DNA of 64,000 bases from Pontibacter burrus (GTDB lineage Bacteria; Bacteroidota; Bacteroidia; Cytophagales; Hymenobacteraceae): assembly GCF_010686685.1 (NCBI RefSeq), contig NZ_JAAGWD010000004.1, positions 62,001 through 126,000 of the forward strand. Direction: 5' to 3'. Each line of letters begins with the position of its first letter. Positions within the stretch are counted from its first letter, which is position 1. Under the pieces are notes generated by a model. It worked only from the letters and a program-made list of their open reading frames with translations. It ran no database searches and was not told where the DNA came from. A program made the position numbers and the translations under genes. Below, piece by piece: positions 1-64,000 of this stretch.

Positions 1-1
1 C

Positions 2-496
2 AATAAGAACAACGCCGACCTGTTTATATCCATCCACCTGAACGCAGGACCGCCTACAGCTTTCGGTACCGAAACTTATACTATGGGGTTGCACACATCC
101 AAAGGTAACCTGGATGTTGCCAAGCGCGAAAACTCCGTAATTCTGCACGAAGATAATTATAAAGAGAACTATGGCGGCTTTGATCCTAACTCTCCGCAAA
201 GCCATATCTTATTTACTTTACACCAGAGCGCATACATGGAGAACAGCCTGCGCTTTGCCCAGAAAGTTGAAAACGAGTTTAAAACACGTGCAGGGCGTAC
301 AAGCCGTGGCGTGAAGCAAGCTGGTTTTCTGGTGCTCTGGAAGTCGTATATGCCAAGTGTGCTGATAGAGTGTGGTTTTCTGACCAATGTGAACGAAGAA
401 AAATTTCTTAACGATAAAACGGGGCAATCGTATATGGCTTCAGGTATATATCGGGCTTTCAGAGATTATAAGAAAGAGCTCGAGGCCATGAACTAA
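2..496 (+). CDS. N-acetylmuramoyl-L-alanine amidase, C-terminal part (5' end outside window)
   Basis: The reading frame is open from the left edge, so the gene begins before the window; 164 residues are visible. It belongs to the Amidase_3 family, zinc enzymes that cut the bond between N-acetylmuramic acid and L-alanine in peptidoglycan, normally in the periplasm. Visible signatures are ISIHLNAG, whose His is a zinc ligand, the GTETYT strand, and LIECGFLTN, which carries the catalytic Glu and the typical end of the domain. The protein stops soon after the domain, so no C-terminal SPOR or LysM domain is present. The MlaD-like gene starts 20 bases downstream on the same strand, so the two are probably co-transcribed, an arrangement I recognise from other Bacteroidota. 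The internal ATG at base 83 is not the start. Confidence 0.92.
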   Translation, partial: NKNNADLFISIHLNAGPPTAFGTETYTMGLHTSKGNLDVAKRENSVILHEDNYKENYGGFDPNSPQSHILFTLHQSAYMENSLRFAQKVENEFKTRAGRTSRGVKQAGFLVLWKSYMPSVLIECGFLTNVNEEKFLNDKTGQSYMASGIYRAFRDYKKELEAMN

Positions 497-516
497 CAAG
501 TACCTAACACCCCTTC

Positions 517-1575
517 GTGAAACTGAAAAAAGAAATAAAAGTAGCGCTGCTTGGTATAGTGGCGCTGGTCATTTTATACTTCGGATTTATGTTCCTGAAA
601 GGTTCAGACATATTTTCCGATTCCAGAACCTATTATGTGCTCTATAATAATGTAGATGGTTTAACGGCATCTAACCCTGTTATGCTGAATGGTGTGCAGG
701 TGGGTACGGTGCAGAAGCTGAATCTGCTTACCAAGGAGAAGAACCACATACTTGTAGAGCTGAAAGTAATGGATGACCTGCAGGTCGGCGATTCTACTAT
801 TGCGGCACTTGCCAGTTCCGACCTGCTAGGGAGCAAGGCTATTGTGTTATACCTGGGCAACAGCAGTAAAATGTATAACGGGGGCGAACGCCTGATCCCG
901 TACAGCGAAAAGAGCATAGCCGATATGCTTTCCAGTAAAGCTGTTCCGGTTATTGATAGGGTGGATACCACGCTGGCCCGTGTAAACCGCCTGCTCGACT
1001 CCGAAGCCAAGCAAAATATACAGCTGATACTGGCCAATACACAGGCTACTACCGAAGCACTGAACCAGATGCTGCGAGCTAACCAGCGTGATATCAGTGA
1101 AATTACAGCCAATACCAATGCCCTTATTGCATCGTTGCGCCAGACGCAGCGCCACATAGACCGCATGGCTGTAAACATGGCCGAAATTACTGATACCTTA
1201 AAACGGGCTGAGGTTAATAAACTAATTGATAATGCCAATAAGGCTGTTGTGGAAATGCAGCAAACAGTTGCCAAGCTCAACTCAAATGAGGGCTCAATGG
1301 GCAAGCTGATGAACGACAATGCCCTGTACGAGAATATGGCGCGCTCTACCGAAGCCCTGAACATGCTGTTGCGTGACATACAAGCCTACCCGAAACGCTA
1401 CGTGCAGTTTTCTCTGATTGGCCGAAAGGATAGATATAAAGTAGACGCTACCGGACGTGTAATAACCCTGGAAGAAGTAAAAGATATGCAAGACGAAAAT
1501 CCAGACGAGTTCAGAAGGCCTGTGCCTGATACGTTGAAAGTTCCGCTTAAACCGGATACAACAAAATCTAAATAA
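517..1575 (+). CDS. MlaD/MCE family protein
   Basis: This 352-residue protein starts at GTG. It has one N-terminal membrane helix (about residues 8-27), followed by an MCE/MlaD domain (about 38-115; YYVLYNNVDGL, VMLNGVQVGTV, LLGSKAIVL), then a long helical stretch rich in Asn, Gln and Ala (about 150-270) and a charged, Pro-containing tail. MCE proteins form periplasmic rings or tubes that carry lipids between the inner and outer membranes, working with an ABC transporter (MlaE/MlaF type). No transporter gene is visible here; it may lie elsewhere. The upstream neighbour is a cell-wall amidase 20 bases away. A Rho-independent terminator lies about 24 bases after the stop. Substrate is unknown. 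Confidence 0.88.
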   Translation: MKLKKEIKVALLGIVALVILYFGFMFLKGSDIFSDSRTYYVLYNNVDGLTASNPVMLNGVQVGTVQKLNLLTKEKNHILVELKVMDDLQVGDSTIAALASSDLLGSKAIVLYLGNSSKMYNGGERLIPYSEKSIADMLSSKAVPVIDRVDTTLARVNRLLDSEAKQNIQLILANTQATTEALNQMLRANQRDISEITANTNALIASLRQTQRHIDRMAVNMAEITDTLKRAEVNKLIDNANKAVVEMQQTVAKLNSNEGSMGKLMNDNALYENMARSTEALNMLLRDIQAYPKRYVQFSLIGRKDRYKVDATGRVITLEEVKDMQDENPDEFRRPVPDTLKVPLKPDTTKSK

Positions 1576-1597
1576 GACTATAAAATTGTATATTTGT

Positions 1598-1625
1598 GAA
1601 ATCCGCTTTCTGGGCGGATTTTTCT
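1598..1625 (+). terminator. Rho-independent terminator after the MCE gene
   Basis: AAATCCGC and GCGGATTT form a stem around TTTCTGG, followed by a T run. It closes the amidase-MCE unit. A TATATTTG sequence at 1589-1596 just before it matches the Bacteroidota -7 element and may instead serve the carboxylase gene, but it has no good -33 partner. Confidence 0.75.
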
Positions 1626-1656
1626 TTATAAGTGCCCCAATACAAACCTACCCTCA

Positions 1657-3285
1657 ATGGATATCGAATTCAACAAAAACGAAGACTCCTTAAAGCAACT
1701 TGTATTTCAGCTTAAATCGAAGTTAAAGAAAGTATACCTGGGCGGCGGCGAAAAACGCATTGCCAAAGAGCACGAAAAAGGTAAGTTAACTGCCCGTGAG
1801 CGCATTGATTACCTGATTGATGAAGGCTCGGAATTTCTGGAAGTAGGCGCCTTTGCAGGCGAAGGTATGTACCCTGAAGTTGGTGGTTGCCCGAGCGGTG
1901 GCGTGGTGACAGGAATTGGCTACATTAAAGGTCGCCAGTGCGTGATTGTTGCTAACGATGCCACTGTAAAAGCCGGTGCGTGGTTTCCGATAACTGCCAA
2001 GAAAAACCTGCGCGCACAGGAAATCTCCATTGAAAATAAGCTGCCTATAGTTTACCTGGTAGATAGCGCCGGCGTTTTCCTGCCAATGCAGAACGAGATC
2101 TTCCCGGATAAAGAGCACTTTGGCCGCATGTTCCGCAACAACGCAGTAATGAGTTCGATGGGGATTGTGCAGATTGCTGCTATTATGGGAAGCTGCGTGG
2201 CCGGTGGCGCTTACCTGCCGATCATGAGCGACGAAGCTCTTATAGTGGAGGGTACAGGTTCGGTGTTTTTAGGTGGATCATACTTAGTGAAATCTGCCAT
2301 CGGCGAAACTATAGATAACGAAACGCTGGGCGGAGCTACCACGCATTGCGAAATTTCCGGGGTTACAGACTATAAGTGCAAAGACGATAAAGAAGCGCTG
2401 GACCACATCCGCACTATTTTCGATAAACTGGGTGAGAACCCGAAAGCCGGCTTCAGTAGAGTAGAACCAGCTGCTCCTAAACTGGATGAGCAGGAAATCT
2501 ACGGCATTCTGCCAGCCGACCGCGCGAAGCCTTACGACATGATGGACATCATTCACCGTTTGGTAGATAACTCGGAATTTGAGCCTTACAAAGAACTTTA
2601 TGGCCAGTCGCTGATCTGCGGCCTGGGCCGAATTGATGGCTGGGCTGTGGGTATAGTTGCCAACCAGCGCAAGATCGTGAAAAGCAAAAAAGGCGAAATG
2701 CAGATGGGCGGCGTAATCTACTCCGACTCTGCCGACAAGGCAGCCCGCTTTATCATGAACTGCAACCAAAAGAAAATTCCGCTGGTGTTTCTGCAGGACG
2801 TATCCGGGTTTATGGTTGGTAGCAAGGCCGAACACGGTGGCATTATAAAAGATGGCGCTAAAATGGTAAATGCCATGGCCAACTCGGTAGTGCCTAAATT
2901 CACGATTATAGTTGGTAACAGCTACGGTGCCGGTAACTATGCCATGTGCGGCAAAGCCTACGACCCACGCCTGATTTACTCGTGGCCAACAGCCCAGTTA
3001 GCCGTTATGAGCGGGGCAGCTGCAGCCAAAACTCTACTTCAGATTCAGGTATCGGCGCTAAAAGCCAAAGGCGAAGAAATTACCCCTGAAGCCGAGCAGG
3101 AGCTGCTGGAGCGCATTACCGCAAAGTATAACGAAGAACTGTCACCTTATTACGCGGCGGCTCGTTTATGGGTAGATGGCATCATCGATCCGCTGGAGAC
3201 CCGCAAAGTAATATCCATGGGCATAGAAGCGGCAAACCACGCCCCGATAGAGAAACCATACAACGTGGGTGTGATACAGACGTGA
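1657..3285 (+). CDS. acyl-CoA carboxylase, carboxyltransferase (beta) subunit
   Basis: The 542-residue protein has the two-lobed crotonase fold of biotin-dependent carboxyltransferases. It moves CO2 from carboxybiotin to an acyl-CoA. The N-lobe carries the oxyanion loop GSCVAGGAYLPIMSDE (about residues 178-193) and the C-lobe GNSYGAGNYAMCG (about 421-433). The AGGAYLPIMSDE form and overall length are closest to methylcrotonyl-CoA carboxylase beta subunits, but Bacteroidota propionyl/acyl-CoA carboxylases are similar, so the substrate is not settled. No biotin carboxylase or biotin carrier gene is next to it. Methylmalonyl-CoA mutase and MeaB genes occur 7-18 kb away, which makes a role in propionyl-CoA or branched-chain amino acid breakdown plausible. 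Confidence 0.9.
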   Translation: MDIEFNKNEDSLKQLVFQLKSKLKKVYLGGGEKRIAKEHEKGKLTARERIDYLIDEGSEFLEVGAFAGEGMYPEVGGCPSGGVVTGIGYIKGRQCVIVANDATVKAGAWFPITAKKNLRAQEISIENKLPIVYLVDSAGVFLPMQNEIFPDKEHFGRMFRNNAVMSSMGIVQIAAIMGSCVAGGAYLPIMSDEALIVEGTGSVFLGGSYLVKSAIGETIDNETLGGATTHCEISGVTDYKCKDDKEALDHIRTIFDKLGENPKAGFSRVEPAAPKLDEQEIYGILPADRAKPYDMMDIIHRLVDNSEFEPYKELYGQSLICGLGRIDGWAVGIVANQRKIVKSKKGEMQMGGVIYSDSADKAARFIMNCNQKKIPLVFLQDVSGFMVGSKAEHGGIIKDGAKMVNAMANSVVPKFTIIVGNSYGAGNYAMCGKAYDPRLIYSWPTAQLAVMSGAAAAKTLLQIQVSALKAKGEEITPEAEQELLERITAKYNEELSPYYAAARLWVDGIIDPLETRKVISMGIEAANHAPIEKPYNVGVIQT

Positions 3286-3305
3286 TTTGAGGAAATTAAA
3301 AATTA

Positions 3306-3382
3306 TGAATTAGAAATTAGAAATTGATTTTAGTAGATCGCTACAAACATTTCTAGTTTCTAATTTTGCATTTCTAATTAAT
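3306..3382. repeat. A+T-rich imperfect inverted repeat
   Basis: Runs of ATTAGAAATTAGAAATT on the left face TTTCTAGTTTCTAATTTT on the right, with a further TTTCTAATTA. Together they could fold into a long imperfect hairpin between the carboxylase and SirB1-like genes. It could weaken read-through, but it lacks the G+C-rich stem of a usual terminator. Confidence 0.5.
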
Positions 3383-3389
3383 AGCATTT

Positions 3390-4241
3390 GTGACGAAGAA
3401 GGAAATAAAGGCGCTTATCTCGCTGTTGGATGATTCGGATTATGAGGTAGCGCACCATGTGGAGCAGAAGATAATCTCCTTAGGGGAAGACGCAATTCCG
3501 TTGCTGGAAGAAGAGTGGGGGGAAACACTGAATACAGATCTTCAGAAAAAAATCGAAGACCTGATTCATGATATGCAGTTTAATGCGCTGCTGCACCGCC
3601 TGCAGGAGTGGAAAGAGGAAGGCGCTACCGATCTGCTGAAAGGTATGTGGCTGGTTAACTCTTACATGTACCCTGACGTGGATTTCGCGGCTATTTCCAA
3701 GACAATGGATCAGCTGTATTTTGATGCCTGGACGCACATGAAGGATGAAATGCACCCTTACGACCAGGTGAAATCGCTGAACAATGTGCTTTTCCGGGAG
3801 AAGAAGTTCTCAGCTAATACCAAAAACTTCCATTCGCCGGCCAACTCCATGCTGCACCTGGCCCTGGAAACCAAACGTGGCAACCCGCTAACGCTTTGTG
3901 TTATCTACATGGTTGTGGCGCAACGACTGGGTTTTCCGGTTTATGGCGTGAACCTGCCCAACCTGTTTATCCTTACTTATAAAATGGATGGGGTGCAGTT
4001 TTATATTAACGTCTACAACAAAGGGCTTATCCTTTCCAAAGCCGATATCGACAACTATATCCTGCAGCTCAACCTGAACCCGGTTGATATTTTCTACGAA
4101 CCAACTTCGAACCTGGAGATCGTAAAACGCGCGCTTCGAAACCTGGCCTTCTCCTTCGAAAAAATGAAAGACCTGGAAAAAGCTACCGAAGTTACCAAAC
4201 TGCTCACTGCTATTACGGATGATGATCCGGCGATACAGTAG
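3390..4241 (+). CDS. SirB1/transglutaminase-like family protein
   Basis: The protein has 283 residues and begins at GTG. It has an N-terminal helical part with HEAT-like character (about 1-70), then a transglutaminase-like SirB1 domain (about 90-245). The domain is recognised from PYDQVKSLNNVLF, the segment LALETKRGNPLTLCVIY, and AQRLGFPVYGVNLPNLFIL. Family members are widespread soluble proteins of uncertain biochemical role. The Cys of LTLCVIY sits where the transglutaminase nucleophile would be, but a full Cys-His-Asp triad cannot be confirmed from sequence alone. It is followed after 14 bases by a small secreted protein gene in the same direction. Confidence 0.82.
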   Translation: MTKKEIKALISLLDDSDYEVAHHVEQKIISLGEDAIPLLEEEWGETLNTDLQKKIEDLIHDMQFNALLHRLQEWKEEGATDLLKGMWLVNSYMYPDVDFAAISKTMDQLYFDAWTHMKDEMHPYDQVKSLNNVLFREKKFSANTKNFHSPANSMLHLALETKRGNPLTLCVIYMVVAQRLGFPVYGVNLPNLFILTYKMDGVQFYINVYNKGLILSKADIDNYILQLNLNPVDIFYEPTSNLEIVKRALRNLAFSFEKMKDLEKATEVTKLLTAITDDDPAIQ

Positions 4242-4255
4242 TTATAGTCAACAAA

Positions 4256-4609
4256 ATGAAAATAATCTTCTTAACCATAGTTATGGCTTTGTTCGGATTC
4301 GGTAAATCCCTGGCTCAAACAGCAAAGGAATTCAAGGAACCTCTGAATACAGCGGTTTTCACAACTAAATTTGTAATCGAAGATAAAAAACCAATCACTT
4401 ATGTATCGCATGATGCAGAGGATGGTGCGTGGCAATTTTTCAGCGATGATGAATTTGAAGATTTCGAAAGCGTTGCTAAAATAGTTGGGCTCGGTGAAAT
4501 AATAAAGCTGGATAACTCTGTTCTCGAATTAGCTGATATGCCGGAAGGATTTTATGCCTACAGAGAAGGTGTGAAAGGTAAATGGGTTATTCAGAAGCAT
4601 GAAGAATAG
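4256..4609 (+). CDS. small secreted protein, possibly DUF2185/Imm33-like
   Basis: This 117-residue protein has a signal peptide ending near FGKSLAQ (about residue 21). The mature part contains ITYVSHDAEDGAWQFFSDDE and an acidic patch DDEFEDFE. That resembles the DUF2185 (immunity-protein-like) pattern of a Tyr-containing strand followed by GW.F.S.DE; the match is by eye and weak. Nothing in the context points to a toxin partner. It follows the SirB1-like gene by 14 bases and is probably co-transcribed with it. Function unknown. Confidence 0.7.
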   Translation: MKIIFLTIVMALFGFGKSLAQTAKEFKEPLNTAVFTTKFVIEDKKPITYVSHDAEDGAWQFFSDDEFEDFESVAKIVGLGEIIKLDNSVLELADMPEGFYAYREGVKGKWVIQKHEE

Positions 4610-4689
4610 TAAAGTGCATCTTACAGTGTTTCCTGACAGCTATAGATTGGGGTTCGGCAATACTGCAAGTCTAATTATTTGAATAAAAC

Positions 4690-5322
4690 ATGGCTGAATT
4701 CTGGGAAGAAAGCTTTATTGAGAAGCAGACCATGTGGGGTTTCGAGCCATCGGAATCAGCTATAGTTGCAAATGAGCTCTTCAAAGAGAAGCAACTCAAA
4801 AACATACTGGTTCCGGGGTTTGGTTATGGCAGAAATGCACAGCTGTTCCGTGAGAGCGGGATGGTTGTGACCGGCATCGAAATTTCCCAGACAGCCATTG
4901 ACCTGGCCAGGCAGCATTACGGAGCTGACCTGAAAGTTTACCACGGTTCAGTAACGGATATGCCTTTTGATGATGTGCTGTATGATGGTATTTTCTGTTA
5001 CGCGCTCATCCACCTGCTGAACCAGGATGAAAGAAGGAAACTGGTTAGCGACTGCTACAGCCAGTTAAGTCCGGGCGGGTATATGGTGTTTGTGGCTGTT
5101 TCAACAAAATCTCCGAACTATGGCACAGGCCGGCAACTAAGCAGAAACCGGTTCGAAATTTTTGAAGGTGTGCAGATGTACTTTTATGATGAGGCTGTGG
5201 TGAAACAGGAATTCGGTAACTATACATTGGTTGACTTTAAAGAGATTGAAGAGCCTACGAAGCATATGCCTGGAAAGCCACCACTCAGGTTCTACATGGT
5301 AACCTGTAGAAAAGAAGGATAG
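4690..5322 (+). CDS. class I SAM-dependent methyltransferase
   Basis: This protein of 210 residues has a Rossmann-type methyltransferase fold. Motif I is LVPGFGYGRNA (about 40-50), the acidic end of strand 2 is VTGIEIS (about 59-65), and motif IV-like DGIFCYALIHLL follows. The short length and the N-terminal FWEESFIEKQTMWGFEP resemble TehB/thiopurine-type small-molecule methyltransferases. The substrate cannot be told. It stands 80 bases from the preceding gene and is convergent with the redoxin gene, with a strong bidirectional terminator in between. Confidence 0.85.
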   Translation: MAEFWEESFIEKQTMWGFEPSESAIVANELFKEKQLKNILVPGFGYGRNAQLFRESGMVVTGIEISQTAIDLARQHYGADLKVYHGSVTDMPFDDVLYDGIFCYALIHLLNQDERRKLVSDCYSQLSPGGYMVFVAVSTKSPNYGTGRQLSRNRFEIFEGVQMYFYDEAVVKQEFGNYTLVDFKEIEEPTKHMPGKPPLRFYMVTCRKEG

Positions 5323-5385
5323 CGCACATCACAAAATATGGGTGTTAAACTATAAGTTATAGTTCAACGCGGCCAGAGTCCGCTT

Positions 5386-5418
5386 GTAACACACACTCGC
5401 GGGACGCGAGCGAGGGCA
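5386..5418. repeat. copy of a short G+C-rich dispersed element (CGAGCGGGACGCTCG type)
   Basis: The sequence CACTCGCGGGACGCGAGCG resembles segments at 28531-28557 and 52620-52648. All three lie in gene-free DNA and can fold on themselves. The family is described under findings. Confidence 0.55.
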
Positions 5419-5440
5419 TTGAGAAGCTATAAACTATAAA

Positions 5441-5481
5441 ACAGAAGCCGCTCCTAAACTATAAGAGCGGCTTCTGTTTTT
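5441..5481. terminator. bidirectional Rho-independent terminator
   Basis: A perfect 13-bp stem, ACAGAAGCCGCTC (5441-5453) with GAGCGGCTTCTGT (5465-5477), has an A run on its left and TTTTTG on its right. It sits between the convergent methyltransferase and redoxin genes and can end both transcripts. Confidence 0.9.
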
Positions 5482-5498
5482 GTACTTCAAACTATAGT

Positions 5499-6089
5499 TT
5501 AGTATTTCCTGATCAAACAACCGGTAGCACGTTTATCAGCTACAGTTACGGCGCGATTGGCTAGCACTTCATCGATCACGTTTTTCAGATAGGGGTTTTT
5601 CACGCCGCTGTCTACCTGCGGGTTATCGTCTATAGCGCCTTTGTATTTTAAGATAAAGCTATCGCCGGTATTGTTTAGTACAAAGGCTTCCGGGGTTTTT
5701 GTGGCACCAAAACGGGCGCTTAGTTTTTGTCCATCATCAGCCAGGTACGGGAATCTATAGTTCTTGGCGGCCATTTCTTCCAGGGTTTCGCTACCTTCTC
5801 CCATACCTACGCCGGGGTTAATAAATATAAACTGTACGCCTTTGCTGGCATACGCGCTCGATAAGGTTACCAGGCGGTTCTCGTATAGTTTAGCATACGG
5901 GCAGGTGTTGTTGGTAAAAACCAGCACCACAGTTTTGCTGTTGGCAAAATCACTGAGCGATACCTCGGTGTTGCCTACTCCTTTCAGCGTAAAGTCTGCG
6001 ACCTTATCGCCCAGTTGGTAGCTGCTGCCCTGCGCAAATGCACTTATTGTTAAGAGCATGGCAAAGGCTAAGGTTGCTAATAATTTCAT
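5499..6089 (-). CDS. secreted redoxin/thioredoxin-fold protein
   Basis: The 196-residue protein has a signal peptide (cleavage near AFAQ, residue 20) and an AhpC/TSA-Redoxin domain (about 25-165; GDKVADFTLKGVG, TVVLVFTNNTCPYAK, KTPEAFVLN). Cys63 in TCPYA is the likely active thiol. It lacks the second Cys of a CXXC motif, but Cys191 near the C-terminus (TGCLIRKY) could be a resolving Cys. It acts in the periplasm or on the surface, probably in thiol-disulfide exchange. Its ATG lies one base after the stop of the phosphopantetheinyl transferase gene, so the two are translationally close. Specific partner unknown. Confidence 0.87.
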   Translation of the reverse strand: MKLLATLAFAMLLTISAFAQGSSYQLGDKVADFTLKGVGNTEVSLSDFANSKTVVLVFTNNTCPYAKLYENRLVTLSSAYASKGVQFIFINPGVGMGEGSETLEEMAAKNYRFPYLADDGQKLSARFGATKTPEAFVLNNTGDSFILKYKGAIDDNPQVDSGVKNPYLKNVIDEVLANRAVTVADKRATGCLIRKY

Positions 6090-6090
6090 G

Positions 6091-6741
6091 TTATAGTTTG
6101 TTAGTAGAATAATCGATGCAATAAGTAAGGATATGGTCTTGTATAAGTTCGTGTTGTATCTGATACAATTTAGAGAAATTATCCGTCTCTACACGTCCTA
6201 AAAGCAAATTTTCTGACTCCGGGTGAGGTTGCAGCAGCAGGTTGTCTTTAAATATCAGTTTTCTTTTACTGTACATTTTGTACAATGTTTCTTTGGCGCT
6301 CCAATACAAACAGGTTTTAGCCTCTTCTCCGCAAGTATAGTTCTTCTCATCTTCGCTCAAAAACTTGTTCGCCACACGTAACGCCTTTGGGCTCAGTAAT
6401 TCAACATCTATGCCAACTTCATATTTATCTGAAAGGATAACCGCTGCCAGCCCCGGCGAGTGGCTGATGGAAACATGAAATGGAGCTTGCTCAAACACCG
6501 GGCGGCCATGTTCATTGCGCTGAAGTACAGGTGTTTCTGAGGTAAACTGTTGCAGCAAACTATAGGTCAGCACACGACTGGCTAGCCATTCTATTTGCCT
6601 CCGAGGATGAGCCTGTTCCAGCATCAACTCCGGCGAAATGCCAGCAGGCAGGGCAAGCAAAAGCTCATCTGCGCGTTCTGTAATTGACCACGTTCCAAGT
6701 ATAGTATGTTCGTTTAGCTGGCGAGTGAAAAGTAGGGGCAT
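6091..6741 (-). CDS. 4'-phosphopantetheinyl transferase (Sfp type)
   Basis: The enzyme activates acyl or peptidyl carrier proteins by adding phosphopantetheine from CoA to a Ser. The ACPS motifs are present: HVSISHSPGLAAV, VGIDVELLS with the Mg-binding Asp/Glu, and YWSAKETLYKMYSKRKL. I chose the ATG at 6741 (216 residues; MPLLFTRQLNEH). The frame is open for 64 more codons to 6933, but that part is encoded by a dispersed intergenic repeat and gives a repeat-like peptide (PLEDKQERGFEVCERSSKR), so it is unlikely to be native protein. The redoxin gene follows after one base. No polyketide or peptide synthetase lies nearby, so it probably serves fatty-acid synthesis ACP or distant clusters. Confidence 0.86.
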   Translation of the reverse strand: MPLLFTRQLNEHTILGTWSITERADELLLALPAGISPELMLEQAHPRRQIEWLASRVLTYSLLQQFTSETPVLQRNEHGRPVFEQAPFHVSISHSPGLAAVILSDKYEVGIDVELLSPKALRVANKFLSEDEKNYTCGEEAKTCLYWSAKETLYKMYSKRKLIFKDNLLLQPHPESENLLLGRVETDNFSKLYQIQHELIQDHILTYCIDYSTNKL

Positions 6742-6763
6742 AAGTAGTGTCGCTAAGTAAACT

Positions 6764-6892
6764 GTCCCCTTGAGGGGACTATAGGGGTGTAAAGCCAGTT
6801 TCAAAAGTCCTTTACTAAGTTCAACACCCCTCTTTGAGCTGCGCTCGCAAACTTCGAACCCTCGTTCTTGCTTGTCCTCAAGGGGAGACTTT
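6764..6892. repeat. dispersed repeat with inverted ends upstream of the phosphopantetheinyl transferase gene
   Basis: TCCCCTTGAGGGGACTATAG at the left end and TGTCCTCAAGGGGAGA at the right end are inverted copies bracketing about 125 bp. The right part contains AACACCCCTCTTTGAGCTGC. It belongs to the family of CCCCTT-GGGG mini-elements also seen near 9493, 28239, 28318, 28417, 55732 and 55850. It keeps an open frame joined to the downstream gene. Confidence 0.65.
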
Positions 6893-7003
6893 TCAAAAGT
6901 AGTTGTTTGACTAACTATAAAATAACTTAACAACCCCGCTTTTTGTAGGGCTGCCGGGTAAATCGTAAATTTAGGTAAAAATTAACTTACGCTGATTTCA
7001 CTG

Positions 7004-7933
7004 ATGGCGAGCAAGGTACAAGTACAAAAAATAGCCACCCTAACCGGTCATCGCGATTGTGTTTATAGTTTGGAAAGATCGGGTAGCGAAACCCATTTTT
7101 ATTCTGCTGCCGGCGATGGCATGATCGTGCGCTGGGATTTCAATGACCCGGAGAACGGCGAACTGATCGCCCGTACCGAAAGCTCTGTGTATGCCATCAA
7201 GTACATCCCGGACCGCGACCTGTTGCTTGTTGGCCAGAACAACGAAGGCCTGCACGTGATTGATGTAAAGCAGAAAACCATAGTTAAGTCGGTGCCGCTA
7301 CCGAAGGTACCCATTTTTGATATTGAATATGTAGCGGAACTTAACAAAATATATGTTGGCCTGAAAAACGGAGGCATTGCTATAGTTGCCGCCGATACAT
7401 TTGAGCTGGAAACTATAGTCCGGAAATCGGAGAAAAGTGTGCGCAGCCTGGCTTACAACTATAAAACTAACGAACTGGCAGCCGGCTACAGCGACCATAC
7501 AGTACGCATTTTTGATGCCGTAACTATGGATCTGAAATTTGAGATGCAGAACCACACGAACTCAGTATTTACTATAGTTTATTCCCCGGATGGCGAACTG
7601 TTGTTAACGGGTGGTCGTGATGCACACCTTCGGGTTTGGGAAGCAACGAACAACTATAAAGAGCGTGGTTATGTGATTGCACACATGTATACCATTAACA
7701 ACATCACCTACAGCCCCGATGGCCGCTATTTTGCCACCTGCAGCATGGACAAAAGCATTAAAGTATGGGATGCGGAAACCTTTAAGTTGCTGAAGGTGAT
7801 TGATAAAGTGCGCAATGCCAGCCACGGCACATCGGTGAATAAATTATTTTGGTCGGCTCACAAGAATCAGTTAGTTTCGTGTAGCGATGACCGTACCATT
7901 TCGGTTTGGGATATAAATTTTGATGCATTATGA
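7004..7933 (+). CDS. WD40-repeat beta-propeller protein
   Basis: A protein of 309 residues is made almost wholly of WD40 repeats; I count about seven. The clearest are TGHRDCVYSLE near the start, NHTNSVFTIVYSPDG with GGRDAHLRVWE, YSPDGRYFATCSMDKSIKVWD, and SCSDDRTISVWD near the end. There is no signal peptide, so it is probably a cytoplasmic protein-binding scaffold. The next gene (DivIVA-like) starts inside its last codons (ATGA overlap), so the two are translationally coupled. In Bacteroidota I recognise this WD40-DivIVA-FolB order only loosely. Binding partner unknown. Confidence 0.9.
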   Translation: MASKVQVQKIATLTGHRDCVYSLERSGSETHFYSAAGDGMIVRWDFNDPENGELIARTESSVYAIKYIPDRDLLLVGQNNEGLHVIDVKQKTIVKSVPLPKVPIFDIEYVAELNKIYVGLKNGGIAIVAADTFELETIVRKSEKSVRSLAYNYKTNELAAGYSDHTVRIFDAVTMDLKFEMQNHTNSVFTIVYSPDGELLLTGGRDAHLRVWEATNNYKERGYVIAHMYTINNITYSPDGRYFATCSMDKSIKVWDAETFKLLKVIDKVRNASHGTSVNKLFWSAHKNQLVSCSDDRTISVWDINFDAL

Positions 7934-8907
7934 AGATTACACCTTTAGATATCAGGCAGAAAACGTTTGAGAAGGCTTTCAGAGGACTGGATAAGGATGA
8001 AGTAAATGCGTTTTTGCTGACGCTGTCGCAGCAGTGGGAGAAGATGCTGGATGAAAACAAGGACCTGCGCCTGAAGTTGGATGCCGCTAACCGCGAAACC
8101 CAGAAGCTGCGCGAGGTGGAATCATCGCTATACAAAACGCTTAAAACTGCCGAAGATACTGGTAACAATATTTTAGAGCAGGCTACCAAAGCAGCTGAAC
8201 TACGTGCCCGTGAGGCGGAACTGCAAGCCAATGAATTGCTGAATAAAGCCCGCAACCAGGCGCGCCAAGCCCTGGAAGATGCGGCACGCCAGACCGAAAA
8301 AATGGTGGTGGAGATGCAGGAAGAAGTTAAGGCCCTGGAGCAGGAATACCAGCGCATGGAAGGCTACCTGGACACCCTTGTGCGTGACCTGAAAAACCTT
8401 GCAAATGATGCCCTGGATAAAGTTGAGCGCACAAAAGCTAAACCAAAGGGTGGTGTAAACAGTATGCTTTCAAGAGCGGCCAATGTGAATATTGATAACA
8501 CAGAGCTGCTGAAAACCTTGAAAGACATGGATATTACAACAGAAACTATACAACAGCAGATACCGGTATCGACTACAGCCAATGCTCCGATAGCGGTGCA
8601 GAATAATGACAAAGAATACAACCCGCTTGGCGACCCGGCGCCAGATGTAACGCAGCCGCACCCGGAAATTCCGAACCCGGTTACGCCTGTGCCAAACGTG
8701 CCATCGCCAGAAATTGAGCCAGTAAAACCAGATTATCCGGGTCGTGTGCCGGCGCCAGATATCGAGAAGCCTGTGCCGGAAATTAAGCCAGTTCAGCCGG
8801 ACAAGCCGGAAATTCAGCCGCCACTAACTGAACCATCACGTAACGCATCCTATGCTGCCAACGGGGCAACAGTGAAGCAAGGCGGTTCTTTCTTCGACGA
8901 GATTTAA
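7930..8907 (+). CDS. DivIVA domain-containing protein
   Basis: The 325-residue protein starts with the DivIVA signature (ITPLDIRQKTFEKAFRGLD, then EVNAFLLTLSQQWE; residues 1-40). Long coiled-coil heptads follow (about 40-155), then a low-complexity linker and a Pro/Glu-rich tail (about 225-300) with repeated units like PAPDIEKPVPEIKP. DivIVA-type proteins oligomerise and bind curved or polar membrane in Gram-positive bacteria; in Bacteroidota the role is not established. It overlaps the WD40 gene by four bases and is followed by folB after six bases, so the three form one transcription unit. Confidence 0.88.
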   Translation: MKITPLDIRQKTFEKAFRGLDKDEVNAFLLTLSQQWEKMLDENKDLRLKLDAANRETQKLREVESSLYKTLKTAEDTGNNILEQATKAAELRAREAELQANELLNKARNQARQALEDAARQTEKMVVEMQEEVKALEQEYQRMEGYLDTLVRDLKNLANDALDKVERTKAKPKGGVNSMLSRAANVNIDNTELLKTLKDMDITTETIQQQIPVSTTANAPIAVQNNDKEYNPLGDPAPDVTQPHPEIPNPVTPVPNVPSPEIEPVKPDYPGRVPAPDIEKPVPEIKPVQPDKPEIQPPLTEPSRNASYAANGATVKQGGSFFDEI

Positions 8908-8913
8908 GCGGGA

Positions 8914-9270
8914 ATGGGGCAAATTACACTGGAGGGCATGGAATTCTTTGCCTTCCACGGGTTTTACGACGAGGAGCAGAAGATTGGCAATAAGTACGGC
9001 ATCGACCTGACCATAAACACCGACCTGCGCCGCGCCGCCGAGTCTGATGACCTGAACGAAACCGTAAACTATGAAGTGCTGTACGCGCTGGTGTTGGAGG
9101 AAATGAGAATACCGGCCCGCCTGTTAGAGCATCTCGGTCACCGTATTATCGATAAAGTTTACGAACGCTTCCCGTTTGTAGCTTCGGTAAAAGTGAGTGT
9201 TTATAAATATAATCCGCCACTTGGTGGTATTTGCAAATGGGCAAAGGTTACCCTAGAGAAGGCGCATTGA
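8914..9270 (+). CDS. folB: dihydroneopterin aldolase
   Basis: This 118-residue protein has the normal length for FolB, which cleaves 7,8-dihydroneopterin to 6-hydroxymethyl-dihydropterin and glycolaldehyde in folate synthesis. Signatures are ITLEGMEFFAFHGFYDEE at the N-terminus, NETVNYEVLYALV, LLEHLGHRI, and SVYKYNPPLGG near the end. It is cytosolic and probably octameric as in the family. It lies six bases after the DivIVA-like gene. The repeat-filled gap of about 740 bases follows. Confidence 0.93.
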   Translation: MGQITLEGMEFFAFHGFYDEEQKIGNKYGIDLTINTDLRRAAESDDLNETVNYEVLYALVLEEMRIPARLLEHLGHRIIDKVYERFPFVASVKVSVYKYNPPLGGICKWAKVTLEKAH

Positions 9271-10009
9271 GATTAAAATGATTCGGTGAGTTTATCTCAT
9301 CTGAATTGAAAGATACTTATTGATACAGAGGCAGCTGGTTCAGAAATGGGCTGGCTGTTTTTGTTTAGACCAGTGATTAAAAGGATTTATCGGATTAGGA
9401 GATTTTTGTCTGAACCGGGATTAAGGGGTTTGATGGATTGTTTGGATTGAGGTTTTGCTATAGTTGGAGTCGTAGTTCTATAGTTGGCAATTAACCCACC
9501 CCTGCCCCTCCCAAGAGGGGAATTTCGGCTATAGCTACAGTCCATGACTAGGCAGGCGCAGCCTGCCCTAAGGAACTATGACCACGATAATGCTACAAGC
9601 TATAACCATTCAACAAACTATAACGGTAGCTATCGAGTGATTTCAGTCTTTGGGTTGAGCGCCTTTGACTTGTTGCGGTGCCGCAGGCAACCCGAGCGCA
9701 GCGAGGATAGCAAGAAGGCAGCCGCGCGATGCCCGAAGACGGGGCCCCGCGGCCGTGAGCGCACCAAAGCAACTATAATACGATAGGTTAATTGAGCTCC
9801 CAGGATATGTGGTAACTATAGAATAAACTGCTTGTGTCCAGTTGTATTATAGTTGGCTATAGGCTATATAAGATCCTTCGACTAACGCTCAGGATGACAA
9901 AGGAGAACTATAGGCTGAGATAGATTTCTCACGAAGCTCGAAATGACAATGAAGTAAAGTGCAGAGAAGAAGCCTCGCTAACGCTCGGCAGAGCAACAGA
10001 AGAAATACA
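9271..10009. other. gene-free repeat mosaic between folB and meaB
   Basis: No convincing gene is present. In order it holds: a degenerate segment reading GTCTGAACCGGGATTAAGG (9405-9425 area), related to the 28610 and 55930 repeats; several CTATAG palindromes; the composite dispersed repeat copy A (9493-9846); a segment with CTTCGACTAACGCTCAGG (about 9873-9891); and GATTTCTCACGAAGCTCG (about 9924-9941). A frame of 80 codons at 9544-9786 is embedded in repeat DNA and is not counted as a gene. Confidence 0.8.
9493..9846 (+). repeat. composite dispersed repeat, copy A
   Basis: It aligns by eye, with gaps, to the reverse complement of 55463-55763. Shared blocks in order include AACCCACCCCT, CTCCCAAGAGGGGAA, GGCAGGCGCAGCCTG, AGCTATCGA, TTTCAGTCTTTGGGTTGAGC, GTGAGCGCACCAAAGC, GAGCTCCCAGGATA and CTGCTTGTGTC. 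Copy A has about 80 extra bases (about 9666-9752) that are G+C-rich, contain hairpins (GTTGC...GCAAC; CCGCG...CGCGG) and are absent from copy B. No transposase is encoded. Confidence 0.8.
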
Positions 10010-10990
10010 TTACACTAACCTCAGCAACTCATGAGCAGCGGCAAACGCGGATTTTTGCCCGTGTTTCACCTGCTCCGCTATAGTTTGTAACTGAGCCTTT
10101 ACCTGCTGGTGCGAATAGAAATTCTCCTCTAAACCTTGACGTATGGCTTCGTACATCCATTGCAAGTTCTGGTCGCGACGTTTTTTATCGAAGTAACCGT
10201 TGCTCTGGGTTTGATGGAGATAGTCATCTATAGTCTGCCAGATAGTATTTAAGCCGGTTTGCTGTAATGCCGAGCATACAGATACGCGAGGCATCCAGCC
10301 GGAGGTGCCCACAGGATAGAGGTGCAGCGCACCCTGGTATTCGGCCTGTGCAGATGTAGCTTTGCCCAGGTTTTCGCCGTCGGCTTTGGTAATGGCAATG
10401 GCATCGGCCATTTCCATGATGCCGCGTTTAATGCCTTGCAGCTCATCGCCGGCACCGGCCAGCATCAGCAGGAGAAAGAAATCGACCATGGCATGCACCG
10501 ATGTTTCTGATTGCCCTACGCCAACAGTCTCTACAATAATGGCATCAAAACCGGCGGCTTCGCAGAGTATAATACTCTCGCGGGTGCTACGTGCAACCCC
10601 ACCCAGCGATTTACCAGCTGGCGAAGGGCGAATAAATGCTTTCGGGTTGATCGACAGCGATTCCATGCGGGTTTTATCGCCGAGAATACTGCCGCCGGTG
10701 CGCTGGCTTGAGGGGTCTATTGCCAGCACAGCCAGCTTTTTGCCGGCATGCTCAATTACATAGTTTCCGAAGGCCTCAATAAAGGTACTTTTCCCCACAC
10801 CAGGCACACCGGTTATGCCAATTCGTACAGCTTTACCAGAATAAGGCAGCACCTGGTCTATTACCTGCTGGGCCAACTCCTGATCCTGGGGTAATTTACT
10901 TTCCACTAACGTAATGGCGCGGCTCAGCAACACGCGGTCGCCGTTCAGAATACCATTTACATACGTTTCAGCAGAAAATCTTTTGGCCAT
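10010..10990 (-). CDS. meaB: methylmalonyl-CoA mutase-associated GTPase MeaB
   Basis: The protein of 326 residues is a G3E-type P-loop GTPase (also called ArgK/LAO family). MeaB guards methylmalonyl-CoA mutase, gating cobalamin loading and preventing inactivation. The Walker A motif is GVPGVGKST (residues 61-69), followed by AIDPSSQRTGGSILGDKTRM, VETVGVGQSE and a base-specificity ITKADGEN. The C-terminal dimerisation arm is present. The mutase genes mutB and mutA lie 5-10 kb away on the same strand, which supports MeaB over an arginine-transport role. It is separated from them by outer-membrane and lipoprotein genes, so it has its own promoter. Confidence 0.92.
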   Translation of the reverse strand: MAKRFSAETYVNGILNGDRVLLSRAITLVESKLPQDQELAQQVIDQVLPYSGKAVRIGITGVPGVGKSTFIEAFGNYVIEHAGKKLAVLAIDPSSQRTGGSILGDKTRMESLSINPKAFIRPSPAGKSLGGVARSTRESIILCEAAGFDAIIVETVGVGQSETSVHAMVDFFLLLMLAGAGDELQGIKRGIMEMADAIAITKADGENLGKATSAQAEYQGALHLYPVGTSGWMPRVSVCSALQQTGLNTIWQTIDDYLHQTQSNGYFDKKRRDQNLQWMYEAIRQGLEENFYSHQQVKAQLQTIAEQVKHGQKSAFAAAHELLRLV

Positions 10991-11245
10991 AGCTATAGGG
11001 TTTAGTTACAAAGTTAGCAGAATGAGCGGTACATCATACCCAAACCCATCCGTAAAGCAGCTTCTTAAAAAGTGTTTATAGTTTAGTATCGTTATATTCT
11101 GATTTTCAGAAAAAAAGTTGAACTTGCGTCCCGATTTATACTTTGGTCTAAGCTAACCCACTAACAGATAGCTGTTTTTCTGTTTTGAGAGTGCCGCAAA
11201 GTTTAAATCAGAACTTCCTGTATAGTTTTTATTAGCTGACCTTTT

Positions 11246-12649
11246 ATGAAAAAATTACTTTTAGCCGCTACAGCACTTCTGATGGCACCATTTGCAGTGC
11301 TGGCACAAACAGAAAGCAGCAGCTTTTCGGTGGTAAGCCGTGGCGGTGTTCAGAACACTTTTGTGCACGATTACCAAGCAATTGGTGTAAACCCTGCCAA
11401 CCTGGGCCGCAGCACCTCCTTTATCTCGTTTACCATCGCAGAGTTTGGTGGCTACGGTAGCTCACAGGCATTTACACGAGCCACCCTCAAAAACGCAATC
11501 AAGCTGGCATCTGATCAGAGCATCAGCATGGAAGAGCGCCTGCAACTAGCCAAAGCATTTAACAGTGACAACGTGCTGAATGCCGGTGCTGATATAAATA
11601 CGTTTGCCTTATCGGTGAACCTGCCGAAGATCGGTGGGTTTGCTGTGAGCAACAGACAGCGCATGTTGGGGCACGTGGCATTTAACAAAAACTTTTCTGA
11701 ATTGCTGTTCCTTGGCGAAGAAGCCCCTTTCTTAAAGGATATTCAGCCGGATGAAACGCTGTATGTATCGGAGCTGTTTGACGGTTCGCAGGTAAAAATG
11801 TCGTGGGTAAACGAGTGGAACCTGGCATACGGGCGCGAAATCATTGACCTGCCACTGATCAATATTTATGGTGGCGTAGGCTATAAATACCTGCAGGGGC
11901 TTGGCATGTATGAGTTCAGTGCGAAAGCTGGTAACCTGAAAGCTTACAACGCTTTATCGCCAGTACTGGATGCCGACTACGACAAGTACCTGGATGATCC
12001 TAAATTCAACTATAACAGCGCAGATGGTTTGCTGAACCCGGTTGGCCGCGGGCATGGTGTTGACTTAGGTCTTTCTGCCGAGATTGTTAAGATTGTAAAA
12101 GTAAGCGCTTCGGTAACAGATATAGGTAACATCCGCTGGACAAAGAACCTGCTGGAAGGGAAGGATAATGGCTTTACAATGGAAGATCTCGGCCGCACAG
12201 GAGCTGAGAACAGCGACTTCTGGGGCGATGCCGGTAAAATGGCGCAGGCTATAGTTGATAGCGCGCTGGTGTTTAGCCCGGTAGGAGAGATAAAAGTGAA
12301 CCTGCCGACGCGTTTCCGTTTTGGTGCCGGTGTAAAAATCGGACAGCGCCTGGAAGTAGGTGTGGATTATGTGGCTCCTCTTAACAAAGCTCCGGGCAAC
12401 ATTACCGACGATTTTGTTGGCCTGGGTATAGATTTCTCGCCGGTTCCTGTGTTCCGCCTGAGCTCAGGTGTATCGACTGGTGCGGGTGATAAATTGAATG
12501 TGCCGTTTGGTTTCGCTATAGTTTCGCCGGTTTATGAATTTGGTGTTGGTATGCGCGATGTAACGGCTCCGTTTACCAAAAATAACCCGGGAGCATCGTT
12601 TGCAATGGGCTTCTTACGCTTCAAGATTGGCAAACCACAGATTCTGTAA
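11246..12649 (+). CDS. DUF5723-like outer-membrane protein
   Basis: This 467-residue protein has a signal peptide (MKKLLLAATALL...VLAQ, about 1-21). The mature start contains YQAIGVNPANLGRSTSF, a hallmark I associate with DUF5723 and other FadL/PorV-like Bacteroidota barrels. The rest is rich in alternating aromatic/Gly strands (RFRFGAGVKIGQRLEVGVDYV), as expected for an outer-membrane beta-barrel. Function is unknown. The gene stands alone, convergent with the next one, with a 17-bp terminator stem between. The upstream gap (10991-11245) holds no gene. Confidence 0.84.
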   Translation: MKKLLLAATALLMAPFAVLAQTESSSFSVVSRGGVQNTFVHDYQAIGVNPANLGRSTSFISFTIAEFGGYGSSQAFTRATLKNAIKLASDQSISMEERLQLAKAFNSDNVLNAGADINTFALSVNLPKIGGFAVSNRQRMLGHVAFNKNFSELLFLGEEAPFLKDIQPDETLYVSELFDGSQVKMSWVNEWNLAYGREIIDLPLINIYGGVGYKYLQGLGMYEFSAKAGNLKAYNALSPVLDADYDKYLDDPKFNYNSADGLLNPVGRGHGVDLGLSAEIVKIVKVSASVTDIGNIRWTKNLLEGKDNGFTMEDLGRTGAENSDFWGDAGKMAQAIVDSALVFSPVGEIKVNLPTRFRFGAGVKIGQRLEVGVDYVAPLNKAPGNITDDFVGLGIDFSPVPVFRLSSGVSTGAGDKLNVPFGFAIVSPVYEFGVGMRDVTAPFTKNNPGASFAMGFLRFKIGKPQIL

Positions 12650-12683
12650 CTATAGTTAGCTGAATAGAAACTATAGTTTCGCA

Positions 12684-12730
12684 AAAACCAGAAGGCCAGC
12701 TTTATACGGGCTGGCCTTCTGGTTTTCTAT
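12684..12730. terminator. bidirectional Rho-independent terminator
   Basis: A perfect 17-bp stem (AAAACCAGAAGGCCAGC at 12684-12700 with its complement at 12710-12726) is bounded by A and T runs. It serves the convergent DUF5723-like and beta-propeller genes. Two CTATAG palindromes precede it and one follows. Confidence 0.92.
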
Positions 12731-12739
12731 AGTTACTGA

Positions 12740-13864
12740 TTAGCGGGTTGTATCCTGTACAAAGTTTGGCAGGCCCAGGTCGCTGCGCCGACCAGCCAGT
12801 TTTATGCCATTATCACGGTAGATCACGTTTTCGGCAGCTGCATTAGGGTTTAAAATAACGCCTAAGTGCAGGTTGTCTTTACGGGCTACATAAATGCGGC
12901 CATCAGGTCCAAGCTGCAATGCCCCGATTACCGGGCTTCCGGACCTAGCTACCACTGTGGCAGACTTGTTTATAGCATCAGGGGTACCTGCTCTCAGATC
13001 AAACTGGATCACCTGGCCTTTGCCGGTTTTCTTGTCTTTAACTGATCCGTATAGTTTGGTGCCATCCGGGGAAAAGGCAATGCCATAGGCTTCTGTAAAT
13101 CCTTTAAAAAGAATAGGGTTCGACACCTTGCCGGTACTTCGGTCGAAGGTGAGTAGTTCGAAGTTGCTGTCATCGTTCCAAAGTGCTGCGGCCAGGCGGT
13201 TACCGTCCGGCGATGGTTTTAAATAGCCAATGGCTTTACGGTTAGGGCCACCATGTACAGTGCCCGCATTGCTAAGCACAGGTTGTGTTGCCACGCCTGC
13301 CTCAGAGACAAGGAAGGACATGTAAGCATTGCTGTTCCAGCGGTGTGCAATCACCCACCAGTCTTTGCCATTGCTGTGGCGCACGGCAGTCAGCTTTTCA
13401 GTGGCTGGCGATATCATAAAAGTATTCTTGAATACCAGGTCGCCGTTGCCAATATCCTTGCTCATGTCCAGTATGCTGTAGCGCAACCCATCCGACTGAG
13501 CCTGTATGGCAGTTGTAAAAATATAGTAGATGGTGGCAGAACCAGGCTTAGGAACTATAAGTGCTGACTGTGTAGACGAGTTACCACCAAGCAGGCCGTT
13601 GCCGTTAGGCATTACTTTGTGGTTGCGGTTCCATACCGTAATGCCGTTGGTATAGAACAGCAGGTTGCCATCTTTATCTGAGATGCTGGCGCTGCCCTCT
13701 TCTGTGAACAGGCGTCCGTTGCCTACAGCCACAGCCGAGTCGCCATTAAACGTAATGCCTGCGCCTTTGCCAAAGTACCAGTTATGCTGCTCACCCTGCG
13801 CCTGGGCAACAAATACCGAACTATAAAGCAGTAGGGCTGCAGCTATATTTTTTAAGCTGATCAT
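12740..13864 (-). CDS. secreted beta-propeller protein (WYFG family)
   Basis: A protein of 374 residues has a signal peptide (cleaved near VAQAQ, residue 23). The mature protein begins HNWYFGKGAGITFNGDS and continues with propeller-like blades: DKDGNLLFYTNGITVWNRNH, RKAIGYLKPSPDGNRLA, YGIAFSPDGTKLYGS, LQLGPDGRIYVA, and a closing DLGLPNF. This is the N-terminal module of many Bacteroidota gliding/T9SS surface proteins. Here it stands alone: there is no Ig/PKD part and no T9SS sorting domain after LPNF. It could be a complete small protein or a shortened member of the family. Function unknown. Confidence 0.84.
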   Translation of the reverse strand: MISLKNIAAALLLYSSVFVAQAQGEQHNWYFGKGAGITFNGDSAVAVGNGRLFTEEGSASISDKDGNLLFYTNGITVWNRNHKVMPNGNGLLGGNSSTQSALIVPKPGSATIYYIFTTAIQAQSDGLRYSILDMSKDIGNGDLVFKNTFMISPATEKLTAVRHSNGKDWWVIAHRWNSNAYMSFLVSEAGVATQPVLSNAGTVHGGPNRKAIGYLKPSPDGNRLAAALWNDDSNFELLTFDRSTGKVSNPILFKGFTEAYGIAFSPDGTKLYGSVKDKKTGKGQVIQFDLRAGTPDAINKSATVVARSGSPVIGALQLGPDGRIYVARKDNLHLGVILNPNAAAENVIYRDNGIKLAGRRSDLGLPNFVQDTTR

Positions 13865-13926
13865 GTGTTTGCCTTTTACTTATAACGCGGCAATTGCAAA
13901 CCTAGTGCCAGACTATAGTATAAACA

Positions 13927-13955
13927 AAAAAGGACGGAACTGGTCCGCCCTTTTA
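13927..13955 (-). terminator. terminator after the small lipoprotein gene
   Basis: AAAAGGACGGA pairs with TCCGCCCTTTT around ACTGG. In the minus-strand RNA the single mismatch becomes a G-U pair, which favours use by the leftward lipoprotein transcript ending at 13972. Confidence 0.75.
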
Positions 13956-13971
13956 TAGTTTTAAGATTCAA

Positions 13972-14214
13972 TTATAAAGTATCAGCAGCAGCAGCATTAT
14001 CATCTCCTATAACCTCGTTTACATATTGTGAGGTATCGTCGGCAGCTGTACCAGGCATGTCGCCGGATCCTTCAACGCCGGTCTCGTTTGTTTGGCCGGT
14101 CTGCGATTCAGGTGGCTTTTCCGCATTTTCGCCGTATTCTCCGCCGCAGGCTACCAGTAACAAAGGGGCACAAAGCACGCTTAGTGAAAGTATTTTTCTG
14201 ATCTTCTTTTTCAT
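13972..14214 (-). CDS. small acidic lipoprotein
   Basis: This is an 80-residue protein with a lipoprotein signal: KKK start, hydrophobic stretch, and lipobox LVAC (Cys23) followed by GGEYGE. The mature part is low in complexity, acidic and rich in Gly, Thr, Asn and Ala (TGQTNETGVEGSGDMPG). No family was recognised. It lies downstream of the small membrane-anchored protein at 14308-14706 on the same strand and may share its transcript. A terminator follows 17 bases after the stop. Confidence 0.75.
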   Translation of the reverse strand: MKKKIRKILSLSVLCAPLLLVACGGEYGENAEKPPESQTGQTNETGVEGSGDMPGTAADDTSQYVNEVIGDDNAAAADTL

Positions 14215-14307
14215 AGTTGTAAGCCTTTTTAATGCATGTTCTACTGTTTGTACGATGCAAAGCAGTACAGGGCTTACCTTAAACCGGAAAAGAAGATCAG
14301 TAGCTTT

Positions 14308-14706
14308 TTACCTGCTAAACGGATATCTCGTAAAGTTTACCTGGCTCATAGCATCTTTCTCATACAAGCCAATGCAGTTACTCTGAAAATTTACTGCTAT
14401 ATTAGGAATGTCGGGCTGCACTGTGGTTGGGGCTTTTCCCTCTAAAAAGAAGTAGACTTTGGTATTGCCATACTTGGTATGGGGCATAAAATCGCCATAC
14501 TGCTGCATCTGGCTCCAAAGTGTGTCCGACACGGTTACGGCATAAATCCGGACAATGGGACCCGTATTATTTTCGTTGCGGTAAAAGGCAGTTTCTTTAA
14601 AATTGCCTTCCAGGTCCTGCGGGCCCGGTTGTGATAAGGAGTCGTATACAAACCACCCGATCAGGGCGATGGCAACAACTATAAGGATGTGTTTTAGCTT
14701 CATCAA
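14308..14706 (-). CDS. hypothetical membrane-anchored protein
   Basis: The protein has 132 residues and one N-terminal hydrophobic helix (about 5-23; ILIVVAIALIGWFVYDS), acting as signal anchor. The remainder looks like a small soluble periplasmic domain with GPIVRIYAVTVSD and GNTKVYFFLEGKAP. No family recognised. Codon use and frame quality (no competing frame of similar quality) support a real gene. It is transcribed leftward, towards the small lipoprotein gene, 93 bases away. Confidence 0.65.
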   Translation of the reverse strand: MMKLKHILIVVAIALIGWFVYDSLSQPGPQDLEGNFKETAFYRNENNTGPIVRIYAVTVSDTLWSQMQQYGDFMPHTKYGNTKVYFFLEGKAPTTVQPDIPNIAVNFQSNCIGLYEKDAMSQVNFTRYPFSR

Positions 14707-14848
14707 GATAATATAACGCTCATCAGATAGAAGCGTTAAACAGGTAGTTTTGTTTAAAAAAAAGATATACCCAAAAATAGGTATTGTATGATTAAAATAT
14801 TATTTTGAATTTTGCAAATCTTAAACCATTTCTAACACAAATAAAACG

Positions 14849-15643
14849 ATGAAATTAAACTTTTCCAGCAAACTGTTGAGCCTGTTTGTAGCAGCAGCGC
14901 TTATGTTCACTGCCTGCGGCGACAAGGATGACGATGTAAATCCTGTAGACAATGTTAGTGCTGCCTGCAAGCTAACCAGTATTAACTCTGATGGTGATGT
15001 ATCTAATATTGAATATAACAGCAAGGGTTATATTACAAAGGTAACTTACGCCGGCAACACCTCTGATTACTACTTGTTTGTTTATGACAACTCAGACCGC
15101 CTGGTAAAAGAGGAAGGCTACAGCGGAGGTAAGCTGGATAACTACGTGCAGTATACTTACACAAATGGGAAGGTATCAAAAGCGGAGTGGTTCCTGGCCG
15201 ATGGCACAGCTGATGGCTATGCTGAATTTAAATACGATGGCAGTAACCGTTTAATAGAGTTAAGCGAAATAGTTGAAGAAGATTTTGACGGTGAAATAGA
15301 GGAGGTTGTCTATAAGCAAACTTTTACATACAACGCACAGGGCAATGTTGCGAGCTCTGCCATCTCTGCTGATGGTTTTGCATTATTTACCCTGACTTAC
15401 GAGAACTACGACAATAAAAATACACCAATGGCAGCCGTTAAAGGTTTATTTGATCCGTGGTCGGGTTCCAGCAAAAACAACCCAGGCAAAATTACGCAGT
15501 CGTTTAACATGGAAGGCATGGAAATGACTTCAACTTCGACTTATGCCTACATCTATAACGACAAAGACTTCCCAACCAAAAGCACCGAGACGGATGAGGA
15601 TCAGGAAACTACTGTCACAAACTATGCCTATCAGTGTAACTAA
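14849..15643 (+). CDS. lipoprotein with YD-like beta repeats, probably surface-exposed
   Basis: This 264-residue lipoprotein has the lipobox FTAC (Cys23) followed by GDKDDD. A Lys-Asp-Asp run just after the lipidated Cys is the lipoprotein export signal described for Bacteroidota surface lipoproteins, so outer-surface display is likely. The rest is built from short beta strands of the YD/RHS or DUF4595 kind: IEYNSKGYITKVTY, FVYDNSDRLVKEEGY, FKYDGSNRLIELSE, QTFTYNAQGNVASS. Such repeats form flat or wrapped beta sheets. The upstream region is A+T-rich. A terminator follows. Function unknown. Confidence 0.8.
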   Translation: MKLNFSSKLLSLFVAAALMFTACGDKDDDVNPVDNVSAACKLTSINSDGDVSNIEYNSKGYITKVTYAGNTSDYYLFVYDNSDRLVKEEGYSGGKLDNYVQYTYTNGKVSKAEWFLADGTADGYAEFKYDGSNRLIELSEIVEEDFDGEIEEVVYKQTFTYNAQGNVASSAISADGFALFTLTYENYDNKNTPMAAVKGLFDPWSGSSKNNPGKITQSFNMEGMEMTSTSTYAYIYNDKDFPTKSTETDEDQETTVTNYAYQCN

Positions 15644-15664
15644 CAGATACTAATTGTTACAAAA

Positions 15665-15700
15665 CAAAAAACGAGTCCTGAGCAGGGCTCGTTTTTTGTT
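15665..15700 (+). terminator. Rho-independent terminator
   Basis: AAAAAACGAGTCCTG pairs with CAGGGCTCGTTTTTT with one U-G pair in the plus-strand RNA. It ends the YD-like lipoprotein transcript. Confidence 0.85.
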
Positions 15701-15773
15701 TTAACAGGACGATCTAGTCTAGAGCTTCTTTCTTTTTATAGTTTAATAATTGCGGTGGCAAGTATTATAAGTA

Positions 15774-17915
15774 CTAGTTCTTTACTTGCTCCATCAGCTT
15801 CTCCAGAATATTCTGCGCTGCTACCGAGATGATAGTACCTGGGCCAAATACACCTACTGCACCAGCCTGGTAAAGGAAGTCGTAGTCCTGTGCTGGAATT
15901 ACACCGCCAACTATAACCAGAATGTCTTCACGGCCTAGCTTACAGAGCTCTTCAATTAAGTGCGGAACAAGTGTTTTGTGCCCGGCTGCCAGGCTGCTTA
16001 CGCCCACCACGTGCACGTCGTTTTCGGCAGCTTGCATGGCTACTTCGGCTGGGGTCTGGAACAATGGTCCTATGTCAACGTCGAAGCCGAGGTCGGCGAA
16101 GGAAGTGGCAATAACTTTGGAGCCGCGGTCGTGGCCGTCCTGGCCCATTTTAGCGACCATAATGCGTGGTCGGCGGCCTTCGAGTTCTTCAAACTGATCG
16201 GCCATAGCTTTGGCACGCTGAAAGTTCTCGTCGTCGGTTATTTCTGCTGAATACACTCCTGATATAGCTCTGATGACTGCTTTGTGTCTGCCGTATACTT
16301 TTTCCAGGGCATCTGAAATCTCCCCCAATGTAGCGCGGTGGCGTGCGGCTTCCACAGCTAGGTCCAGCAAGTTCTTTTGGCCCGATTGTGCTGCTGCGGT
16401 TAAGGCCTCCAGTGCTTTGGCTACAGCTGCTGCATCACGGTTTTCTTTAATATGGGCCAGTCGGCGTAACTGCGATTCGCGCACCACGGTATTATCAATG
16501 TCCAGGATATCGATTTCCTGTTCCTGCAGCGGTTTGTATCGGTTTACGCCAACTATAATGTCTTTGCCGGAATCGATGCGGGCCTGTTTGCGGGCTGCAG
16601 CTTCCTCAATGCGCATTTTCGGCAGGCCGGTTTCAATGGCTTTGGCCATACCACCCAACTCTTCCACTTCCTGAATCAGTGCCCATGCTTTGTGTGCCAG
16701 CTCGTGCGTCAGGGCTTCTACGTAATAAGAGCCACCCCAAGGGTCTACCACATTGGTAATATGCGTTTCCTGCTGCAGATAGATCTGTGTGTTACGGGCA
16801 ATACGCGCCGAGAAATCAGTTGGTAGAGCTATAGCTTCATCAAGTGCATTGGTATGTAAGCTCTGTGTTCCGCCAAGGGCAGCGGCCAGGGCCTCTACGC
16901 AGGTTCGGGTTACGTTATTAAACGGGTCCTGCTCCGTTAAACTCCAGCCGGATGTCTGGCAGTGCGTTCTTAATGCTAATGATTTCGGGTTCTTCGGGTT
17001 GAATTGCTTGATCAGTTTTGCCCATAGCATACGAGCCGCACGCATCTTGGCGATTTCCATAAAGTGGTTCATCCCGATGGCCCAGAAGAAAGACAAGCGC
17101 GGCGCGAAATCATCAATGTCCATGCCTGCCTGCAAGCCGGTGCGCACATACTCCAGGCCATCTGCCAAGGTGTAAGCTAGTTCAATATCGGCGGTGGCAC
17201 CAGCTTCCTGCATGTGGTAGCCCGAAATGGAAATAGAGTTAAAGCGCGGCATCTTTTTGGAAGTATATTCAAAGATGTCGGCAATGATCTTCATACTTGG
17301 CTCCGGCGGGTAGATGTAGGTATTGCGCACCATAAACTCCTTCAGAATGTCGTTCTGGATCGTTCCGCTAAGTTGTTCCGGCTTTACGCCTTGTTCTTCG
17401 GCGGCAACTATATAAAACGCCATGATCGGCAGCACAGCACCGTTCATCGTCATCGAAACTGACATTTCGTTTAGTGGAATCTGATCGAAAAGGATCTTCA
17501 TGTCTTCCACTGAATCGATGGCCACACCAGCTTTACCCACATCCCCAACTACACGCGGGTGGTCGGAGTCGTAGCCGCGGTGTGTAGCCAGGTCAAAGGC
17601 TACCGAAAGGCCTTTTTGACCGCCCGCCAGGTTGCGGCGGTAGAAGGCGTTACTTTCTTCGGCAGTAGAGAAACCGGCATACTGACGGATGGTCCAGGGC
17701 TTTTGCACATACATGGTGCTGTACGGCCCGCGCAAATAAGGTGGCAAACCGGCAACAAAATCAAGGTGCTCAAAGTGGGCTGCATCCTCAGCAGTATAAA
17801 AACTCTTCACTTTTATACGCTCCGGCGTTTTCCAAACCTTGGCATCGGCCGGGGCAGGAGCGCCGTTGACTGCCACTACGTTGTTTATATCTATTTTCGA
17901 AAAGTCAGGCTTCAT
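15774..17915 (-). CDS. mutB: methylmalonyl-CoA mutase, large (catalytic) subunit
   Basis: This 713-residue enzyme carries out the adenosylcobalamin-dependent interconversion of (R)-methylmalonyl-CoA and succinyl-CoA. The TIM-barrel part (about 20-560) includes [38 protein letters not shown] and [13 protein letters not shown]. The C-terminal cobalamin-binding domain carries DGHDRG (about 593-598) with the lower-ligand His, then VSSLAAGH and VGGVIP. The start [12 protein letters not shown] is normal. mutA lies upstream on the same strand, with an NTF2-like gene between. The upstream gap of 100 bases contains low-complexity ATTATGAAT and TTCAAATCT repeats. One CTATAG palindrome is inside (about 16830). 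Confidence 0.96.
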
Positions 17916-17924
17916 TTTTTATAA

Positions 17925-18016
17925 TTATGAATTATGAATGACGAATTATGAATTGGTTCTGCATCCACGGTTCATCTTCAAATCTTCTCATTTTCAAATT
18001 TCCAAATCTTCAAATC
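17925..18016. repeat. low-complexity intergenic repeats
   Basis: About three copies of ATTATGAAT with variants occur near 17928-17955, then TTCAAAT-type repeats near 17978-18016. They fill the gap between the NTF2-like gene and mutB and give no terminator. Confidence 0.5.
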
Positions 18017-18456
18017 TAACTGGCATGCTCTGATGTGGCTACCCAGCGGTCGTTCAGCTTTTTCCAGACCTGCGACGATACGCCGCCCATCAGGCGTTTG
18101 CCATCCAGCTCGATCTTCCAGCGGAACACAAAGTAGACAGTTTCTTTGGCTACTTGCTCTATATGCAGCGGTTCGTAACTATAGACACCCATCTGGCTGC
18201 GGTCTTTAAAGTCGTTCAGGAACATGTCGTATACTTCCTGGTAGCCTTTTTCGGTGCCGTTCTTACTTATCCAGAGCATCTCCGGCGAGTTCCAGTAAAA
18301 GGTCATGGCTGTTTCCAGATCGCCTTTGTTCCAGGCAGCAATCTGGCCTTCCAGCGCCTGCTTTACTTCATGTACAGCATCGCCTTTTGGCATGGTAAAC
18401 GAAGAAAGTATGGTAGCTGTCGTCATGGTTAAGAGTATCAGGTATAGTTGTCTCAT
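18016..18456 (-). CDS. NTF2/SnoaL-like (DUF4440-type) secreted protein
   Basis: The protein has 146 residues, a signal-like N-terminus (MRQLYLILLTMTTATILSSF) and one NTF2-fold domain (VKQALEGQIAAWNKGDLETAMTFYW, then VYDMFLNDF, YFVFRWKIEL, SSQVWKKLNDRWVATSEHAS). The cone-shaped fold serves as a small enzyme or binding domain in many unrelated roles. It lies between mutA and mutB in the same direction with gaps of about 86 and 100 bases. It is not a known part of the mutase; the link is position only. Confidence 0.85.
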   Translation of the reverse strand: MRQLYLILLTMTTATILSSFTMPKGDAVHEVKQALEGQIAAWNKGDLETAMTFYWNSPEMLWISKNGTEKGYQEVYDMFLNDFKDRSQMGVYSYEPLHIEQVAKETVYFVFRWKIELDGKRLMGGVSSQVWKKLNDRWVATSEHAS

Positions 18457-18467
18457 CTTTTAATTTT

Positions 18468-18542
18468 GAATAACTGAATAACTGAATAACTGAATAACTG
18501 AATTCTGACTATAGTTTTATTCAATTATTCAAAATTCAGTCA
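18468..18542. repeat. tandem octamer repeat with inverted partner
   Basis: GAATAACT occurs four times in perfect tandem (18468-18499). An inverted, degenerate counterpart (ATTCAATTATTCAAAATTCAG) follows at about 18519-18539. The pair could form a long A+T-rich hairpin between mutA and the NTF2-like gene. A CTATAG palindrome lies in the loop. Confidence 0.75.
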
Positions 18543-20375
18543 TTACTTATCTCCGTGCAGCTTGCGGTGTACCAGATCCAAGATGGTGCGCATGTCGCAG
18601 TCTTCGAAGATAAACTCGTCGTAACCGTTTGCGATCATCTCATCCTTCATGTGTTGCGGATCGTCGGCCAGGATGAGGGTTGGCTTGGCATGGTAGTTAC
18701 GGATACGCGGGCCGAACTCTTTCACATAATTTGCTTCTGATGACGACACAACCAGCACTTCGGCTGCCGTGTTTTCCAGTTTATCAGATGCTTCTTCAAC
18801 AGAACTATAGTTTTGCAGCTCCGTCTCGAAACCGGCACAGCTGAAGAACTCCTTGGCAAACGTAGCATTCACCTGGCGCTGCTCGCCGTTGCCAATTATG
18901 GCAACTATAGCTTTTGGTCGTCGCTGGCGTTTGCGCAGGTGCAGTTCGGTAGCCATGCGCATCACTTCGGTTGGGTAGGCGGCACGTGCTGTGTCAAATT
19001 TGTGGCTTTGTATCAGCTCTTCCGGGTCGAAGTTTATCGTTTCGGTTGGGTTCGGGTATTTGTTCGTTCCTACCAGCACCATGCGGCCGGTGGCAATATC
19101 ACGGAACTTGCGGCGGCTCACTTCGGTTATCGAGCCCAGTATAAAACCACTTTCGTAGGCAGCTTCAAAACCACCTTTGGCTTCTACTGCTTTAAACAGT
19201 TCCCACGCTTTGGTAGCCAGCTCATTCGTCAGCGACTCCAGGTAATACGAGCCGGCAGCCGGGTCAATGGCTTTATCTAAATAGGCTTCTTCTTTCAGGA
19301 TGATGGACACATTGCGGGCAATGCGCTCCGAGAATTCATCCGACTCCTTAAAGGTGCTGTCGAATGGCGAAACGGTAAGCGAGTTGGCTCCGGCAATAAC
19401 CGCCGACATAGCTTCGGTGGTCACGCGCAGCATGTTCACGTATGGATCAAGCGTAGTCTGGTACCAGCTGGATGTGGTGGAATGGATGCGCAGCGCACCG
19501 GCCAGTTTCGGGTCGGCCTGGTAAGCGTTAACTATAGTTGCCCACAGCAAACGCAAGGCACGCAGCTTGGCAATCTCGAAAAAGTAATTGGAGCCCGCAG
19601 CCATATGGAACTGCATGTTCTGCAACACCGATTCCAGCGACTGACCAGCATTGGTGAGCCTTGTGATGTAAGCAACCGCCGCATTCAGCGTAAAAGCAAT
19701 TTCCTGTGTAGCCGATGCGCCGATGCTGCTGAAGTTGATGCCGCTAACCGAAATACCAAAAAATGCAGGGCTCTCCTTTGTCTGCTCCAATATCTCGAGT
19801 ATGGCTTTGTTCTCCTCGCGCGATAATTCCCCCTTTGCCGTCATGCGGTCGTAGTTCAGGAAGCCACGCAGGTTTTGCGGCGACACCTGGTTGGCAGTCA
19901 GCTTGTTATACAGGCGGCTCGGGAAGTGGTCCAGCTTTTCGGGCAAACTATAGCCTACCGGTGTTTTGTTCAGGTCTATCTGGCCCAGCAGGTACACCAG
20001 GTCAAATTGCTCCGGCTGCGGAATTATAAAATGAATGCCATCGGCTCCGCGTGCCAGGGCATCGGTCGCCTTATCTATAGCTGCTCTGCCGTTGCCGGTG
20101 GCTTTAATTTCCTGTATGTTCAGCCAGCTGTTGCTGTCAGTTTGCGTACCGCGCACGAACGGGAAATCGCCTGGTTTCTGTCCTGTAAAAGGCAGCTGCT
20201 GTATGTCTTCTTTGGTGTAGTAGGGCTTAACGTCGATGTTTTCGTAGGTATGCCAGGTAAGCTGCTCCAGGGGCGTATCGCGCAGGTCTTTGCTGGCGCG
20301 GGCTTCCCAATCGGCGGCAGTGGCAGGTGTAAACTCCGAGAATAGCTTTTGTGTGTTGTTGCTATCGTCCGTCAT
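18543..20375 (-). CDS. mutA: methylmalonyl-CoA mutase, small subunit
   Basis: The protein has 610 residues and is homologous to the large subunit: barrel-type segments such as FFGISVSGINFSSIGAS, AIDPAAGSYYLESLTNELA and VEAKGGFEAAYESG, and a degenerate cobalamin-domain remnant at the end (AIVAIIGNGEQRQVNATFA). The DGHDRG cobalamin ligand motif is absent, as in non-catalytic MutA subunits. It pairs with MutB as a heterodimer. It probably shares an operon with the upstream DUF1232 gene (70 bases) and downstream NTF2-like and mutB genes. Confidence 0.93.
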   Translation of the reverse strand: MTDDSNNTQKLFSEFTPATAADWEARASKDLRDTPLEQLTWHTYENIDVKPYYTKEDIQQLPFTGQKPGDFPFVRGTQTDSNSWLNIQEIKATGNGRAAIDKATDALARGADGIHFIIPQPEQFDLVYLLGQIDLNKTPVGYSLPEKLDHFPSRLYNKLTANQVSPQNLRGFLNYDRMTAKGELSREENKAILEILEQTKESPAFFGISVSGINFSSIGASATQEIAFTLNAAVAYITRLTNAGQSLESVLQNMQFHMAAGSNYFFEIAKLRALRLLWATIVNAYQADPKLAGALRIHSTTSSWYQTTLDPYVNMLRVTTEAMSAVIAGANSLTVSPFDSTFKESDEFSERIARNVSIILKEEAYLDKAIDPAAGSYYLESLTNELATKAWELFKAVEAKGGFEAAYESGFILGSITEVSRRKFRDIATGRMVLVGTNKYPNPTETINFDPEELIQSHKFDTARAAYPTEVMRMATELHLRKRQRRPKAIVAIIGNGEQRQVNATFAKEFFSCAGFETELQNYSSVEEASDKLENTAAEVLVVSSSEANYVKEFGPRIRNYHAKPTLILADDPQHMKDEMIANGYDEFIFEDCDMRTILDLVHRKLHGDK

Positions 20376-20445
20376 CTGGTATATATAGTTCTAATTTGAT
20401 GTAAAGATATACTTTATAGTTTACGTTTTTAAGGAGTAGGGTTTG

Positions 20446-20829
20446 TTATTTAAAGCTGCTAATGTACATGTGGTAAGCGCCATAGCCTATCAGGAGCCAG
20501 ATGGCAACGATAACTATAGCCATGGTATAGTTCGTTTTTTGGGGCCGCTCCAGTTGCTGTCGCGCCTTTTGCCGGTACTCATGTACCGTGTCATCAGGTA
20601 ACATTTTTATACTCAGCCAGATGCCCAGGGGTAGCAAAAGCATATCATCCAAATAGCCTAGTACTGGTATAAAATCCGGAATCAGATCTATCGGGCTGAA
20701 GGCATAGGCTACGGTAAGCACCAGCACCACTTTGGCCATGAACGGAATCCGCGGATCACCCGAAGCCAGGTACAAGGTATAAATATCTTCTTTCAGCTTC
20801 CGGACCAGTTCTTTCCATTTGCGCATCAT
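20446..20829 (-). CDS. YkvA/DUF1232 family membrane protein
   Basis: A protein of 127 residues carries the DUF1232 signature: hydrophobic VVLVLTVAYAFSPIDLIPDF, then VLGYLDDMLLLPLGIWLS. A second membrane helix sits at the C-terminus (MAIVIVAIWLLIGYGAYHM). Family members are small inner-membrane proteins of unknown function. It is the first gene of the leftward run DUF1232-mutA-NTF2-mutB, but a functional link to the mutase is not implied by the family. Confidence 0.87.
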   Translation of the reverse strand: MMRKWKELVRKLKEDIYTLYLASGDPRIPFMAKVVLVLTVAYAFSPIDLIPDFIPVLGYLDDMLLLPLGIWLSIKMLPDDTVHEYRQKARQQLERPQKTNYTMAIVIVAIWLLIGYGAYHMYISSFK

Positions 20830-20940
20830 AGTTAAGTTGTACGGGAAGTAAGCAGCTTATAGTTAAGTTTTATAGAAAGCCGGCAGCGCGGTTTTATAGT
20901 TAAATTGCTATCTTACTACACTAAACTATAACCATCCTTT

Positions 20941-22257
20941 ATGCAACATAAACTTTTACTAACTATAGTTGGTGCTGGCTTACTGGCGCTGCCTGCCGCT
21001 GCCCAGGATGCCAAACTACTTGCCCGTGCCAACAGCATGGCTGCTAGAGTAGAACCCAAAGTAATAGAGTGGCGCCGCGATTTCCACGAGCACCCCGAAT
21101 TGGGCAACCGCGAAGTAAAAACCGCTGCTAAAATTGCTGCCGAGCTAAAAAGACTGGGCATTGAAGTTGAAACCGGCGTAGCACATACGGGTGTGGTTGG
21201 CGTGCTGAAAGGCGGAAAACCCGGCCCTGTAGTTGCCCTGCGTGCCGATATGGATGGCCTGCCTGTAACAGAGCGTGCAGATGTGCCCTTTGCGAGCAAA
21301 ACAAAAGGAAACTATAACGGACAGGAAGTGGGCGTAATGCATGCCTGCGGCCATGATACGCACGTGGCCATGCTGCTGGGCGCAGCCGAAGTACTGGCCG
21401 GTATGAAAAAGGACTTGCCGGGGACAGTGAAGTTCATCTTTCAGCCTGCCGAAGAAGGCGCACCAGCCGGTGAGAAAGGCGGCGCCTCGCTGATGGTGGA
21501 AGAAGGTGTTTTAAGCAAAGGACCAAAGCCGGAAGTAATTTTCGGACTGCACATAAACTCCCAGACAGAAGTTGGTAAGCTGAAGTACCGCCCAGCTGGC
21601 ATTATGGCCAGTGCCGACCTGCTTCGCATAAAAGTGAATGGTAAGCAAGTACATGGCGCCAACCCATGGGCAGGGGTAGACCCGATTGTGGTGTCGGCGC
21701 AGATCATTAACGGCCTGCAAACTATAATTAGTCGCCAGATAGACCTGACCGAAGACGCTGCAGTAGTAACCATAGGAAGTATACATGGAGGCGTACGCAA
21801 CAACATCATCCCGGAAGAAGTGGTGTTAGAAGGTACCATCCGTGCGTTGGATGCCAACATGCAGAAACAGATACACGAACGCATAAAACTAACCGCAACC
21901 AAAATTGCCGAAAGCGCCGGTGCCACCGCCGAGGTAACGATAGAAGAAATGGCCCCGATCACCTTTAACGACGAAGCCCTGACCCAGCGCATGTTGCCTA
22001 CCCTGCAAACTATAGCCGGCAAAGGCAACGTGCTACTGATGAACGCCATGACCGGCGCCGAAGACTTTGCTTACTACCAGCAAGAAATTCCGGGTCTGTT
22101 CGTGTTTGTAGGCGGCATGAAAAAAGGCCAGGACCCCGCTACCGCACCAGCCCACCACACCCCCGACTTTTACATCGACGAAAGCGGCATGCAGCTAGGC
22201 GTTAAAACCCTGCTCGGCCTCACGCTGAACTATATGACGGGGAAGGAGAAGTTGTAA
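20941..22257 (+). CDS. M20-family amidohydrolase (IAA-amino acid hydrolase/hippurate hydrolase type), secreted
   Basis: This 438-residue enzyme has a signal peptide (cleavage near LPAAAQ, residue 22). Typical M20D motifs follow: WRRDFHEHPELGNRE, ALRADMDGLPV, HACGHDTHVAM (residues 134-144) with metal-binding Cys and His, IFQPAEEG with the catalytic Glu, and HTPDFYID near the end with another ligand His. These enzymes hydrolyse N-acyl or peptide-like amides. The exact substrate is not clear; a periplasmic peptidase-like role is likely. It stands alone, 30 bases before a membrane protein gene. Confidence 0.92.
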   Translation: MQHKLLLTIVGAGLLALPAAAQDAKLLARANSMAARVEPKVIEWRRDFHEHPELGNREVKTAAKIAAELKRLGIEVETGVAHTGVVGVLKGGKPGPVVALRADMDGLPVTERADVPFASKTKGNYNGQEVGVMHACGHDTHVAMLLGAAEVLAGMKKDLPGTVKFIFQPAEEGAPAGEKGGASLMVEEGVLSKGPKPEVIFGLHINSQTEVGKLKYRPAGIMASADLLRIKVNGKQVHGANPWAGVDPIVVSAQIINGLQTIISRQIDLTEDAAVVTIGSIHGGVRNNIIPEEVVLEGTIRALDANMQKQIHERIKLTATKIAESAGATAEVTIEEMAPITFNDEALTQRMLPTLQTIAGKGNVLLMNAMTGAEDFAYYQQEIPGLFVFVGGMKKGQDPATAPAHHTPDFYIDESGMQLGVKTLLGLTLNYMTGKEKL

Positions 22258-22287
22258 GGTTGAGGTGTTAAAGATAACGTCTGTGAA

Positions 22288-22827
22288 ATGGAGTTAACTA
22301 TCTCAGGTGTTAGTCCGGGTAAAGAAGACCTTTTGCTAAAAGGAAAGTTGCTCTGGCAATTGCTCAATAAAAATAAAGAAACCAATCTTAGATTATTCGG
22401 TGTCTGGTTCGGTCTTTTGATATCACTTCTTTTGTATGCTTACTCAATCAAAGAAATCATTGAAAAGACAGAATCTGCAGTTCTGATTCTTGTAACAGGT
22501 CTTATATACTTTTATTCCTTAATGAACCATTATATTAACAGAAGAAAGTATTTTAATAACCTCAAAGAAGTTGCGCAACAAATCAGCGATTTCGGGCCTT
22601 TTGAAATCAGTATTGATGCGGAGAAAATAGTCTATAAAAATAACCTGCAACAATTATCCTGTACTTGGAACCGTGTGACTTCATGCACACTTTATCAAAA
22701 CCATATCTTTATCCTGTTCAACGAAGAAGGTCTTCAAAAATCTATCATTATAGATAAAGTAGATATAAGTGAACAGGCCTTCGAAGAAATACTTGGTTTT
22801 GTAGCAAACAGTTGCGGCATTCAGTAA
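22288..22827 (+). CDS. membrane protein with YcxB-like C-terminal domain
   Basis: The 179-residue protein has two membrane helices (about 40-58 and 66-83; FGVWFGLLISLLLYAYS, LVTGLIYFYSLMN). A YcxB-like domain follows: GPFEISIDAEKIVYKN, LSCTWNRVTSCTLYQNHIFI and a conserved tail. The family is of unknown function. It follows the amidohydrolase gene by 30 bases and could share its transcript. Its stop codon overlaps the first base of the terminator stem that also contains the stop of the convergent gene. The lower G+C content than the amidohydrolase is visible by eye. Confidence 0.8.
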   Translation: MELTISGVSPGKEDLLLKGKLLWQLLNKNKETNLRLFGVWFGLLISLLLYAYSIKEIIEKTESAVLILVTGLIYFYSLMNHYINRRKYFNNLKEVAQQISDFGPFEISIDAEKIVYKNNLQQLSCTWNRVTSCTLYQNHIFILFNEEGLQKSIIIDKVDISEQAFEEILGFVANSCGIQ

Positions 22828-22870
22828 ACCGCTAAGCTGCTACTTGAGCAACAGCTTAGCGGTTCTTTTT
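22827..22870. terminator. bidirectional terminator overlapping two stop codons
   Basis: AACCGCTAAGCTG (22827-22839) pairs perfectly with CAGCTTAGCGGTT (22852-22864), with T runs to the right. The rightward gene stops at 22825-22827. The leftward T9SS gene stops at 22840-22842 in the loop, so the right arm encodes its last codons. Confidence 0.88.
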
Positions 22871-24621
22871 TGCCCGTCTTCTGTAGTTAGAGTATAAAAG
22901 TATAAACCGACAGGCGCATCTGGTCTGGAAATTTCAGTGGTGCCTTGCTCTAGTTTTTGCTCCAGTATAAGTTTGCCCTGCAAAGTATAAATGCTGAGCA
23001 TAACCGGGCGTTCCGCTTCTACACTGAAATTATCATACACCAAGCTCGGGAAGATGAAAAACTTCTTGCGGTCGAGGAAGCGCTTAATAGAATTAGGAAT
23101 ATACCTGTAAACCATAACCTGCATGTTCAGCTCCTTTATGATCGGTTCTGTTGAGCCAGTGCTTTCTGTTGGCGTATAGGTTGCTGTAAATTTTATGGTA
23201 TAAGGGCTTATGCTGATCTGTGCCTCGCTTGGCTGTAATTCCAGAGTTCCTATAGTTCCTGCAGTGCTATCAGATGTTGTAAAGGTAAACTTCTTAGCTG
23301 CACCAGCTATGGAGCTTTGGGCGGTAACAGTGGCTGTGTAACCCGGGAAAGCTTCTGCAAGCACTTTAAATGTCTCAGTCTCTTTTGTAGAAACCATATA
23401 ATAATTACCCTGTAAACGAGGTGTTTTTTCAGTTTCAAGCGGCCCTAAGATCGGCTCGTTCTCGCGTACTAGAATCCCAAAGGAGGCTGTTGTAAAATAA
23501 GAATCTTTAATACCATAAAAGCTTACAAAGTAAGGTTTTTCTCTGATCAGCTCTTTGGTAGGGGTGAACCGGAAAGTGCCGATGATACCGTTAGCTGTAT
23601 TCTCAAAAGTATAGCTTACCGGCACATTAAACAGCTGTGTAAGTTCGCTGGCAAAATATTGGCTTATAGTTTGGCCAGAAGGGGCCGGGATAGGTGCTAC
23701 GGCCTGCGTTAACTGATTATAGTTTATCTTCAGTTCCAGCTCCTGACCTGCTTTGGCTTCGATATGCCCCGATCTGTTTAATTTAAGCTCATCTGTGTTC
23801 TCTAAGGTTATATTACCTGTCGTGCCGCTGTTTACCCGTATGGTCATATCATAGGTTACATAGCCTAGTTTTAATTTGCCCCTCCATTCTTCAACCAGCA
23901 CCGCTATCGTGTACTCGCCAACGCGGCAAGGTGCATCCCAGGTTAGTTGCCCGTCTCTGGGGTGCAGGTCGAACAAAGCTGCGCCGGATCCGGCAGATTT
24001 GTTACAGCTAAATGCATCCGATGGTAGTTTATAGCCAGGTACCGGCACCGATAATCCTTCCTGGTTTTTATGTAAGGGTGCAGAGATTTTATAAGCCAGG
24101 CTATCACCATCCGGGTCGTAAGCCAGTAAATTGAAATGGATAGGTTGCCCGGCATTTATGTTAATCGGCTCAGGTGCTAAAAATTGTGGTCCGCTATTAG
24201 GTCCCCGTAAGGAGTTAATACTTAATTCTGTCATGATCGAAAGATTGATCTGATCGCTAGGAGGGGACATATTGAGTATGTTTCCGTTACGACTCAGGCC
24301 TGTCCACCTCGCAGAAAATTGTCCATCACTAGGGAAGGTATAATCCCAGGTGAATTCATTTCTGGCTATTCCTTTATTAATCGGAATATAGCGGGCTAAT
24401 GCAACATCCACCACATTGCCATCTCCCATATCTATTTTGGCCACCGACTCATGTGCCGGTGACTCCTCATCCGTTATCAGGGTTAGCTTGAAATGAACTT
24501 TGCGTGGATTTGCATTCGGAGATGCATCTTTTGTATAAGTTATGAATCCGCCAAGAAGATGTGTAGCGCTGGCACTCGTTCCGAGTAAGGCAAGACACAC
24601 AAGCAGTAATAGTTGTTTCAT
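22840..24621 (-). CDS. secreted protein with T9SS type A sorting domain
   Basis: I start at the ATG at 24621, which gives a clear signal peptide (MKQLLLLVCLALLGTSASA). The frame is open 17 codons further, but those codons contain the promoter region. The mature protein of about 575 residues begins THLLGGFITY, a common start in Bacteroidota surface proteins, and has Ig/cadherin-like beta segments (NINAGQPIHFNLLAYDPDGD, DGQLTWDAPCRVGEYTIAV). The C-terminal 80 residues (FPSLVYDNFSVEAERPVML, LYFYTLTTEDGQKRTAKLLLK-like end) fit a T9SS type A sorting domain. Ligand unknown. Confidence 0.84.
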   Translation of the reverse strand: MKQLLLLVCLALLGTSASATHLLGGFITYTKDASPNANPRKVHFKLTLITDEESPAHESVAKIDMGDGNVVDVALARYIPINKGIARNEFTWDYTFPSDGQFSARWTGLSRNGNILNMSPPSDQINLSIMTELSINSLRGPNSGPQFLAPEPININAGQPIHFNLLAYDPDGDSLAYKISAPLHKNQEGLSVPVPGYKLPSDAFSCNKSAGSGAALFDLHPRDGQLTWDAPCRVGEYTIAVLVEEWRGKLKLGYVTYDMTIRVNSGTTGNITLENTDELKLNRSGHIEAKAGQELELKINYNQLTQAVAPIPAPSGQTISQYFASELTQLFNVPVSYTFENTANGIIGTFRFTPTKELIREKPYFVSFYGIKDSYFTTASFGILVRENEPILGPLETEKTPRLQGNYYMVSTKETETFKVLAEAFPGYTATVTAQSSIAGAAKKFTFTTSDSTAGTIGTLELQPSEAQISISPYTIKFTATYTPTESTGSTEPIIKELNMQVMVYRYIPNSIKRFLDRKKFFIFPSLVYDNFSVEAERPVMLSIYTLQGKLILEQKLEQGTTEISRPDAPVGLYFYTLTTEDGQKRTAKLLLK

Positions 24622-24648
24622 AGTATCGGGTAGCTTAGTAAGTATATA

Positions 24649-24680
24649 CAAATATAATATTTTTGATAACATATTATAAC
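24649..24680 (-). promoter_or_regulatory. promoter -7 element for the T9SS gene
   Basis: On the minus strand TATATTTG (24656 to 24649) is a perfect TAnnTTTG match, 28 bases before the ATG at 24621. The -33 region is not a clear TTG. It also shows that the upstream-extended start at 24672 is unlikely. Confidence 0.5.
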
Positions 24681-24746
24681 CGATTGAAGAAAAAATATTA
24701 TATTACAATAGCATTACTTTCAAAACCCTTTGAAACAGATTTGATG

Positions 24747-24777
24747 TTGTGCCACAGCAGGTATATCCGTACTTTTG
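24747..24777 (+). promoter_or_regulatory. promoter for the split 5'-nucleotidase operon
   Basis: TTG (24747-24749) and TACTTTTG (24770-24777) match the Bacteroidota -33 and -7 elements with 20 bases between. The start codon is at 24799, which would give a short leader. A consensus DnaA box, TGTGGATAA (24776-24784), overlaps the -7 end. Confidence 0.6.
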
Positions 24778-24798
24778 TGGATAACTCATGCCTGATTT

Positions 24799-25566
24799 AT
24801 GAAACACCCGATCTATAGTTATATAACAGCCCTTTTGCTTGCCACATCAGCGGTGGGTTGCCAGCAAAAAGTATGGCAGCCGCAATCGCCGAGCCTGGAG
24901 CTGACCGATGTGCCCGTAGATAGCACCCTAAGTGCCAAGCCTGAAACGGAAGCCATGATAGTGCCTTACCGCCAGCAGGTTACGGCTAAAATGAGTGAAG
25001 TGATAGGAACGGCACCTGTTGAGCTACGCAAAGCTGACTATGAGTCGCCGCTGGGTAATTTTGTGGTAGACCTGCTGTTGGAGGAAACCAATAAGATGGT
25101 AGAGACGCCGGTAGATATGGCCCAAACGACGAATGGTGGTTTGCGCGTGCCACTTCCGGCCGGACCGATAAATGTGGGGAACATTTTCGAGCTAATGCCT
25201 TTCGAGAACGAAGTGATTGTACTGACACTGGATGGCCCTACCACTAAAGAATTGTTCGATTTTGCCGCTAAAACCGGTATCTCGCCCATTGCTAATGCTA
25301 CTTACACGGTAAGAGACGGCCAGGCTATTGATGTGAAGATCGGTGGCAAACCTTTGGACCTGAACCGCAGCTATACCATCGTAACATCAGATTACCTGGC
25401 CAGCGGTGGGGATAACATGGTGATGTTCAAGAAAGCCATTGAGTCGGAGAAAGTAGGCATGATGATGCGCGACATGATCCTGAAGCACATACAGGAACTG
25501 ACCGCCGCTGGCAAACCTATAGTTGCCGATACAGCCAAACGCGTTTCCGGAATCCCGCAAAAGTAA
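24799..25566 (+). CDS. 5'-nucleotidase C-terminal domain lipoprotein
   Basis: A 255-residue lipoprotein (AVGCQQK, Cys21) matches the 5'-nucleotidase substrate-binding domain: SPLGNFVVDLLLE, MAQTTNGGLRVPLPAG, IFELMPFENEVIVLTLDG, YTIVTSDYLASGGDNMVMF. In typical periplasmic 5'-nucleotidases (UshA type) this domain follows the metallophosphatase domain in a single chain. Here it is a separate gene and comes first. The metallophosphatase gene starts six bases downstream, so the two products probably assemble. Lipid anchoring would hold the substrate domain to a membrane. Confidence 0.9.
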   Translation: MKHPIYSYITALLLATSAVGCQQKVWQPQSPSLELTDVPVDSTLSAKPETEAMIVPYRQQVTAKMSEVIGTAPVELRKADYESPLGNFVVDLLLEETNKMVETPVDMAQTTNGGLRVPLPAGPINVGNIFELMPFENEVIVLTLDGPTTKELFDFAAKTGISPIANATYTVRDGQAIDVKIGGKPLDLNRSYTIVTSDYLASGGDNMVMFKKAIESEKVGMMMRDMILKHIQELTAAGKPIVADTAKRVSGIPQK

Positions 25567-25572
25567 CCCGCC

Positions 25573-26508
25573 ATGAAGAGAAGAGATTTTTTAAAATACA
25601 GCGCCGTAGGAGCAGCCGGTTTAACTATAGTTGGTTTCCCGTTAACTACCGAAGCCGCCAGCAAAACCATAAAGCTCACCATCCTGCACACCAACGACCA
25701 GCACTCGCGCATCGATCCGTTCCCGAGTGATGGCCGCAAATACGCCGGAATGGGCGGTATGGCCCGGCGTGCCAGTTTAGTGGAGCGTATCCGCAAAGAA
25801 GAACCGAACGTGTTGCTATTGGATGCCGGTGATATCTGGCAGGGCACACCTTATTTCAACTTCTTTAACGGTGAGCTGGAGTACAAACTGATGACCGACA
25901 TGAAGTACGACGCCGCCACACTTGGTAACCATGACTTCGATTTAGGTCTGGAAGGTTTGGCCAAGCAGCTGCCGGTTGCCGGTTTCGAGTTTGTGAATGC
26001 AAACTACGATTTCTCTAAAACGATGCTGGCCGGCAAGTTTAAACCTTACAAGATTTTTGAGAAAGAAGGCTTGCGCATCGGTGTGTTTGGCCTAGGCATA
26101 CAATTGGAAGGCCTGGTTGGTAAAAAGCAGTACGGCGAAACCGTTTACCTGGACCCGGTACAGAAAGCGCAGGAAATGGTAAAAGAGCTGCGCGAAAACC
26201 AAAAATGCCACATGGTTATCTGTCTGTCGCACCTGGGCTATAGTTACACCACTGAGAAGATTGATGACCGCAAACTGGCACAGCAGGTACCGGGCATCGA
26301 CCTGATTATTGGCGGGCACACGCATACGTTTATGGACCAGCCGGAAGCAATACGCCACGCCTCGGGACACGAGACGCTGATAAACCAGGTGGGGTATGCC
26401 GGTATTTACCTGGGCCGCATCGATTATGAATTCAGTAAAAAAACGAAGCAGAAAACGGGTGTCAGAACGGCCGCACTGCCTGTGGATAACCCTGTATTAA
26501 CTTCGTGA
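25573..26508 (+). CDS. 5'-nucleotidase-type metallophosphatase with Tat signal
   Basis: The protein of 311 residues begins KRRDFLKYSAVGAAG, a twin-arginine signal, so it is probably exported folded with its metals. The calcineurin-like motifs are all present: HTNDQHSRI, DAGDIWQGTP, GNHDFDLG, CLSHLGY and GGHTHTF. Its C-terminal substrate domain is missing because it is encoded by the preceding gene. Together they should dephosphorylate nucleotides or UDP-sugars in the periplasm. The Tat plus lipoprotein signal pairing means the halves use different export routes. dnaA follows after a promoter gap. Confidence 0.92.
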   Translation: MKRRDFLKYSAVGAAGLTIVGFPLTTEAASKTIKLTILHTNDQHSRIDPFPSDGRKYAGMGGMARRASLVERIRKEEPNVLLLDAGDIWQGTPYFNFFNGELEYKLMTDMKYDAATLGNHDFDLGLEGLAKQLPVAGFEFVNANYDFSKTMLAGKFKPYKIFEKEGLRIGVFGLGIQLEGLVGKKQYGETVYLDPVQKAQEMVKELRENQKCHMVICLSHLGYSYTTEKIDDRKLAQQVPGIDLIIGGHTHTFMDQPEAIRHASGHETLINQVGYAGIYLGRIDYEFSKKTKQKTGVRTAALPVDNPVLTS

Positions 26509-26520
26509 AAAAATAATTTT

Positions 26521-26547
26521 TTGTTTACTTATATTTAAGCAAATTTG
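26521..26547 (+). promoter_or_regulatory. probable dnaA promoter
   Basis: TTG (26521-26523) and CAAATTTG (26540-26547; one mismatch to TAnnTTTG) are spaced 16 bases apart. The likely dnaA ATG is at 26614. Confidence 0.45.
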
Positions 26548-26613
26548 TAACCCCCCTGTGGAAAAGGAGCGGTTTGCAAAACCAAACTAATCTTGTGTGC
26601 TTTGGAAAATTGG

Positions 26614-28038
26614 ATGATTAAAGATTGTACGACTGTATGGAGTAACTGCCTGCAGGTGATAAAGGAAAATATTGGCGATCAGAGCTTTAAGACCTGGTTC
26701 GAGCCAATTAAACCTATTAGCCTGCGCGACAGTGTGCTCACAATACAGGTGCCGAGCCAGTTCTTTTACGAGTGGCTGGAGGAGCATTATGTGCAGCTTT
26801 TAAAGAAGGTTATTTACCAGGAGCTTGGCGCTGATGGTCGCCTGGAATACTCTATTATAGTTGACCGTGGTAACGAGTCGAACAAGCCACAAACCGTAAA
26901 CATCCCGACCAAAAAAATACCGGCAGCTGTCGTTAACTCTTATCGTCCCGAGCAGAACTTCATCAAGAGCCCGTTCGAGTCGAAGACGATTGACCGCAAT
27001 TTCCTGAACTCGCAGCTGAACTCAGCCTACACGTTTGAGAACTATATTGAGGGGGATTGTAACCGTTTGGCGCGCTCGGCAGGATATGCGGTGGCGAATA
27101 AACCGGGCACTACATCTTTTAACCCGCTGATGGTTTACGGTGGCGTTGGTCTCGGTAAAACGCACCTGGTGCAGGCCATTGGTAACCACATCAAAAACAG
27201 CAACCCGGATAAGTTTGTACTATACGTTTCATCAGAGAAGTTCGTGAACCAGTTCATCGAGTCTTTGAAAACGAACAATGTACAGGACTTCGCCAACTTC
27301 TATTTGCTGGTTGATATCCTGATCATTGACGACGTGCAGTTCCTGAGCGGGAAAGAGAAGACGCAGGAAATGTTCTTCCACATCTTCAACCACCTGCACC
27401 AGTCCGGCAAGCAGATCGTGATGACATCGGATTGTCCGCCACGCGACCTGAAAGGGTTGGAAGAGCGACTGCTATCGCGCTTTAAGTGGGGTTTAACAGC
27501 AGATTTGCAGAGCCCGGATTTTGAAACGCGTATGGCCATCATCCAGAAAAAGATGCAGAGCGACGGCATCGACATTCCGGATAACGTGATCGAGTACCTG
27601 GCTTACAGCGTGGATACTAACGTGCGTGAATTGGAAGGCGTACTGATCTCTCTGATCGCGCAGTCATCCCTGAACCGTAAAGAAATTGACCTGGAGCTTG
27701 CCAAGCAGGCCCTGAAACATATTATTGAGGATGTTGAGACTGAGGTAAACCTCGACTTCATCCAGAAAACGGTAGCCGAATACTTCCAGGTTAGCCTTGA
27801 TTCTTTAAAGGCCAAAACGCGTAAAAAAGAAATTGTAACGGCGCGCCAGGTGGCCATGTATTTTGCCAAAGAGTTCACCAGCCACTCGCTCAAGTCAATC
27901 GGTTACCACTTCGGCGGCCGCGACCATAGTACCGTTATCCACTCCGTACAAACCGTTTCCGACCTGATCGATACGGACAAGAAATTTAAAGCGAGCATAC
28001 AGGAACTTCAGAAGAAATTTAAATCGAAAGCCGGATAG
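26614..28038 (+). CDS. dnaA: chromosomal replication initiator protein DnaA
   Basis: DnaA is the AAA+ protein that binds and melts oriC. I chose the ATG at 26614 (474 residues), which gives the usual N-terminus (MIKDCTTVWSNCLQVIKENIG); a TTG at 26593 would add seven residues. Domain I includes QSFKTWFEPIKP. Domain III has Walker A GGVGLGKTH (about 176-184), Walker B LIIDDVQFL and sensor motifs (EERLLSRFKWG). Domain IV has the DNA-binding signature GGRDHSTVIHS. No DnaA-box cluster is visible directly beside it, and dnaN is not downstream. Two copies of the CTATAG palindrome form its terminator; none is inside the gene. Confidence 0.97.
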   Translation: MIKDCTTVWSNCLQVIKENIGDQSFKTWFEPIKPISLRDSVLTIQVPSQFFYEWLEEHYVQLLKKVIYQELGADGRLEYSIIVDRGNESNKPQTVNIPTKKIPAAVVNSYRPEQNFIKSPFESKTIDRNFLNSQLNSAYTFENYIEGDCNRLARSAGYAVANKPGTTSFNPLMVYGGVGLGKTHLVQAIGNHIKNSNPDKFVLYVSSEKFVNQFIESLKTNNVQDFANFYLLVDILIIDDVQFLSGKEKTQEMFFHIFNHLHQSGKQIVMTSDCPPRDLKGLEERLLSRFKWGLTADLQSPDFETRMAIIQKKMQSDGIDIPDNVIEYLAYSVDTNVRELEGVLISLIAQSSLNRKEIDLELAKQALKHIIEDVETEVNLDFIQKTVAEYFQVSLDSLKAKTRKKEIVTARQVAMYFAKEFTSHSLKSIGYHFGGRDHSTVIHSVQTVSDLIDTDKKFKASIQELQKKFKSKAG

Positions 28039-28059
28039 AAAAACTCTACTATAAAATAG

Positions 28060-28101
28060 CCGGGGCTATAGTTGCAGAAACTATAGCCCCGGTTTGTTTT
28101 T
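28060..28101 (+). terminator. dnaA terminator built from an inverted pair of the CTATAG motif
   Basis: CCGGGGCTATAGTT (28060-28073) pairs perfectly over 14 bp with AACTATAGCCCCGG (28079-28092), with loop GCAGA and then TTTGTTTTTA. It ends dnaA 21 bases after its stop. Confidence 0.9.
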
Positions 28102-28140
28102 AAGGTGTTTAAGCTATAGCTGCGCCAGCAAAATGCAGTG

Positions 28141-28191
28141 TGCGGACGTGGAAGTCCGCAGCAGATTAGTTTCGGACATGGATGTCCGAAA
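28141..28191. repeat. two tandem related hairpins
   Basis: TGCGGACGTGGAAGTCCGCA (28141-28160) and TTCGGACATGGATGTCCGAA (28171-28190) are two inverted repeats of the same design (CGGAC-TGGA-GTCCG), 10 bases apart. No T run follows. Confidence 0.8.
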
Positions 28192-28530
28192 CAGCACGTC
28201 AGTAACTATAGAACTATAGCTTTCGCATTAGCTATAGCAGAAAGTCCCCCTTTGAAGGGGGTAGGGGGATGACAAACTATAACTATAGCACTATAGCTTA
28301 AACTATAGGAATGACAGAAATTCCTTTCTTGAGAGGGCAGGGGTATGTTATAGCAAAGGCTTAATGCACCATCCGACAAGATCCTTTCAGGATGACAAAA
28401 TGAATGGTAGGTAGAGATTCCCCGCCTTAGACAAGGAGGGGTCAGGGGTGGTTGGATAACTATAGCCATCGCCTTTGCCATTCCTATCCCTGCCGGGACA
28501 GTTGAGTTACAAACTCAACACCATGGTGAG

Positions 28531-28557
28531 ACACGAGCGGGACGCTCGCGCCAGCAA
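28531..28557. repeat. copy of the G+C-rich CGAGCG dispersed element
   Basis: ACACGAGCGGGACGCTCGCG then CCAGCAA matches, in reverse complement, TTGCTGGCGCTAGCGTCC at 52620 onward, and in part 5386-5418. Confidence 0.65.
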
Positions 28558-28608
28558 TATTGGAATGTATTGTTTCAGCAATTATATTACTGTAGCTGAA
28601 ACAATAGC

Positions 28609-28658
28609 AAACAACCCAATCCTGCTAATCCATTAATCCTGTAAATCCTGATTCAGAC
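28609..28658. repeat. dispersed repeat that supplies the end of the methyltransferase gene
   Basis: AATCCTGTAAATCCTGATTC with its flanks matches a common Bacteroidota intergenic repeat; degenerate copies are at 9370-9440, 52865-52900 and 55925-55965. The last eight codons of the methyltransferase gene read through it. Confidence 0.65.
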
Positions 28659-29286
28659 AAAATACCTTCGCCTGCACAAAGCCATTATAAAATGACTGGC
28701 TATACTTCTCCTGAAAACCTAGGTTAATAAAATGCATACCATAGTTGGGTAACTGCTTAGCCTGTACATCACTCAAAACCCCAAAAAATAAGTACATACT
28801 CTTAGCCAGTAACTTTTGCCAAAAAGGTGGCTTTTGCTGCACCGGCCAAAAATCAGCGAATAGCCATAACCCGCCGGGAGCTAAACTATAGTAGAGTTGC
28901 TGCATGAGTTGCGTAAGACGTTGCTCCGGAAACAGGTCCAATAGAAAAGGCGTGATCACTAAATCAAACTGCTCGTGGGGCTGTAGGTCAGCATCGGTGC
29001 CGTGGCGGAAATCAACTATAGTTGCGCTATAGTTGAGCTGTCTTGCCTTTTGCAGCATTTTATCAGAAGCTTCCAAATACAGAATATGCTTTGGCGAAGT
29101 TTGCTGCAGTACTTCCTTTAAAATCCAGCCGCTGCCACCACCAATGATCAGAACAGATGCACCAGCTGGAATGTAGGGAAGAAGGCAGCGCTGGGCATCC
29201 TGAAGTGCCGAACCGAATACGAGCCGGGCCAGCGGATCATAAAAAGCAGCTACGCGGTCGAAGCCACTGTCTGGGTTTTGGGGCAA
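28633..29286 (-). CDS. class I SAM-dependent methyltransferase
   Basis: The 217-residue protein has motif I SVLIIGGGSGWILKEV (about 44-59), the strand-2 acidic LYLEASDKM, and motif IV LVITPFLLDLF. The C-terminal half has more hydrophobic segments (LAKSMYLFFGVLS). Substrate unknown. The last residues, CLNQDLQD, come from a dispersed repeat, so the native C-terminus has probably been replaced or extended. It ends the leftward run thpR-cinA-like-methyltransferase, 14 bases after the cinA-like gene. Confidence 0.84.
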   Translation of the reverse strand: MPQNPDSGFDRVAAFYDPLARLVFGSALQDAQRCLLPYIPAGASVLIIGGGSGWILKEVLQQTSPKHILYLEASDKMLQKARQLNYSATIVDFRHGTDADLQPHEQFDLVITPFLLDLFPEQRLTQLMQQLYYSLAPGGLWLFADFWPVQQKPPFWQKLLAKSMYLFFGVLSDVQAKQLPNYGMHFINLGFQEKYSQSFYNGFVQAKVFCLNQDLQD

Positions 29287-29300
29287 GGTGTAAACTATAG

Positions 29301-29792
29301 TTAACGATTGAAGTGCTGCTCCAGCACGCCTTTCAGTTTATCGAAGATGTAATTTACCGTTTTTTTACGAACAGCCTGCGTATTACCGTCAAACACCTCC
29401 CTGAATTCTTCAGCTTTGCCATCATACAGGATCGAAACGAACACGGTACCTACCGGCTTCTCTTCGTTTTCAGATCCTCCGCTTCCTGCCAGTCCCGTAA
29501 CAGCCACACTAATGTCTGCATCCAACAGCTTCTTCAGGCCCATTACCATTTCGTTGGTTACCTGCTGGCTTTCGGCAGTGTACAGGTCCAGGGTTGCTTT
29601 GCGCACGTTCAGCAGTTTCATCTTTACCTCAGGCTGGTAAACTACCAGGCTGCCTCTTAATACGTCGCTGCTGCCTTTGGCTTTTACAAACTCAGATGCC
29701 AGCATACCAGCCGTGCAGCTTTCAGCAAAAGCGACACTCAGGTTTTTATCTTTGAGCCCCATTACAAGCTCTGTTATTTCGGATTGCGTCAT
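29301..29792 (-). CDS. pncC: CinA-type nicotinamide-nucleotide amidohydrolase (PncC)
   Basis: A stand-alone CinA C-terminal domain of 163 residues. It converts nicotinamide mononucleotide to nicotinic acid mononucleotide in NAD recycling. Signatures are VAFAESCTAGMLASEF with the nucleophile-region Ser, GSLVVYQPEVKMKLLNV, and AVTGLAGSGGSENEEKPVGT. The N-terminal MoCF/COG1058 domain of full-length CinA is missing, as in E. coli PncC. It lies between thpR and the methyltransferase gene with gaps of about 30 and 14 bases. Confidence 0.9.
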   Translation of the reverse strand: MTQSEITELVMGLKDKNLSVAFAESCTAGMLASEFVKAKGSSDVLRGSLVVYQPEVKMKLLNVRKATLDLYTAESQQVTNEMVMGLKKLLDADISVAVTGLAGSGGSENEEKPVGTVFVSILYDGKAEEFREVFDGNTQAVRKKTVNYIFDKLKGVLEQHFNR

Positions 29793-29822
29793 ATGTTATA
29801 GCTTCAGAGCTATACTTACTGC

Positions 29823-30386
29823 TCAGGCGCCGGTTTGGTTTTGGCCTAAAAGGTAAGCTTCCAGTACGCTGTATACCGGGTGCGGAGATGCAAGTTCCGA
29901 TTTCCAGATGCCAATGGCATTTACCGGAAGCGCTATAGTTCCTTCGGGCATTACAGCTGGTTTAGACTCAGGTCGTGCTGCATGCTTTTTGTAGCGGGCC
30001 AGCGTTATGTGCGGTGTAGGCTTCAGTTTGTTTGGCTCGTTGGGGGCTAGGGTTTCCGCCAGTTGTTTGCTGAGCCTAGTAAACTCCGGGTCATCTTTAA
30101 AACGCGCCCACACCAGCCGCGGCGACTTCGGTTTAGGTCCCTGTTCAATGGCATCTAAATACAAGGTAAAAGGCTGACTCTGGTTTGCGATCTCTTTTAC
30201 CTGCCGACGTATTGTTTCAAGTGCAGTGCCGGGCACATTCCCGATGAAGAACAGCGTTAAATGCAGGTTTTGCACAGGTATGGCCCGCACCGAATCATCC
30301 AGAAAAGGTTGCAATTTCTGCTGCAGGTAAGGTGCCAACCCATCGGGTAAAGAGGCCGCAATAAACAGCCTGATCGTATCTTGCAT
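29823..30386 (-). CDS. thpR: RNA 2',3'-cyclic phosphodiesterase (ThpR/LigT)
   Basis: Two-histidine (2H) phosphoesterase. The HxT/Sx motifs are NLHLTLFFIG and PHITLARYK. I start at the ATG at 30386, giving 187 residues and the normal N-terminus MQDTIRLFIAASLPDGL; the longer frame to 30455 adds 23 residues with no family support. The family hydrolyses 2',3'-cyclic phosphates or ligates tRNA halves in vitro; the biological role is uncertain. It is the first gene of a three-gene leftward run and is divergent from the PAP2 gene. Confidence 0.9.
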   Translation of the reverse strand: MQDTIRLFIAASLPDGLAPYLQQKLQPFLDDSVRAIPVQNLHLTLFFIGNVPGTALETIRRQVKEIANQSQPFTLYLDAIEQGPKPKSPRLVWARFKDDPEFTRLSKQLAETLAPNEPNKLKPTPHITLARYKKHAARPESKPAVMPEGTIALPVNAIGIWKSELASPHPVYSVLEAYLLGQNQTGA

Positions 30387-30478
30387 AACTATAAGCGTAG
30401 CGTTTAGAGCCATATTTACGTTTACAGCTATACGCAGGCAGTACAACCTAAGCACGCGTTTTTTCGAAACTATAAACT

Positions 30479-31198
30479 ATGATCCGGAATTTTTATAAAA
30501 AACTGGCCGCAGGTATAGCGCTTTTTACCTTTGAGCTGATCTTTGTATGGCTCCTGTTTATAGCGTGCGTAGTGGTGTTTTTCTACATCAGCAGCCAGAT
30601 AATACGCGGCGGTGAACTCGGGTTTGATGAAGCCGCTTTTGCTTTTGCGGCCAGTATTGCCAGCCCGGGATTCAACAATTTTATCGAGGTGATTACCTTC
30701 TTCGGGTCCGGGGAGTTTCTTACGCCGGCTGCGCTGCTGCTGGTTGCCTACTTTATTTTTGTGCGCAAACACCGCTGGTACTCGTTAAAAGTGCCAGTGG
30801 TAGCCCTCGGCAGCATTACCCTGAACGTGGTGCTTAAATACTTTTTCGACAGGCCCCGGCCGCTGTTACCATTGGTAGAGGCACACGGGCTCAGCTTCCC
30901 GAGCGGGCACACCATGGTGGCAGCATCGTTTTATGGGCTTATTATTTACCTGGTCTGGAAACATGTGGAACAGGTCTGGCTTCGTAATCTGCTTATTTTT
31001 CTGCTTTCTGTTTTCGTGATGCTGATCGGTTTTAGCCGCATTTATTTACGGGTACACTACGCTACCGATGTGGTGGCAGGCTTTGCCGCAGGCTTTATGT
31101 GGGTCGTGATCGGGATCTGGATCTTAAAACGAATAGAACGGTACTCACGTAAAGAAATCACGCCGGTTTTGATAGACGATCCGGTAGAAAAAAGTTAA
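30479..31198 (+). CDS. PAP2-family phosphatase (copy 1)
   Basis: A protein of 239 residues with several membrane helices and the three PAP2 acid-phosphatase motifs: KYFFDRPRP, SFPSGHTMVA and SRIYLRVHYATDVVAG. It dephosphorylates lipid phosphates such as phosphatidate or undecaprenyl pyrophosphate at the inner membrane. A close relative lies 310 bases downstream, beyond tRNA-Leu (31510-32205). They share about half of their residues by eye, including FYGL.IY.VW and LIG.SRIYL.VHYATDV.AG. It is divergent from thpR. Confidence 0.92.
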   Translation: MIRNFYKKLAAGIALFTFELIFVWLLFIACVVVFFYISSQIIRGGELGFDEAAFAFAASIASPGFNNFIEVITFFGSGEFLTPAALLLVAYFIFVRKHRWYSLKVPVVALGSITLNVVLKYFFDRPRPLLPLVEAHGLSFPSGHTMVAASFYGLIIYLVWKHVEQVWLRNLLIFLLSVFVMLIGFSRIYLRVHYATDVVAGFAAGFMWVVIGIWILKRIERYSRKEITPVLIDDPVEKS

Positions 31199-31217
31199 AT
31201 ATTTTTTAATGCAGATA

Positions 31218-31247
31218 TTGCGCTAATCAAATTTGTTCGTACCTTTG
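31218..31247 (+). promoter_or_regulatory. tRNA-Leu promoter
   Basis: TTG (31218-31220) and TACCTTTG (31240-31247; perfect TAnnTTTG) are spaced 19 bases, about 60 bases before the tRNA. This is the best promoter match I found in the window. Confidence 0.75.
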
Positions 31248-31306
31248 TTGTCCCAATGAACGAGGGTTAAAGGGTTTTGGGGATGTTTATTTGATTTAGT
31301 GAATTT

Positions 31307-31388
31307 GCGCAAGTGGCGAAATTGGTAGACGCGCTGTCTTCAGGCGGCAGTTCCGTAAGGTGTGAAGGTTCGAGTCCTTTCTTGCGCA
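31307..31388 (+). tRNA. tRNA-Leu (anticodon CAG)
   Basis: The sequence has 82 bases, with the 7-bp acceptor GCGCAAG (31307-31313) pairing with CTTGCGC (31381-31387) and discriminator A. The anticodon arm is CTGTC-TTCAGGC-GGCAG, so the anticodon is CAG. A long variable arm (TTCCGTAAGG region) and GGTTCGAGTCC T-arm are present, as expected for Leu. CCA is not encoded. It reads CUG codons. A strong terminator follows. Confidence 0.95.
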
Positions 31389-31402
31389 CACTACTTTAAA
31401 TT

Positions 31403-31448
31403 AAAAGCGAAAGCCGGTTCTTACTCAGGACCGGCTTTCGCTTTTTTT
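31403..31448 (+). terminator. tRNA-Leu terminator
   Basis: AAAAGCGAAAGCCGGT (31403-31418) pairs with ACCGGCTTTCGCTTTT (31430-31445), followed by more T. It begins 14 bases after the tRNA end. Confidence 0.92.
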
Positions 31449-31509
31449 ATGCCTATAGTTCAGCAACTATAGTTGTACCGATTGTTGTGGTAAGTGCGTA
31501 AGCAAATCC

Positions 31510-32205
31510 ATGAAGCGCAGGCTGCAACGGTTTATAAGTGCGCTGGCCTTGTTGTCAGTAGAGGCAGTGCTGGTTTGGCTAGCTTTTTTTGCCTGTATGC
31601 TGCTTTTTATATACATGGCCCAGCTGGTGTTTATAGAGAAAAGCACCGGTTTAGATGAAGCCATGTTCCGGTTCGCCGCTAATCACACTTCTCTCGAAAC
31701 CACGCGCTTTATGCGTGTCATTTCCTTTTTCGCTTCTGCTGATTATCTGATGGTGGTGCCGCCTTTGGTAACGCTAATACTTGCCTGGTTCCGGCAACTG
31801 CAGTGGTTCGCGCTTAAAGTGCTCGTTATCTCGCTTACCAGTACCATATTAAACCAAGCCCTGAAGCGCCTGTTCGAGCGCCCCCGACCTGAAACTGCCA
31901 TGCTCGAGCAATCTGGACTCAGTTTCCCCAGCGGCCACGCTATGATTGGCGGTTCGTTTTATGGGCTGCTGATTTACATTGTATGGCGCACGGTGCCTAA
32001 CCCTTTTTGGCGGTGGCTGCTAACTATAGTTTTAACCCTGCTGCTGCTGCTCATTGGTTACAGCCGCATTTACCTGAACGTGCACTACGCCACCGACGTG
32101 CTGGCTGGCTACTCCGCCGGAATTCTCTGGCTGCTGTTTTCCATCTACTTCATGCGCAGGTTGGAGAAGATCTACTTCAGAAAAGTGGAGCGTAAGCAGG
32201 CTTGA
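31510..32205 (+). CDS. PAP2-family phosphatase (copy 2)
   Basis: The 231-residue protein is a paralogue of the gene at 30479-31198. PAP2 motifs are KRLFERPRP, SFPSGHAMIGG and SRIYLNVHYATDVLAG, with about six membrane helices. The N-terminus (RLQRFISALALLSVEAVLVW) parallels that of copy 1 (GIALFTFELIFVWLL). An ancestral tandem duplication left tRNA-Leu between the copies. Lipid phosphate substrate not determinable. Confidence 0.92.
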   Translation: MKRRLQRFISALALLSVEAVLVWLAFFACMLLFIYMAQLVFIEKSTGLDEAMFRFAANHTSLETTRFMRVISFFASADYLMVVPPLVTLILAWFRQLQWFALKVLVISLTSTILNQALKRLFERPRPETAMLEQSGLSFPSGHAMIGGSFYGLLIYIVWRTVPNPFWRWLLTIVLTLLLLLIGYSRIYLNVHYATDVLAGYSAGILWLLFSIYFMRRLEKIYFRKVERKQA

Positions 32206-32272
32206 ACTTGATATTTGATAAATCCGATATAAAGTTTTAAGTGATGGGAGAAGTGTGTAGATTTAATGTAAG

Positions 32273-32851
32273 ATGAAATTTACGCTAGCACTATTTATCC
32301 TTAGTCTATTATGCTTTACAAATAGTGCTGCACAGAATGTTTCTGTTCAGCACTTAAAGAATGCTATAGTTGCCAAGCATAGCATAAACCCTGACACGGT
32401 TGATTTCTGCGACTTTATAGTTGTAGATGGTGTGCCATACTCAGTATCTGACATCGAAAAGGAAATAGAGACAATATCAATAGATAAACTAAGGGTATTT
32501 ATGTTCATTGAGATGTCTGAAGTATTTCACCATAAGAAATGTGACTGGCTATTGACTATAGGTTCTGGAATAAATCAGAAAAGGAAAGAGAAGAAGGTTT
32601 TGGTGAACCAGTTAAAGGATAACATAAAAACCTTTGCTTCTCAGCCTATAAGTGTAACAGATGTAAAGTGTGATGACTGTATGGCTATAGTTGTGGATGG
32701 AAAGGCATTAGACGAGCATGAAAGTACTCAGTTTATCAATAATTTAAAGGCCAGAAATATTGCCCATATAGCTTTCTATAAAAATGCCAATCCAGATTAC
32801 CATGGCTACAGAGCTAGAAATGGAATGATGGAGATTTTTCTGAAAGATTAA
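32273..32851 (+). CDS. secreted protein with two TonB-plug-like repeats
   Basis: The protein has 192 residues and a signal peptide (cleavage near NSAAQ, residue 21). It appears to hold two related halves: DFCDFIVVDGVPYSVSDIE ... RVFMFIEMSEVFHHKKCDW and DDCMAIVVDGKALDEHEST ... AHIAFYKNANPDYHGYRARN. The second half ends in NGMMEIFLKD. IVVDG followed by a YGxRAxNGxxxIxxK-type ending is how the plug domain of SusC/TonB-dependent receptors looks, but no barrel follows. Function unknown; perhaps an orphan plug-like binding protein. No operon partner is evident. Confidence 0.7.
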   Translation: MKFTLALFILSLLCFTNSAAQNVSVQHLKNAIVAKHSINPDTVDFCDFIVVDGVPYSVSDIEKEIETISIDKLRVFMFIEMSEVFHHKKCDWLLTIGSGINQKRKEKKVLVNQLKDNIKTFASQPISVTDVKCDDCMAIVVDGKALDEHESTQFINNLKARNIAHIAFYKNANPDYHGYRARNGMMEIFLKD

Positions 32852-32902
32852 CTGATATTTGAGCAGATTAAACTATAGCTACTATAGATCATAATTGAAA
32901 GC

Positions 32903-35767
32903 ATGATGAAACTTTTATCCAAACATATTCTCCTCCTAACCACCACACTTACCCTTGCCTTACCAGCATTCGCACAACACCCCGACGATATAAAAGCAAT
33001 TCGGGAGAAGCTACAACAGGAGCTGCAACTGGCGAGAACGGCAAATATAGCACCTGCCGAAAAAGCTGAAAAGTTACTGGAACTGGGCTTGTGGCAGGAA
33101 GCGGAGCAAACTATAGCTACGGCCAAACCAACTGTACAAACTATAGTTGCCAAAGCAAAACTGGCTATCCTGAACAACGAGTTTGAGCAGGCCGAAAAGC
33201 TGGTAGCGCAGGCCCTGAAATTACAACCCGAGTCGGCGGAAGCACTATTGCTTAAAAGTAAACTACAGGTACAGGCCTGGGAGCTGGAGAAAGCAAAAGC
33301 CACTGCCAGCCAGGTATTAGCCAAAGCTCCGAAACACGAAGCTACCACGATACAGGTCGGCCGTATTTTGATGCTGCAGAAAAAGTACGACCAGGCATTG
33401 GCACAGGCAAAACAGGTGCAGCAGCTGAATCCGAAAAATGCCGATGCGTATCTGTTGGAGTCGGATGTGCATTTCTGGAACCAGAAGCCGGAACTGGCCG
33501 AAAAACCGCTCATCACCAGCCTGACACTAAACCCCTTTAACCCCGATGCACGCTTTAACTATGGTTATGCCATCTGGCGGCGTGTAGATGCGACCCAGCT
33601 AAACGACATGGCTGCCCAATGGGAACTGGCGCTGGAACTGAACCCGCTACATTATGTAACGCACTGGCACTGGGGTAACGGCCATACCAACCTAACCTAC
33701 GCCGACTACGCCCAACCAGAGGACGATAAAGTACGACAGGCATTACAACAGGCCGATAAACTGATCGCTCAGAACAAACTACAGGAAGCACTGGCTGTAG
33801 CCGCAAAGGTGCAGCAGGAATACCCGACGTCGGTGTTGCCGGCCATGCTGCGTGGCTCGGTGTATTATATGGCTTTCGATATGGACCGCGCCCAGCGACT
33901 GGACTCTGCCCAGACCATTTTCCAGCACATCCTGAAGCGCAAGAAACACTACGGTCCGGCACATAATGCCCTGGCAGCCGTTATCAAACAAAAGCAACTG
34001 CCTTACCTGCACAACTACGATTCGCTGCAGCAGGTCATCCGAACTACAACTATAAAAGACCCGGTAAACTTTGCCCGTGTTTTCCCGGATGTGACGTATT
34101 ACCCCGGCAACGAAGTGCAGAAAATGGTGTGGTCGCAACTATACGAGAGTATTGTTTATTTCCCGTTCCTGAGCAGGCAAAACGAAAAGTTCGTGATTCC
34201 GCCGCTTCACCACGACCTGACCATTGCCATGAACTCGCCGTTCTTCCGGCAGGCCACTACGTTTGATAACCGCCAGTGGATGGATATTCGGGGTGTAGGA
34301 AGTGGCGCTGCTGCCATTGAGTACGTAGTGCGGGGCTCGTATCTGGAGCGCAATGTGGTGCTGCACGAGTATGTGCACCAGTTTCATGGCAGGGTGTTTA
34401 CCGATGCCGAAAACCGCGAAGTGCGCCGCCTGTACCAGAATGCGATGAAAGAAAATCGCACCCTGGACTATTACTCCGCCAACAACGAACACGAGTACCT
34501 GGCACAGACTTACCCGGCTTACTTCGAGCCAGTAAAAGTGCACCCGCTCAACCACAAATCCATCAACACCACCGCCGATCTGAAAGCCAAAGACCCGGAA
34601 CTTTATAGTTTCCTGGATGGACTGGTAAAACGGCAGCGGGCTTACCTGGCCGGCGATAAACAGGCTATGGCCAGCAACTGGGCTGAAGTGTACCTGAACC
34701 TGTCGGAGCGTGAACTGGCTCGCCGCAACTATAGCCAGGCTGCTGCATTGCTGGATACTGCCCTAACCTGGGATGCAAACTATCAACCTGCACTAATTGC
34801 TTATGCCAGTATAAACCGGGCGCAGCACAAGTACCGGGAGGCCGGAAACTGGCTTACCAAAGCCGAAACTATAAACCCGAACTATGCGCCGGTGTATGTG
34901 GCCCGCGCCGAGTTGCTGGAAGTCATGCGCCGGGATGGCAAACTGGAACAAACCGATGCCCTGAAGCAGCAAACCGAACTGTATCGCAAAGCGCTGCAAC
35001 TGGAAGACGACCTGATGACCCGGGCAACTGTAACAATGGATTTTGCCAGAATATACGCTTCGTACGGGCATTACCCGGAAGCCATTATTTTAGCGGAGAG
35101 TTATGTGAAAGATGCCCCAACGGTATCAACTTACCTGCGCGACCGCCGCGATGAAGCTCTGGCTTATGCACACTGGCTAAAAGGTACAACCGGAAAAGCA
35201 CCGGAAAGTGAAGCGGAACTGGCCCGACTTGTTTCTTTAAAACCGCAGAACTATACGCTGCGTCAGCAATATGCCGATGTGCTGGCTGCACAAGGCAACT
35301 ATACAAAAGCTTACACTACGTTAGAGGAAGTGCAGCGCATACTGAGTGCCAGTGGCACGCCTCGCGCGTCATATATGGTGCGTATGGCTGATTATCAGGT
35401 AGGGTTAGGGTTAAAAGATTCTGCTAAAGTAACACTTCAGCCACTGCTAAACGGCAGGCAACGCGTAGGCTCCGACAACTATAGATTGGTTTCGTTGCTG
35501 GCACAGCTCGGCGAACCCGATAAGGCAAGCGAACTACTTCGCCAACAAATGCGGGCAGACACACCGGCCGAAGAAGCTGAGCGGTTAACTACGGTTGGCA
35601 TTGTGTGGGAAGTACTGAATAAGCCAAAAATGGCCGAAAAGTCTTACAGAGCCGCGCTTCGTGAAAATCAGTATCAGTATGAAGCCCGTTTGTTGCTTGC
35701 AGATTTGCTGAAGAGCAGAGGTAAAAATAAAAAGGCCAAAGCGATACTTGCAGAAACAGGAATTTAA
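32903..35767 (+). CDS. secreted TPR protein with HExxH metallopeptidase domain
   Basis: This 954-residue protein has a signal peptide (cleavage near LPAFAQ, residue 25). The N-terminal part (about 45-340) and the C-terminal part (about 590-950) are TPR repeats (LLELGLWQEAEQTIA, ILMLQKKYDQALAQAK, LLADLLKSRGKNKKAKAIL). Between them is a gluzincin-type domain with VLHEYVHQFHG, HEYVH at residues 488-492, and a likely third zinc ligand Glu in EHEYLAQTYPAYF (about 531). It should be a periplasmic or surface zinc peptidase flanked by protein-binding arms. Substrate unknown. A histidine phosphatase gene follows after about 34 bases. Confidence 0.82.
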   Translation: MMKLLSKHILLLTTTLTLALPAFAQHPDDIKAIREKLQQELQLARTANIAPAEKAEKLLELGLWQEAEQTIATAKPTVQTIVAKAKLAILNNEFEQAEKLVAQALKLQPESAEALLLKSKLQVQAWELEKAKATASQVLAKAPKHEATTIQVGRILMLQKKYDQALAQAKQVQQLNPKNADAYLLESDVHFWNQKPELAEKPLITSLTLNPFNPDARFNYGYAIWRRVDATQLNDMAAQWELALELNPLHYVTHWHWGNGHTNLTYADYAQPEDDKVRQALQQADKLIAQNKLQEALAVAAKVQQEYPTSVLPAMLRGSVYYMAFDMDRAQRLDSAQTIFQHILKRKKHYGPAHNALAAVIKQKQLPYLHNYDSLQQVIRTTTIKDPVNFARVFPDVTYYPGNEVQKMVWSQLYESIVYFPFLSRQNEKFVIPPLHHDLTIAMNSPFFRQATTFDNRQWMDIRGVGSGAAAIEYVVRGSYLERNVVLHEYVHQFHGRVFTDAENREVRRLYQNAMKENRTLDYYSANNEHEYLAQTYPAYFEPVKVHPLNHKSINTTADLKAKDPELYSFLDGLVKRQRAYLAGDKQAMASNWAEVYLNLSERELARRNYSQAAALLDTALTWDANYQPALIAYASINRAQHKYREAGNWLTKAETINPNYAPVYVARAELLEVMRRDGKLEQTDALKQQTELYRKALQLEDDLMTRATVTMDFARIYASYGHYPEAIILAESYVKDAPTVSTYLRDRRDEALAYAHWLKGTTGKAPESEAELARLVSLKPQNYTLRQQYADVLAAQGNYTKAYTTLEEVQRILSASGTPRASYMVRMADYQVGLGLKDSAKVTLQPLLNGRQRVGSDNYRLVSLLAQLGEPDKASELLRQQMRADTPAEEAERLTTVGIVWEVLNKPKMAEKSYRAALRENQYQYEARLLLADLLKSRGKNKKAKAILAETGI

Positions 35768-35801
35768 GATAATTTTACTCTGATCTACACTTTTGAAACT
35801 T

Positions 35802-36374
35802 ATGAAAAAAATGTCTCATTCCTATCGTCTTGCACTGGTGTTTATAACCGGCCTAATGCTTTCTTGCCTGTTGGCCCCGCTTAACAGGGTAGCAGCACAA
35901 TCACGTGCTAAAAAAGAAGCTATAACCACAATTTATGTAGTGCGTCATGGCGAAAAAGCAGACGCCGACCCAACTGACCAGGATCCTACGCTGTCTTCGG
36001 AAGGAGAGGCGCGTGCTAAAGAACTGGTAAAATACCTGGCAGGTAAAAAAATAGATGCTGTTTATGCTACGCCCTACAAGCGCACCCAGAGTACGGTCCA
36101 GCCGCTTGCCGAGAAAAATGGCTTAACCATACAAACCTATAACGCAAGAGACAATGCCGGTTTAAAGAGCCAGGTGCTACAAAACCATGCCGGTAAAACT
36201 ATAGTTATAGCGGGCCACTCCAATACTATCCTGACTATAGTGGAGGCATTCGGTGCTAAAAAGCCTTTTGAGGCAGTAGCCGACAGCAAGTATGATCATA
36301 TATTTAAAATAACCGTTGGTGCTGATGGTACGGCCACTGTAGAACCTGCCACTTACGGCGCAGCTACCAATTAA
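35802..36374 (+). CDS. SixA-like histidine phosphatase family protein, exported
   Basis: Branch of the phosphoglycerate mutase superfamily. The catalytic start VVRHGEKAD has the phospho-accepting His, TPYKRTQST the Arg, and IAGHSNTI the second His. A hydrophobic N-terminal segment (LALVFITGLMLSCLLAPL) suggests export or anchoring. I start at ATG 35802 (190 residues); an in-frame TTG at 35793 is less likely. Substrate unknown; it follows the TPR peptidase gene and precedes a good terminator. Confidence 0.86.
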   Translation: MKKMSHSYRLALVFITGLMLSCLLAPLNRVAAQSRAKKEAITTIYVVRHGEKADADPTDQDPTLSSEGEARAKELVKYLAGKKIDAVYATPYKRTQSTVQPLAEKNGLTIQTYNARDNAGLKSQVLQNHAGKTIVIAGHSNTILTIVEAFGAKKPFEAVADSKYDHIFKITVGADGTATVEPATYGAATN

Positions 36375-36394
36375 CGAGCTGAACTATAAAACAG

Positions 36395-36428
36395 AAGCCC
36401 GCTCTTGTTAAGGAGCGGGCTTTTTTAT
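36395..36428 (+). terminator. Rho-independent terminator
   Basis: AAGCCCGCTC (36395-36404) pairs with GAGCGGGCTT (36413-36422), followed by TTTTATTT. It ends the histidine phosphatase transcript and touches the 3' end of the convergent RDD gene. Confidence 0.85.
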
Positions 36429-36883
36429 TTTTCTGAAGTGTAAGGCTGTGGCTGCTGTTTTACCACATAAGCATCGGTAATGCGGTTATGGAAGTACCGG
36501 TGCCGGGCAATTGGTAAGCCACGTACAAACCGGAACAATAAGATCAGTACCGAAACCGGTTTTGTAAAGTAGCGGATACTTGCTGCCTTAAAACTTAACC
36601 GGTGGTTGTAGTTGTCGATCACTTTTATGCCCAGGAGGTACTTGCCCAGCGTAGCCTGGCTCATGCTCGACTCAGCCCCGGCAAAGTAGAGCCATCCCAG
36701 CAAAATATACAGCAAGCTTTCAGGTTTCCACAGAAAAGTAGCCTCGTTGCTGCTGATGGTATAATAATCAGCTATGGCAGCAACTATAAGCAGTAAAACA
36801 ACATCAATAAAGAGCGCAATAGATCGCAGCACCAGAGAGGCTGGTTTCACGCGTGCGCCTGAATTAAGGTGTATTGCCTGCAT
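36425..36883 (-). CDS. RDD family membrane protein
   Basis: The 152-residue protein has an RDD domain: VKPASLVLRSIALFIDVVLL with the Arg and Asp that name the family, then membrane helices, ATLGKYLLGIKVID, and a conserved Arg-rich end (RHRYFHNRITDAYVV). RDD proteins are inner-membrane proteins of uncertain, possibly transport, role. The gene is convergent with the histidine phosphatase gene and follows ogt on the minus strand, 83 bases away. Confidence 0.87.
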   Translation of the reverse strand: MQAIHLNSGARVKPASLVLRSIALFIDVVLLLIVAAIADYYTISSNEATFLWKPESLLYILLGWLYFAGAESSMSQATLGKYLLGIKVIDNYNHRLSFKAASIRYFTKPVSVLILLFRFVRGLPIARHRYFHNRITDAYVVKQQPQPYTSEK

Positions 36884-36965
36884 CGTTTTATAGTTTAGTT
36901 TTAGCCGTTTTACGGTTGCTTATACTAAAAAGAGTGCAAACAGGTTGTGTTATAATGAGTTATAG

Positions 36966-37460
36966 TTAGAAAAATGTGAGCTGGCGGGCAGGTTGTTTTA
37001 TGCCTTCGTGGTTGAGGAGCCACTCTTTACGCCATAGTCCGCCGGCATATCCGGTCAGGCTGCCGTCGCTGCCGATAACGCGGTGGCAGGGCACGATGAG
37101 GCAGATCGGGTTCCGGCCGTTGGCGGCACCAACCGCCCGTATCGCTTTTTCACCAGATACTGCTTTTGCCACATCCATGTAAGATGCTGTTTTACCAAAC
37201 GCAATCGTGTTTAGCTGGCCCCATACTTTCTTCTGGAAATCGGTGCCTTCAGGCTGAAGTGGTAAGTCAAACTCCTTACGTTTTCCTGCAAAATAGTCGG
37301 TTAGCTGTGCAATAGTTTGCTGCATTATGACTGGCTGCTCTGCTGTAGTTGGGTAAGCCACATCCGAGAACAGGCACGATACCAGGTGCGTGTCGGTAGT
37401 GGTTATGTTCAGGTAACCAATAGGTGTGTGTAAACTGCTGGTATAAAAGTTTGCTAGCAT
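36966..37460 (-). CDS. ogt: methylated-DNA--protein-cysteine methyltransferase
   Basis: A 164-residue suicide DNA-repair protein that takes the methyl from O6-methylguanine onto its own Cys. The active site is VPCHRV with Cys125, and the helix-turn-helix Arg finger region is KAIRAVGAANGRNPICLIV. The N-terminal domain is short and there is no Ada regulatory domain, so it is of Ogt type. It is alone; the OMP gene terminator lies upstream (37505-37543). Confidence 0.93.
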   Translation of the reverse strand: MLANFYTSSLHTPIGYLNITTTDTHLVSCLFSDVAYPTTAEQPVIMQQTIAQLTDYFAGKRKEFDLPLQPEGTDFQKKVWGQLNTIAFGKTASYMDVAKAVSGEKAIRAVGAANGRNPICLIVPCHRVIGSDGSLTGYAGGLWRKEWLLNHEGIKQPARQLTFF

Positions 37461-37502
37461 AGTTAAATGTACGGTTTTGGTAGGTTAAGTGCAATGCTAC
37501 AA

Positions 37503-37545
37503 AAACAAAAATCCCCTGCTATACTCCAGCAGGGGATTTTTGTTT
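37503..37545 (-). terminator. Rho-independent terminator after the beta-barrel gene
   Basis: ACAAAAATCCCCTGCT (37505-37520) pairs perfectly with AGCAGGGGATTTTTGT (37528-37543). The A run at left gives the U tract for the leftward transcript ending at 37560. Confidence 0.9.
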
Positions 37546-37559
37546 TTCATGTTTTCAGC

Positions 37560-38804
37560 CTATAGCTTATAAGATAACAGTAGAGAATAACTCTGCATTC
37601 GGGTAGAGTGATAGTTGAAGTGTGAGACTCCATTGTTTGCTTCGTAACGTGCCTCTAAGCTGAACATCTTTCCAAATAAAGGATAGGAGATGCCTACACC
37701 ACCAGTTAGGCCTATGGCAAAATTCCTGAAGTCATCTTCTTCTAACAATGGCTTTGTAGTAGTGCGTGTAGAGCCACCAAACGTAATGGATGTCTTGGCT
37801 TCGTTTTCTTCCGACACAACAAAATTCATTACTGGACCTATCTGAATATATGGTCTGAAAGTGCCACTTGGAAGAGTATAACGTAACATTGTAGGAATTT
37901 TGAAGTGCTTTACATCAATGTAATACTCCCCAGCATTGTTGCCCGGTGTTAATGGGTCATCACCAGTGTTACCTTCAAAATAGTTTGTTGTAAACAGTGT
38001 TTCTATCTGCATGGATATCTTCTCACTAAAAGTTGGCATCGAGAAGTTGAAAGATGCACCTGCTATTGGCTTAAGAGAGTTGTTGTTGAAAAGCTGTTCC
38101 TTACCATCAAGAGTAAAGGAAAGAGATGAACTACTGAATCCGGCTAAAAGTGCTACACTTGTACGTATTTTTTGTTGTGGCTTAGCATACTCTATTTGGC
38201 CAACACACTGATTATATTTTCTTACAATAGCTGTTAAAGAATTATGCCCAATCACAACTTTATCTATGTCAGCCTCTTTTATAGAATTGCAATCCAGGAA
38301 AGTTCTCATAAGTACAGGCTTATACAACTCGCGGCGCATCAACATAAGATGCCCAAGCTTACGTCCTTCCTGCATATTTTTCTGTTTAAACTCTTCTACC
38401 TTAAGCTCTTCTAGTGCTTCCGAACCTTTAGAAATATAAAAGCGGTCTTTTTGCATGGGGTCGCGCAAAAAAAATAAATTAGCCTGGCCTCTGACTAATA
38501 TTTCTGCAAACAGCACTTGTGGGACATTTAAAGTGTCGAAAGCAGGTATCAGCTTGGATTCGTAAATTTTGTTCTCTTTCTTAAAGCCAAAGCTCTGCAC
38601 TTGCTCAGGTGCCAGGTTCTGCTGATCAGCTTTTTCAGTAGTTTTAAAAGTAACTACTTTGGTGTTACGCTGTGCTCCGCGGTAATCTATCAATCCAGAG
38701 ATTGTATCGCCATTCTGCACCAGAAAACCGGGTCTGAAATCGCTCTGAGCAAAAGTTGCCGTGCCGGCAAGCACTAGTAAAAGTGTAATGTAAAGTTGTT
38801 TCAT
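37560..38804 (-). CDS. outer-membrane beta-barrel protein, PorT-like
   Basis: A 414-residue protein with a signal peptide (near ATFAQ, residue 20). The N-terminal half (about 25-200) is a soluble region: GFLVQNGDTISGLIDYRG, FKTTEKADQQNLAPEQVQSF. The C-terminal half (about 205-414) has barrel-like strands ending in Ser/Leu-rich YSLLLSYKL. That two-part plan is common among Bacteroidota outer-membrane proteins of the PorT class. Function unknown. It has its own terminator. Confidence 0.8.
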   Translation of the reverse strand: MKQLYITLLLVLAGTATFAQSDFRPGFLVQNGDTISGLIDYRGAQRNTKVVTFKTTEKADQQNLAPEQVQSFGFKKENKIYESKLIPAFDTLNVPQVLFAEILVRGQANLFFLRDPMQKDRFYISKGSEALEELKVEEFKQKNMQEGRKLGHLMLMRRELYKPVLMRTFLDCNSIKEADIDKVVIGHNSLTAIVRKYNQCVGQIEYAKPQQKIRTSVALLAGFSSSSLSFTLDGKEQLFNNNSLKPIAGASFNFSMPTFSEKISMQIETLFTTNYFEGNTGDDPLTPGNNAGEYYIDVKHFKIPTMLRYTLPSGTFRPYIQIGPVMNFVVSEENEAKTSITFGGSTRTTTKPLLEEDDFRNFAIGLTGGVGISYPLFGKMFSLEARYEANNGVSHFNYHSTRMQSYSLLLSYKL

Positions 38805-38901
38805 AAAAGTGATAAGGGTGGTTAGTATCTTGTTTATTGCGTGTGAATGAAGATGATAATATAAAGATGATGCAATAAACGGAAACTAAAGTCCTAAAAC
38901 A

Positions 38902-38936
38902 AAAACGCCCCGCTGAAACCAGCGGGGCGTTTTATC
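38902..38936 (-). terminator. dnaK terminator
   Basis: AAAACGCCCCGCT (38902-38914) pairs with AGCGGGGCGTTTT (38921-38933) around GAAACC, about 25 bases after the dnaK stop. A CTATAG sits between terminator and gene (38936-38945 area). Confidence 0.9.
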
Positions 38937-38957
38937 TATAGTTGCGTATTCGGGTTA

Positions 38958-40895
38958 CTACTTATTTGTATTACCGTCTACTTCTTCGTAATCTACATCG
39001 GTTACGCCGCCATCGTTGGCTGCGCCTTGCGGGCCGCCAGCCTGGCCATTACCACCAGCCTGTGCACCTGGGGCACCTTCTTGTCCGGCTCCGGCTGCGT
39101 ACATCTCCTGCGACGCTGCACTCCAGGCATTGTTCAGGGCTTCGAGAGCAGCATCAATACCAGCTGCATCTTTAGCGCCATGAGCAGTTTTTAGCTTACC
39201 TAGGGCATCCTCAATCGCAGATTTGTTTCCTGCAGATAGCTTATCACCAAACTCTTTCAGCTGCTTTTCGGTCTGGAAGATCATTGAGTCGGCTGCGTTC
39301 AGTTTCTCAATTTCTTCTTTCGCTTTTTTATCAGCTTCGGCATTGGCTTCAGCTTCCTTACGCATACGCTCGATTTCCTGCTCGCTCAGGCCAGAAGAAG
39401 CTTCGATACGGATCTTCTGCTCTTTGCCAGTGGCTTTATCTTTCGCGGTTACGTGCAGGATACCGTTGGCATCTATGTCAAAGATAACTTCGATTTGCGG
39501 AACACCACGTGGTGCTGGTGGAATACCGTCCAGGTGGAATCTACCGATAGTGCGGTTGTCGCGAGCCATTGGGCGCTCACCCTGCAGTACGTGGATCTCT
39601 ACAGACGGCTGGTTGTCAGATGCCGTAGAGAATGTCTCCGATTTCTTGGTTGGGATAGTTGTATTCGACTCTATCAGTTTGGTCATCACACCACCCATTG
39701 TTTCGATACCCAGTGAAAGCGGCGTTACGTCCAGCAGAAGTACATCTTTTACTTCACCTGTCAGAACACCACCCTGAATGGCAGCACCAATTGCTACTAC
39801 TTCATCCGGGTTCACACCTTTAGAAGGCTTCTTGCCGAAGAACTTCTCAACCTCTTCCTGTACTCTCGGGATACGGGTAGAACCACCTACCAGAATCACC
39901 TCATCAATATCAGCTGATGAAAGGCCTGCATCCTGAAGCGCCTTGCGGCAAGGCTCCATTGAGCGACGTACCAGGTCGTCAGACAGCTGCTCGAACTTAG
40001 CGCGAGTCAGTTTACGTACCAGGTGCTTCGGAATACCGTTTACCGGCATAATGTATGGCAGGTTGATCTCTGTCTCCTGAGAGGAAGAAAGCTCGATCTT
40101 TGCTTTTTCAGCTGCTTCTTTCAGACGCTGCAACGCCATTGGGTCTTTGCGCAGGTCAATGCCTTCGTCGTTCTGGAACTCCTGAGCCAACCAGTTAATG
40201 ATTACCTGGTCGAAGTCGTCACCACCAAGGTGTGTATCACCGTTCGTAGAAAGTACCTCAAACACGCCATCACCCAGCTCCAGGATCGAAATATCAAAAG
40301 TACCACCACCTAAGTCGAATACAGCGATCTTCTGATCTTTGTGCTTCTTGTCCAAACCGTAAGCAAGCGCTGCTGCTGTCGGCTCGTTAATGATACGCTT
40401 CACTTCAAGACCTGCAATCTGACCAGCCTCTTTTGTGGCCTGGCGCTGTGCATCGTTAAAGTAAGCTGGTACCGTAATAACCGCCTCTGTAATGGTTGTA
40501 CCCAGGTAATCTTCTGCAGTAGCCTTCATTTTCTGAAGTACCATGGCAGAAATTTCCTGTGGTGTATACTGGCGGTCGCCAATCTCCACACGGATGGTGT
40601 TATTAGCACCCTGTACTACTTTGTAAGATACCTGCTTTGCTTCTTCGCTAACCTCGTTGTAGCTATGGCCCATAAAGCGCTTGATAGACGCAATGGTGTT
40701 CTGCGGGTTTGTGATTGCCTGACGTTTGGCAGGGTCACCTACTTTGCGCTCGCCGTTACCGTTGTCTAAGAATGCAACGATAGACGGAGTTGTTCTGCGG
40801 CCTTCGCTGTTAGGTATAACCACCGGCTCGTTACCTTCCATTACTGAAACGCAGGAGTTGGTTGTACCCAAGTCAATACCTATTATTTTTCCCAT
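38958..40895 (-). CDS. dnaK: chaperone protein DnaK (Hsp70)
   Basis: This 645-residue chaperone binds unfolded peptides in an ATP-driven cycle with DnaJ and GrpE. The start [20 protein letters not shown] is the Hsp70 phosphate-1 motif. Other signatures are [22 protein letters not shown] [13 protein letters not shown] and [14 protein letters not shown]. The substrate domain and lid follow, ending in a Gly/Ala/Gln-rich tail ([18 protein letters not shown]) and VDYEEV. No grpE or dnaJ adjoins it. I found no CTATAG palindrome inside the gene, in contrast to the window average of one per 0.5 kb. Confidence 0.97.
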
Positions 40896-41398
40896 TCTAT
40901 AGTTTTATTTATAGTTTCTTAACTTAAATTCTATTTCAGTTGAAAGCACTACATCAACCAATATGCCAAGCCCCAAAACGCTGGTTTTTTATGTCATTCT
41001 GTCACAATCTATAACCATAGCTTTGGTTTTGTCTGACTATATCTAAAGCTGACAACAACGGCTGCGACATATTTACCTGATGAAGAGCTATAGTTCGAGT
41101 AACGTAGCAGGGAAGTGTCAATTGGATTGTCATCCAGATGAAAGAAGAAGTCAGTAAGTATGCCCCTGAATGAATTCTAAACAGCTTTCCCGCTGTGCTA
41201 TAGTTTGAAAGGAAGTGCCCTAAAAAACAAAAGCCCCGTTACGACAAGTAACAAGAGCTAATGTTCACTTTAACACCTAAAACACATTTATGTGAAAGCA
41301 TTGGGGACCCAAGCCCGCTTAAGAAGCAGGTTTATGGATGCTTTCTAAACACAAGAGTATCTATAGGTGCAAAAGGGTTGCAAGCTCTCTGAAAAAAA
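40896..41398. other. long gene-free region upstream of dnaK
   Basis: No coding frame is supported. It must hold the dnaK promoter (minus strand). TGTCATTCTGTCA at 40992-41004 is a direct repeat of TGTCA about 100 bases upstream of dnaK; it may be regulatory but I cannot name the factor. No CIRCE element was recognised. From 41222 leftward-transcript terminator sequence begins (see next entry), and 41312-41328 forms a hairpin. Three CTATAG palindromes are present. Confidence 0.7.
41222..41260 (-). terminator. minus-strand terminator with G-U-rich stem
   Basis: On the minus strand AGCTCTTGTTAC pairs with GTAACGGGGCT (with G-U pairs and a small bulge) around TTGTC, followed by TTTTGTTTTTTA. It lies 140 bases after the stop of the broken membrane-protein gene and could end its transcript or a small RNA. 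Confidence 0.6.
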
Positions 41399-42133
41399 TT
41401 ATTCAATAACTGCTTTTTCTCTGAGTACTCCTTTCCCAACGTTGCGTAAAGTGCTCAGATTGTCCATTACAGGCGGATTTGGGGAAGAAAGGTAGACAGA
41501 ATCTTTTTCGAAATAATTTGCCATGCCTCGGTTTATCCATTCCATATCTATGCCTGGCTTGTGCCTTTCTTCGCGGGAGATAAGATCGTGGAAGTGGATG
41601 GTTGCAGGAACAGCAGGCAGGGGCGGAGCCTCACACACCTGACAATCCGATGCTTCTAATAAACGATAGCGTTGGGTTAAAGCAGCATCATAAGCTTTTG
41701 CTTTTCCTGAAATCAGATCTACATAGGCTGTGCTGATGTTGTTATTTATGTTCAGGATGCTCAGGATAAAAATAACCAAGACCATGATTGGGATTACCGG
41801 AGTTATAGTTCTCAGCGAAGCCAACCGTGACCTATAATGCTGCACTGCCACCTGCAACACATAAAACCACCCGAACAGGAAAAAGAAGTAAATCACATTC
41901 TCAAGGCGCGGCGTTGGTCGTTCTCCCGTAGACCAGGCAAAGGCGAAGTTCATCAAAAAGATTGTGCCCAGAAAGTAGACAACAGCCAGGCGAAAGTCAA
42001 TAGAAAATAAGCGGCTATTTTTATACTTGTCTGCCAATGGCAAACCAAAGTACAACAGGTAAACTACAGAAGTTGCCAGAACAGGTAGTAGCCAACGATA
42101 AAAGGTAAGCCCTGTCATAAATGCACCATACAC
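41399..42133 (-). pseudogene. C-terminal part of a broken DUF6056-like membrane protein
   Basis: This 244-codon frame follows directly, in the same frame, after the stop codon of 42140-42907. It would have to start at GTG (42133). It contains further membrane helices (WLLPVLATSVVYLLYFGLPL, VVYFLGTIFLMNFAFAWST, PVIPIMVLVIFILSI) and a hydrophilic C-terminal domain (PATIHFHDLISREERH). Adding it to the upstream part gives about 500 residues, a sensible length for a multi-pass DUF6056-type protein. One codon, TAG at 42140-42142, separates the two; CAG there would restore one protein. It may be a nonsense mutation, a sequencing error or, less likely, a real two-gene arrangement. Confidence 0.7.
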
Positions 42134-42139
42134 TGCCGA

Positions 42140-42907
42140 CTAGACCAGCCTGCCGCCGTTCGGGTGTTCTGTCATGCGGTTAAAATTGCCGGGTGCCAGC
42201 ACAGCCACCAGGCAGCAAATAATGCAAACTATAAGCAGCAAGATGAGATAAGGGCGGTATAATCTATGTTTCAGGTTTATAGTTGCCAGCACAAAAACGG
42301 TAGTAAACGTAATGACCAGCGCCATTTCGTTAGAGCCAACTATAGCAATACAAAGTAAAATGGCCAAACCTGTATATAGTTTGCGACCAGCACTGTTCTG
42401 AGCCCGGAAGAATCTGTAAAGCACTATAAGCAGCACCAGCAACAGGATGTTTGGGAACTGGTAAGTGGCGTAGGTTGAGAAAAAGTAAAAGCCTTCGGAG
42501 GTGCTGGGAAGCTGCAGGATATACAAAGTTAAAAGCATAGCGGCCAGCCCTGTAGTTTGTTTCCTGTTAAAAGTATCTTGACCAACTGTTCTGACTATAG
42601 CATAGACCGCTACACTTAACAATAGCAGCAACACCAAAGCGTATAGTTTGTAAGCAACTAGGGAGTCAAAAGTTAACGGATTTATCCGCACAATGGCTGT
42701 ACCAAAGTATCTGCCTGACCAGTTGAGATAATATTTAACCTGTGCAGCCCAGAAGCTAAGGTTTGTATCTCTCTCAGCAAAGCTGAAATCGTCGGCGGCT
42801 GGGTGAGTGTATTGTGTGAGCAGCAGAAATGGCAGCAGCGTGTACAGCCCTATAGTTATCAGTATTATAATACTATAGTTACGGGTGCGATTCTCCTGTG
42901 GCAGCAA
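42140..42907 (-). pseudogene. N-terminal part of a broken DUF6056-like membrane protein
   Basis: The 255-residue frame begins at TTG (42907); no ATG is available between the upstream stop and the first membrane helix. It has about six membrane helices with PAADDFSFAERDTN and YYLNWSGRYFGTA after the first, and VAVLAPGNFNRMTEHPNGG at its end. PxADDFSxA and LxPGNxxR are what I associate with DUF6056 and polysaccharide-type glycosyltransferase-like membrane proteins. It stops at TAG in the middle of what looks like one continuous protein (see the entry for 41399-42133). Confidence 0.7.
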
Positions 42908-43004
42908 GGGGGTATGGTTATAGTTTGCAGGCTAAATGTAATAAGTTTTAGCTGCAGATAAAAAGCTACGCAATTCCTGAAGTGCAACTATAAACTATAG
43001 CCAC

Positions 43005-43037
43005 AAAAAAAGCTCCCCCAGCAGGAGAGCTTTTTCC
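43005..43037 (-). terminator. terminator after the T9SS subtilisin gene
   Basis: AAAAAGCTC pairs with AGCTTTTT plus flanking G-C pairs (43007-43018 with 43024-43035, one mismatch). It follows the leftward gene ending at 43063. Confidence 0.7.
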
Positions 43038-43062
43038 AAACCATAAAACCATTATGAATTTT

Positions 43063-45789
43063 TTATCTTGTGATAACCATTCTATTGCTTGATGTTTTGC
43101 CATCAGCTGTAATGCGGTATAAGTAGGTGCCACCTGGCAAATTGCTGCCATCAAATTCCAGGGCATGGCGGCCGGCTTTCTGCGTTTCTTGCAACAGAGT
43201 CTGCACTTTGCGGCCCATCACATCAAAAACCTCTACAGAAACAGGACCCTCAGTAGTTACTGAATAAGTGATCGTACTCAGGCCGGTGCTTGGGTTCGGA
43301 TAAGCGTAACTCTCTTCCCATTGTACACCTGCCTGCAGCGCAGCCGATGAAGTGGTAGCAACCGGTTGTGTAGCATTGTTCCAGCTGGAGTGTGTGCGGG
43401 TAATAATAACCGCAAACTCGGCGCGGGTAACATTTTGAGTTGGTTTAAAGGTAGCTTTCAGTTTAGGGAACAGCTCCAGCGGGCCCTGGGTAACACTATA
43501 TAAAGCATTTATCAGGCCCAGTTCAAGTGCGACGCTCACGTATCCTTCCAGGCCGGCAGGTATTTGTTTGGCATCATCAATCGGTATCTGTTTACCATCT
43601 ACAGTAACCGTAACGGCTTTACCATTACGCGCTAAAGCATGATCCTGCAAGCCCAGTGCCTGTACCAGCGAGTAAGCCAGACTTGCCCTGTTTACGTTAC
43701 CCGCCGGCGAGAATTTGCCCGTGCCATCTGGTAACATCACGCCATTATAAGTATGGAATCTGTCGCGCAGGGTAGCACCTTTTGCTGCAACCGATTCTCC
43801 TAACAACACCTCACTTCCTCTGAGGTCTGAGAATGTTGCAGCACCATTAACTGGTAGGTACTGGCGAATTCCCTGTCCCATTACCAGGTAGTCTGCCAGC
43901 TGAATGCGTTTGAGATAATCGTTTGGTTTAAAGCTGCCACTTATACCATCAACAAGGCGCGCGCCGACTGCCATTTTTATAGATGCCTCAGCCGGGTGGC
44001 CGGCAATATCGTTAAGGCCGGTGGTGCCGGTAACGCGCTGCTGGTGCAGGGTGCCGTTTATAGTTTCAGGTAAGCCAATGCCCTGTAAGCCTTCAACTTT
44101 CAAGGTCCACTGGCCGGGTGCAGGAGCGGCAACTGCTATACCCCGGTCAAAAGCCAGTGTAAATGTAACCGGAATGCCGGCGCGGTGCTCGCTTCCATCC
44201 GGACCCAGCAGAATCAGGTTAAGCGGGTTGCCCGTCAGACCAAGCAAGCCACCAGTACTTATTTTGGCTTCGATACTGTTGGTACCTTCTGTTACCTGAA
44301 AGCTGATCTGATTATTGGCAGTTAGAAGCGGGTTATAGTCAATAGTAAATGGTGTTACTTCGGTACTGGTATTTACATGGCTGCTGAAGCGACGTGTTAA
44401 GTTAGAGTAAGTGCCATAGGTCGTATTTCTGAAGATATGATCTACAGCAGCGTAGGCATTTACATAACCAGCACCTACTTCCCAAGGCTCATAGCCCGGC
44501 ATATTGGTCGCGGTTTTCTGCAGGATGTCTTTTACCTGGTCAGGCGAAAGCGAAGGATTGGCTTCGAGCATAAGGGCCACAATACCGGCGGCGAGTGGCG
44601 TAGCCATTGAGGTACCGCTCATATGTGTGTAAAACGGTACGTGCGCCGGTTCAAGTTCTTCCACGTCTTTCTGAATTTCCAGCGATGCTATAGGGGCAAT
44701 TACTCTGGTAGAAATTATATCTACACCGGGAGCAACTATAGTTGGGCGGTTTTCATAAGTCCAGGTTCTGCCATCTACAGTAAAGCTGCCGCCTTCGTTT
44801 TTAACTCCTCTGGATGAAAAATCTGCCAGTCTGCCATCTTTGTCGCCGGCACCAACCGAAATTACCCATGGCGCAATGGCATATGGGTTGTGTGTATCAG
44901 AGCTAGGGCCTTCGTTACCGGCTGCAAACAACGAGATCATACCACGGTCATAAGCCAGTTTTGAAGCAACGTTTACAGGATGGTTCGGATCAAAATCGCC
45001 GTTTGTACCCCACGAGTTTGAGATAACCCGGATGCCATACTGGTATTGGTTGGTTAGTGCATAATCGAAACCTCCCAGGGCATCCAGCACAAAAAGGGCA
45101 GCACCAGAACCATATCCGATCAGGTGGGCGCCAGGGGCAGCTCCTTCGTACTTGCCCCCCGATTTAGCACCCGTGCCGCCTACAGAGCCGGCGCAGTGCG
45201 TGCCGTGGCCTGAGTTGGTATCCGTGTTCGGCACGTTTTCGAGCCAGGTAACCGGCAGCAGGTCGCTCAGGGCATTCAGGTTCGTTACACCGAGCACGTT
45301 CTGCACCAGGTGTGTCCCGAACTTCAGGTCTTCATGGGTACCGTCCACACCGCTGTCAATAATCATCACACCCACACCTTTACCTGAAACCGGCATGCCG
45401 TTGTTGCGGGCAATCATGTCCTTATCGGTTCGTAGCTTACGCACACCAGTAAGGTGCGTGCCATCATGGTTAAAGTAAGTGAGCCGCTTGTTCAGGTAAA
45501 TAGAGCGTACCTGCGGGTTTTGTTCCAGCGCTGCAATCTGGGTGGCAGTAGCCAGAACGCCAGCGACAGGTAACGACTTGAACGTGATGCCTTTGGTAAT
45601 GCCCAGCGAGTTGAGCAGGGAGAGGTGTGCAGAGGTTGGTGCTGTATTTCCGTGGAAGGTAACAATAACGCCCAGTGAGCCGGTGGTGGTTTGCAGTAAG
45701 CTGCTCAGTTCCTTATCGAGTTTGCTTTGTGCATGGATGCTGCCCGTCAGGAAGAAGCAGAGCAGCAGCAAGCTTAAAATTCTAGTCAT
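43063..45789 (-). CDS. T9SS-secreted subtilisin-like serine peptidase with SLH-like repeats
   Basis: A protein of 908 residues. Signal peptide (ends SIHAQ, residue 21), an inhibitor-like prodomain (about 25-105), and an S8 domain with catalytic Asp145 (MIIDSGVDGTH), His195 (SGHGTHCAG) and Ser395 (SGTSMATP). A beta-rich region follows, then three segments like S-layer homology domains (SFKPNDYLKRIQLADYLV, KFSPAGNVNRASLAYSLV, FKPTQNVTRAEFAVIITR). The end is a T9SS type A sorting domain (PNPSTGLSTITY ... GGTYLYRITADGKTSSNRMV). It should be processed and displayed or released at the cell surface. Target unknown. Confidence 0.93.
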   Translation of the reverse strand: MTRILSLLLLCFFLTGSIHAQSKLDKELSSLLQTTTGSLGVIVTFHGNTAPTSAHLSLLNSLGITKGITFKSLPVAGVLATATQIAALEQNPQVRSIYLNKRLTYFNHDGTHLTGVRKLRTDKDMIARNNGMPVSGKGVGVMIIDSGVDGTHEDLKFGTHLVQNVLGVTNLNALSDLLPVTWLENVPNTDTNSGHGTHCAGSVGGTGAKSGGKYEGAAPGAHLIGYGSGAALFVLDALGGFDYALTNQYQYGIRVISNSWGTNGDFDPNHPVNVASKLAYDRGMISLFAAGNEGPSSDTHNPYAIAPWVISVGAGDKDGRLADFSSRGVKNEGGSFTVDGRTWTYENRPTIVAPGVDIISTRVIAPIASLEIQKDVEELEPAHVPFYTHMSGTSMATPLAAGIVALMLEANPSLSPDQVKDILQKTATNMPGYEPWEVGAGYVNAYAAVDHIFRNTTYGTYSNLTRRFSSHVNTSTEVTPFTIDYNPLLTANNQISFQVTEGTNSIEAKISTGGLLGLTGNPLNLILLGPDGSEHRAGIPVTFTLAFDRGIAVAAPAPGQWTLKVEGLQGIGLPETINGTLHQQRVTGTTGLNDIAGHPAEASIKMAVGARLVDGISGSFKPNDYLKRIQLADYLVMGQGIRQYLPVNGAATFSDLRGSEVLLGESVAAKGATLRDRFHTYNGVMLPDGTGKFSPAGNVNRASLAYSLVQALGLQDHALARNGKAVTVTVDGKQIPIDDAKQIPAGLEGYVSVALELGLINALYSVTQGPLELFPKLKATFKPTQNVTRAEFAVIITRTHSSWNNATQPVATTSSAALQAGVQWEESYAYPNPSTGLSTITYSVTTEGPVSVEVFDVMGRKVQTLLQETQKAGRHALEFDGSNLPGGTYLYRITADGKTSSNRMVITR

Positions 45790-46161
45790 AGTGAGGTGAG
45801 TTAAAGGTGTTACATCGTATTAAAATAATTATAGTTTAGGGTTTAAAAATTATAATATAGAGTGTTGTTGAGCTATAGTTAGGAGTTGTACTTTGTTTGT
45901 TTAAACATCGTTGACAGAAAGCATTAAAATTTATTCGGGATAGGGGAATTTGTGCTTAAATAGTTGTTTTTTAGGTGTTTGTGAGGTTGAGTGGTTTGCA
46001 TAGAAATGTGGCTGAAGCAAGAGTAGGTCTTTAGAAATTGTTACTGTGGAAGAATAAATGCTATAGTTAAAAAGTTATAGTTGGTGGCTAGAAAGCTTAA
46101 ATCGAGGTACTTTTTTTCTTTGATGGAACAGTGCAATCCGGTTGTTTAAACTATAGCATAG
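45790..46161. other. gene-free region upstream of the T9SS subtilisin
   Basis: A+T-rich DNA with three CTATAG palindromes and no supported gene. It must contain the promoter of the leftward peptidase gene, but no clear TTG/TAnnTTTG pair was found. Confidence 0.6.
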
Positions 46162-46165
46162 AAAC

Positions 46166-46203
46166 AAAAAGACCGGCAACTTACGTAGTTGCCGGTCTTA
46201 TCG
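46166..46203 (-). terminator. terminator after the dienelactone hydrolase gene
   Basis: AAGACCGGCAACT (46169-46181) pairs perfectly with AGTTGCCGGTCTT (46187-46199). The A run on its left gives the U tract for the leftward transcript ending at 46222. Confidence 0.9.
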
Positions 46204-46221
46204 CTAAAAGTAAAAAAGCTG

Positions 46222-47076
46222 TTAGTCCAGATGTTTCTTCAGGAAGGCTATTGCTAGCTTATGTGCGTCTTCAGCCGCCTGTTTGTCGTATTTGGGATTG
46301 CTTGGGTTGGCAAAGGCGTGCACTGCATCATACATTTTTATAGTTACGTCTTTATTCGCCTGCTTCATTTTCTGCTCAAAATCCCGCACTATTTCCGGCG
46401 TTATGGAGCCATCCTGCTGCGCAAAAATGCCAAGCACCGGCGCATCCAGTTTCTTTAGCCGCTCCACATCGCGCTCCGGCATGCCATAGTATATCACAGC
46501 TGCCTCGGCCTTGTCGCCGGCTTCTATAGCTGCCTGCAACGACCAGCTTCCGCCAAAACACCAACCTATAGTTGCAATATCCGGGTCTTTGCCGGCATAG
46601 TTTATAGCACCGTTTATAATAGCTTTCCCGCGCTCCGGTGTAACAGACTGCATGTATTGCACCGCCTTCTCCCGGTCTGCGGCTACCTGCCCGTCATACA
46701 GGTCCAGGGCCAGCACATTTACGTTGCCCAGTTCGCTGGCAAGGCGCTCCGCTTCCTGTTTTATATAGTCGTTCAGTCCCCACCACTCGTGTATCACCAG
46801 CAGATAGTTATCAGTCTTTTTAGGAGCTTTAATTTCGTAGGCGCTGCCGGTTTTGCCATCAGGCGTTTTAAACGTCACCATCTTGCCTTTTTGGTTCTGC
46901 AAGGTAAATGGCAACGGGTTATCGTGCTTCGCCTGGAAATTCTTATCGCTGCCCAGCATGGCAAACTGGGTGGTGGCATCGGCAGAAGGTTTGGTGCAGC
47001 AGCTCATTTTCTCCTGGGCAAAAGCCAGAGGCATGGTAAGCAGTGCAATGGCAAAAACTGGAACTACTTTTTTCAT
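46222..47076 (-). CDS. dienelactone hydrolase family protein, secreted
   Basis: The 284-residue alpha/beta-hydrolase has a signal peptide (near LAFAQ, residue 21). DLH signatures are the strand LLVIHEWWGLN, the nucleophile elbow GWCFGGSW with Cys173, Asp222 (FAQQDGSI) and His253 (AVHAFANP), the Cys-Asp-His triad of dienelactone hydrolases. The substrate is not known; many secreted relatives act on esters other than dienelactone. It starts 18 bases after the NYN gene in the same direction, so the two are probably co-transcribed. Confidence 0.92.
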   Translation of the reverse strand: MKKVVPVFAIALLTMPLAFAQEKMSCCTKPSADATTQFAMLGSDKNFQAKHDNPLPFTLQNQKGKMVTFKTPDGKTGSAYEIKAPKKTDNYLLVIHEWWGLNDYIKQEAERLASELGNVNVLALDLYDGQVAADREKAVQYMQSVTPERGKAIINGAINYAGKDPDIATIGWCFGGSWSLQAAIEAGDKAEAAVIYYGMPERDVERLKKLDAPVLGIFAQQDGSITPEIVRDFEQKMKQANKDVTIKMYDAVHAFANPSNPKYDKQAAEDAHKLAIAFLKKHLD

Positions 47077-47094
47077 AGGTATGGTGTTTATAGT

Positions 47095-47886
47095 TTAGGA
47101 TACTTCGGAGGGGGCTCTTTTGCGGCTGTGACGCCGGTTGCTAACCCGCTTCACATATACAGCCGACGGACCTTTGTCATCTTCCTTCCGGATTGTGAAC
47201 AGGTCTTTATGTGCTTTTATGAGTTGGAGCAGCTGCCCGTAACCAAATGTGCGCGGGTCAAAACTTGGGTCGAGCTGGCGCAGGTTCATACCTATAGCTC
47301 CCAAATGTGCCCAGCCATCTTCGTCGGCAGCCATGGTAAAAGCTTCTTTTAACAGCGGAACCGGGTTTGGGCGAGGTCCATTTTCTGTTCCGGTTGCGGG
47401 CTCAGCATCAGCAAGCTCTTTTTCATCAATATTCTCTACCAGGTTCTCTGTAAAAATGAATACGTTGCAGGCATTTACAAAGGGCTTGGGCGTTTTGCTT
47501 TGCCCGATGCCCATTACAAAAATACCTGCCTCCCTTATGCGGGTAGCCAAGCGCGTATAATCTGAATCTGATGACACAATGCAGAAACCATCCACAAGGC
47601 CGCTGTGCAGCAGGTCCATGGCATCAATAATCAGGGCGCTGTCGGTGGCATTTTTGCCAACCGTATAACGGAACTGCTGAATTGGCTGAATGGCGTTGTG
47701 GTTCAGGCATTCTTTCCAGCCGTTCATTTGTGGGGTGGTCCAGTCGCCGTAAATTCTCCGGATTGTGATTTGTCCATATTTACCGGCTTCGGCCAGTAAC
47801 TTAACTATCAGGCTGGGCTGGGCGTTGTCGCCGTCAATCAGTATTGCTAAGCGGTGTTTCTTTTTTTCAGGATAAGGGTTTTTCAT
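47095..47886 (-). CDS. NYN-domain RNase with OST-HTH/LOTUS domain
   Basis: A protein of 263 residues with an N-terminal PIN-like NYN nuclease domain (AILIDGDNAQ with Asp18 and Asp20; GKNATDSALIIDAMDLL; IVSSDSDYTRLA), related to limkain-b1/MARF1-type nucleases. The C-terminal half (about 170-245) is an OST-HTH/LOTUS domain (VPLLKEAFTMAADEDGWAHLGAIG, DPRTFGYGQLLQLI), an RNA-binding winged helix. It is expected to cut or bind RNA in the cytosol. The dienelactone hydrolase gene follows after 18 bases with no obvious functional link. Confidence 0.9.
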   Translation of the reverse strand: MKNPYPEKKKHRLAILIDGDNAQPSLIVKLLAEAGKYGQITIRRIYGDWTTPQMNGWKECLNHNAIQPIQQFRYTVGKNATDSALIIDAMDLLHSGLVDGFCIVSSDSDYTRLATRIREAGIFVMGIGQSKTPKPFVNACNVFIFTENLVENIDEKELADAEPATGTENGPRPNPVPLLKEAFTMAADEDGWAHLGAIGMNLRQLDPSFDPRTFGYGQLLQLIKAHKDLFTIRKEDDKGPSAVYVKRVSNRRHSRKRAPSEVS

Positions 47887-48087
47887 GTGTTGGGTGTTAG
47901 TTGGCAGCAGTTACCGCCTGTATTGTAGTTTTCTAATTTTTATGCTATACTTATACGTTAATGTGGCGTTGTGGCTGTAAAATTCCGGAGATGAGAGGTA
48001 GAAGTGTATAAAGCACGTAAAAGGCCAAAGCGCTTATAGTTGCTATAGTTTCCAACGCAAACCAATTTACCTGTTACTCGCAACCTC

Positions 48088-49083
48088 ATGAAAAAGACAC
48101 TTTACACGATAGCATCGCTTTGTTGCCTGGCAGTGCCTGCAGCACGAGCGCAGGTTTACAAAACCGAAGAGCCGCTTGCCCATACCTATTCTATAGTTGC
48201 CCGCGACCCGCAGACCGGCGAAATGGCGGTGGGTGTGCAAAGTCACTGGTTCTCGGTGGGTACTGCCGTACCTTGGGTTGAGGCTGGGGTAGGCGTAGTT
48301 GCTACCCAATCGTTCACCAACAAATCGTTTGGGTTGCGCGGACTGGAGCTTCTGAAACAGGGCAAAACGCCGGAAGAAGCATTGGCGATCCTGCTCAAAG
48401 ACGATGAAGGCCGCGAAGTGCGTCAGGTCTCTATTCTGGATGCACAGGGGCGTGTGGCCACCCATACTGGTAAGCAATGCATTCGCTATGCTGGACATAT
48501 TACAGGTAAAAATTTCTCGGTGCAGGCCAACATGATGCTGACCGATAAAGTGTGGCCGGCTATGGCAAAAGCTTTTGAACAAAGCGCGGGCAAACCATTG
48601 GCCGAGCGAGTGGTACTGGCCATGCAGGCAGCGGAGCGCGAAGGCGGCGACATACGTGGCAAGCAATCTGCGGTGCTGGTGGTGGTAAAAGGCAAAAAAA
48701 CAGATCAACCCTGGGACGATAAAACGATAGACCTGCGTGTTGACGATCATGAAAAGCCACTGGATGAACTGGAGCGGCTATTGAAAGTATATCGCGCTTA
48801 CGAGCACATGAACAACGGCGACCTGGCGGTAGAAAAAGGGCAGATGGATGTGGCCATGCAAGAGTACATGAAAGCCGAAACCATGTTCCCTGATAACCTG
48901 GAAATGAAGTACTGGCATGCCATTACCTTGGCGAACAACGGCGACGTGAACGGAGCTATAAAACTGCTTCGGGAAGTGTACAAGAAAGACGCCAACTGGA
49001 AAGAGTTGACCTCGCGCCTGCCTGAAGTTGGTCTGCTGGTGCTACAGCCGCAAGATATGAAACGCGTGTTGGATATAAAGTAA
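48088..49083 (+). CDS. DUF1028 family secreted protein with TPR-like tail
   Basis: This 331-residue protein has a signal peptide (ends near AARAQ, residue 22), then a DUF1028 domain (about 28-220): HTYSIVARDPQTGEMAVGVQ, GVGVVATQSFTNKSFG, VSILDAQGRVATHTGKQC. DUF1028 proteins have an Ntn-hydrolase-like fold; a catalytic activity is not established. The last 90 residues are TPR-like (AYEHMNNGDLAVEKGQMDVA, WHAITLANNGDVNGAIKLL). The S41 peptidase gene follows after 32 bases, so they may be co-transcribed. Confidence 0.87.
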   Translation: MKKTLYTIASLCCLAVPAARAQVYKTEEPLAHTYSIVARDPQTGEMAVGVQSHWFSVGTAVPWVEAGVGVVATQSFTNKSFGLRGLELLKQGKTPEEALAILLKDDEGREVRQVSILDAQGRVATHTGKQCIRYAGHITGKNFSVQANMMLTDKVWPAMAKAFEQSAGKPLAERVVLAMQAAEREGGDIRGKQSAVLVVVKGKKTDQPWDDKTIDLRVDDHEKPLDELERLLKVYRAYEHMNNGDLAVEKGQMDVAMQEYMKAETMFPDNLEMKYWHAITLANNGDVNGAIKLLREVYKKDANWKELTSRLPEVGLLVLQPQDMKRVLDIK

Positions 49084-49115
49084 CTATAGCCTGAATCAAC
49101 TTTTAGCCATACCCG

Positions 49116-50846
49116 ATGAACAAACTTAATCTACGAGCGCCGCACCTACTAGTGCTGGTTACGCTATGCATGCTGCTTACTGTCTGTAGCTGCTCTGCCC
49201 GTTCAACTACTATAACCGAAACCCAAAAGCTGGAGTCGCTGGCCAGGGTCTGGGGCTTCCTGAAGTATTATCATCCTACAGTGGCCAGCGGCAAACTGAA
49301 CTGGGATCAGCAGCTGATAGACAAGTTGCCCAAGATAAAAGCTGCGCAATCAAAGTCAGAGCTGAGCCAGGTTTATGTGGAGTGGATAAAGGAGTTGGGT
49401 GATGTGAAGGCAGCCCGTAGCCGAAAAGCTTCAAAGAGCGTGATGGAAGCACTACTTGGTCTGAAAAAAGTAAATACGAAAACTTTCGATGAGAACTTTA
49501 ACTTAAGTTGGACCAATGATAAAACGCTTTTCACGGATGAGCTGATACAGGCACTTGATGTAATAGAGCAGCACAGGGCACAGGACGGTAATCACTATGC
49601 TAGTATAAATGAGTATGGTTTTCTGGATCTTAAGAACGAAGAACCTTACAGCGAACTATACTTTAAGTACCCCGACGAAGCCTACCGCTTGTTAAACCTT
49701 TTCAGGTACTGGAACATCATAGAATACTATTTTCCTTACAAATACAGAACTGACCAGAACTGGAATGATGTGCTTGCCGAGATGATTCCCCGGTTTCTGC
49801 AAGCGAACGACTTGAATGAGTACCACCTGGCCATAGTAGAGCTGGTTACCAAAATCAACGACAGCCATGCCAGCATTTCTGTAGCGCTTGCTCCAACTGT
49901 GTTTGGTCATTTCTGGTTGCCTGCCCGTTTCAAAATTATAGATGACAAAGCTATTATTACCAGCTTCTACAACGATTCGCTGGCTGCTGTTCATGATATT
50001 AAGATCGGGGATGTGGTGCACCGGGTAAACGGAGTTCAGGTTAGTGATATCATCAAGTCAAAAGAAAAGTTTATACCGGCCTCAAACCAGTCTACATTGC
50101 GCAGAGATATGGCTAACGCTGTTTTTAATGGCGTGACGGATGCTGTAACTATAACTTTTGAGCGCAACGGGATTATAGCTGAAAAACAGGTGGCGCGCTA
50201 TATGGGCAGAGATTTAAAATTCAAAGCCGATACCAAAACCGATAAGTGGAAAATGCTGGAAGGCAACATCGGTTATGTAGATATGGGGCTGATTAATGTG
50301 CCCGATGTGCAGACGATGATGCAGGAGCTGGCAAACTGTAAGGCAATCATTTTTGATGTCAGGAATTACCCGAATGGAGTTATGTTCGAAGTGGCAAAGT
50401 ACCTGAACCCCGAACCACGTAATTTTGCAAAATTTACAATTCCTGATCTCACCTACCCGGGGAAATTTAAATGGGTAACAGGCCAGAAAGCCGGAGAAAA
50501 GAACCCAAACGCCTACAAAGGCAAAATTGTGCTGCTTGCAAACGAGACTACACAGAGCCATGCCGAGTTTACTATAATGGCGCTGCAAACTGCCGCTGAT
50601 GCAACTATAGTCGGAAGCCAGACGGCAGGTGCGGATGGCAATGTAATCCCTTTTAAAATGGTAGGCGGCCACGAAACAGTGTTTACAGGCATAGGCGTTT
50701 TCTACCCCGACGGCCGCGAAACGCAACGCATTGGCATTGTACCTGATATAGAGGTGAAACCAACTATAGCCGGTGTAAAAGCGGGGCGCGACGAAGTACT
50801 GGAGAAAGCGCTGGAGTACATTAAAGCGGAAAGCACCAGACTATAG
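49116..50846 (+). CDS. S41 family (C-terminal-processing) peptidase lipoprotein
   Basis: A protein of 576 residues with a lipoprotein-like signal (LLTVCSCSA). The N-terminal region (about 35-200) is helical; a PDZ-like domain (about 280-360; YNDSLAAVHDIKIGDVVHRVNG) precedes the S41 core with MLEGNIGYVDMGLINVPD, the strand KAIIFDVRNYPNG, the catalytic Ser in ETTQSHAEFTI and GSQTAGADGN. Family members cut unstructured C-termini in the periplasm. It lies 32 bases after the DUF1028 gene and 157 bases before the M28 gene. Confidence 0.9.
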   Translation: MNKLNLRAPHLLVLVTLCMLLTVCSCSARSTTITETQKLESLARVWGFLKYYHPTVASGKLNWDQQLIDKLPKIKAAQSKSELSQVYVEWIKELGDVKAARSRKASKSVMEALLGLKKVNTKTFDENFNLSWTNDKTLFTDELIQALDVIEQHRAQDGNHYASINEYGFLDLKNEEPYSELYFKYPDEAYRLLNLFRYWNIIEYYFPYKYRTDQNWNDVLAEMIPRFLQANDLNEYHLAIVELVTKINDSHASISVALAPTVFGHFWLPARFKIIDDKAIITSFYNDSLAAVHDIKIGDVVHRVNGVQVSDIIKSKEKFIPASNQSTLRRDMANAVFNGVTDAVTITFERNGIIAEKQVARYMGRDLKFKADTKTDKWKMLEGNIGYVDMGLINVPDVQTMMQELANCKAIIFDVRNYPNGVMFEVAKYLNPEPRNFAKFTIPDLTYPGKFKWVTGQKAGEKNPNAYKGKIVLLANETTQSHAEFTIMALQTAADATIVGSQTAGADGNVIPFKMVGGHETVFTGIGVFYPDGRETQRIGIVPDIEVKPTIAGVKAGRDEVLEKALEYIKAESTRL

Positions 50847-51003
50847 CATCAGGGCTGTGCAAGGTTCAAAGCATAATTCCTGAAAGAAGCTGTACTTAAA
50901 CCTGAAAGCAGGATATAGTCATATTTATATGTTATAACTCCAAAAACATTTTTCTAACTTATAGGCACAAACAAACTAAACTAACACAACACTCACCTTT
51001 ATC

Positions 51004-52407
51004 ATGTTACTTAAAACCAGACTCCGCCACTGGCTGTTTGCTGCGGCTACTTTAGCTGCAATGCCAGCGCTGGCTCAGCAGCAGAAACAGTCACCCGACG
51101 ATGCCGCTGTTATCAAACAGTTTTACGACAATGCCCTTACCAGCTACAAAAGCTACAACGACCTGCGCTACCTTACCAAGAACATAGGCGCACGTTTAAG
51201 CGGCTCTCCGCAGGCAGCTGCTGCCGTGGAGTGGGGCAAGCAGGTAATGGACCAGATGGGCCTGGACCGGGTGTACCTGCAGGAAGTGATGGTGCCATAC
51301 TGGGTGCGCGGAGATAAAGAAATTGGCAGAATTAACTCTGGCGTTACCGGAACTATAGAAACCAATATTCTCGCCCTTGGTGGCTCGGTAAGCACCGGTG
51401 ATCAGGGTATTAGTGCGCCAGTAGTAGAAGTACAAAACTTTGAGGAGCTCGAGAAGCTTGGCAAAAAGAAAGTACAGGGCAAGATCGTATTCTTTAACCG
51501 CCCTTTCGATAATACGCACGTGCATACCATGGCTGCCTATGGCGGCGCGGTAGACCAGCGTGGCGGCGGACCGGTTGCAGCTGCAAAACTGGGAGCGGTA
51601 GGTGTACTGGTTCGTTCTATGGCCAACGAGCTGCAGGATGTAGCTCATACAGGCGGAACACGCTATCAGGATGGCGTTACCAAAATTCCGGCAGCAGCCA
51701 TCAGCACCCGCGATGCCGAAAGACTAAGTGCCCTGCTGAAGACAGATCCAAACCTGAAATTCTACATGCGCATGACTCCGCAAACACTGCCGGATGTGCT
51801 GTCTTATAACGTGATCGGGGAAATAAAAGGAACCGAGAAACCTGATGAGATTATAGTTGTAGGTGGTCACCTGGATTCGTGGGATGTGGGCGAAGGCGCG
51901 CATGACGACGGAACAGGCATAGTGCAGTCGATGGAAGTGTTGCGCCTGTTTAAAGAATTGGGTATAAAGCCGAAGCGAACCATACGTGCCGTGCTGTTCA
52001 TGAACGAAGAGAATGGCCTGCGCGGTGGCCGTAAGTATGCCGAAGAAGCCAAAGCAAAAGGCGAGATCCACGTTGCAGCAATTGAATCGGATGCAGGTGG
52101 CTTTACACCGCGTGGTTTCGGAATTGATGGCAACGACGGTCAGTACGCAAAAGTATTAACCTGGAAACCACTGCTGGAACCATATGGCTTGCATGACTTA
52201 ACACGTGGCGGCGGCGGTGCCGATATTGGCCCATTAAAAGGACAGGGAACAGTAGCTTTGATCGGTTTTAAACCAGATTCGCAGCGCTATTTCGATTACC
52301 ACCACACCGAGATTGACACGTTTGAAACCGTAAACCGCCGTGAAATGCAATTAGGAGCTGCTTCTATGGCATCGCTGGTGTACCTGATCTCGCAGTACGG
52401 CCTATAG
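51004..52407 (+). CDS. M28-family aminopeptidase with PA domain, secreted
   Basis: The 467-residue enzyme has a signal peptide (near MPALAQ, residue 25). A PA insert (about 125-230; VVEVQNFEELEKLGKKKVQG, AAKLGAVGVLV) precedes the M28 core with GGHLDSWDVGEGAHDDGTG (first zinc ligands), MNEENGLRGG (catalytic Glu), ESDAGG and YHHTEIDTFE (last zinc ligand His). It removes N-terminal residues from peptides outside the cytosol. Three peptidase-type genes in a row (DUF1028, S41, M28) suggest peptide scavenging or envelope turnover, but each has its own spacing. Confidence 0.92.
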   Translation: MLLKTRLRHWLFAAATLAAMPALAQQQKQSPDDAAVIKQFYDNALTSYKSYNDLRYLTKNIGARLSGSPQAAAAVEWGKQVMDQMGLDRVYLQEVMVPYWVRGDKEIGRINSGVTGTIETNILALGGSVSTGDQGISAPVVEVQNFEELEKLGKKKVQGKIVFFNRPFDNTHVHTMAAYGGAVDQRGGGPVAAAKLGAVGVLVRSMANELQDVAHTGGTRYQDGVTKIPAAAISTRDAERLSALLKTDPNLKFYMRMTPQTLPDVLSYNVIGEIKGTEKPDEIIVVGGHLDSWDVGEGAHDDGTGIVQSMEVLRLFKELGIKPKRTIRAVLFMNEENGLRGGRKYAEEAKAKGEIHVAAIESDAGGFTPRGFGIDGNDGQYAKVLTWKPLLEPYGLHDLTRGGGGADIGPLKGQGTVALIGFKPDSQRYFDYHHTEIDTFETVNRREMQLGAASMASLVYLISQYGL

Positions 52408-52903
52408 TTTTGTAAATCTGAAGACTTGGAGAAGAGAAACTGATCTCCAAACTATAGCACTAAAATAAAGCGCCTGCTCTGGTTATCCGGGGTAGGCTTT
52501 TTATTTTTTAAGATTGTTCGAAGTTATAATTACCAGTAGTTTCTTCTTTGTCATCCTGAAAGGATCTTGTGGGCGTATAGCTAAGGCTTATGATATAGTC
52601 TATAGTTGCTGATACACGGTTGCTGGCGCTAGCGTCCTCGCTCGTAACGAACTATAGTTGGGCCTCTGCCCTAGTCGGATTATAAATCCACCTTTATAAG
52701 CAAGTCACGTATCACAGTTTCGCGCCAGCATAGGACTATAGTTCAAGTATAATTCTATAGTTGCAGCTATAGTTTGTTTTGCTTTTACAAAGCAGAGCCA
52801 GTTGCAGACTGGCTGCCATGCACCGCCACAAGTTACGCAAAAGCTAAACTTGCGGCATGTTTCCTGCTAATCCCAATAATCTCCTTAATCACCGGACTTC
52901 AAA
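52408..52903. other. gene-free repeat mosaic between M28 and queA
   Basis: It holds an imperfect terminator stem for the M28 gene (about 52468-52512), the segment TCATCCTGAAAGGATCTTG (52552-52570; related to 28373-28402), the CGAGCG element (52620-52648), six CTATAG palindromes (52600-52770 and near), and AATAATCTCCTTAATCACCG near 52875, related to 55950. A small frame at 52774-52998 lies across repeat DNA and antisense to queA and is not a gene. Confidence 0.75.
52620..52648. repeat. copy of the G+C-rich CGAGCG dispersed element
   Basis: TTGCTGGCGCTAGCGTCC then TCGCTCGTAAC matches the reverse complement of 28531-28557 and part of 5386-5418. A full AACTATAGTT palindrome follows immediately. 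Confidence 0.65.
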
Positions 52904-54121
52904 CTATGGCAGTAGCAGCGAACTATCGCCGTAGCTCAGAAATCTATAGTTGTTTTGCAGGGCATGCTGGTAAACGGTTCTCCAGTTCTCGCCAATAAGT
53001 GCAGATACTAGCAGCAAAAGTGTGCTTTCCGGCTGATGGAAATTGGTAACTAACCCTTTGCAGATACGGAAACTATAGCCCGGCGCAATCATGATCTGGG
53101 TGCTGGCATGCAGGTGGTCGGTGTTATAGTTTGCCATGTAGTTCAGCAGAGCAGTTAAAGCTATAGTTGCTGATGGCAAGTTTGTCGTTTCATAAGCAAA
53201 CCATTGGCTTATGTGAAGTTGCTCTTTGGGTAGTTCGGGTTGCTGCAAAACCTTTACCCCCAGCCAGTACAGGCTTTCCAGGGACCGCATGCTGGTAGTG
53301 CCAACCGGAATCACAGGCTTATTTTGTTCCACCTGAGGCAGCAGTTGAGCTATAAAATCTCTGGTCAGGTAAAGTTGCTCGGCATGCATTTCGTGCGCTT
53401 CCATTACCTCGGCTTTTACCGGCTTAAATGTGCCAGCGCCCACGTGAAGCGTAAGATAGGCGGTAGAGATGTCATTCGCCTTCAGTTGCTCTATTACCCT
53501 GTCAGTAAAGTGCAGGCCGGCAGTTGGGGCAGCTACAGCGCCTTCCTGGTTGGCATAGATGGTCTGGTAACGGATGCGGTCGTCGGGGCTAAGGTCGCGG
53601 TTGAGGTAAGGCGGAAGCGGCAATCTACCACAGCGCTCCAGTACTTCGGCAAATGTTAAACTGGCAGGCTCCCAGGTAAAGTTTATAAGAAAGTGCCCTT
53701 CCTGCTGTGCTTCGCGCTCTGCAGTTATAGTGCCGCCCTCAAAGTGCAGGTATAGTTTGCCACCTTTCCAGCGTTTGTTGTTGCCAACCAGGCATTTCCA
53801 GGTGCAGTGGCCGGTTTGCTGCATGGCCAGCTGCACTTCGGTATGCGGTTTTACAGGCTCCAGGCAAAAAATCTCGATCACCCCGCCAGTCTCTTTCTGG
53901 AAAAGCAAGCGTGCCTGCACTACTTTGGTATCATTAAACACCAGCAGCGAGTTGGCAGGTAAGAGTTGTGGTAGGTCCGTAAAAGTATGGTCGGCTATAG
54001 TTCCGTTTTTATAATACAGCAGCTTGGACTGATCGCGTTCGGGCAGCGGAAATTTAGCGATTCGTTCGTCTGGCAGCTCATACACAAAATCTTTTATGGC
54101 CAGCTTTTTAGGATCAGACAT
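52904..54121 (-). CDS. queA: S-adenosylmethionine:tRNA ribosyltransferase-isomerase
   Basis: QueA (405 residues) transfers the ribosyl of SAM to preQ1 in tRNA, the step before queuosine. Signatures are FVYELPDERIAKFPLPERD, LPANSLLVFNDTKVVQARL, GAVAAPTAGLHFT, YLTLHVGAGTFKPVKAEV and HQPESTLLLLVSALIG. The chain is longer than E. coli QueA, with extra sequence mostly in the insert region. It is cytosolic. No other queuosine genes are adjacent. Leftward genes at 54211-55172 precede it with about 90 bases of low-complexity GAGTTAAGAG-type sequence between. Confidence 0.94.
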   Translation of the reverse strand: MSDPKKLAIKDFVYELPDERIAKFPLPERDQSKLLYYKNGTIADHTFTDLPQLLPANSLLVFNDTKVVQARLLFQKETGGVIEIFCLEPVKPHTEVQLAMQQTGHCTWKCLVGNNKRWKGGKLYLHFEGGTITAEREAQQEGHFLINFTWEPASLTFAEVLERCGRLPLPPYLNRDLSPDDRIRYQTIYANQEGAVAAPTAGLHFTDRVIEQLKANDISTAYLTLHVGAGTFKPVKAEVMEAHEMHAEQLYLTRDFIAQLLPQVEQNKPVIPVGTTSMRSLESLYWLGVKVLQQPELPKEQLHISQWFAYETTNLPSATIALTALLNYMANYNTDHLHASTQIMIAPGYSFRICKGLVTNFHQPESTLLLLVSALIGENWRTVYQHALQNNYRFLSYGDSSLLLP

Positions 54122-54210
54122 GTAGTTAGTTGAGAGTTATTTTATAGTTAAGAGTTTAGAGTTATGAGTTAAGAGTTGTATGCGATGATGCTCAAATAAC
54201 TTTCAACTTT

Positions 54211-54615
54211 TCACTTTTGCTCGGTTTCTTCTTCCAGGTCGTTCAGTTCAAGAGTAAGCGCATTTACCGAGATCTGTATTTCGCGGAGTGCCAGTGCAAG
54301 TGAGCCCATTAGTAGCAACAGGCTAAGCCCGAAAACATACTTACCTGCCACTTCATAGCCTGCAAATAAAATAAACATACAAAGCACGCAGCCAAACATA
54401 CTGGAAATGCCTAATGCCTGCATGTTCCGGATCAGGATAAGCCGGATACGAAGGTTTTCTATCTGGCCGTAAATCAGGCGGTTCTGGGTTGTGGCATACC
54501 TGGCTTTAAGGCTTCGGATCAGGTTGGCAAGTGCCATAAAACGGTTGGTATAAGCCAGCAATAGCAACGAAATTGCCGGAAACAAGAGCGCAGGAGTGGT
54601 TAAAGTAATCTGCAT
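54211..54615 (-). CDS. DUF2721 family membrane protein
   Basis: A protein of 134 residues with the DUF2721 signature: TPALLFPAISLLLLAYTNRF then MALANLIRSL, followed by a helical linker and two membrane helices (SSMFGCVLCMFILFAGY, YVFGLSLLLLMGSLALAL), and an acidic coiled tail (ALTLELNDLEEE). Family function is unknown. It follows the 54636-55172 gene on the same strand (21-base gap) and is probably co-transcribed. Confidence 0.86.
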   Translation of the reverse strand: MQITLTTPALLFPAISLLLLAYTNRFMALANLIRSLKARYATTQNRLIYGQIENLRIRLILIRNMQALGISSMFGCVLCMFILFAGYEVAGKYVFGLSLLLLMGSLALALREIQISVNALTLELNDLEEETEQK

Positions 54616-54635
54616 TCGGGTAACTATAGTTGGCG

Positions 54636-55172
54636 CTACTGTATACTTTTCAGGAAGTCTTCGTCCAGCGGTTCATCGTCATCGTCCTGTTGGGCGTGGT
54701 GCTCAAAGTCGATCATTGTCAGTAACTGTAGTCCCTCAATCATCAGTTCGTCAAGTTCTTCTCTCGAACCGGCATCCAGGGTGGCTTCGAACAAGGCCAA
54801 TACCTGTTGGCGGTCTTCGTTCACGAATATCTCGTGGTACAGGTTGTCAAACACCGCGATCTTTTTCTGCACAATTTTGTCAATCTCCTTTGAGCTTTTT
54901 GCATTTATTGCTTCCTGTAAAATCTGCAGTGCCTCCACGCTCGTCTCGTTATCCGACAGGCGGGTATAGGCTTTTACAAAAGCAATGGCCATGCCCAGGC
55001 GCACACGCTCAAACCTGAAGTTCAGTTCTTCGGTCGTTTTGTTTGTTTTAATGTAGCTGCGGTATGCTTCTTCAAACTGTTTATAAACGGTGGCAGCTCC
55101 TTCTTCAAACACCTGCGGGTTTTCAGCATCGTAAGCCGTCTCTAGAAGTAACTGTAGGTTTCTGGCGCTCAT
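54636..55172 (-). CDS. hypothetical cytosolic helical protein
   Basis: I start at ATG 55172, giving 178 residues (MSARNLQLLLETAYDAENP); the open frame continues to 55232 but the extra 20 codons look like a leader. The protein is almost wholly helical with charged repeats (YKQFEEAYRSYIKTNKTTEE, EALQILQEAINAKSSKEID) and an acidic tail (DDDDEPLDEDF). No family recognised. No signal peptide, so cytosolic. It is first in a leftward run with the DUF2721 gene. Confidence 0.72.
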   Translation of the reverse strand: MSARNLQLLLETAYDAENPQVFEEGAATVYKQFEEAYRSYIKTNKTTEELNFRFERVRLGMAIAFVKAYTRLSDNETSVEALQILQEAINAKSSKEIDKIVQKKIAVFDNLYHEIFVNEDRQQVLALFEATLDAGSREELDELMIEGLQLLTMIDFEHHAQQDDDDEPLDEDFLKSIQ

Positions 55173-56000
55173 GGTTGTAGAGTTTATAGTTTGCAAAGGT
55201 AATGGTTTCCCCTTAATTCGCTGTTGCAGCAATGTCTGTTCTTTTCTTTCTGATGTTCAGATGATTTGGTTACAAGTAGGGGGAGGTTATAAAGTAAGAG
55301 TTTAGACTCTATAGGCTACCGTTCTGTAGTTCCTGTTTTGTCATGTCGAGCGTTAGTCGAGATATCTTATTTGTCCTGCCTATTGTCATTTCGAGTAAAG
55401 CGAGAAATCTATCTCAACTTATAGTTGCTAAACAGCCGTCGTTCTATAGCTAACTATAGTTGACAACTCGACACAAGCAGTTCGTTCTATAGTTTCCTCT
55501 TATCCTGGGAGCTTTACTCACCGACTGTGCTATAGTTTGCTTTGGTGCGCTCACGGAAACTCTCGAGGCGCTCAACCCAAAGACTGAAATCCTTCGATAG
55601 CTATAGTTCTTATGGTTGGAATGGCTATAGTTCTGTCGCCTTTCCGTGGTGGTAGTTCCTTGTGTCAGGCTGCGCCTGCCTACCGTGGTCTGTAACTATA
55701 GAACTTGGCTAGTGAAGTAGTAACGGCAGAAATTTCCCCTCTTGGGAGGGGTAGGGGTGGGTTAAAAGAGAAACTATGAAACTATAACTATAGCAGTAGC
55801 ACATAAACGCCCTCTGCTGTTTTTAGGAGAGGGCTGGGGTGAGGTAAAAATTCCCCGCCTTAGAGAAGGAGGGGTTAGGGGTGGTTGGAATAACGCCAAC
55901 TATAGAACTATAGCCACAAGTACACCAATATCCTAATCCCACAAAACCTGATTCAAACATTCTCCTCAATCACCGGGCCATCCAGCAACACCTGAAAAAT
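55173..56000. other. gene-free repeat mosaic upstream of the 54636 gene
   Basis: It holds the repeat TGTCGAGCGTTAGTCGAGAT (55344-55364) and CATTTCGAGTAAAGCGAGAA (55387-55406), which occur in the opposite order near 9873-9945, the composite repeat copy B (55463-55763), two CCCC/GGGG mini-elements (near 55815-55840 and 55850-55890) and 11 CTATAG palindromes. No gene is supported. Confidence 0.8.
55463..55763 (-). repeat. composite dispersed repeat, copy B (inverted relative to copy A)
   Basis: The reverse complement aligns by eye with 9493-9846 over its full length. It lacks the G+C-rich insertion of about 80 bases seen in copy A; here GCGCCT is followed within nine bases by CCGTGAGCGCACCAAAGC. 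Confidence 0.8.
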
Positions 56001-56034
56001 AAAATCCCGGCAGAAAGAAACTGCCGGGATTTTG
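56001..56034 (-). terminator. terminator after the SprF/PorP gene
   Basis: AAAATCCCGGCAG (56001-56013) pairs perfectly with CTGCCGGGATTTT (56021-56033). It closes the leftward giant adhesin-SprF unit. Confidence 0.9.
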
Positions 56035-56058
56035 AGCTAAACTGATCTATAACTATGT

Positions 56059-57063
56059 CTACCAAACCCATTGCGGGCAAAGTACTCTGGCAGCGTTGTT
56101 GAGTTTGATGCCTACTACTACTTCGTGGCTACCAGCTGTTACGCGGCTCATGCTGGATGTGGCAATCTCATAAGAATAACCCACATCAAACAGATAGCTC
56201 AGGTTAACACCGGCCATAACCGCCCAGGCATCGTTGTGCCGGTACGACATACCACCCCACACATATTGGGCATACAGCGCCCGCACGTTCAGGTCAACGG
56301 CTGGTGTGGCTGAGTCTGTCATCTTCACCATAACCGAAGGAATTACGGCAAGGTCGTTTGTTGTCTGGAAACGGAAGCCAGCCGTGGCGTAGAAGTGTGG
56401 CTGCAGCATCATAGATGGCTCGTCGGTAGATACGATCTCCTGTTTGCTTTTAAGGAGTTGCATCCCGGATAAGCCAACATAAAAATCAGGGCTGTATAAC
56501 CATAATCCTACACCAACATCAATCTTGCTCGCCGTAAGGTTACCACCCACCAGGTACGGATCGCTGGGGTCCAGCACCTGGGCACGGTCTACGTCCACGT
56601 TATACTGGGTAAAACCGCCTGAAAGGCCGCTTGCCAGTGTAAGGTAGCGCGTAATAGGTTGGTGGTAGGAATACGTCCCGTTTATAGTGGATGTACGAAG
56701 CAATCCGGCCTTATCTACCTGCACAACGGCGCCAACACCATGGTGCGGCACCGACTTTTTATAACTGTTTGCACTCGAGAATCCTGACCGGGTAGTTTTC
56801 CGGGCCTTCGGAGATGTTCTGCCACTGGCAGGGTTTCCGATCGAACCATGGATGGTAAAATAATAGGTTTCAGGTGCACCCTCTATGCCGGCCCACTGGC
56901 CCCGGTAGCTTGTGCGCAGGTCTGCATAACTTTCGATGCCGCCCACTGCAGGGTTTGTAAGAAAATTGTTCAGCGCGTACTGCGTGTATTGCGGACGCTG
57001 CTGTGCCAGTGTGGTGCCTGCTGCGGCAACCAGTGCCACTACTATAGTTAAAATACGTTTCAT
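56059..57063 (-). CDS. PorP/SprF family T9SS-associated outer-membrane protein
   Basis: The protein of about 334 residues has a signal peptide (MKRILTIVVALVAAAGTTLAQ) when started at ATG 57063; an ATG at 57072 overlapping the upstream stop (TAATG) would add three residues. The signature is RPQYTQYALNNFLTNPAVGG, then SYRGQWAGIEGAPETYYFTIH, a pattern of the PorP/SprF family. Such proteins help secrete or anchor the giant partner encoded just upstream and are strictly paired with type B sorting cargo. Barrel-like strands continue to the end (VVVGIKLN). Confidence 0.92.
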   Translation of the reverse strand: MKRILTIVVALVAAAGTTLAQQRPQYTQYALNNFLTNPAVGGIESYADLRTSYRGQWAGIEGAPETYYFTIHGSIGNPASGRTSPKARKTTRSGFSSANSYKKSVPHHGVGAVVQVDKAGLLRTSTINGTYSYHQPITRYLTLASGLSGGFTQYNVDVDRAQVLDPSDPYLVGGNLTASKIDVGVGLWLYSPDFYVGLSGMQLLKSKQEIVSTDEPSMMLQPHFYATAGFRFQTTNDLAVIPSVMVKMTDSATPAVDLNVRALYAQYVWGGMSYRHNDAWAVMAGVNLSYLFDVGYSYEIATSSMSRVTAGSHEVVVGIKLNNAARVLCPQWVW

Positions 57064-57071
57064 AGCCGGCA

Positions 57072-60000
57072 TTACTTAATAATAGTTATACTTCCTGAAA
57101 TTGGTGCTTCGTCTTTCGACAGATAAATGATGTAATAGTAGGCGCCGAGCGGCATTTGCTTGCCATTGTGTGTCCCGTTCCATGGCTCACTGTAGCCTTT
57201 GCTTTCGAAAATCTTTTCTCCCCAGCGGGTATAGATCTCCACTCTGCAATCAGGGTACTTATCCAGGTTCTCCACATGGAACACATCGTTAATGCCGTCG
57301 CCGTTTGGCGTCATGGCATTCATCGGGATGATAGCCGGAACAACGGTTACTGTTACTGAGGCGGTAGCTGTACAGCCTTCTGCAGTTGTGATCGTTACCG
57401 TGTAGGTCGTGGTCTTTTCAGGATTGGCCAGCGGTGTCGGGCTGGTTGGGGCAGTTAATCCAGTAGCCGGCGACCAACTATAGGTTGCTCCTCCCGATGC
57501 TGTCAGTTTGGTTGAGCGTCCTTCCCGTATCGTTACATCGGCACTAACATAAGCCTGCGGCTCCACAACCGTTACTCTTACCTCCTGGCGGGTGGCACTT
57601 TCGCAGCCGTTGCTGTTTACAGCCTGTACCCAGTAAGAAGTAGTGCTGTAAGGCGTGGCTCTGTACATGGTTCCTTCGCCTAAGTAAGTACCGCCTTTCG
57701 GAGCATCGTACCATTCCAGTTTAGTGCCTGGCAGTATGCCGTTTGCCTGTAATATGGCGGTTGCACCAGGGCAGATTGAAACAGAAGCTATAGTTGGCAG
57801 AGTTGGCCGCGGTACTACATCCATCTTCACAGCATTGCTGATGTGATCGGCGCAAGGGCCTGATGAGCGTACCACGCGTCTGTACCAAACTGTTCTGGTT
57901 GCAGCTTCAGTAGGTGCATAATGCTGGCCGGTTGCACCGGTTATGTTTATGAAGTTACCACCGTCAAAGCTCTGCTGCCACTGGTAAGTGTAAGGCTGGC
58001 CCGACTCAAAAGCTACCGAACCGGTTAGGGCTGCCGGCACATTGCCGCTACAGATCACCTGCGGGTTGCTGATGGTGTTGTCGGTGATCAGTTGGTTTAC
58101 AGTGATCGTTACTGCACGACGGTTGCTGCTGGCACAGGCAATGCCTTTGTCTGCATCTACCGTGTTAACTGCCTCAACATAATAAGTTGTAGTTGTGTGC
58201 AGTGGCTGCGTGGCAAAGGTAACGCCCGAGGCAATGGCAGTTCCGCCTGATGCGGTGTAATACCAGCGGTAGCTCAAGGCACTTGTCGGGTTGTTGATAC
58301 GCAGGGTAACGGCTGAGCCCGCGCAGACTGTAACATTATCTGCCTGCGGCATGGCCGGCAACTGAGACACCGTAATTCTGACTGCGTTGCTTATGCTTTC
58401 GCCGCACGGGCCGGCCACGTTCACGCGTCTTCTGTACCAGGTATCCTGCGTAAGCGTTCCCGGGGTATAGTTCTGGGCATAGGCACCAACTATACTCACA
58501 AAGTTAACTCCGTCGGTAGACTGCTCCCACTGGTAATAAGGGGTGGCAAGTCCGGTGCCGGCCGGCTGTGAGCCCTGCAGTAACGATGGCGCACTTCCGC
58601 TGCAGATCGTCTGTGTTCCGCTTACCGTGTTATTTGTAATGGCAGATGTTACTGTTACCGTAACTGCTTCTGCCGGTCCGGCGCAATAAGCGGTAGTGCC
58701 AGGAATCGCTCTGTAAGCCGTTACATAGAAAGTCGCGTTAGATGATAGCGGTACTGTTGTATAGTTTGTGCCTACACCTACCATAGTGCCATTTGCGTCG
58801 GTCCAGCGGTATTCCAGTTCCGGGTCAGGGGCGACAACAGAAAGTGTAGCCGGGCTGCCAGTACAGATCGTGGCATCATTCGCCACAGGAGTGCTTGGTT
58901 TGCCTACCACCTGTACATTGGCCTGAACCCTGGCGGCACTCGTGCAGCCTGCCGTGTTCACAGCTTCTACATAGTAAGATCTGCTGGAGTAGAGTGCTGT
59001 TTCCGAAGTGAACGAGATTCCTGTTCCGATCACCTCTGTACCGGCTACATCGTTGTACCACTTATAGGTCAGGGCAGGGTCAGGGTTTGCTACGAACAGG
59101 GTAACCTTTTCGCCGGAGCAGATAGAAGCCCCAGCAACTGTAGGCGTAGCCGGCAGTGGTGCAACACTAACCACAACAGCTTTACGGGCAGGGCTTACAC
59201 AGCCTGCAGCTGTAACTGCTTCCACGTAATAAGTAGTGCTTTCTGTTAAGCCTGCTATGACAAAGTTATTGCCTGTGGCCAGTAAATCGCCTGCCTTATT
59301 ATACCATCTGTGGCTGATTGTCAGGTCGGTTTGTGTTACGCTAAGAGTTACCGTTTGGCCAGCACAGATAGCCTTGTTTGCGGCTACAGGCGTGGCTGGC
59401 AATAGGGCCACCGTTACATTAACAGGTGTTCTGCTACTTACACAGTCGGAGCTGTTAATTGCCTCTACATAGTAGGTTTTGTTAGAGGTAAGGGCTCCTG
59501 TTTCGTAAGAAGTACCGGTATGGATGGCTACACCACCTGTTGCAACGGTATACCACTTGTACTTAAATGCTGCATTTGCCTGGTTTACTATTAGAGTTGT
59601 CTCGCTTCCTGCACAGATAATCGCATTGCTTAAGTCAGGTGCTGTCGGCAAGGCCTGTACACTAACCGTTACCGCTTTGCGTGGGCTGGCGCATGCCTGG
59701 GCTGATGTGGTATAAGCTTCAACATAGTAAACCGTATTTTGCGTGAGGTTTGGTGTCTGGTAAGAGGAGTTATTGCCAACCAGATTACCATCCTTGTCAA
59801 ACCATCTGTAGTTCAGGTTCACATCCGGGTTTGTAACCGATAAAGTGGTACGCTCGCCTGAACAGATCACACTGTTTTCGGCCTGAGGTGTTGCCGGCAG
59901 CGGTGTAACAAACACTGTTACCGCTTTGCGAGGGCTAACGCAGCCACCTGCATTTACTGCCTCAACATAATAAGTGGTTTCTGCTGTTAAGCCATCTACA

Positions 60001-63000
60001 CTGAAGAACGATGTAGTGGAAACCGATAAGCTGTTACCACCGGTAGCTACATTGAACCAGCGGTAAGTATAGCCTGGCTCCGGCGCAGACACTGAAAGCG
60101 TAGCACGTGCTCCGGCACAGATCGTAATGTTATTGGCTTGTGGTGTTGTTGGGGCAGAAAGCGTGGTTACTTTTACGATGTTGGTTCGCTGGGCAGGGCA
60201 GATGCCGTTTGGTACGGAAGCCACTCTGCGGAACCAGGTAGCTACGTGCAGCGCGCCCGGCTGGTAATCTCTGCCGGTTGCACCCGCTATCGGGCTATAG
60301 TTTGTACCGTCTTCACTGCTTTCCCACTGGTAGGTTACCGAACCTGCTCCACTCATCGCCGAAGAACCAACTATAAGTGCCGGCGTAGCTCCGCTACAGA
60401 TCATCTGGTTGCCGCTGACAATGCTGTTGTTGGAGATTGGCTGCGTAACATAAGCCGTAACTATAGTTCGGGCGGTGTTTGCACAACCTGATGCCGTAAC
60501 AGCTTCTATGTAATAAATGGCATCGGAAGCGAGGGCAGGTGTTGTGTACGTTGAGCCTGTGGCTACCAGTATTTCGTTGTCGTCGTACCAGTTGTAAACT
60601 ATAGTTGGGGCGGCGTTCTCAACATAAAGGGTCGCTGTACTGCCTGCGCAGATACGAACATCGCTTGCTACAGGTGCTGCAGGCAATGGCGTCACTGTCA
60701 CATTCACGGCCTCACGCGGACTTGTGCAGCTTGGAGATGCCTGTGGCGCTGCCTCTACATAGTAAGTGGTACTGGTGAAAATGGCCTCAGCTGGTTTATA
60801 GCTTGTGCCGGCTGCCAGCGGTGCCCCGTTCTTATCAAACCATCTGTAAATAAGCGTGGCATCCGGGTTAGAAACGGTTAACGTTACCCGCTCGCCTGCG
60901 CAAATGGTAAGATCTGCTGCTACCGGCATGGCAGGCTGTGGTGTAACAGTAACCGTAACTGCACGGCGTGACGGGCTGATACATCCGTAAGCCGAAACGG
61001 CTTCTACATAATAGGTTCTGTTAGAAGTAAGCGCATTGGTTGTGTAGGATGTTCCGGAAGCTACCGGCGTGCCACCTGTTGCGGTGCTATACCAGTTGTA
61101 AGTAACATCGGGAGCTACAGAGTTTATAGTTAAGGTGGCTGCTGTGCCGGAGCAAACTGTTACGTTATCTGCAACAGGTAAAGCCGGAAGTGGTGTAACG
61201 TTAACGGCTACTGCTTTGCGGCCACCGGTACAGGCAGGAGTACCACCTGTTGTTGCCTCTACATAATAAACAGCGTTTGTAGTAAGCGCCGGCGTGGTAA
61301 ACGAAGTTCCGGTTGCCAGTAAATTACCGCCTGCATCGTACCACCTGTAAGTGTAGCTCAATGTTGGTGCTGTTACGGTTAAAATTGCGCTCTGGCCGGC
61401 ACAGATGGTTCTGTCGTCGGCTTGTGGCAGAGCTGGCATTGGCTGTACGGTTACAGTTACCGGCTTACGCGCGCTGGAACAACCATTTGAGCTCACTGCT
61501 TCAACGTAATATGTAGCAGATGCTGTAAGGATGGCTGTTGTGTAAGAGTCGCCGGTGGCTATGCTGCTACCGCCTGTTGCTACATTATACCAGCGGTAGG
61601 TTAGGTTTGCATCCGGGTTATTTACCTGCAGCGTTGCTGTTGCATTCTCGCAGATTGTTCGGTTGTCGGCAAGTGGCGTCGCAGGAATCGGTGCAACCGT
61701 AACTTTTACTACGTTGCTATAGTGTGCCGGGCAGGTTCCGTTAGCTGTTTTTACGATGCGTCGGTACCAGGTAGTGGCGGTTAACGCCCCAGGAGCATAG
61801 TGCTGACCGGTGGCGTTTGCTATAGTTGTAAAATTGGTGCCATTCTCGCTGCGTTCCCACTGGTAAGCAAAGTCGCTGCCGTTGGCTGCCGGTAATGTTC
61901 CCGTAAGCTGGGCTGGAATGCTGCCACTGCAAATGGTTTGGTTAGCGGTAATGCTGTTGTTGGTGATCGGAGGAGTTACGGTTACAGTTACTGTTCTGCG
62001 GGATGGGCTCACACAGGCTGTTGATGTACTGGTAACTGCTTCCAGTTGGTAAGTCTGGCTGTAACCCAGGATATCTGTTGTAAAGGAGATACCGGTTGCA
62101 ACCACTGTTCCGCCCTCATACCAACGATAAATTAACCCCGGCTGTGGGTTTTTTACCCAAAGCGTGGCATTGTCGCCGGCACATATCACAGCATTATCTG
62201 CATCTGGTGTAGCAGGCAATGGCGTTACCTGCACGGTTACCGCACCGCGCGATGTGCTGGCGCAGCCGCCTACCGATACGGCTTCTACATAAAACGTGGT
62301 GGTCGCGTTAACAGCATTAATAGCATAGGTATTGCCTGTTGCCAGTAGTGTACCACCAGACGCTGCTGTGTACCAACGGTAAGTTAAAGTAGCAGCCGGA
62401 TCTTTTACCGCTAGGGTAGCAGCTGAACCGGTGCAGATGGTGATGCTTTCAGCAATTGGTGTTGGCGGTAATGGTGTAACGGTAACTGCAACCTGCGATC
62501 GTGGGCTTACGCATCCTGCGGTTGTTGCTGCTTCCAGGTAATAGATTCTGTCTGAAGTAAGGGTACCGGTACTGAAGGATGTGCCTGTTGCAATTGGTGA
62601 GCCTCCCGTAGCAGAAGTATACCAGTTGTAAACCAGGTTTACATCTGGCGACTGTACAGTTAAGCTGGCTGCTGTTCCGGTACAAATAGTTACATCAGAA
62701 GCAACCGGCGTTGTCGGGATCGGGCTTACCGTAACTATAACAGCCTTACGCGGACTGGTGCAGACAGGGCCTGTTACTGTGCTCGCTTCTACAAAGTATG
62801 TAGTGCTGTTTGTTAATAATTCTGTTGTGTAGGTTGTTCCCGTTGTCAGAAGATCGCCGTTAACATTAAACCAGCGGTAAACCATTGTCGGGTCCGGGGA
62901 AGTTACTGAAAGCGTTGTTCTCTGTCCGGCACAAATGGTTCTGTCCTGCGCCTGCGGCATAGCTGGCTGAGGCTTCACAGTTACAGTTATTGCCCTTCTG

Positions 63001-64000
63001 CTGCTTACACAACCTGCACTGCTTGTCGCATCCACATAATAAGTAGTGGTGGCCGTAAGTGCTTCCGTAGTTAAGGTTGGTCCAACTCCAATCGGGTTAA
63101 CTGCTGTTGCCGAACTATACCACTTATAAGTGAGTGTGGCATCCGGAGATGTTACACTTAATCTTACAGTTTCGCCGGCACAGATCGTGCTGTTGGCAAC
63201 AGCAGGCGTAATTGGTAACGGAGAAACCGTAACTTTTACTGCATTACTCACATGCTCCGGGCACGCCCCTGTTGCTGATTTTACTTTTCTGCGGAACCAG
63301 GTGCTTATAGTTAAAGAGCCCGGTGCATAAGATGCATTGTTCGCGCCTGCTATACTGGAGAAGTTAACACCGTCTTCGCTGCGCTCCCACTGGTAAGTGT
63401 AAGTGCCGCTGCCACCTGTTGGCGAGGTGCCCGTAAGGCTGGTCGCGGTTCCGCCACTGCAGATGGTCTGGTTGGCAGAAATGGTATTGTTGCCGATGTT
63501 TGGCGTAACAGTAACTATAACTGTTCTGCGGGATGGGCTGGTGCAGGCTGTACTGGTGTTAGCCACAGCTTCCACGAAGAACGTAGTACTGTTACCGAGT
63601 ATAGCAGTCGTAAAAGTAACTCCGGAAGAAAGTAGCGTACCGCCGGAATACCAGTTATAAGTAACTGTAGGGTCTGGGTTCTTTACAAACAGAACAGCTG
63701 CATCTCCGGCACAAATGGTCGTGTTATCAACTTCTGGCGTAGCTGGTAGCGGCGTTACGGTTACATAAACCTCTTTTCTGTCCGGACTGGTGCAGCCGCC
63801 TATAGTTGCAGCTTCCAGGTAATAGGTTGTGTTTGCTGATAGAATTCCGGTTGTATAGTTGGTGCCGGTCGCAAGTAAGGTGCCTTCTGTTTCTGCATCA
63901 TACCAACGATAAACCAGGTTGGCATCCGGCGAAAGCACTGCCAGGGATGCAGAGCTGCCAGCACAAATAGCAACGTTATCAGCCTCTGGTATAGCAGGTA
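57072..64000 (-). CDS. giant Ig-repeat surface protein with T9SS type B sorting domain (5' end outside window)
   Basis: At least 2308 residues are visible and the frame runs off the right edge. It is made of about 20 Ig-like repeats of some 75-80 residues (consensus P.ATP.A...TICAG..ATL.V..P, Y.WY, TTYYVEAV, AVTVTVTP) and five longer repeats of about 90 residues with YQWE.S.DG.NF..I and W.RR.V (beginning ITNNSI..NQTICSG). These are grouped as two units then a long one, etc. Near the end is a PKD-like SWSPATGLTAPTSPTP domain and then TPNGDGINDVF ... VEIYTRWGEKIFESKGY ... YYYIIYLSKDEAPI, the gliding-motility type B sorting domain. It is a secreted adhesin-like or gliding protein paired with the downstream SprF. 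Seven CTATAG palindromes occur inside it. Confidence 0.93.
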   Translation of the reverse strand, partial: PAIPEADNVAICAGSSASLAVLSPDANLVYRWYDAETEGTLLATGTNYTTGILSANTTYYLEAATIGGCTSPDRKEVYVTVTPLPATPEVDNTTICAGDAAVLFVKNPDPTVTYNWYSGGTLLSSGVTFTTAILGNSTTFFVEAVANTSTACTSPSRRTVIVTVTPNIGNNTISANQTICSGGTATSLTGTSPTGGSGTYTYQWERSEDGVNFSSIAGANNASYAPGSLTISTWFRRKVKSATGACPEHVSNAVKVTVSPLPITPAVANSTICAGETVRLSVTSPDATLTYKWYSSATAVNPIGVGPTLTTEALTATTTYYVDATSSAGCVSSRRAITVTVKPQPAMPQAQDRTICAGQRTTLSVTSPDPTMVYRWFNVNGDLLTTGTTYTTELLTNSTTYFVEASTVTGPVCTSPRKAVIVTVSPIPTTPVASDVTICTGTAASLTVQSPDVNLVYNWYTSATGGSPIATGTSFSTGTLTSDRIYYLEAATTAGCVSPRSQVAVTVTPLPPTPIAESITICTGSAATLAVKDPAATLTYRWYTAASGGTLLATGNTYAINAVNATTTFYVEAVSVGGCASTSRGAVTVQVTPLPATPDADNAVICAGDNATLWVKNPQPGLIYRWYEGGTVVATGISFTTDILGYSQTYQLEAVTSTSTACVSPSRRTVTVTVTPPITNNSITANQTICSGSIPAQLTGTLPAANGSDFAYQWERSENGTNFTTIANATGQHYAPGALTATTWYRRIVKTANGTCPAHYSNVVKVTVAPIPATPLADNRTICENATATLQVNNPDANLTYRWYNVATGGSSIATGDSYTTAILTASATYYVEAVSSNGCSSARKPVTVTVQPMPALPQADDRTICAGQSAILTVTAPTLSYTYRWYDAGGNLLATGTSFTTPALTTNAVYYVEATTGGTPACTGGRKAVAVNVTPLPALPVADNVTVCSGTAATLTINSVAPDVTYNWYSTATGGTPVASGTSYTTNALTSNRTYYVEAVSAYGCISPSRRAVTVTVTPQPAMPVAADLTICAGERVTLTVSNPDATLIYRWFDKNGAPLAAGTSYKPAEAIFTSTTYYVEAAPQASPSCTSPREAVNVTVTPLPAAPVASDVRICAGSTATLYVENAAPTIVYNWYDDNEILVATGSTYTTPALASDAIYYIEAVTASGCANTARTIVTAYVTQPISNNSIVSGNQMICSGATPALIVGSSAMSGAGSVTYQWESSEDGTNYSPIAGATGRDYQPGALHVATWFRRVASVPNGICPAQRTNIVKVTTLSAPTTPQANNITICAGARATLSVSAPEPGYTYRWFNVATGGNSLSVSTTSFFSVDGLTAETTYYVEAVNAGGCVSPRKAVTVFVTPLPATPQAENSVICSGERTTLSVTNPDVNLNYRWFDKDGNLVGNNSSYQTPNLTQNTVYYVEAYTTSAQACASPRKAVTVSVQALPTAPDLSNAIICAGSETTLIVNQANAAFKYKWYTVATGGVAIHTGTSYETGALTSNKTYYVEAINSSDCVSSRTPVNVTVALLPATPVAANKAICAGQTVTLSVTQTDLTISHRWYNKAGDLLATGNNFVIAGLTESTTYYVEAVTAAGCVSPARKAVVVSVAPLPATPTVAGASICSGEKVTLFVANPDPALTYKWYNDVAGTEVIGTGISFTSETALYSSRSYYVEAVNTAGCTSAARVQANVQVVGKPSTPVANDATICTGSPATLSVVAPDPELEYRWTDANGTMVGVGTNYTTVPLSSNATFYVTAYRAIPGTTAYCAGPAEAVTVTVTSAITNNTVSGTQTICSGSAPSLLQGSQPAGTGLATPYYQWEQSTDGVNFVSIVGAYAQNYTPGTLTQDTWYRRRVNVAGPCGESISNAVRITVSQLPAMPQADNVTVCAGSAVTLRINNPTSALSYRWYYTASGGTAIASGVTFATQPLHTTTTYYVEAVNTVDADKGIACASSNRRAVTITVNQLITDNTISNPQVICSGNVPAALTGSVAFESGQPYTYQWQQSFDGGNFINITGATGQHYAPTEAATRTVWYRRVVRSSGPCADHISNAVKMDVVPRPTLPTIASVSICPGATAILQANGILPGTKLEWYDAPKGGTYLGEGTMYRATPYSTTSYWVQAVNSNGCESATRQEVRVTVVEPQAYVSADVTIREGRSTKLTASGGATYSWSPATGLTAPTSPTPLANPEKTTTYTVTITTAEGCTATASVTVTVVPAIIPMNAMTPNGDGINDVFHVENLDKYPDCRVEIYTRWGEKIFESKGYSEPWNGTHNGKQMPLGAYYYIIYLSKDEAPISGSITIIK

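What the first reader, a model, noticed from the sequence alone, without database searches (positions are those of the whole stretch)
1..64000. Highly iterated palindrome CTATAG / AACTATAGTT across genes and gaps
By hand count CTATAG occurs about 130 times (one per about 490 bp), and the full 10-base palindrome AACTATAGTT 19 times. With base composition near 47% G+C, independent bases predict about 17 and 0.1. Variants (TTATAGTT, AACTATAA) are also common. It occurs in both coding and non-coding DNA on both strands. The pattern resembles HIP1 of cyanobacteria or DNA-uptake sequences; I do not know of a description for this organism group. The function is unknown: methylation, uptake, repair or chromosome organisation are possible.
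Basis: partly seen in the sequence, partly recalled or inferred. Interest (0 to 1): 0.85.

Follow-up and report, generated by a model that had tools for sequence, protein, structure and literature searches.

The report
Genome-wide DNA watermark with dialects
Species of the bacterium Pontibacter carry thousands of copies of a short DNA word scattered over their genomes, related species use different versions of the word at the same places, and the pattern looks most like the self-recognition tags that some bacteria use when they take up DNA, although the protein that reads it is unknown.

Summary
CTATAG occurs 130 times and AACTATAGTT 19 times in the window (third-order Markov: 43 and 0.8). The whole genome holds 1300 AACTATAGTT against 9 for the reversed control. 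In the genus Pontibacter the palindrome is one of four "dialects" of a TATA-centred word: TATAGTT (5 of 50 genomes, 3 more mixed), TATACCT (12), TATACTT (19), [TC]ATACCC (1). Nine of 50 have none, one is weak. Only the first is palindromic. Copies arise by substitution and are about twice as conserved as anagram controls. At aligned orthologous positions a copy is often rewritten into the host's own dialect. Density is highest in gaps between convergent genes. Two methyltransferase families do not track it. The best analogue is the DNA uptake sequence of Neisseriaceae and Pasteurellaceae, spread by molecular drive. But no type IV pilus ATPase was found, genomes without the motif keep comEC and dprA, and no reader protein was identified. 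Uptake drive is favoured, not shown.

The parts
1..64000 (.). 130 CTATAG sites spread over the whole window (dialect A core; palindromic, so both strands)
5490..5499 (.). AACTATAGTT copy 1 of 19
12648..12657 (.). AACTATAGTT copy 2 of 19 (pair with next, 21 bp apart)
12669..12678 (.). AACTATAGTT copy 3 of 19
18803..18812 (.). AACTATAGTT copy 4 of 19
19530..19539 (.). AACTATAGTT copy 5 of 19
20961..20970 (.). AACTATAGTT copy 6 of 19
25623..25632 (.). AACTATAGTT copy 7 of 19
29014..29023 (.). AACTATAGTT copy 8 of 19
29293..29302 (.). AACTATAGTT copy 9 of 19
31465..31474 (.). AACTATAGTT copy 10 of 19
32022..32031 (.). AACTATAGTT copy 11 of 19
33139..33148 (.). AACTATAGTT copy 12 of 19
36197..36206 (.). 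AACTATAGTT copy 13 of 19
44734..44743 (.). AACTATAGTT copy 14 of 19
52650..52659 (.). AACTATAGTT copy 15 of 19
54622..54631 (.). AACTATAGTT copy 16 of 19
55452..55461 (.). AACTATAGTT copy 17 of 19
60459..60468 (.). AACTATAGTT copy 18 of 19
60597..60606 (.). AACTATAGTT copy 19 of 19
28052..28100 (+). hairpin just after dnaA (26593-28038) whose two arms are an inverted pair of TATAGTT; fold -29.9 kcal/mol, z -7.6. The same hairpin after dnaA in a TATACCT species (L083) carries TATACCT in both arms
55233..56058 (.). 826-base gap with 11 CTATAG sites, the most of any gap in the window
52408..52903 (.). gap with 6 CTATAG sites between convergent genes
9271..10009 (.). gap with 6 CTATAG sites

Best explanation
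Shown: the window lies in a Pontibacter genome in which TATAGTT (full palindrome AACTATAGTT) is an iterated, dispersed 7-10-mer. Across the genus the same kind of motif exists in four dialects that share TATA (or CATA) plus G/C plus pyrimidines, copies tend to be kept in place at orthologous sites, and a share of them is rewritten there when a lineage changes dialect. Inferred: some DNA-processing protein with 7-8 bp specificity reads the motif and biases which alleles spread. The most likely such process is natural transformation. DNA carrying the cell's own motif is preferentially taken up (or preferentially recombined), so every chance point mutation that makes or improves a copy is favoured (molecular drive), until purifying selection in genes and promoters stops it.
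For: Thousands of dispersed copies on both strands in 40 of 50 genomes, with lineage-consistent dialects. In-place switching: 825 of 3536 aligned TATACCT sites read TATACTT in TATACTT genomes (offset control 0.13%), 790 of 3339 the other way (0.15%) (pairs of related genomes, not independent). The commonest single change is the dialect change: T6C 563 of 1038 from C to B, C5G 100 of 395 from C to A, against T6C 27 of 336 from C to motif-free genomes. Counted once per place, 46 of the 725 orthologous groups in which some class shows its own dialect show two or three dialects, each in its own class. Motif copies are conserved about twice as often as anagram 7-mers (59/28, 66/31, 52/22%), with gap rates close to controls (8.8/6.7, 2.8/2.6, 9.0/6.8%), so copies arise mainly by substitution. 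Densest where constraint is probably weakest. comEC and dprA present in 50 of 50 and disrupted together in the same two genomes, G022 and G009 (Fisher p 0.0024 with G018's comEC frameshift also counted as broken), which suggests one shared pathway that can be lost. G022 has the highest near-miss/motif ratio of 19 TATACTT genomes (3.58; others 1.33-3.33, about 12-20 kb each). Dialects, in-place conservation and permissive placement are reported for neisserial DUS (PMC3630211, PMC2397512).
Against: The nine motif-free genomes all keep comEC and dprA as full-length open frames, so the core import genes do not track the motif. No type IV pilus or T2SS ATPase is evident in 50 genomes (partial matches of 18.8-25.9 bits; 3 of 50 just over the cut-off of 24.9, over about 60 of 370 positions); secretins and pilins were not searched. 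No receptor found; a DUF5689 candidate taken from Riemerella does not track the motif. G009 has broken comEC and dprA but no motif decay, and G020, with intact comEC and dprA, has slightly fewer copies per Mb (449) than G022 (461). The old word is often kept after a switch: TATACTT in A genomes at 171 of 1340 aligned C sites against 147 for TATAGTT, TATACCT in C genomes at 461 of 3536 B sites. Inverted pairs 8-28 bp apart in gaps are fewer than direct pairs (9 against 71, 11 against 20, 3 against 5; in dialect A palindromes blur the orientation), unlike the frequent inverted terminator pairs of Neisseria. No paper on competence or DNA uptake in Pontibacter was found.
Confidence: 0.5

Rival explanations
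1. HIP-like: an orphan DNA methyltransferase recognises the motif, and a methylation-dependent mismatch repair bias (Elhai's model for HIP1) creates and protects copies.
For: Dialect A is a highly iterated palindrome. CTATAG in the window (130 in 64 kb, about 2000 per million) is in the range given for HIPs (500-2500 per million bases, PMC4390886 section 7).
Against: Dialects B, C and D are not palindromic. PF01555 is absent in A genomes G000, G018, G048, G054. PF00145 is absent in 7 of 12 B genomes. C genomes G023, G042, G014, G052 and G022 have neither. PF02086, PF02384 and PF07669 were not surveyed across the genus.
Confidence: 0.15
2. Binding site of a nucleoid or chromosome-organising protein, kept by selection on the binding density, with drifting specificity.
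For: Conservation in place, dialect change at orthologous sites, near-equal numbers on both strands.
Against: Several thousand copies leave very weak selection on each one (inference). Copies concentrate where constraint is probably weakest, and in the A and B samples show clusters and deserts rather than even spacing. Nine genomes of the same genus do without.
Confidence: 0.17
3. Chi-like recombination hotspot read by a RecBCD/AddAB enzyme.
For: Chi sequences are over-represented and differ between lineages (recalled). The motif is short and asymmetric in B and C.
Against: No leading-strand preference in the closed C genome sampled: 222 of 479 sites on the G-rich strand (summed by hand), p 0.12; 400 of 5462 kb examined, in the one genome with broken competence genes. 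Palindromic in A. 1.7 to 3.4 times denser outside genes.
Confidence: 0.09
4. Transcription-related element (terminator or 3' end signal).
For: Highest in convergent gaps; the hairpin after dnaA carries the dialect word in both arms.
Against: More than half of the copies lie inside genes (650 of 1169, 549 of 851, 366 of 479). In convergent gaps the orientation to the nearer gene differs between dialects (B 48 sense, 24 antisense; C 19 and 55). Close inverted pairs are a minority.
Confidence: 0.05
5. Copies of a mobile repeat or insertion product.
For: Short-range clustering of copies; one heptamer tandem array in P. chinhatensis; gap rates at motif positions slightly above controls.
Against: Flanks unrelated; most unmatched motif positions align without gaps, as controls do.
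Confidence: 0.02

Closest known systems
DNA uptake sequence (DUS) dialects of Neisseriaceae
   Same: Thousands of short dispersed copies, lineage-specific dialects with an invariant core, one genome with two dialects in similar numbers, copies more conserved than their surroundings and sited in permissive DNA (PMC3630211 abstract and section 6; PMC2397512 passages).
   Different: Core is ATA, not CTG; motif 7-8 bp; one dialect palindromic; other phylum (Bacteroidota); no type IV pilus ATPase found, so no ComP-type minor-pilin receptor is expected; close inverted pairs a minority; competence and uptake bias not shown.
Uptake signal sequence (USS) of Pasteurellaceae
   Same: Many short dispersed copies thought to mark self DNA (PMC7811141, start of abstract in a search listing), sited in permissive regions (PMC2397512 passages).
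   Different: Different sequence and host; no pilus ATPase here; the long flanking consensus of USS (recalled) is not seen.
Highly iterated palindrome HIP1 and alternate HIPs of cyanobacteria
   Same: Iterated palindrome at high density, replaced by other words in some lineages (PMC4390886 abstract and section 7).
   Different: Three of four dialects are not palindromes; the two methyltransferase families tested do not track the motif.
Chi sites
   Same: Short over-represented lineage-specific words (recalled).
   Different: No strand preference in the genome sampled, palindromic dialect, gap enrichment.

Membership tests
DNA uptake sequence / uptake signal sequence | Short word over-represented genome-wide, dispersed, both strands | tested here: met
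DNA uptake sequence / uptake signal sequence | Lineage-consistent dialects with a conserved core | tested here: met
DNA uptake sequence / uptake signal sequence | Copies conserved in place and sited in permissive DNA | tested here: met
DNA uptake sequence / uptake signal sequence | Frequent closely spaced inverted pairs acting as terminators | tested here: inconclusive
   one clear case after dnaA in A and B species; overall a minority of close pairs
DNA uptake sequence / uptake signal sequence | Competence genes present | tested here: met
   comEC 50 of 50, dprA 50 of 50; both disrupted in G022 and G009, comEC alone also in G018; other competence genes not searched
DNA uptake sequence / uptake signal sequence | Type IV pilus machinery with a sequence-specific minor pilin | tested here: not met
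   only short partial PF00437 matches in 50 genomes; pilins and secretins not searched
DNA uptake sequence / uptake signal sequence | Motif enhances uptake or transformation | not testable with these tools
   needs bench work
Highly iterated palindrome (HIP) | The iterated word is a palindrome | tested here: not met
   met in dialect A only; B, C and D are not palindromes
Highly iterated palindrome (HIP) | Cognate methyltransferase in the genomes with the word | tested here: inconclusive
   PF01555 and PF00145 do not track; other classes not surveyed; specificity not determinable
Chi site | Oriented with replication | tested here: not met
   222 of 479, p 0.12, one genome, 400 kb
Mobile interspersed repeat (REP, MITE) | Conserved flanks or insertion of a unit | tested here: not met

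The most novel reading that the evidence does not exclude
Bacteroidota have their own DNA self-recognition system for transformation: a motif family with switching dialects in Pontibacter (and separate iterated words in Hymenobacter species), read by a receptor that is not a pilus and is unlike any known uptake-sequence receptor. Dialect changes would set barriers to gene exchange between species.
Probability: 0.4. Interest if true: 0.93.

Novelty: new variant of a known kind. Interest (0 to 1): 0.85.

Why it matters
Uptake sequences are established in two proteobacterial families (PMC3630211; PMC7811141, start of abstract). A dialect system in another phylum, in cells without a detectable type IV pilus ATPase, would mean that sequence-specific DNA acceptance evolved more than once and with other hardware. 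The genus supplies a natural experiment: four dialects, mixed genomes, motif-free genomes in more than one place on the tree, and two genomes with broken comEC plus dprA. Reader, drive and species barriers therefore become testable.

Tried and rejected
Protein 49116-50846 as a locus anchor: not conserved in the genus, replaced by dnaA. Type IV pilus ATPase PF00437: no real match. DUF5689, taken from the Riemerella competence screen (PMC8459023): 22 of 50 genomes. Of six loci read, five have the same kind of neighbouring gene (SusD-like by eye, no family search made); neither form of the protein tracks the motif. Methyltransferase families PF01555 and PF00145: do not track. comEC neighbourhood read in six loci: no obvious receptor gene by eye. 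Single species pairs gave too few switched sites (2 to 4 of 12 to 28; 1 of 20 and 1 of 31 between C and A), so the pooled pair counts repeat a limited set of sites. therefore counts distinct groups, but it examined only about 20 kb around dnaA (49 genomes; G007 has no dnaA match) and 5 kb around comEC (20 genomes). The C set also held L105, a mixed genome; one search left it out. Desert check: three stretches, holding 7 of the 46 motif deserts over 2.6 kb listed for the three sampled genomes, were looked up by 10 of their ORFs: a low-GC glycosyltransferase island (L255), an integrase plus restriction-modification element (L244) and an ordinary-looking ABC transporter operon (L253). This is suggestive only. 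Gene calls in scripts are my own crude ORF calls. Rfam and tRNA scans of the window found one tRNA-Leu and nothing that bears on the motif.
Full report
OBSERVATION. The window has 130 CTATAG and 19 AACTATAGTT; a third-order Markov model expects 43.0 and 0.81, and CTATAGTT is the top 8-mer at 69 against 5.9. Beyond the 10 bases the flanks carry almost no information, and they are unrelated between sites (6 of 130 best flank matches at 24/40 or more, against 2 of 130 random places). The window is part of a 4.31-Mb genome (G000) with 1300 AACTATAGTT, against 9 for the reversed pattern. Coding DNA has 1.4 CTATAG per kb and non-coding DNA 7.0 per kb in the window.

WHOSE GENOME. dnaA at 26593-28038 gives a protein 98-99% identical to DnaA of Pontibacter populi and P. 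fetidus, so the window is from a Pontibacter species.

THE GENUS HAS DIALECTS. AACTATAGTT is high (1087-1477) in 5 of 50 genomes (G000, G018, G047, G048, G054), intermediate in 3 (G061 330, G045 232, G063 104) and 0-28 in the other 42. Most of the others are not motif-free; they use another word. CTATACCT has 1397-2713 copies per strand in 12 genomes and 81-435 in the other 38 (reversed control 27-119). TTATACTT has 1116-3584 per strand in 19 genomes and 1928-3141 in the 3 mixed ones (reversed control 35-183); G047, of dialect A, has 1045 and 1080 as well. G059 has a fourth word, GGGTATA (56 against 15.1 expected in 61 kb) and GGGTATG (36 against 10.7). G007 (87% complete) is weak (587 and 614 TTATACTT). 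Nine (G041, G046, G053, G055, G056, G057, G058, G002, G024) show none of the three words at such levels, nor a TATA word of comparable excess in 40-61 kb each. The classes therefore count A 5, mixed 3, B 12, C 19, D 1, weak 1, none 9. Forms: [C/T]TATAGTT, [C/G]TATACCT, [T/C]TATACTT, and CATACTT as a second C form. Only A is a palindrome: 204 of 1169 TATAGTT copies in the G054 sample have AAC on the left, giving 102 full palindromes, while AGGTATACCT and AAGTATACTT are rare in the B and C samples (9 of 851 and 9 of 479).

TREE. Eleven proteins around dnaA, concatenated (3833 columns; quick IQ-TREE; 49 genomes and 2 outgroups; the window genome is only 43% filled), place B in one 12-genome clade (support 100) and the A genomes with G061 and G045 in one 7-genome clade (100). 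C is scattered over several branches (4 changes), so it is probably ancestral (inference). The motif-free genomes fall in more than one place (3 changes), with G059 (D) next to G057 (none). Motif-free genomes are larger (median 5.8 against 4.6 Mb, p 1.3e-5, rounded sizes, not corrected for kinship, G007 left out).

IN-PLACE SWITCHING. In aligned dnaA regions a TATACCT site in a B genome reads TATACTT in a C genome in 825 of 3536 cases (offset control 0.13%), the reverse in 790 of 3339 (0.15%), A to B 141 of 1545, A to C 168 of 1900, B to A 120 of 1172, C to A 147 of 1340 (controls 0.22-0.29%) (pairs of related genomes, not independent). The old word is often kept too: TATACCT in C genomes 461 of 3536, TATACTT in A genomes 171 of 1340, TATACTT in B genomes 93 of 3339. 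The spectrum of changes supports switching: C to B, T6C is 563 of 1038 single changes against 27 of 336 towards motif-free genomes; B to C, C6T is 563 of 1175 against 33 of 302; C to A, the transversion C5G is 100 of 395; A to C, G5C is 100 of 254 against 4 of 71; A to B and B to A, the double change is seen 85 times each way. Counted once per orthologous place, 1004 groups exist. In 725 of them at least one class shows its own dialect, and 46 of these (21 BC, 16 AC, 1 AB, 8 ABC) show two or three classes each with its own word. Foreign words also occur: C genomes carry the B word in 71 groups and the A word in 60, A genomes the C word in 61 and the B word in 24, B genomes the C word in 27 and the A word in 13 (about 20 kb around dnaA, 49 genomes, and 5 kb around comEC, 20 genomes). 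Single pairs give only a few switched sites (2-4 of 12-28, or 1 of 20 and 1 of 31 between C and A). Per native site, 174 of 400 B sites with an aligned C genome show the C word in some C genome (the B word: 166), 126 of 454 C sites show the B word in some B genome (the C word: 72), and 85 of 423 C sites show the A word in some A genome (the C word: 110). The hairpin after dnaA shows the switch by eye: TATAGTT in both arms in A species, TATACCT in both arms in L083.

MAINTENANCE AND PLACEMENT. Within a dialect the 7-mer is identical at aligned places in 59, 66 and 52% of cases (A, B, C), against 28, 31 and 22% for anagram 7-mers. Gap rates are close to controls (8.8/6.7, 2.8/2.6, 9.0/6.8%), so copies come and go mainly by substitution. 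In 400-kb samples, densities per kb in coding / tandem / divergent / convergent DNA are 1.98/6.05/6.46/8.85 (A, G054), 1.71/3.76/2.76/7.04 (B, G010) and 1.07/1.63/1.86/2.18 (C, G022, atypical, see below). Pooled C loci at dnaA give 1.63/4.84/2.84/7.94. In the A and B samples spacing shows short-range clusters and long deserts compared with an exponential. Of three desert stretches looked up, two are low-GC glycosyltransferase or integrase/restriction islands and one is an ordinary-looking operon. There is no leading-strand preference in G022 (222 of 479, p 0.12).

WHO READS IT. PF00437 gives only short partial matches (18.8-25.9 bits; 3 of 50 genomes just over the cut-off of 24.9), so no type IV pilus or T2SS ATPase is evident. 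comEC is present in 50 of 50 and dprA in 50 of 50. comEC is broken in G022, G009 and (one frameshift) G018; the open frame is 702 codons or more in the other 47. dprA is broken in G022 and G009 only, by open frames (Fisher p 0.0024). G022 also has the highest near-miss/motif ratio of 19 C genomes (3.58; others 1.33-3.33) and the lowest TTATACTT density of its nine-genome clade (461 per Mb against 710 or more). Against this, G009 shows no decay, and G020, with intact comEC and dprA, has 449 per Mb. All nine motif-free genomes keep full-length comEC and dprA frames. So the import core does not track the motif; a specificity factor would have to. DUF5689 does not fit. PF01555 (31 of 50 genomes) and PF00145 (23 of 50) methyltransferases do not track it.

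MECHANISM. Steps shown: iterated word, dialects, substitution origin, conservation, switching at orthologous places, permissive placement. Steps inferred: a reader with 7-8 bp specificity; a bias that spreads copies one by one. Several thousand copies make site-by-site selection for a chromosomal function hard, so a drive or a mutation bias is more plausible (inference). Biased uptake in transformation is the known process that gives dialects of this kind (DUS: PMC3630211 abstract and section 6; drive and permissive sites: PMC2397512 passages). In Riemerella, another bacterium of this phylum, competence works without detected pilus genes, through ComEC, DprA, ComF, RecA and unfamiliar proteins placed in the envelope by prediction (PMC8459023 abstract, passages and section 19), so such a reader need not be a pilin. 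Confidence 0.5.

KNOWN OR NEW. Full-text searches (open-licence PMC papers only; some listings capped at 12-15) listed no paper whose title or abstract start speaks of such a motif in Pontibacter or of uptake sequences in Bacteroidetes; apart from the four papers cited with sections or passages, only listings were seen. HIP1 (PMC4390886: abstract, sections 7 and 9, part 1 of section 18) is the nearest palindromic case, but it is tied to methyltransferases and palindromes, which three of the four dialects do not fit.

BROADER. Some Hymenobacter loci show their own iterated words: CTAGGCCA in H. fodinae and H. wooponensis, CCTAGGTT in H. cavernae, TGCCCCCC in H. roseosalivarius, H. sp. BT188 and H. 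qilianensis. Adhaeribacter terrigena has AACGCTAT (about 20 kb each; the script printed only loci over a threshold and three chosen ones). This suggests a wider family-level phenomenon and was not followed.

Noticed in passing
L128, L132, L142, L135, L141, L143 (Hymenobacter), L117 (Adhaeribacter terrigena): Other strongly iterated 8-mers in sister genera: CTAGGCCA, CCTAGGTT, TGCCCCCC, AACGCTAT. Possibly separate systems of the same kind.
   Followed up: no
G022 (L292, L312) and G009 (L293, L313): comEC and dprA are both disrupted in the same two of 50 genomes, apparently independently (one is a C genome, one a B genome).
   Followed up: partly
G041, G046, G053, G055, G056, G057, G058, G002, G024: The motif-free genomes are larger (median 5.8 against 4.6 Mb), not corrected for kinship.
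   Followed up: no
L093:18661-18730 (P. chinhatensis): Tandem array of the heptamer AAGTATA with about ten copies, made of the dialect C word itself.
   Followed up: no
window 28633-37460: All eight proteins tested between 28633 and 37460 match no other dnaA locus over 70% of their length (each found in 1 of 51 loci, the window itself): a rearrangement or insertion right after dnaA in the window genome.
   Followed up: no
window 56059-63938: PorP/SprF gene beside a 2288-aa ORF: may be a type IX secretion partner and a giant surface protein; no CTATAG at 58-60 kb.
   Followed up: no
L244:33-4402: Low-GC island free of the TATACCT word with a MmeI/Eco57I-like restriction-methylase and a phage integrase.
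   Followed up: partly
L056, L059, L062 (G061, G045, G063): Genomes with two dialects at once (TATAGTT and TATACTT), perhaps in transition.
   Followed up: partly
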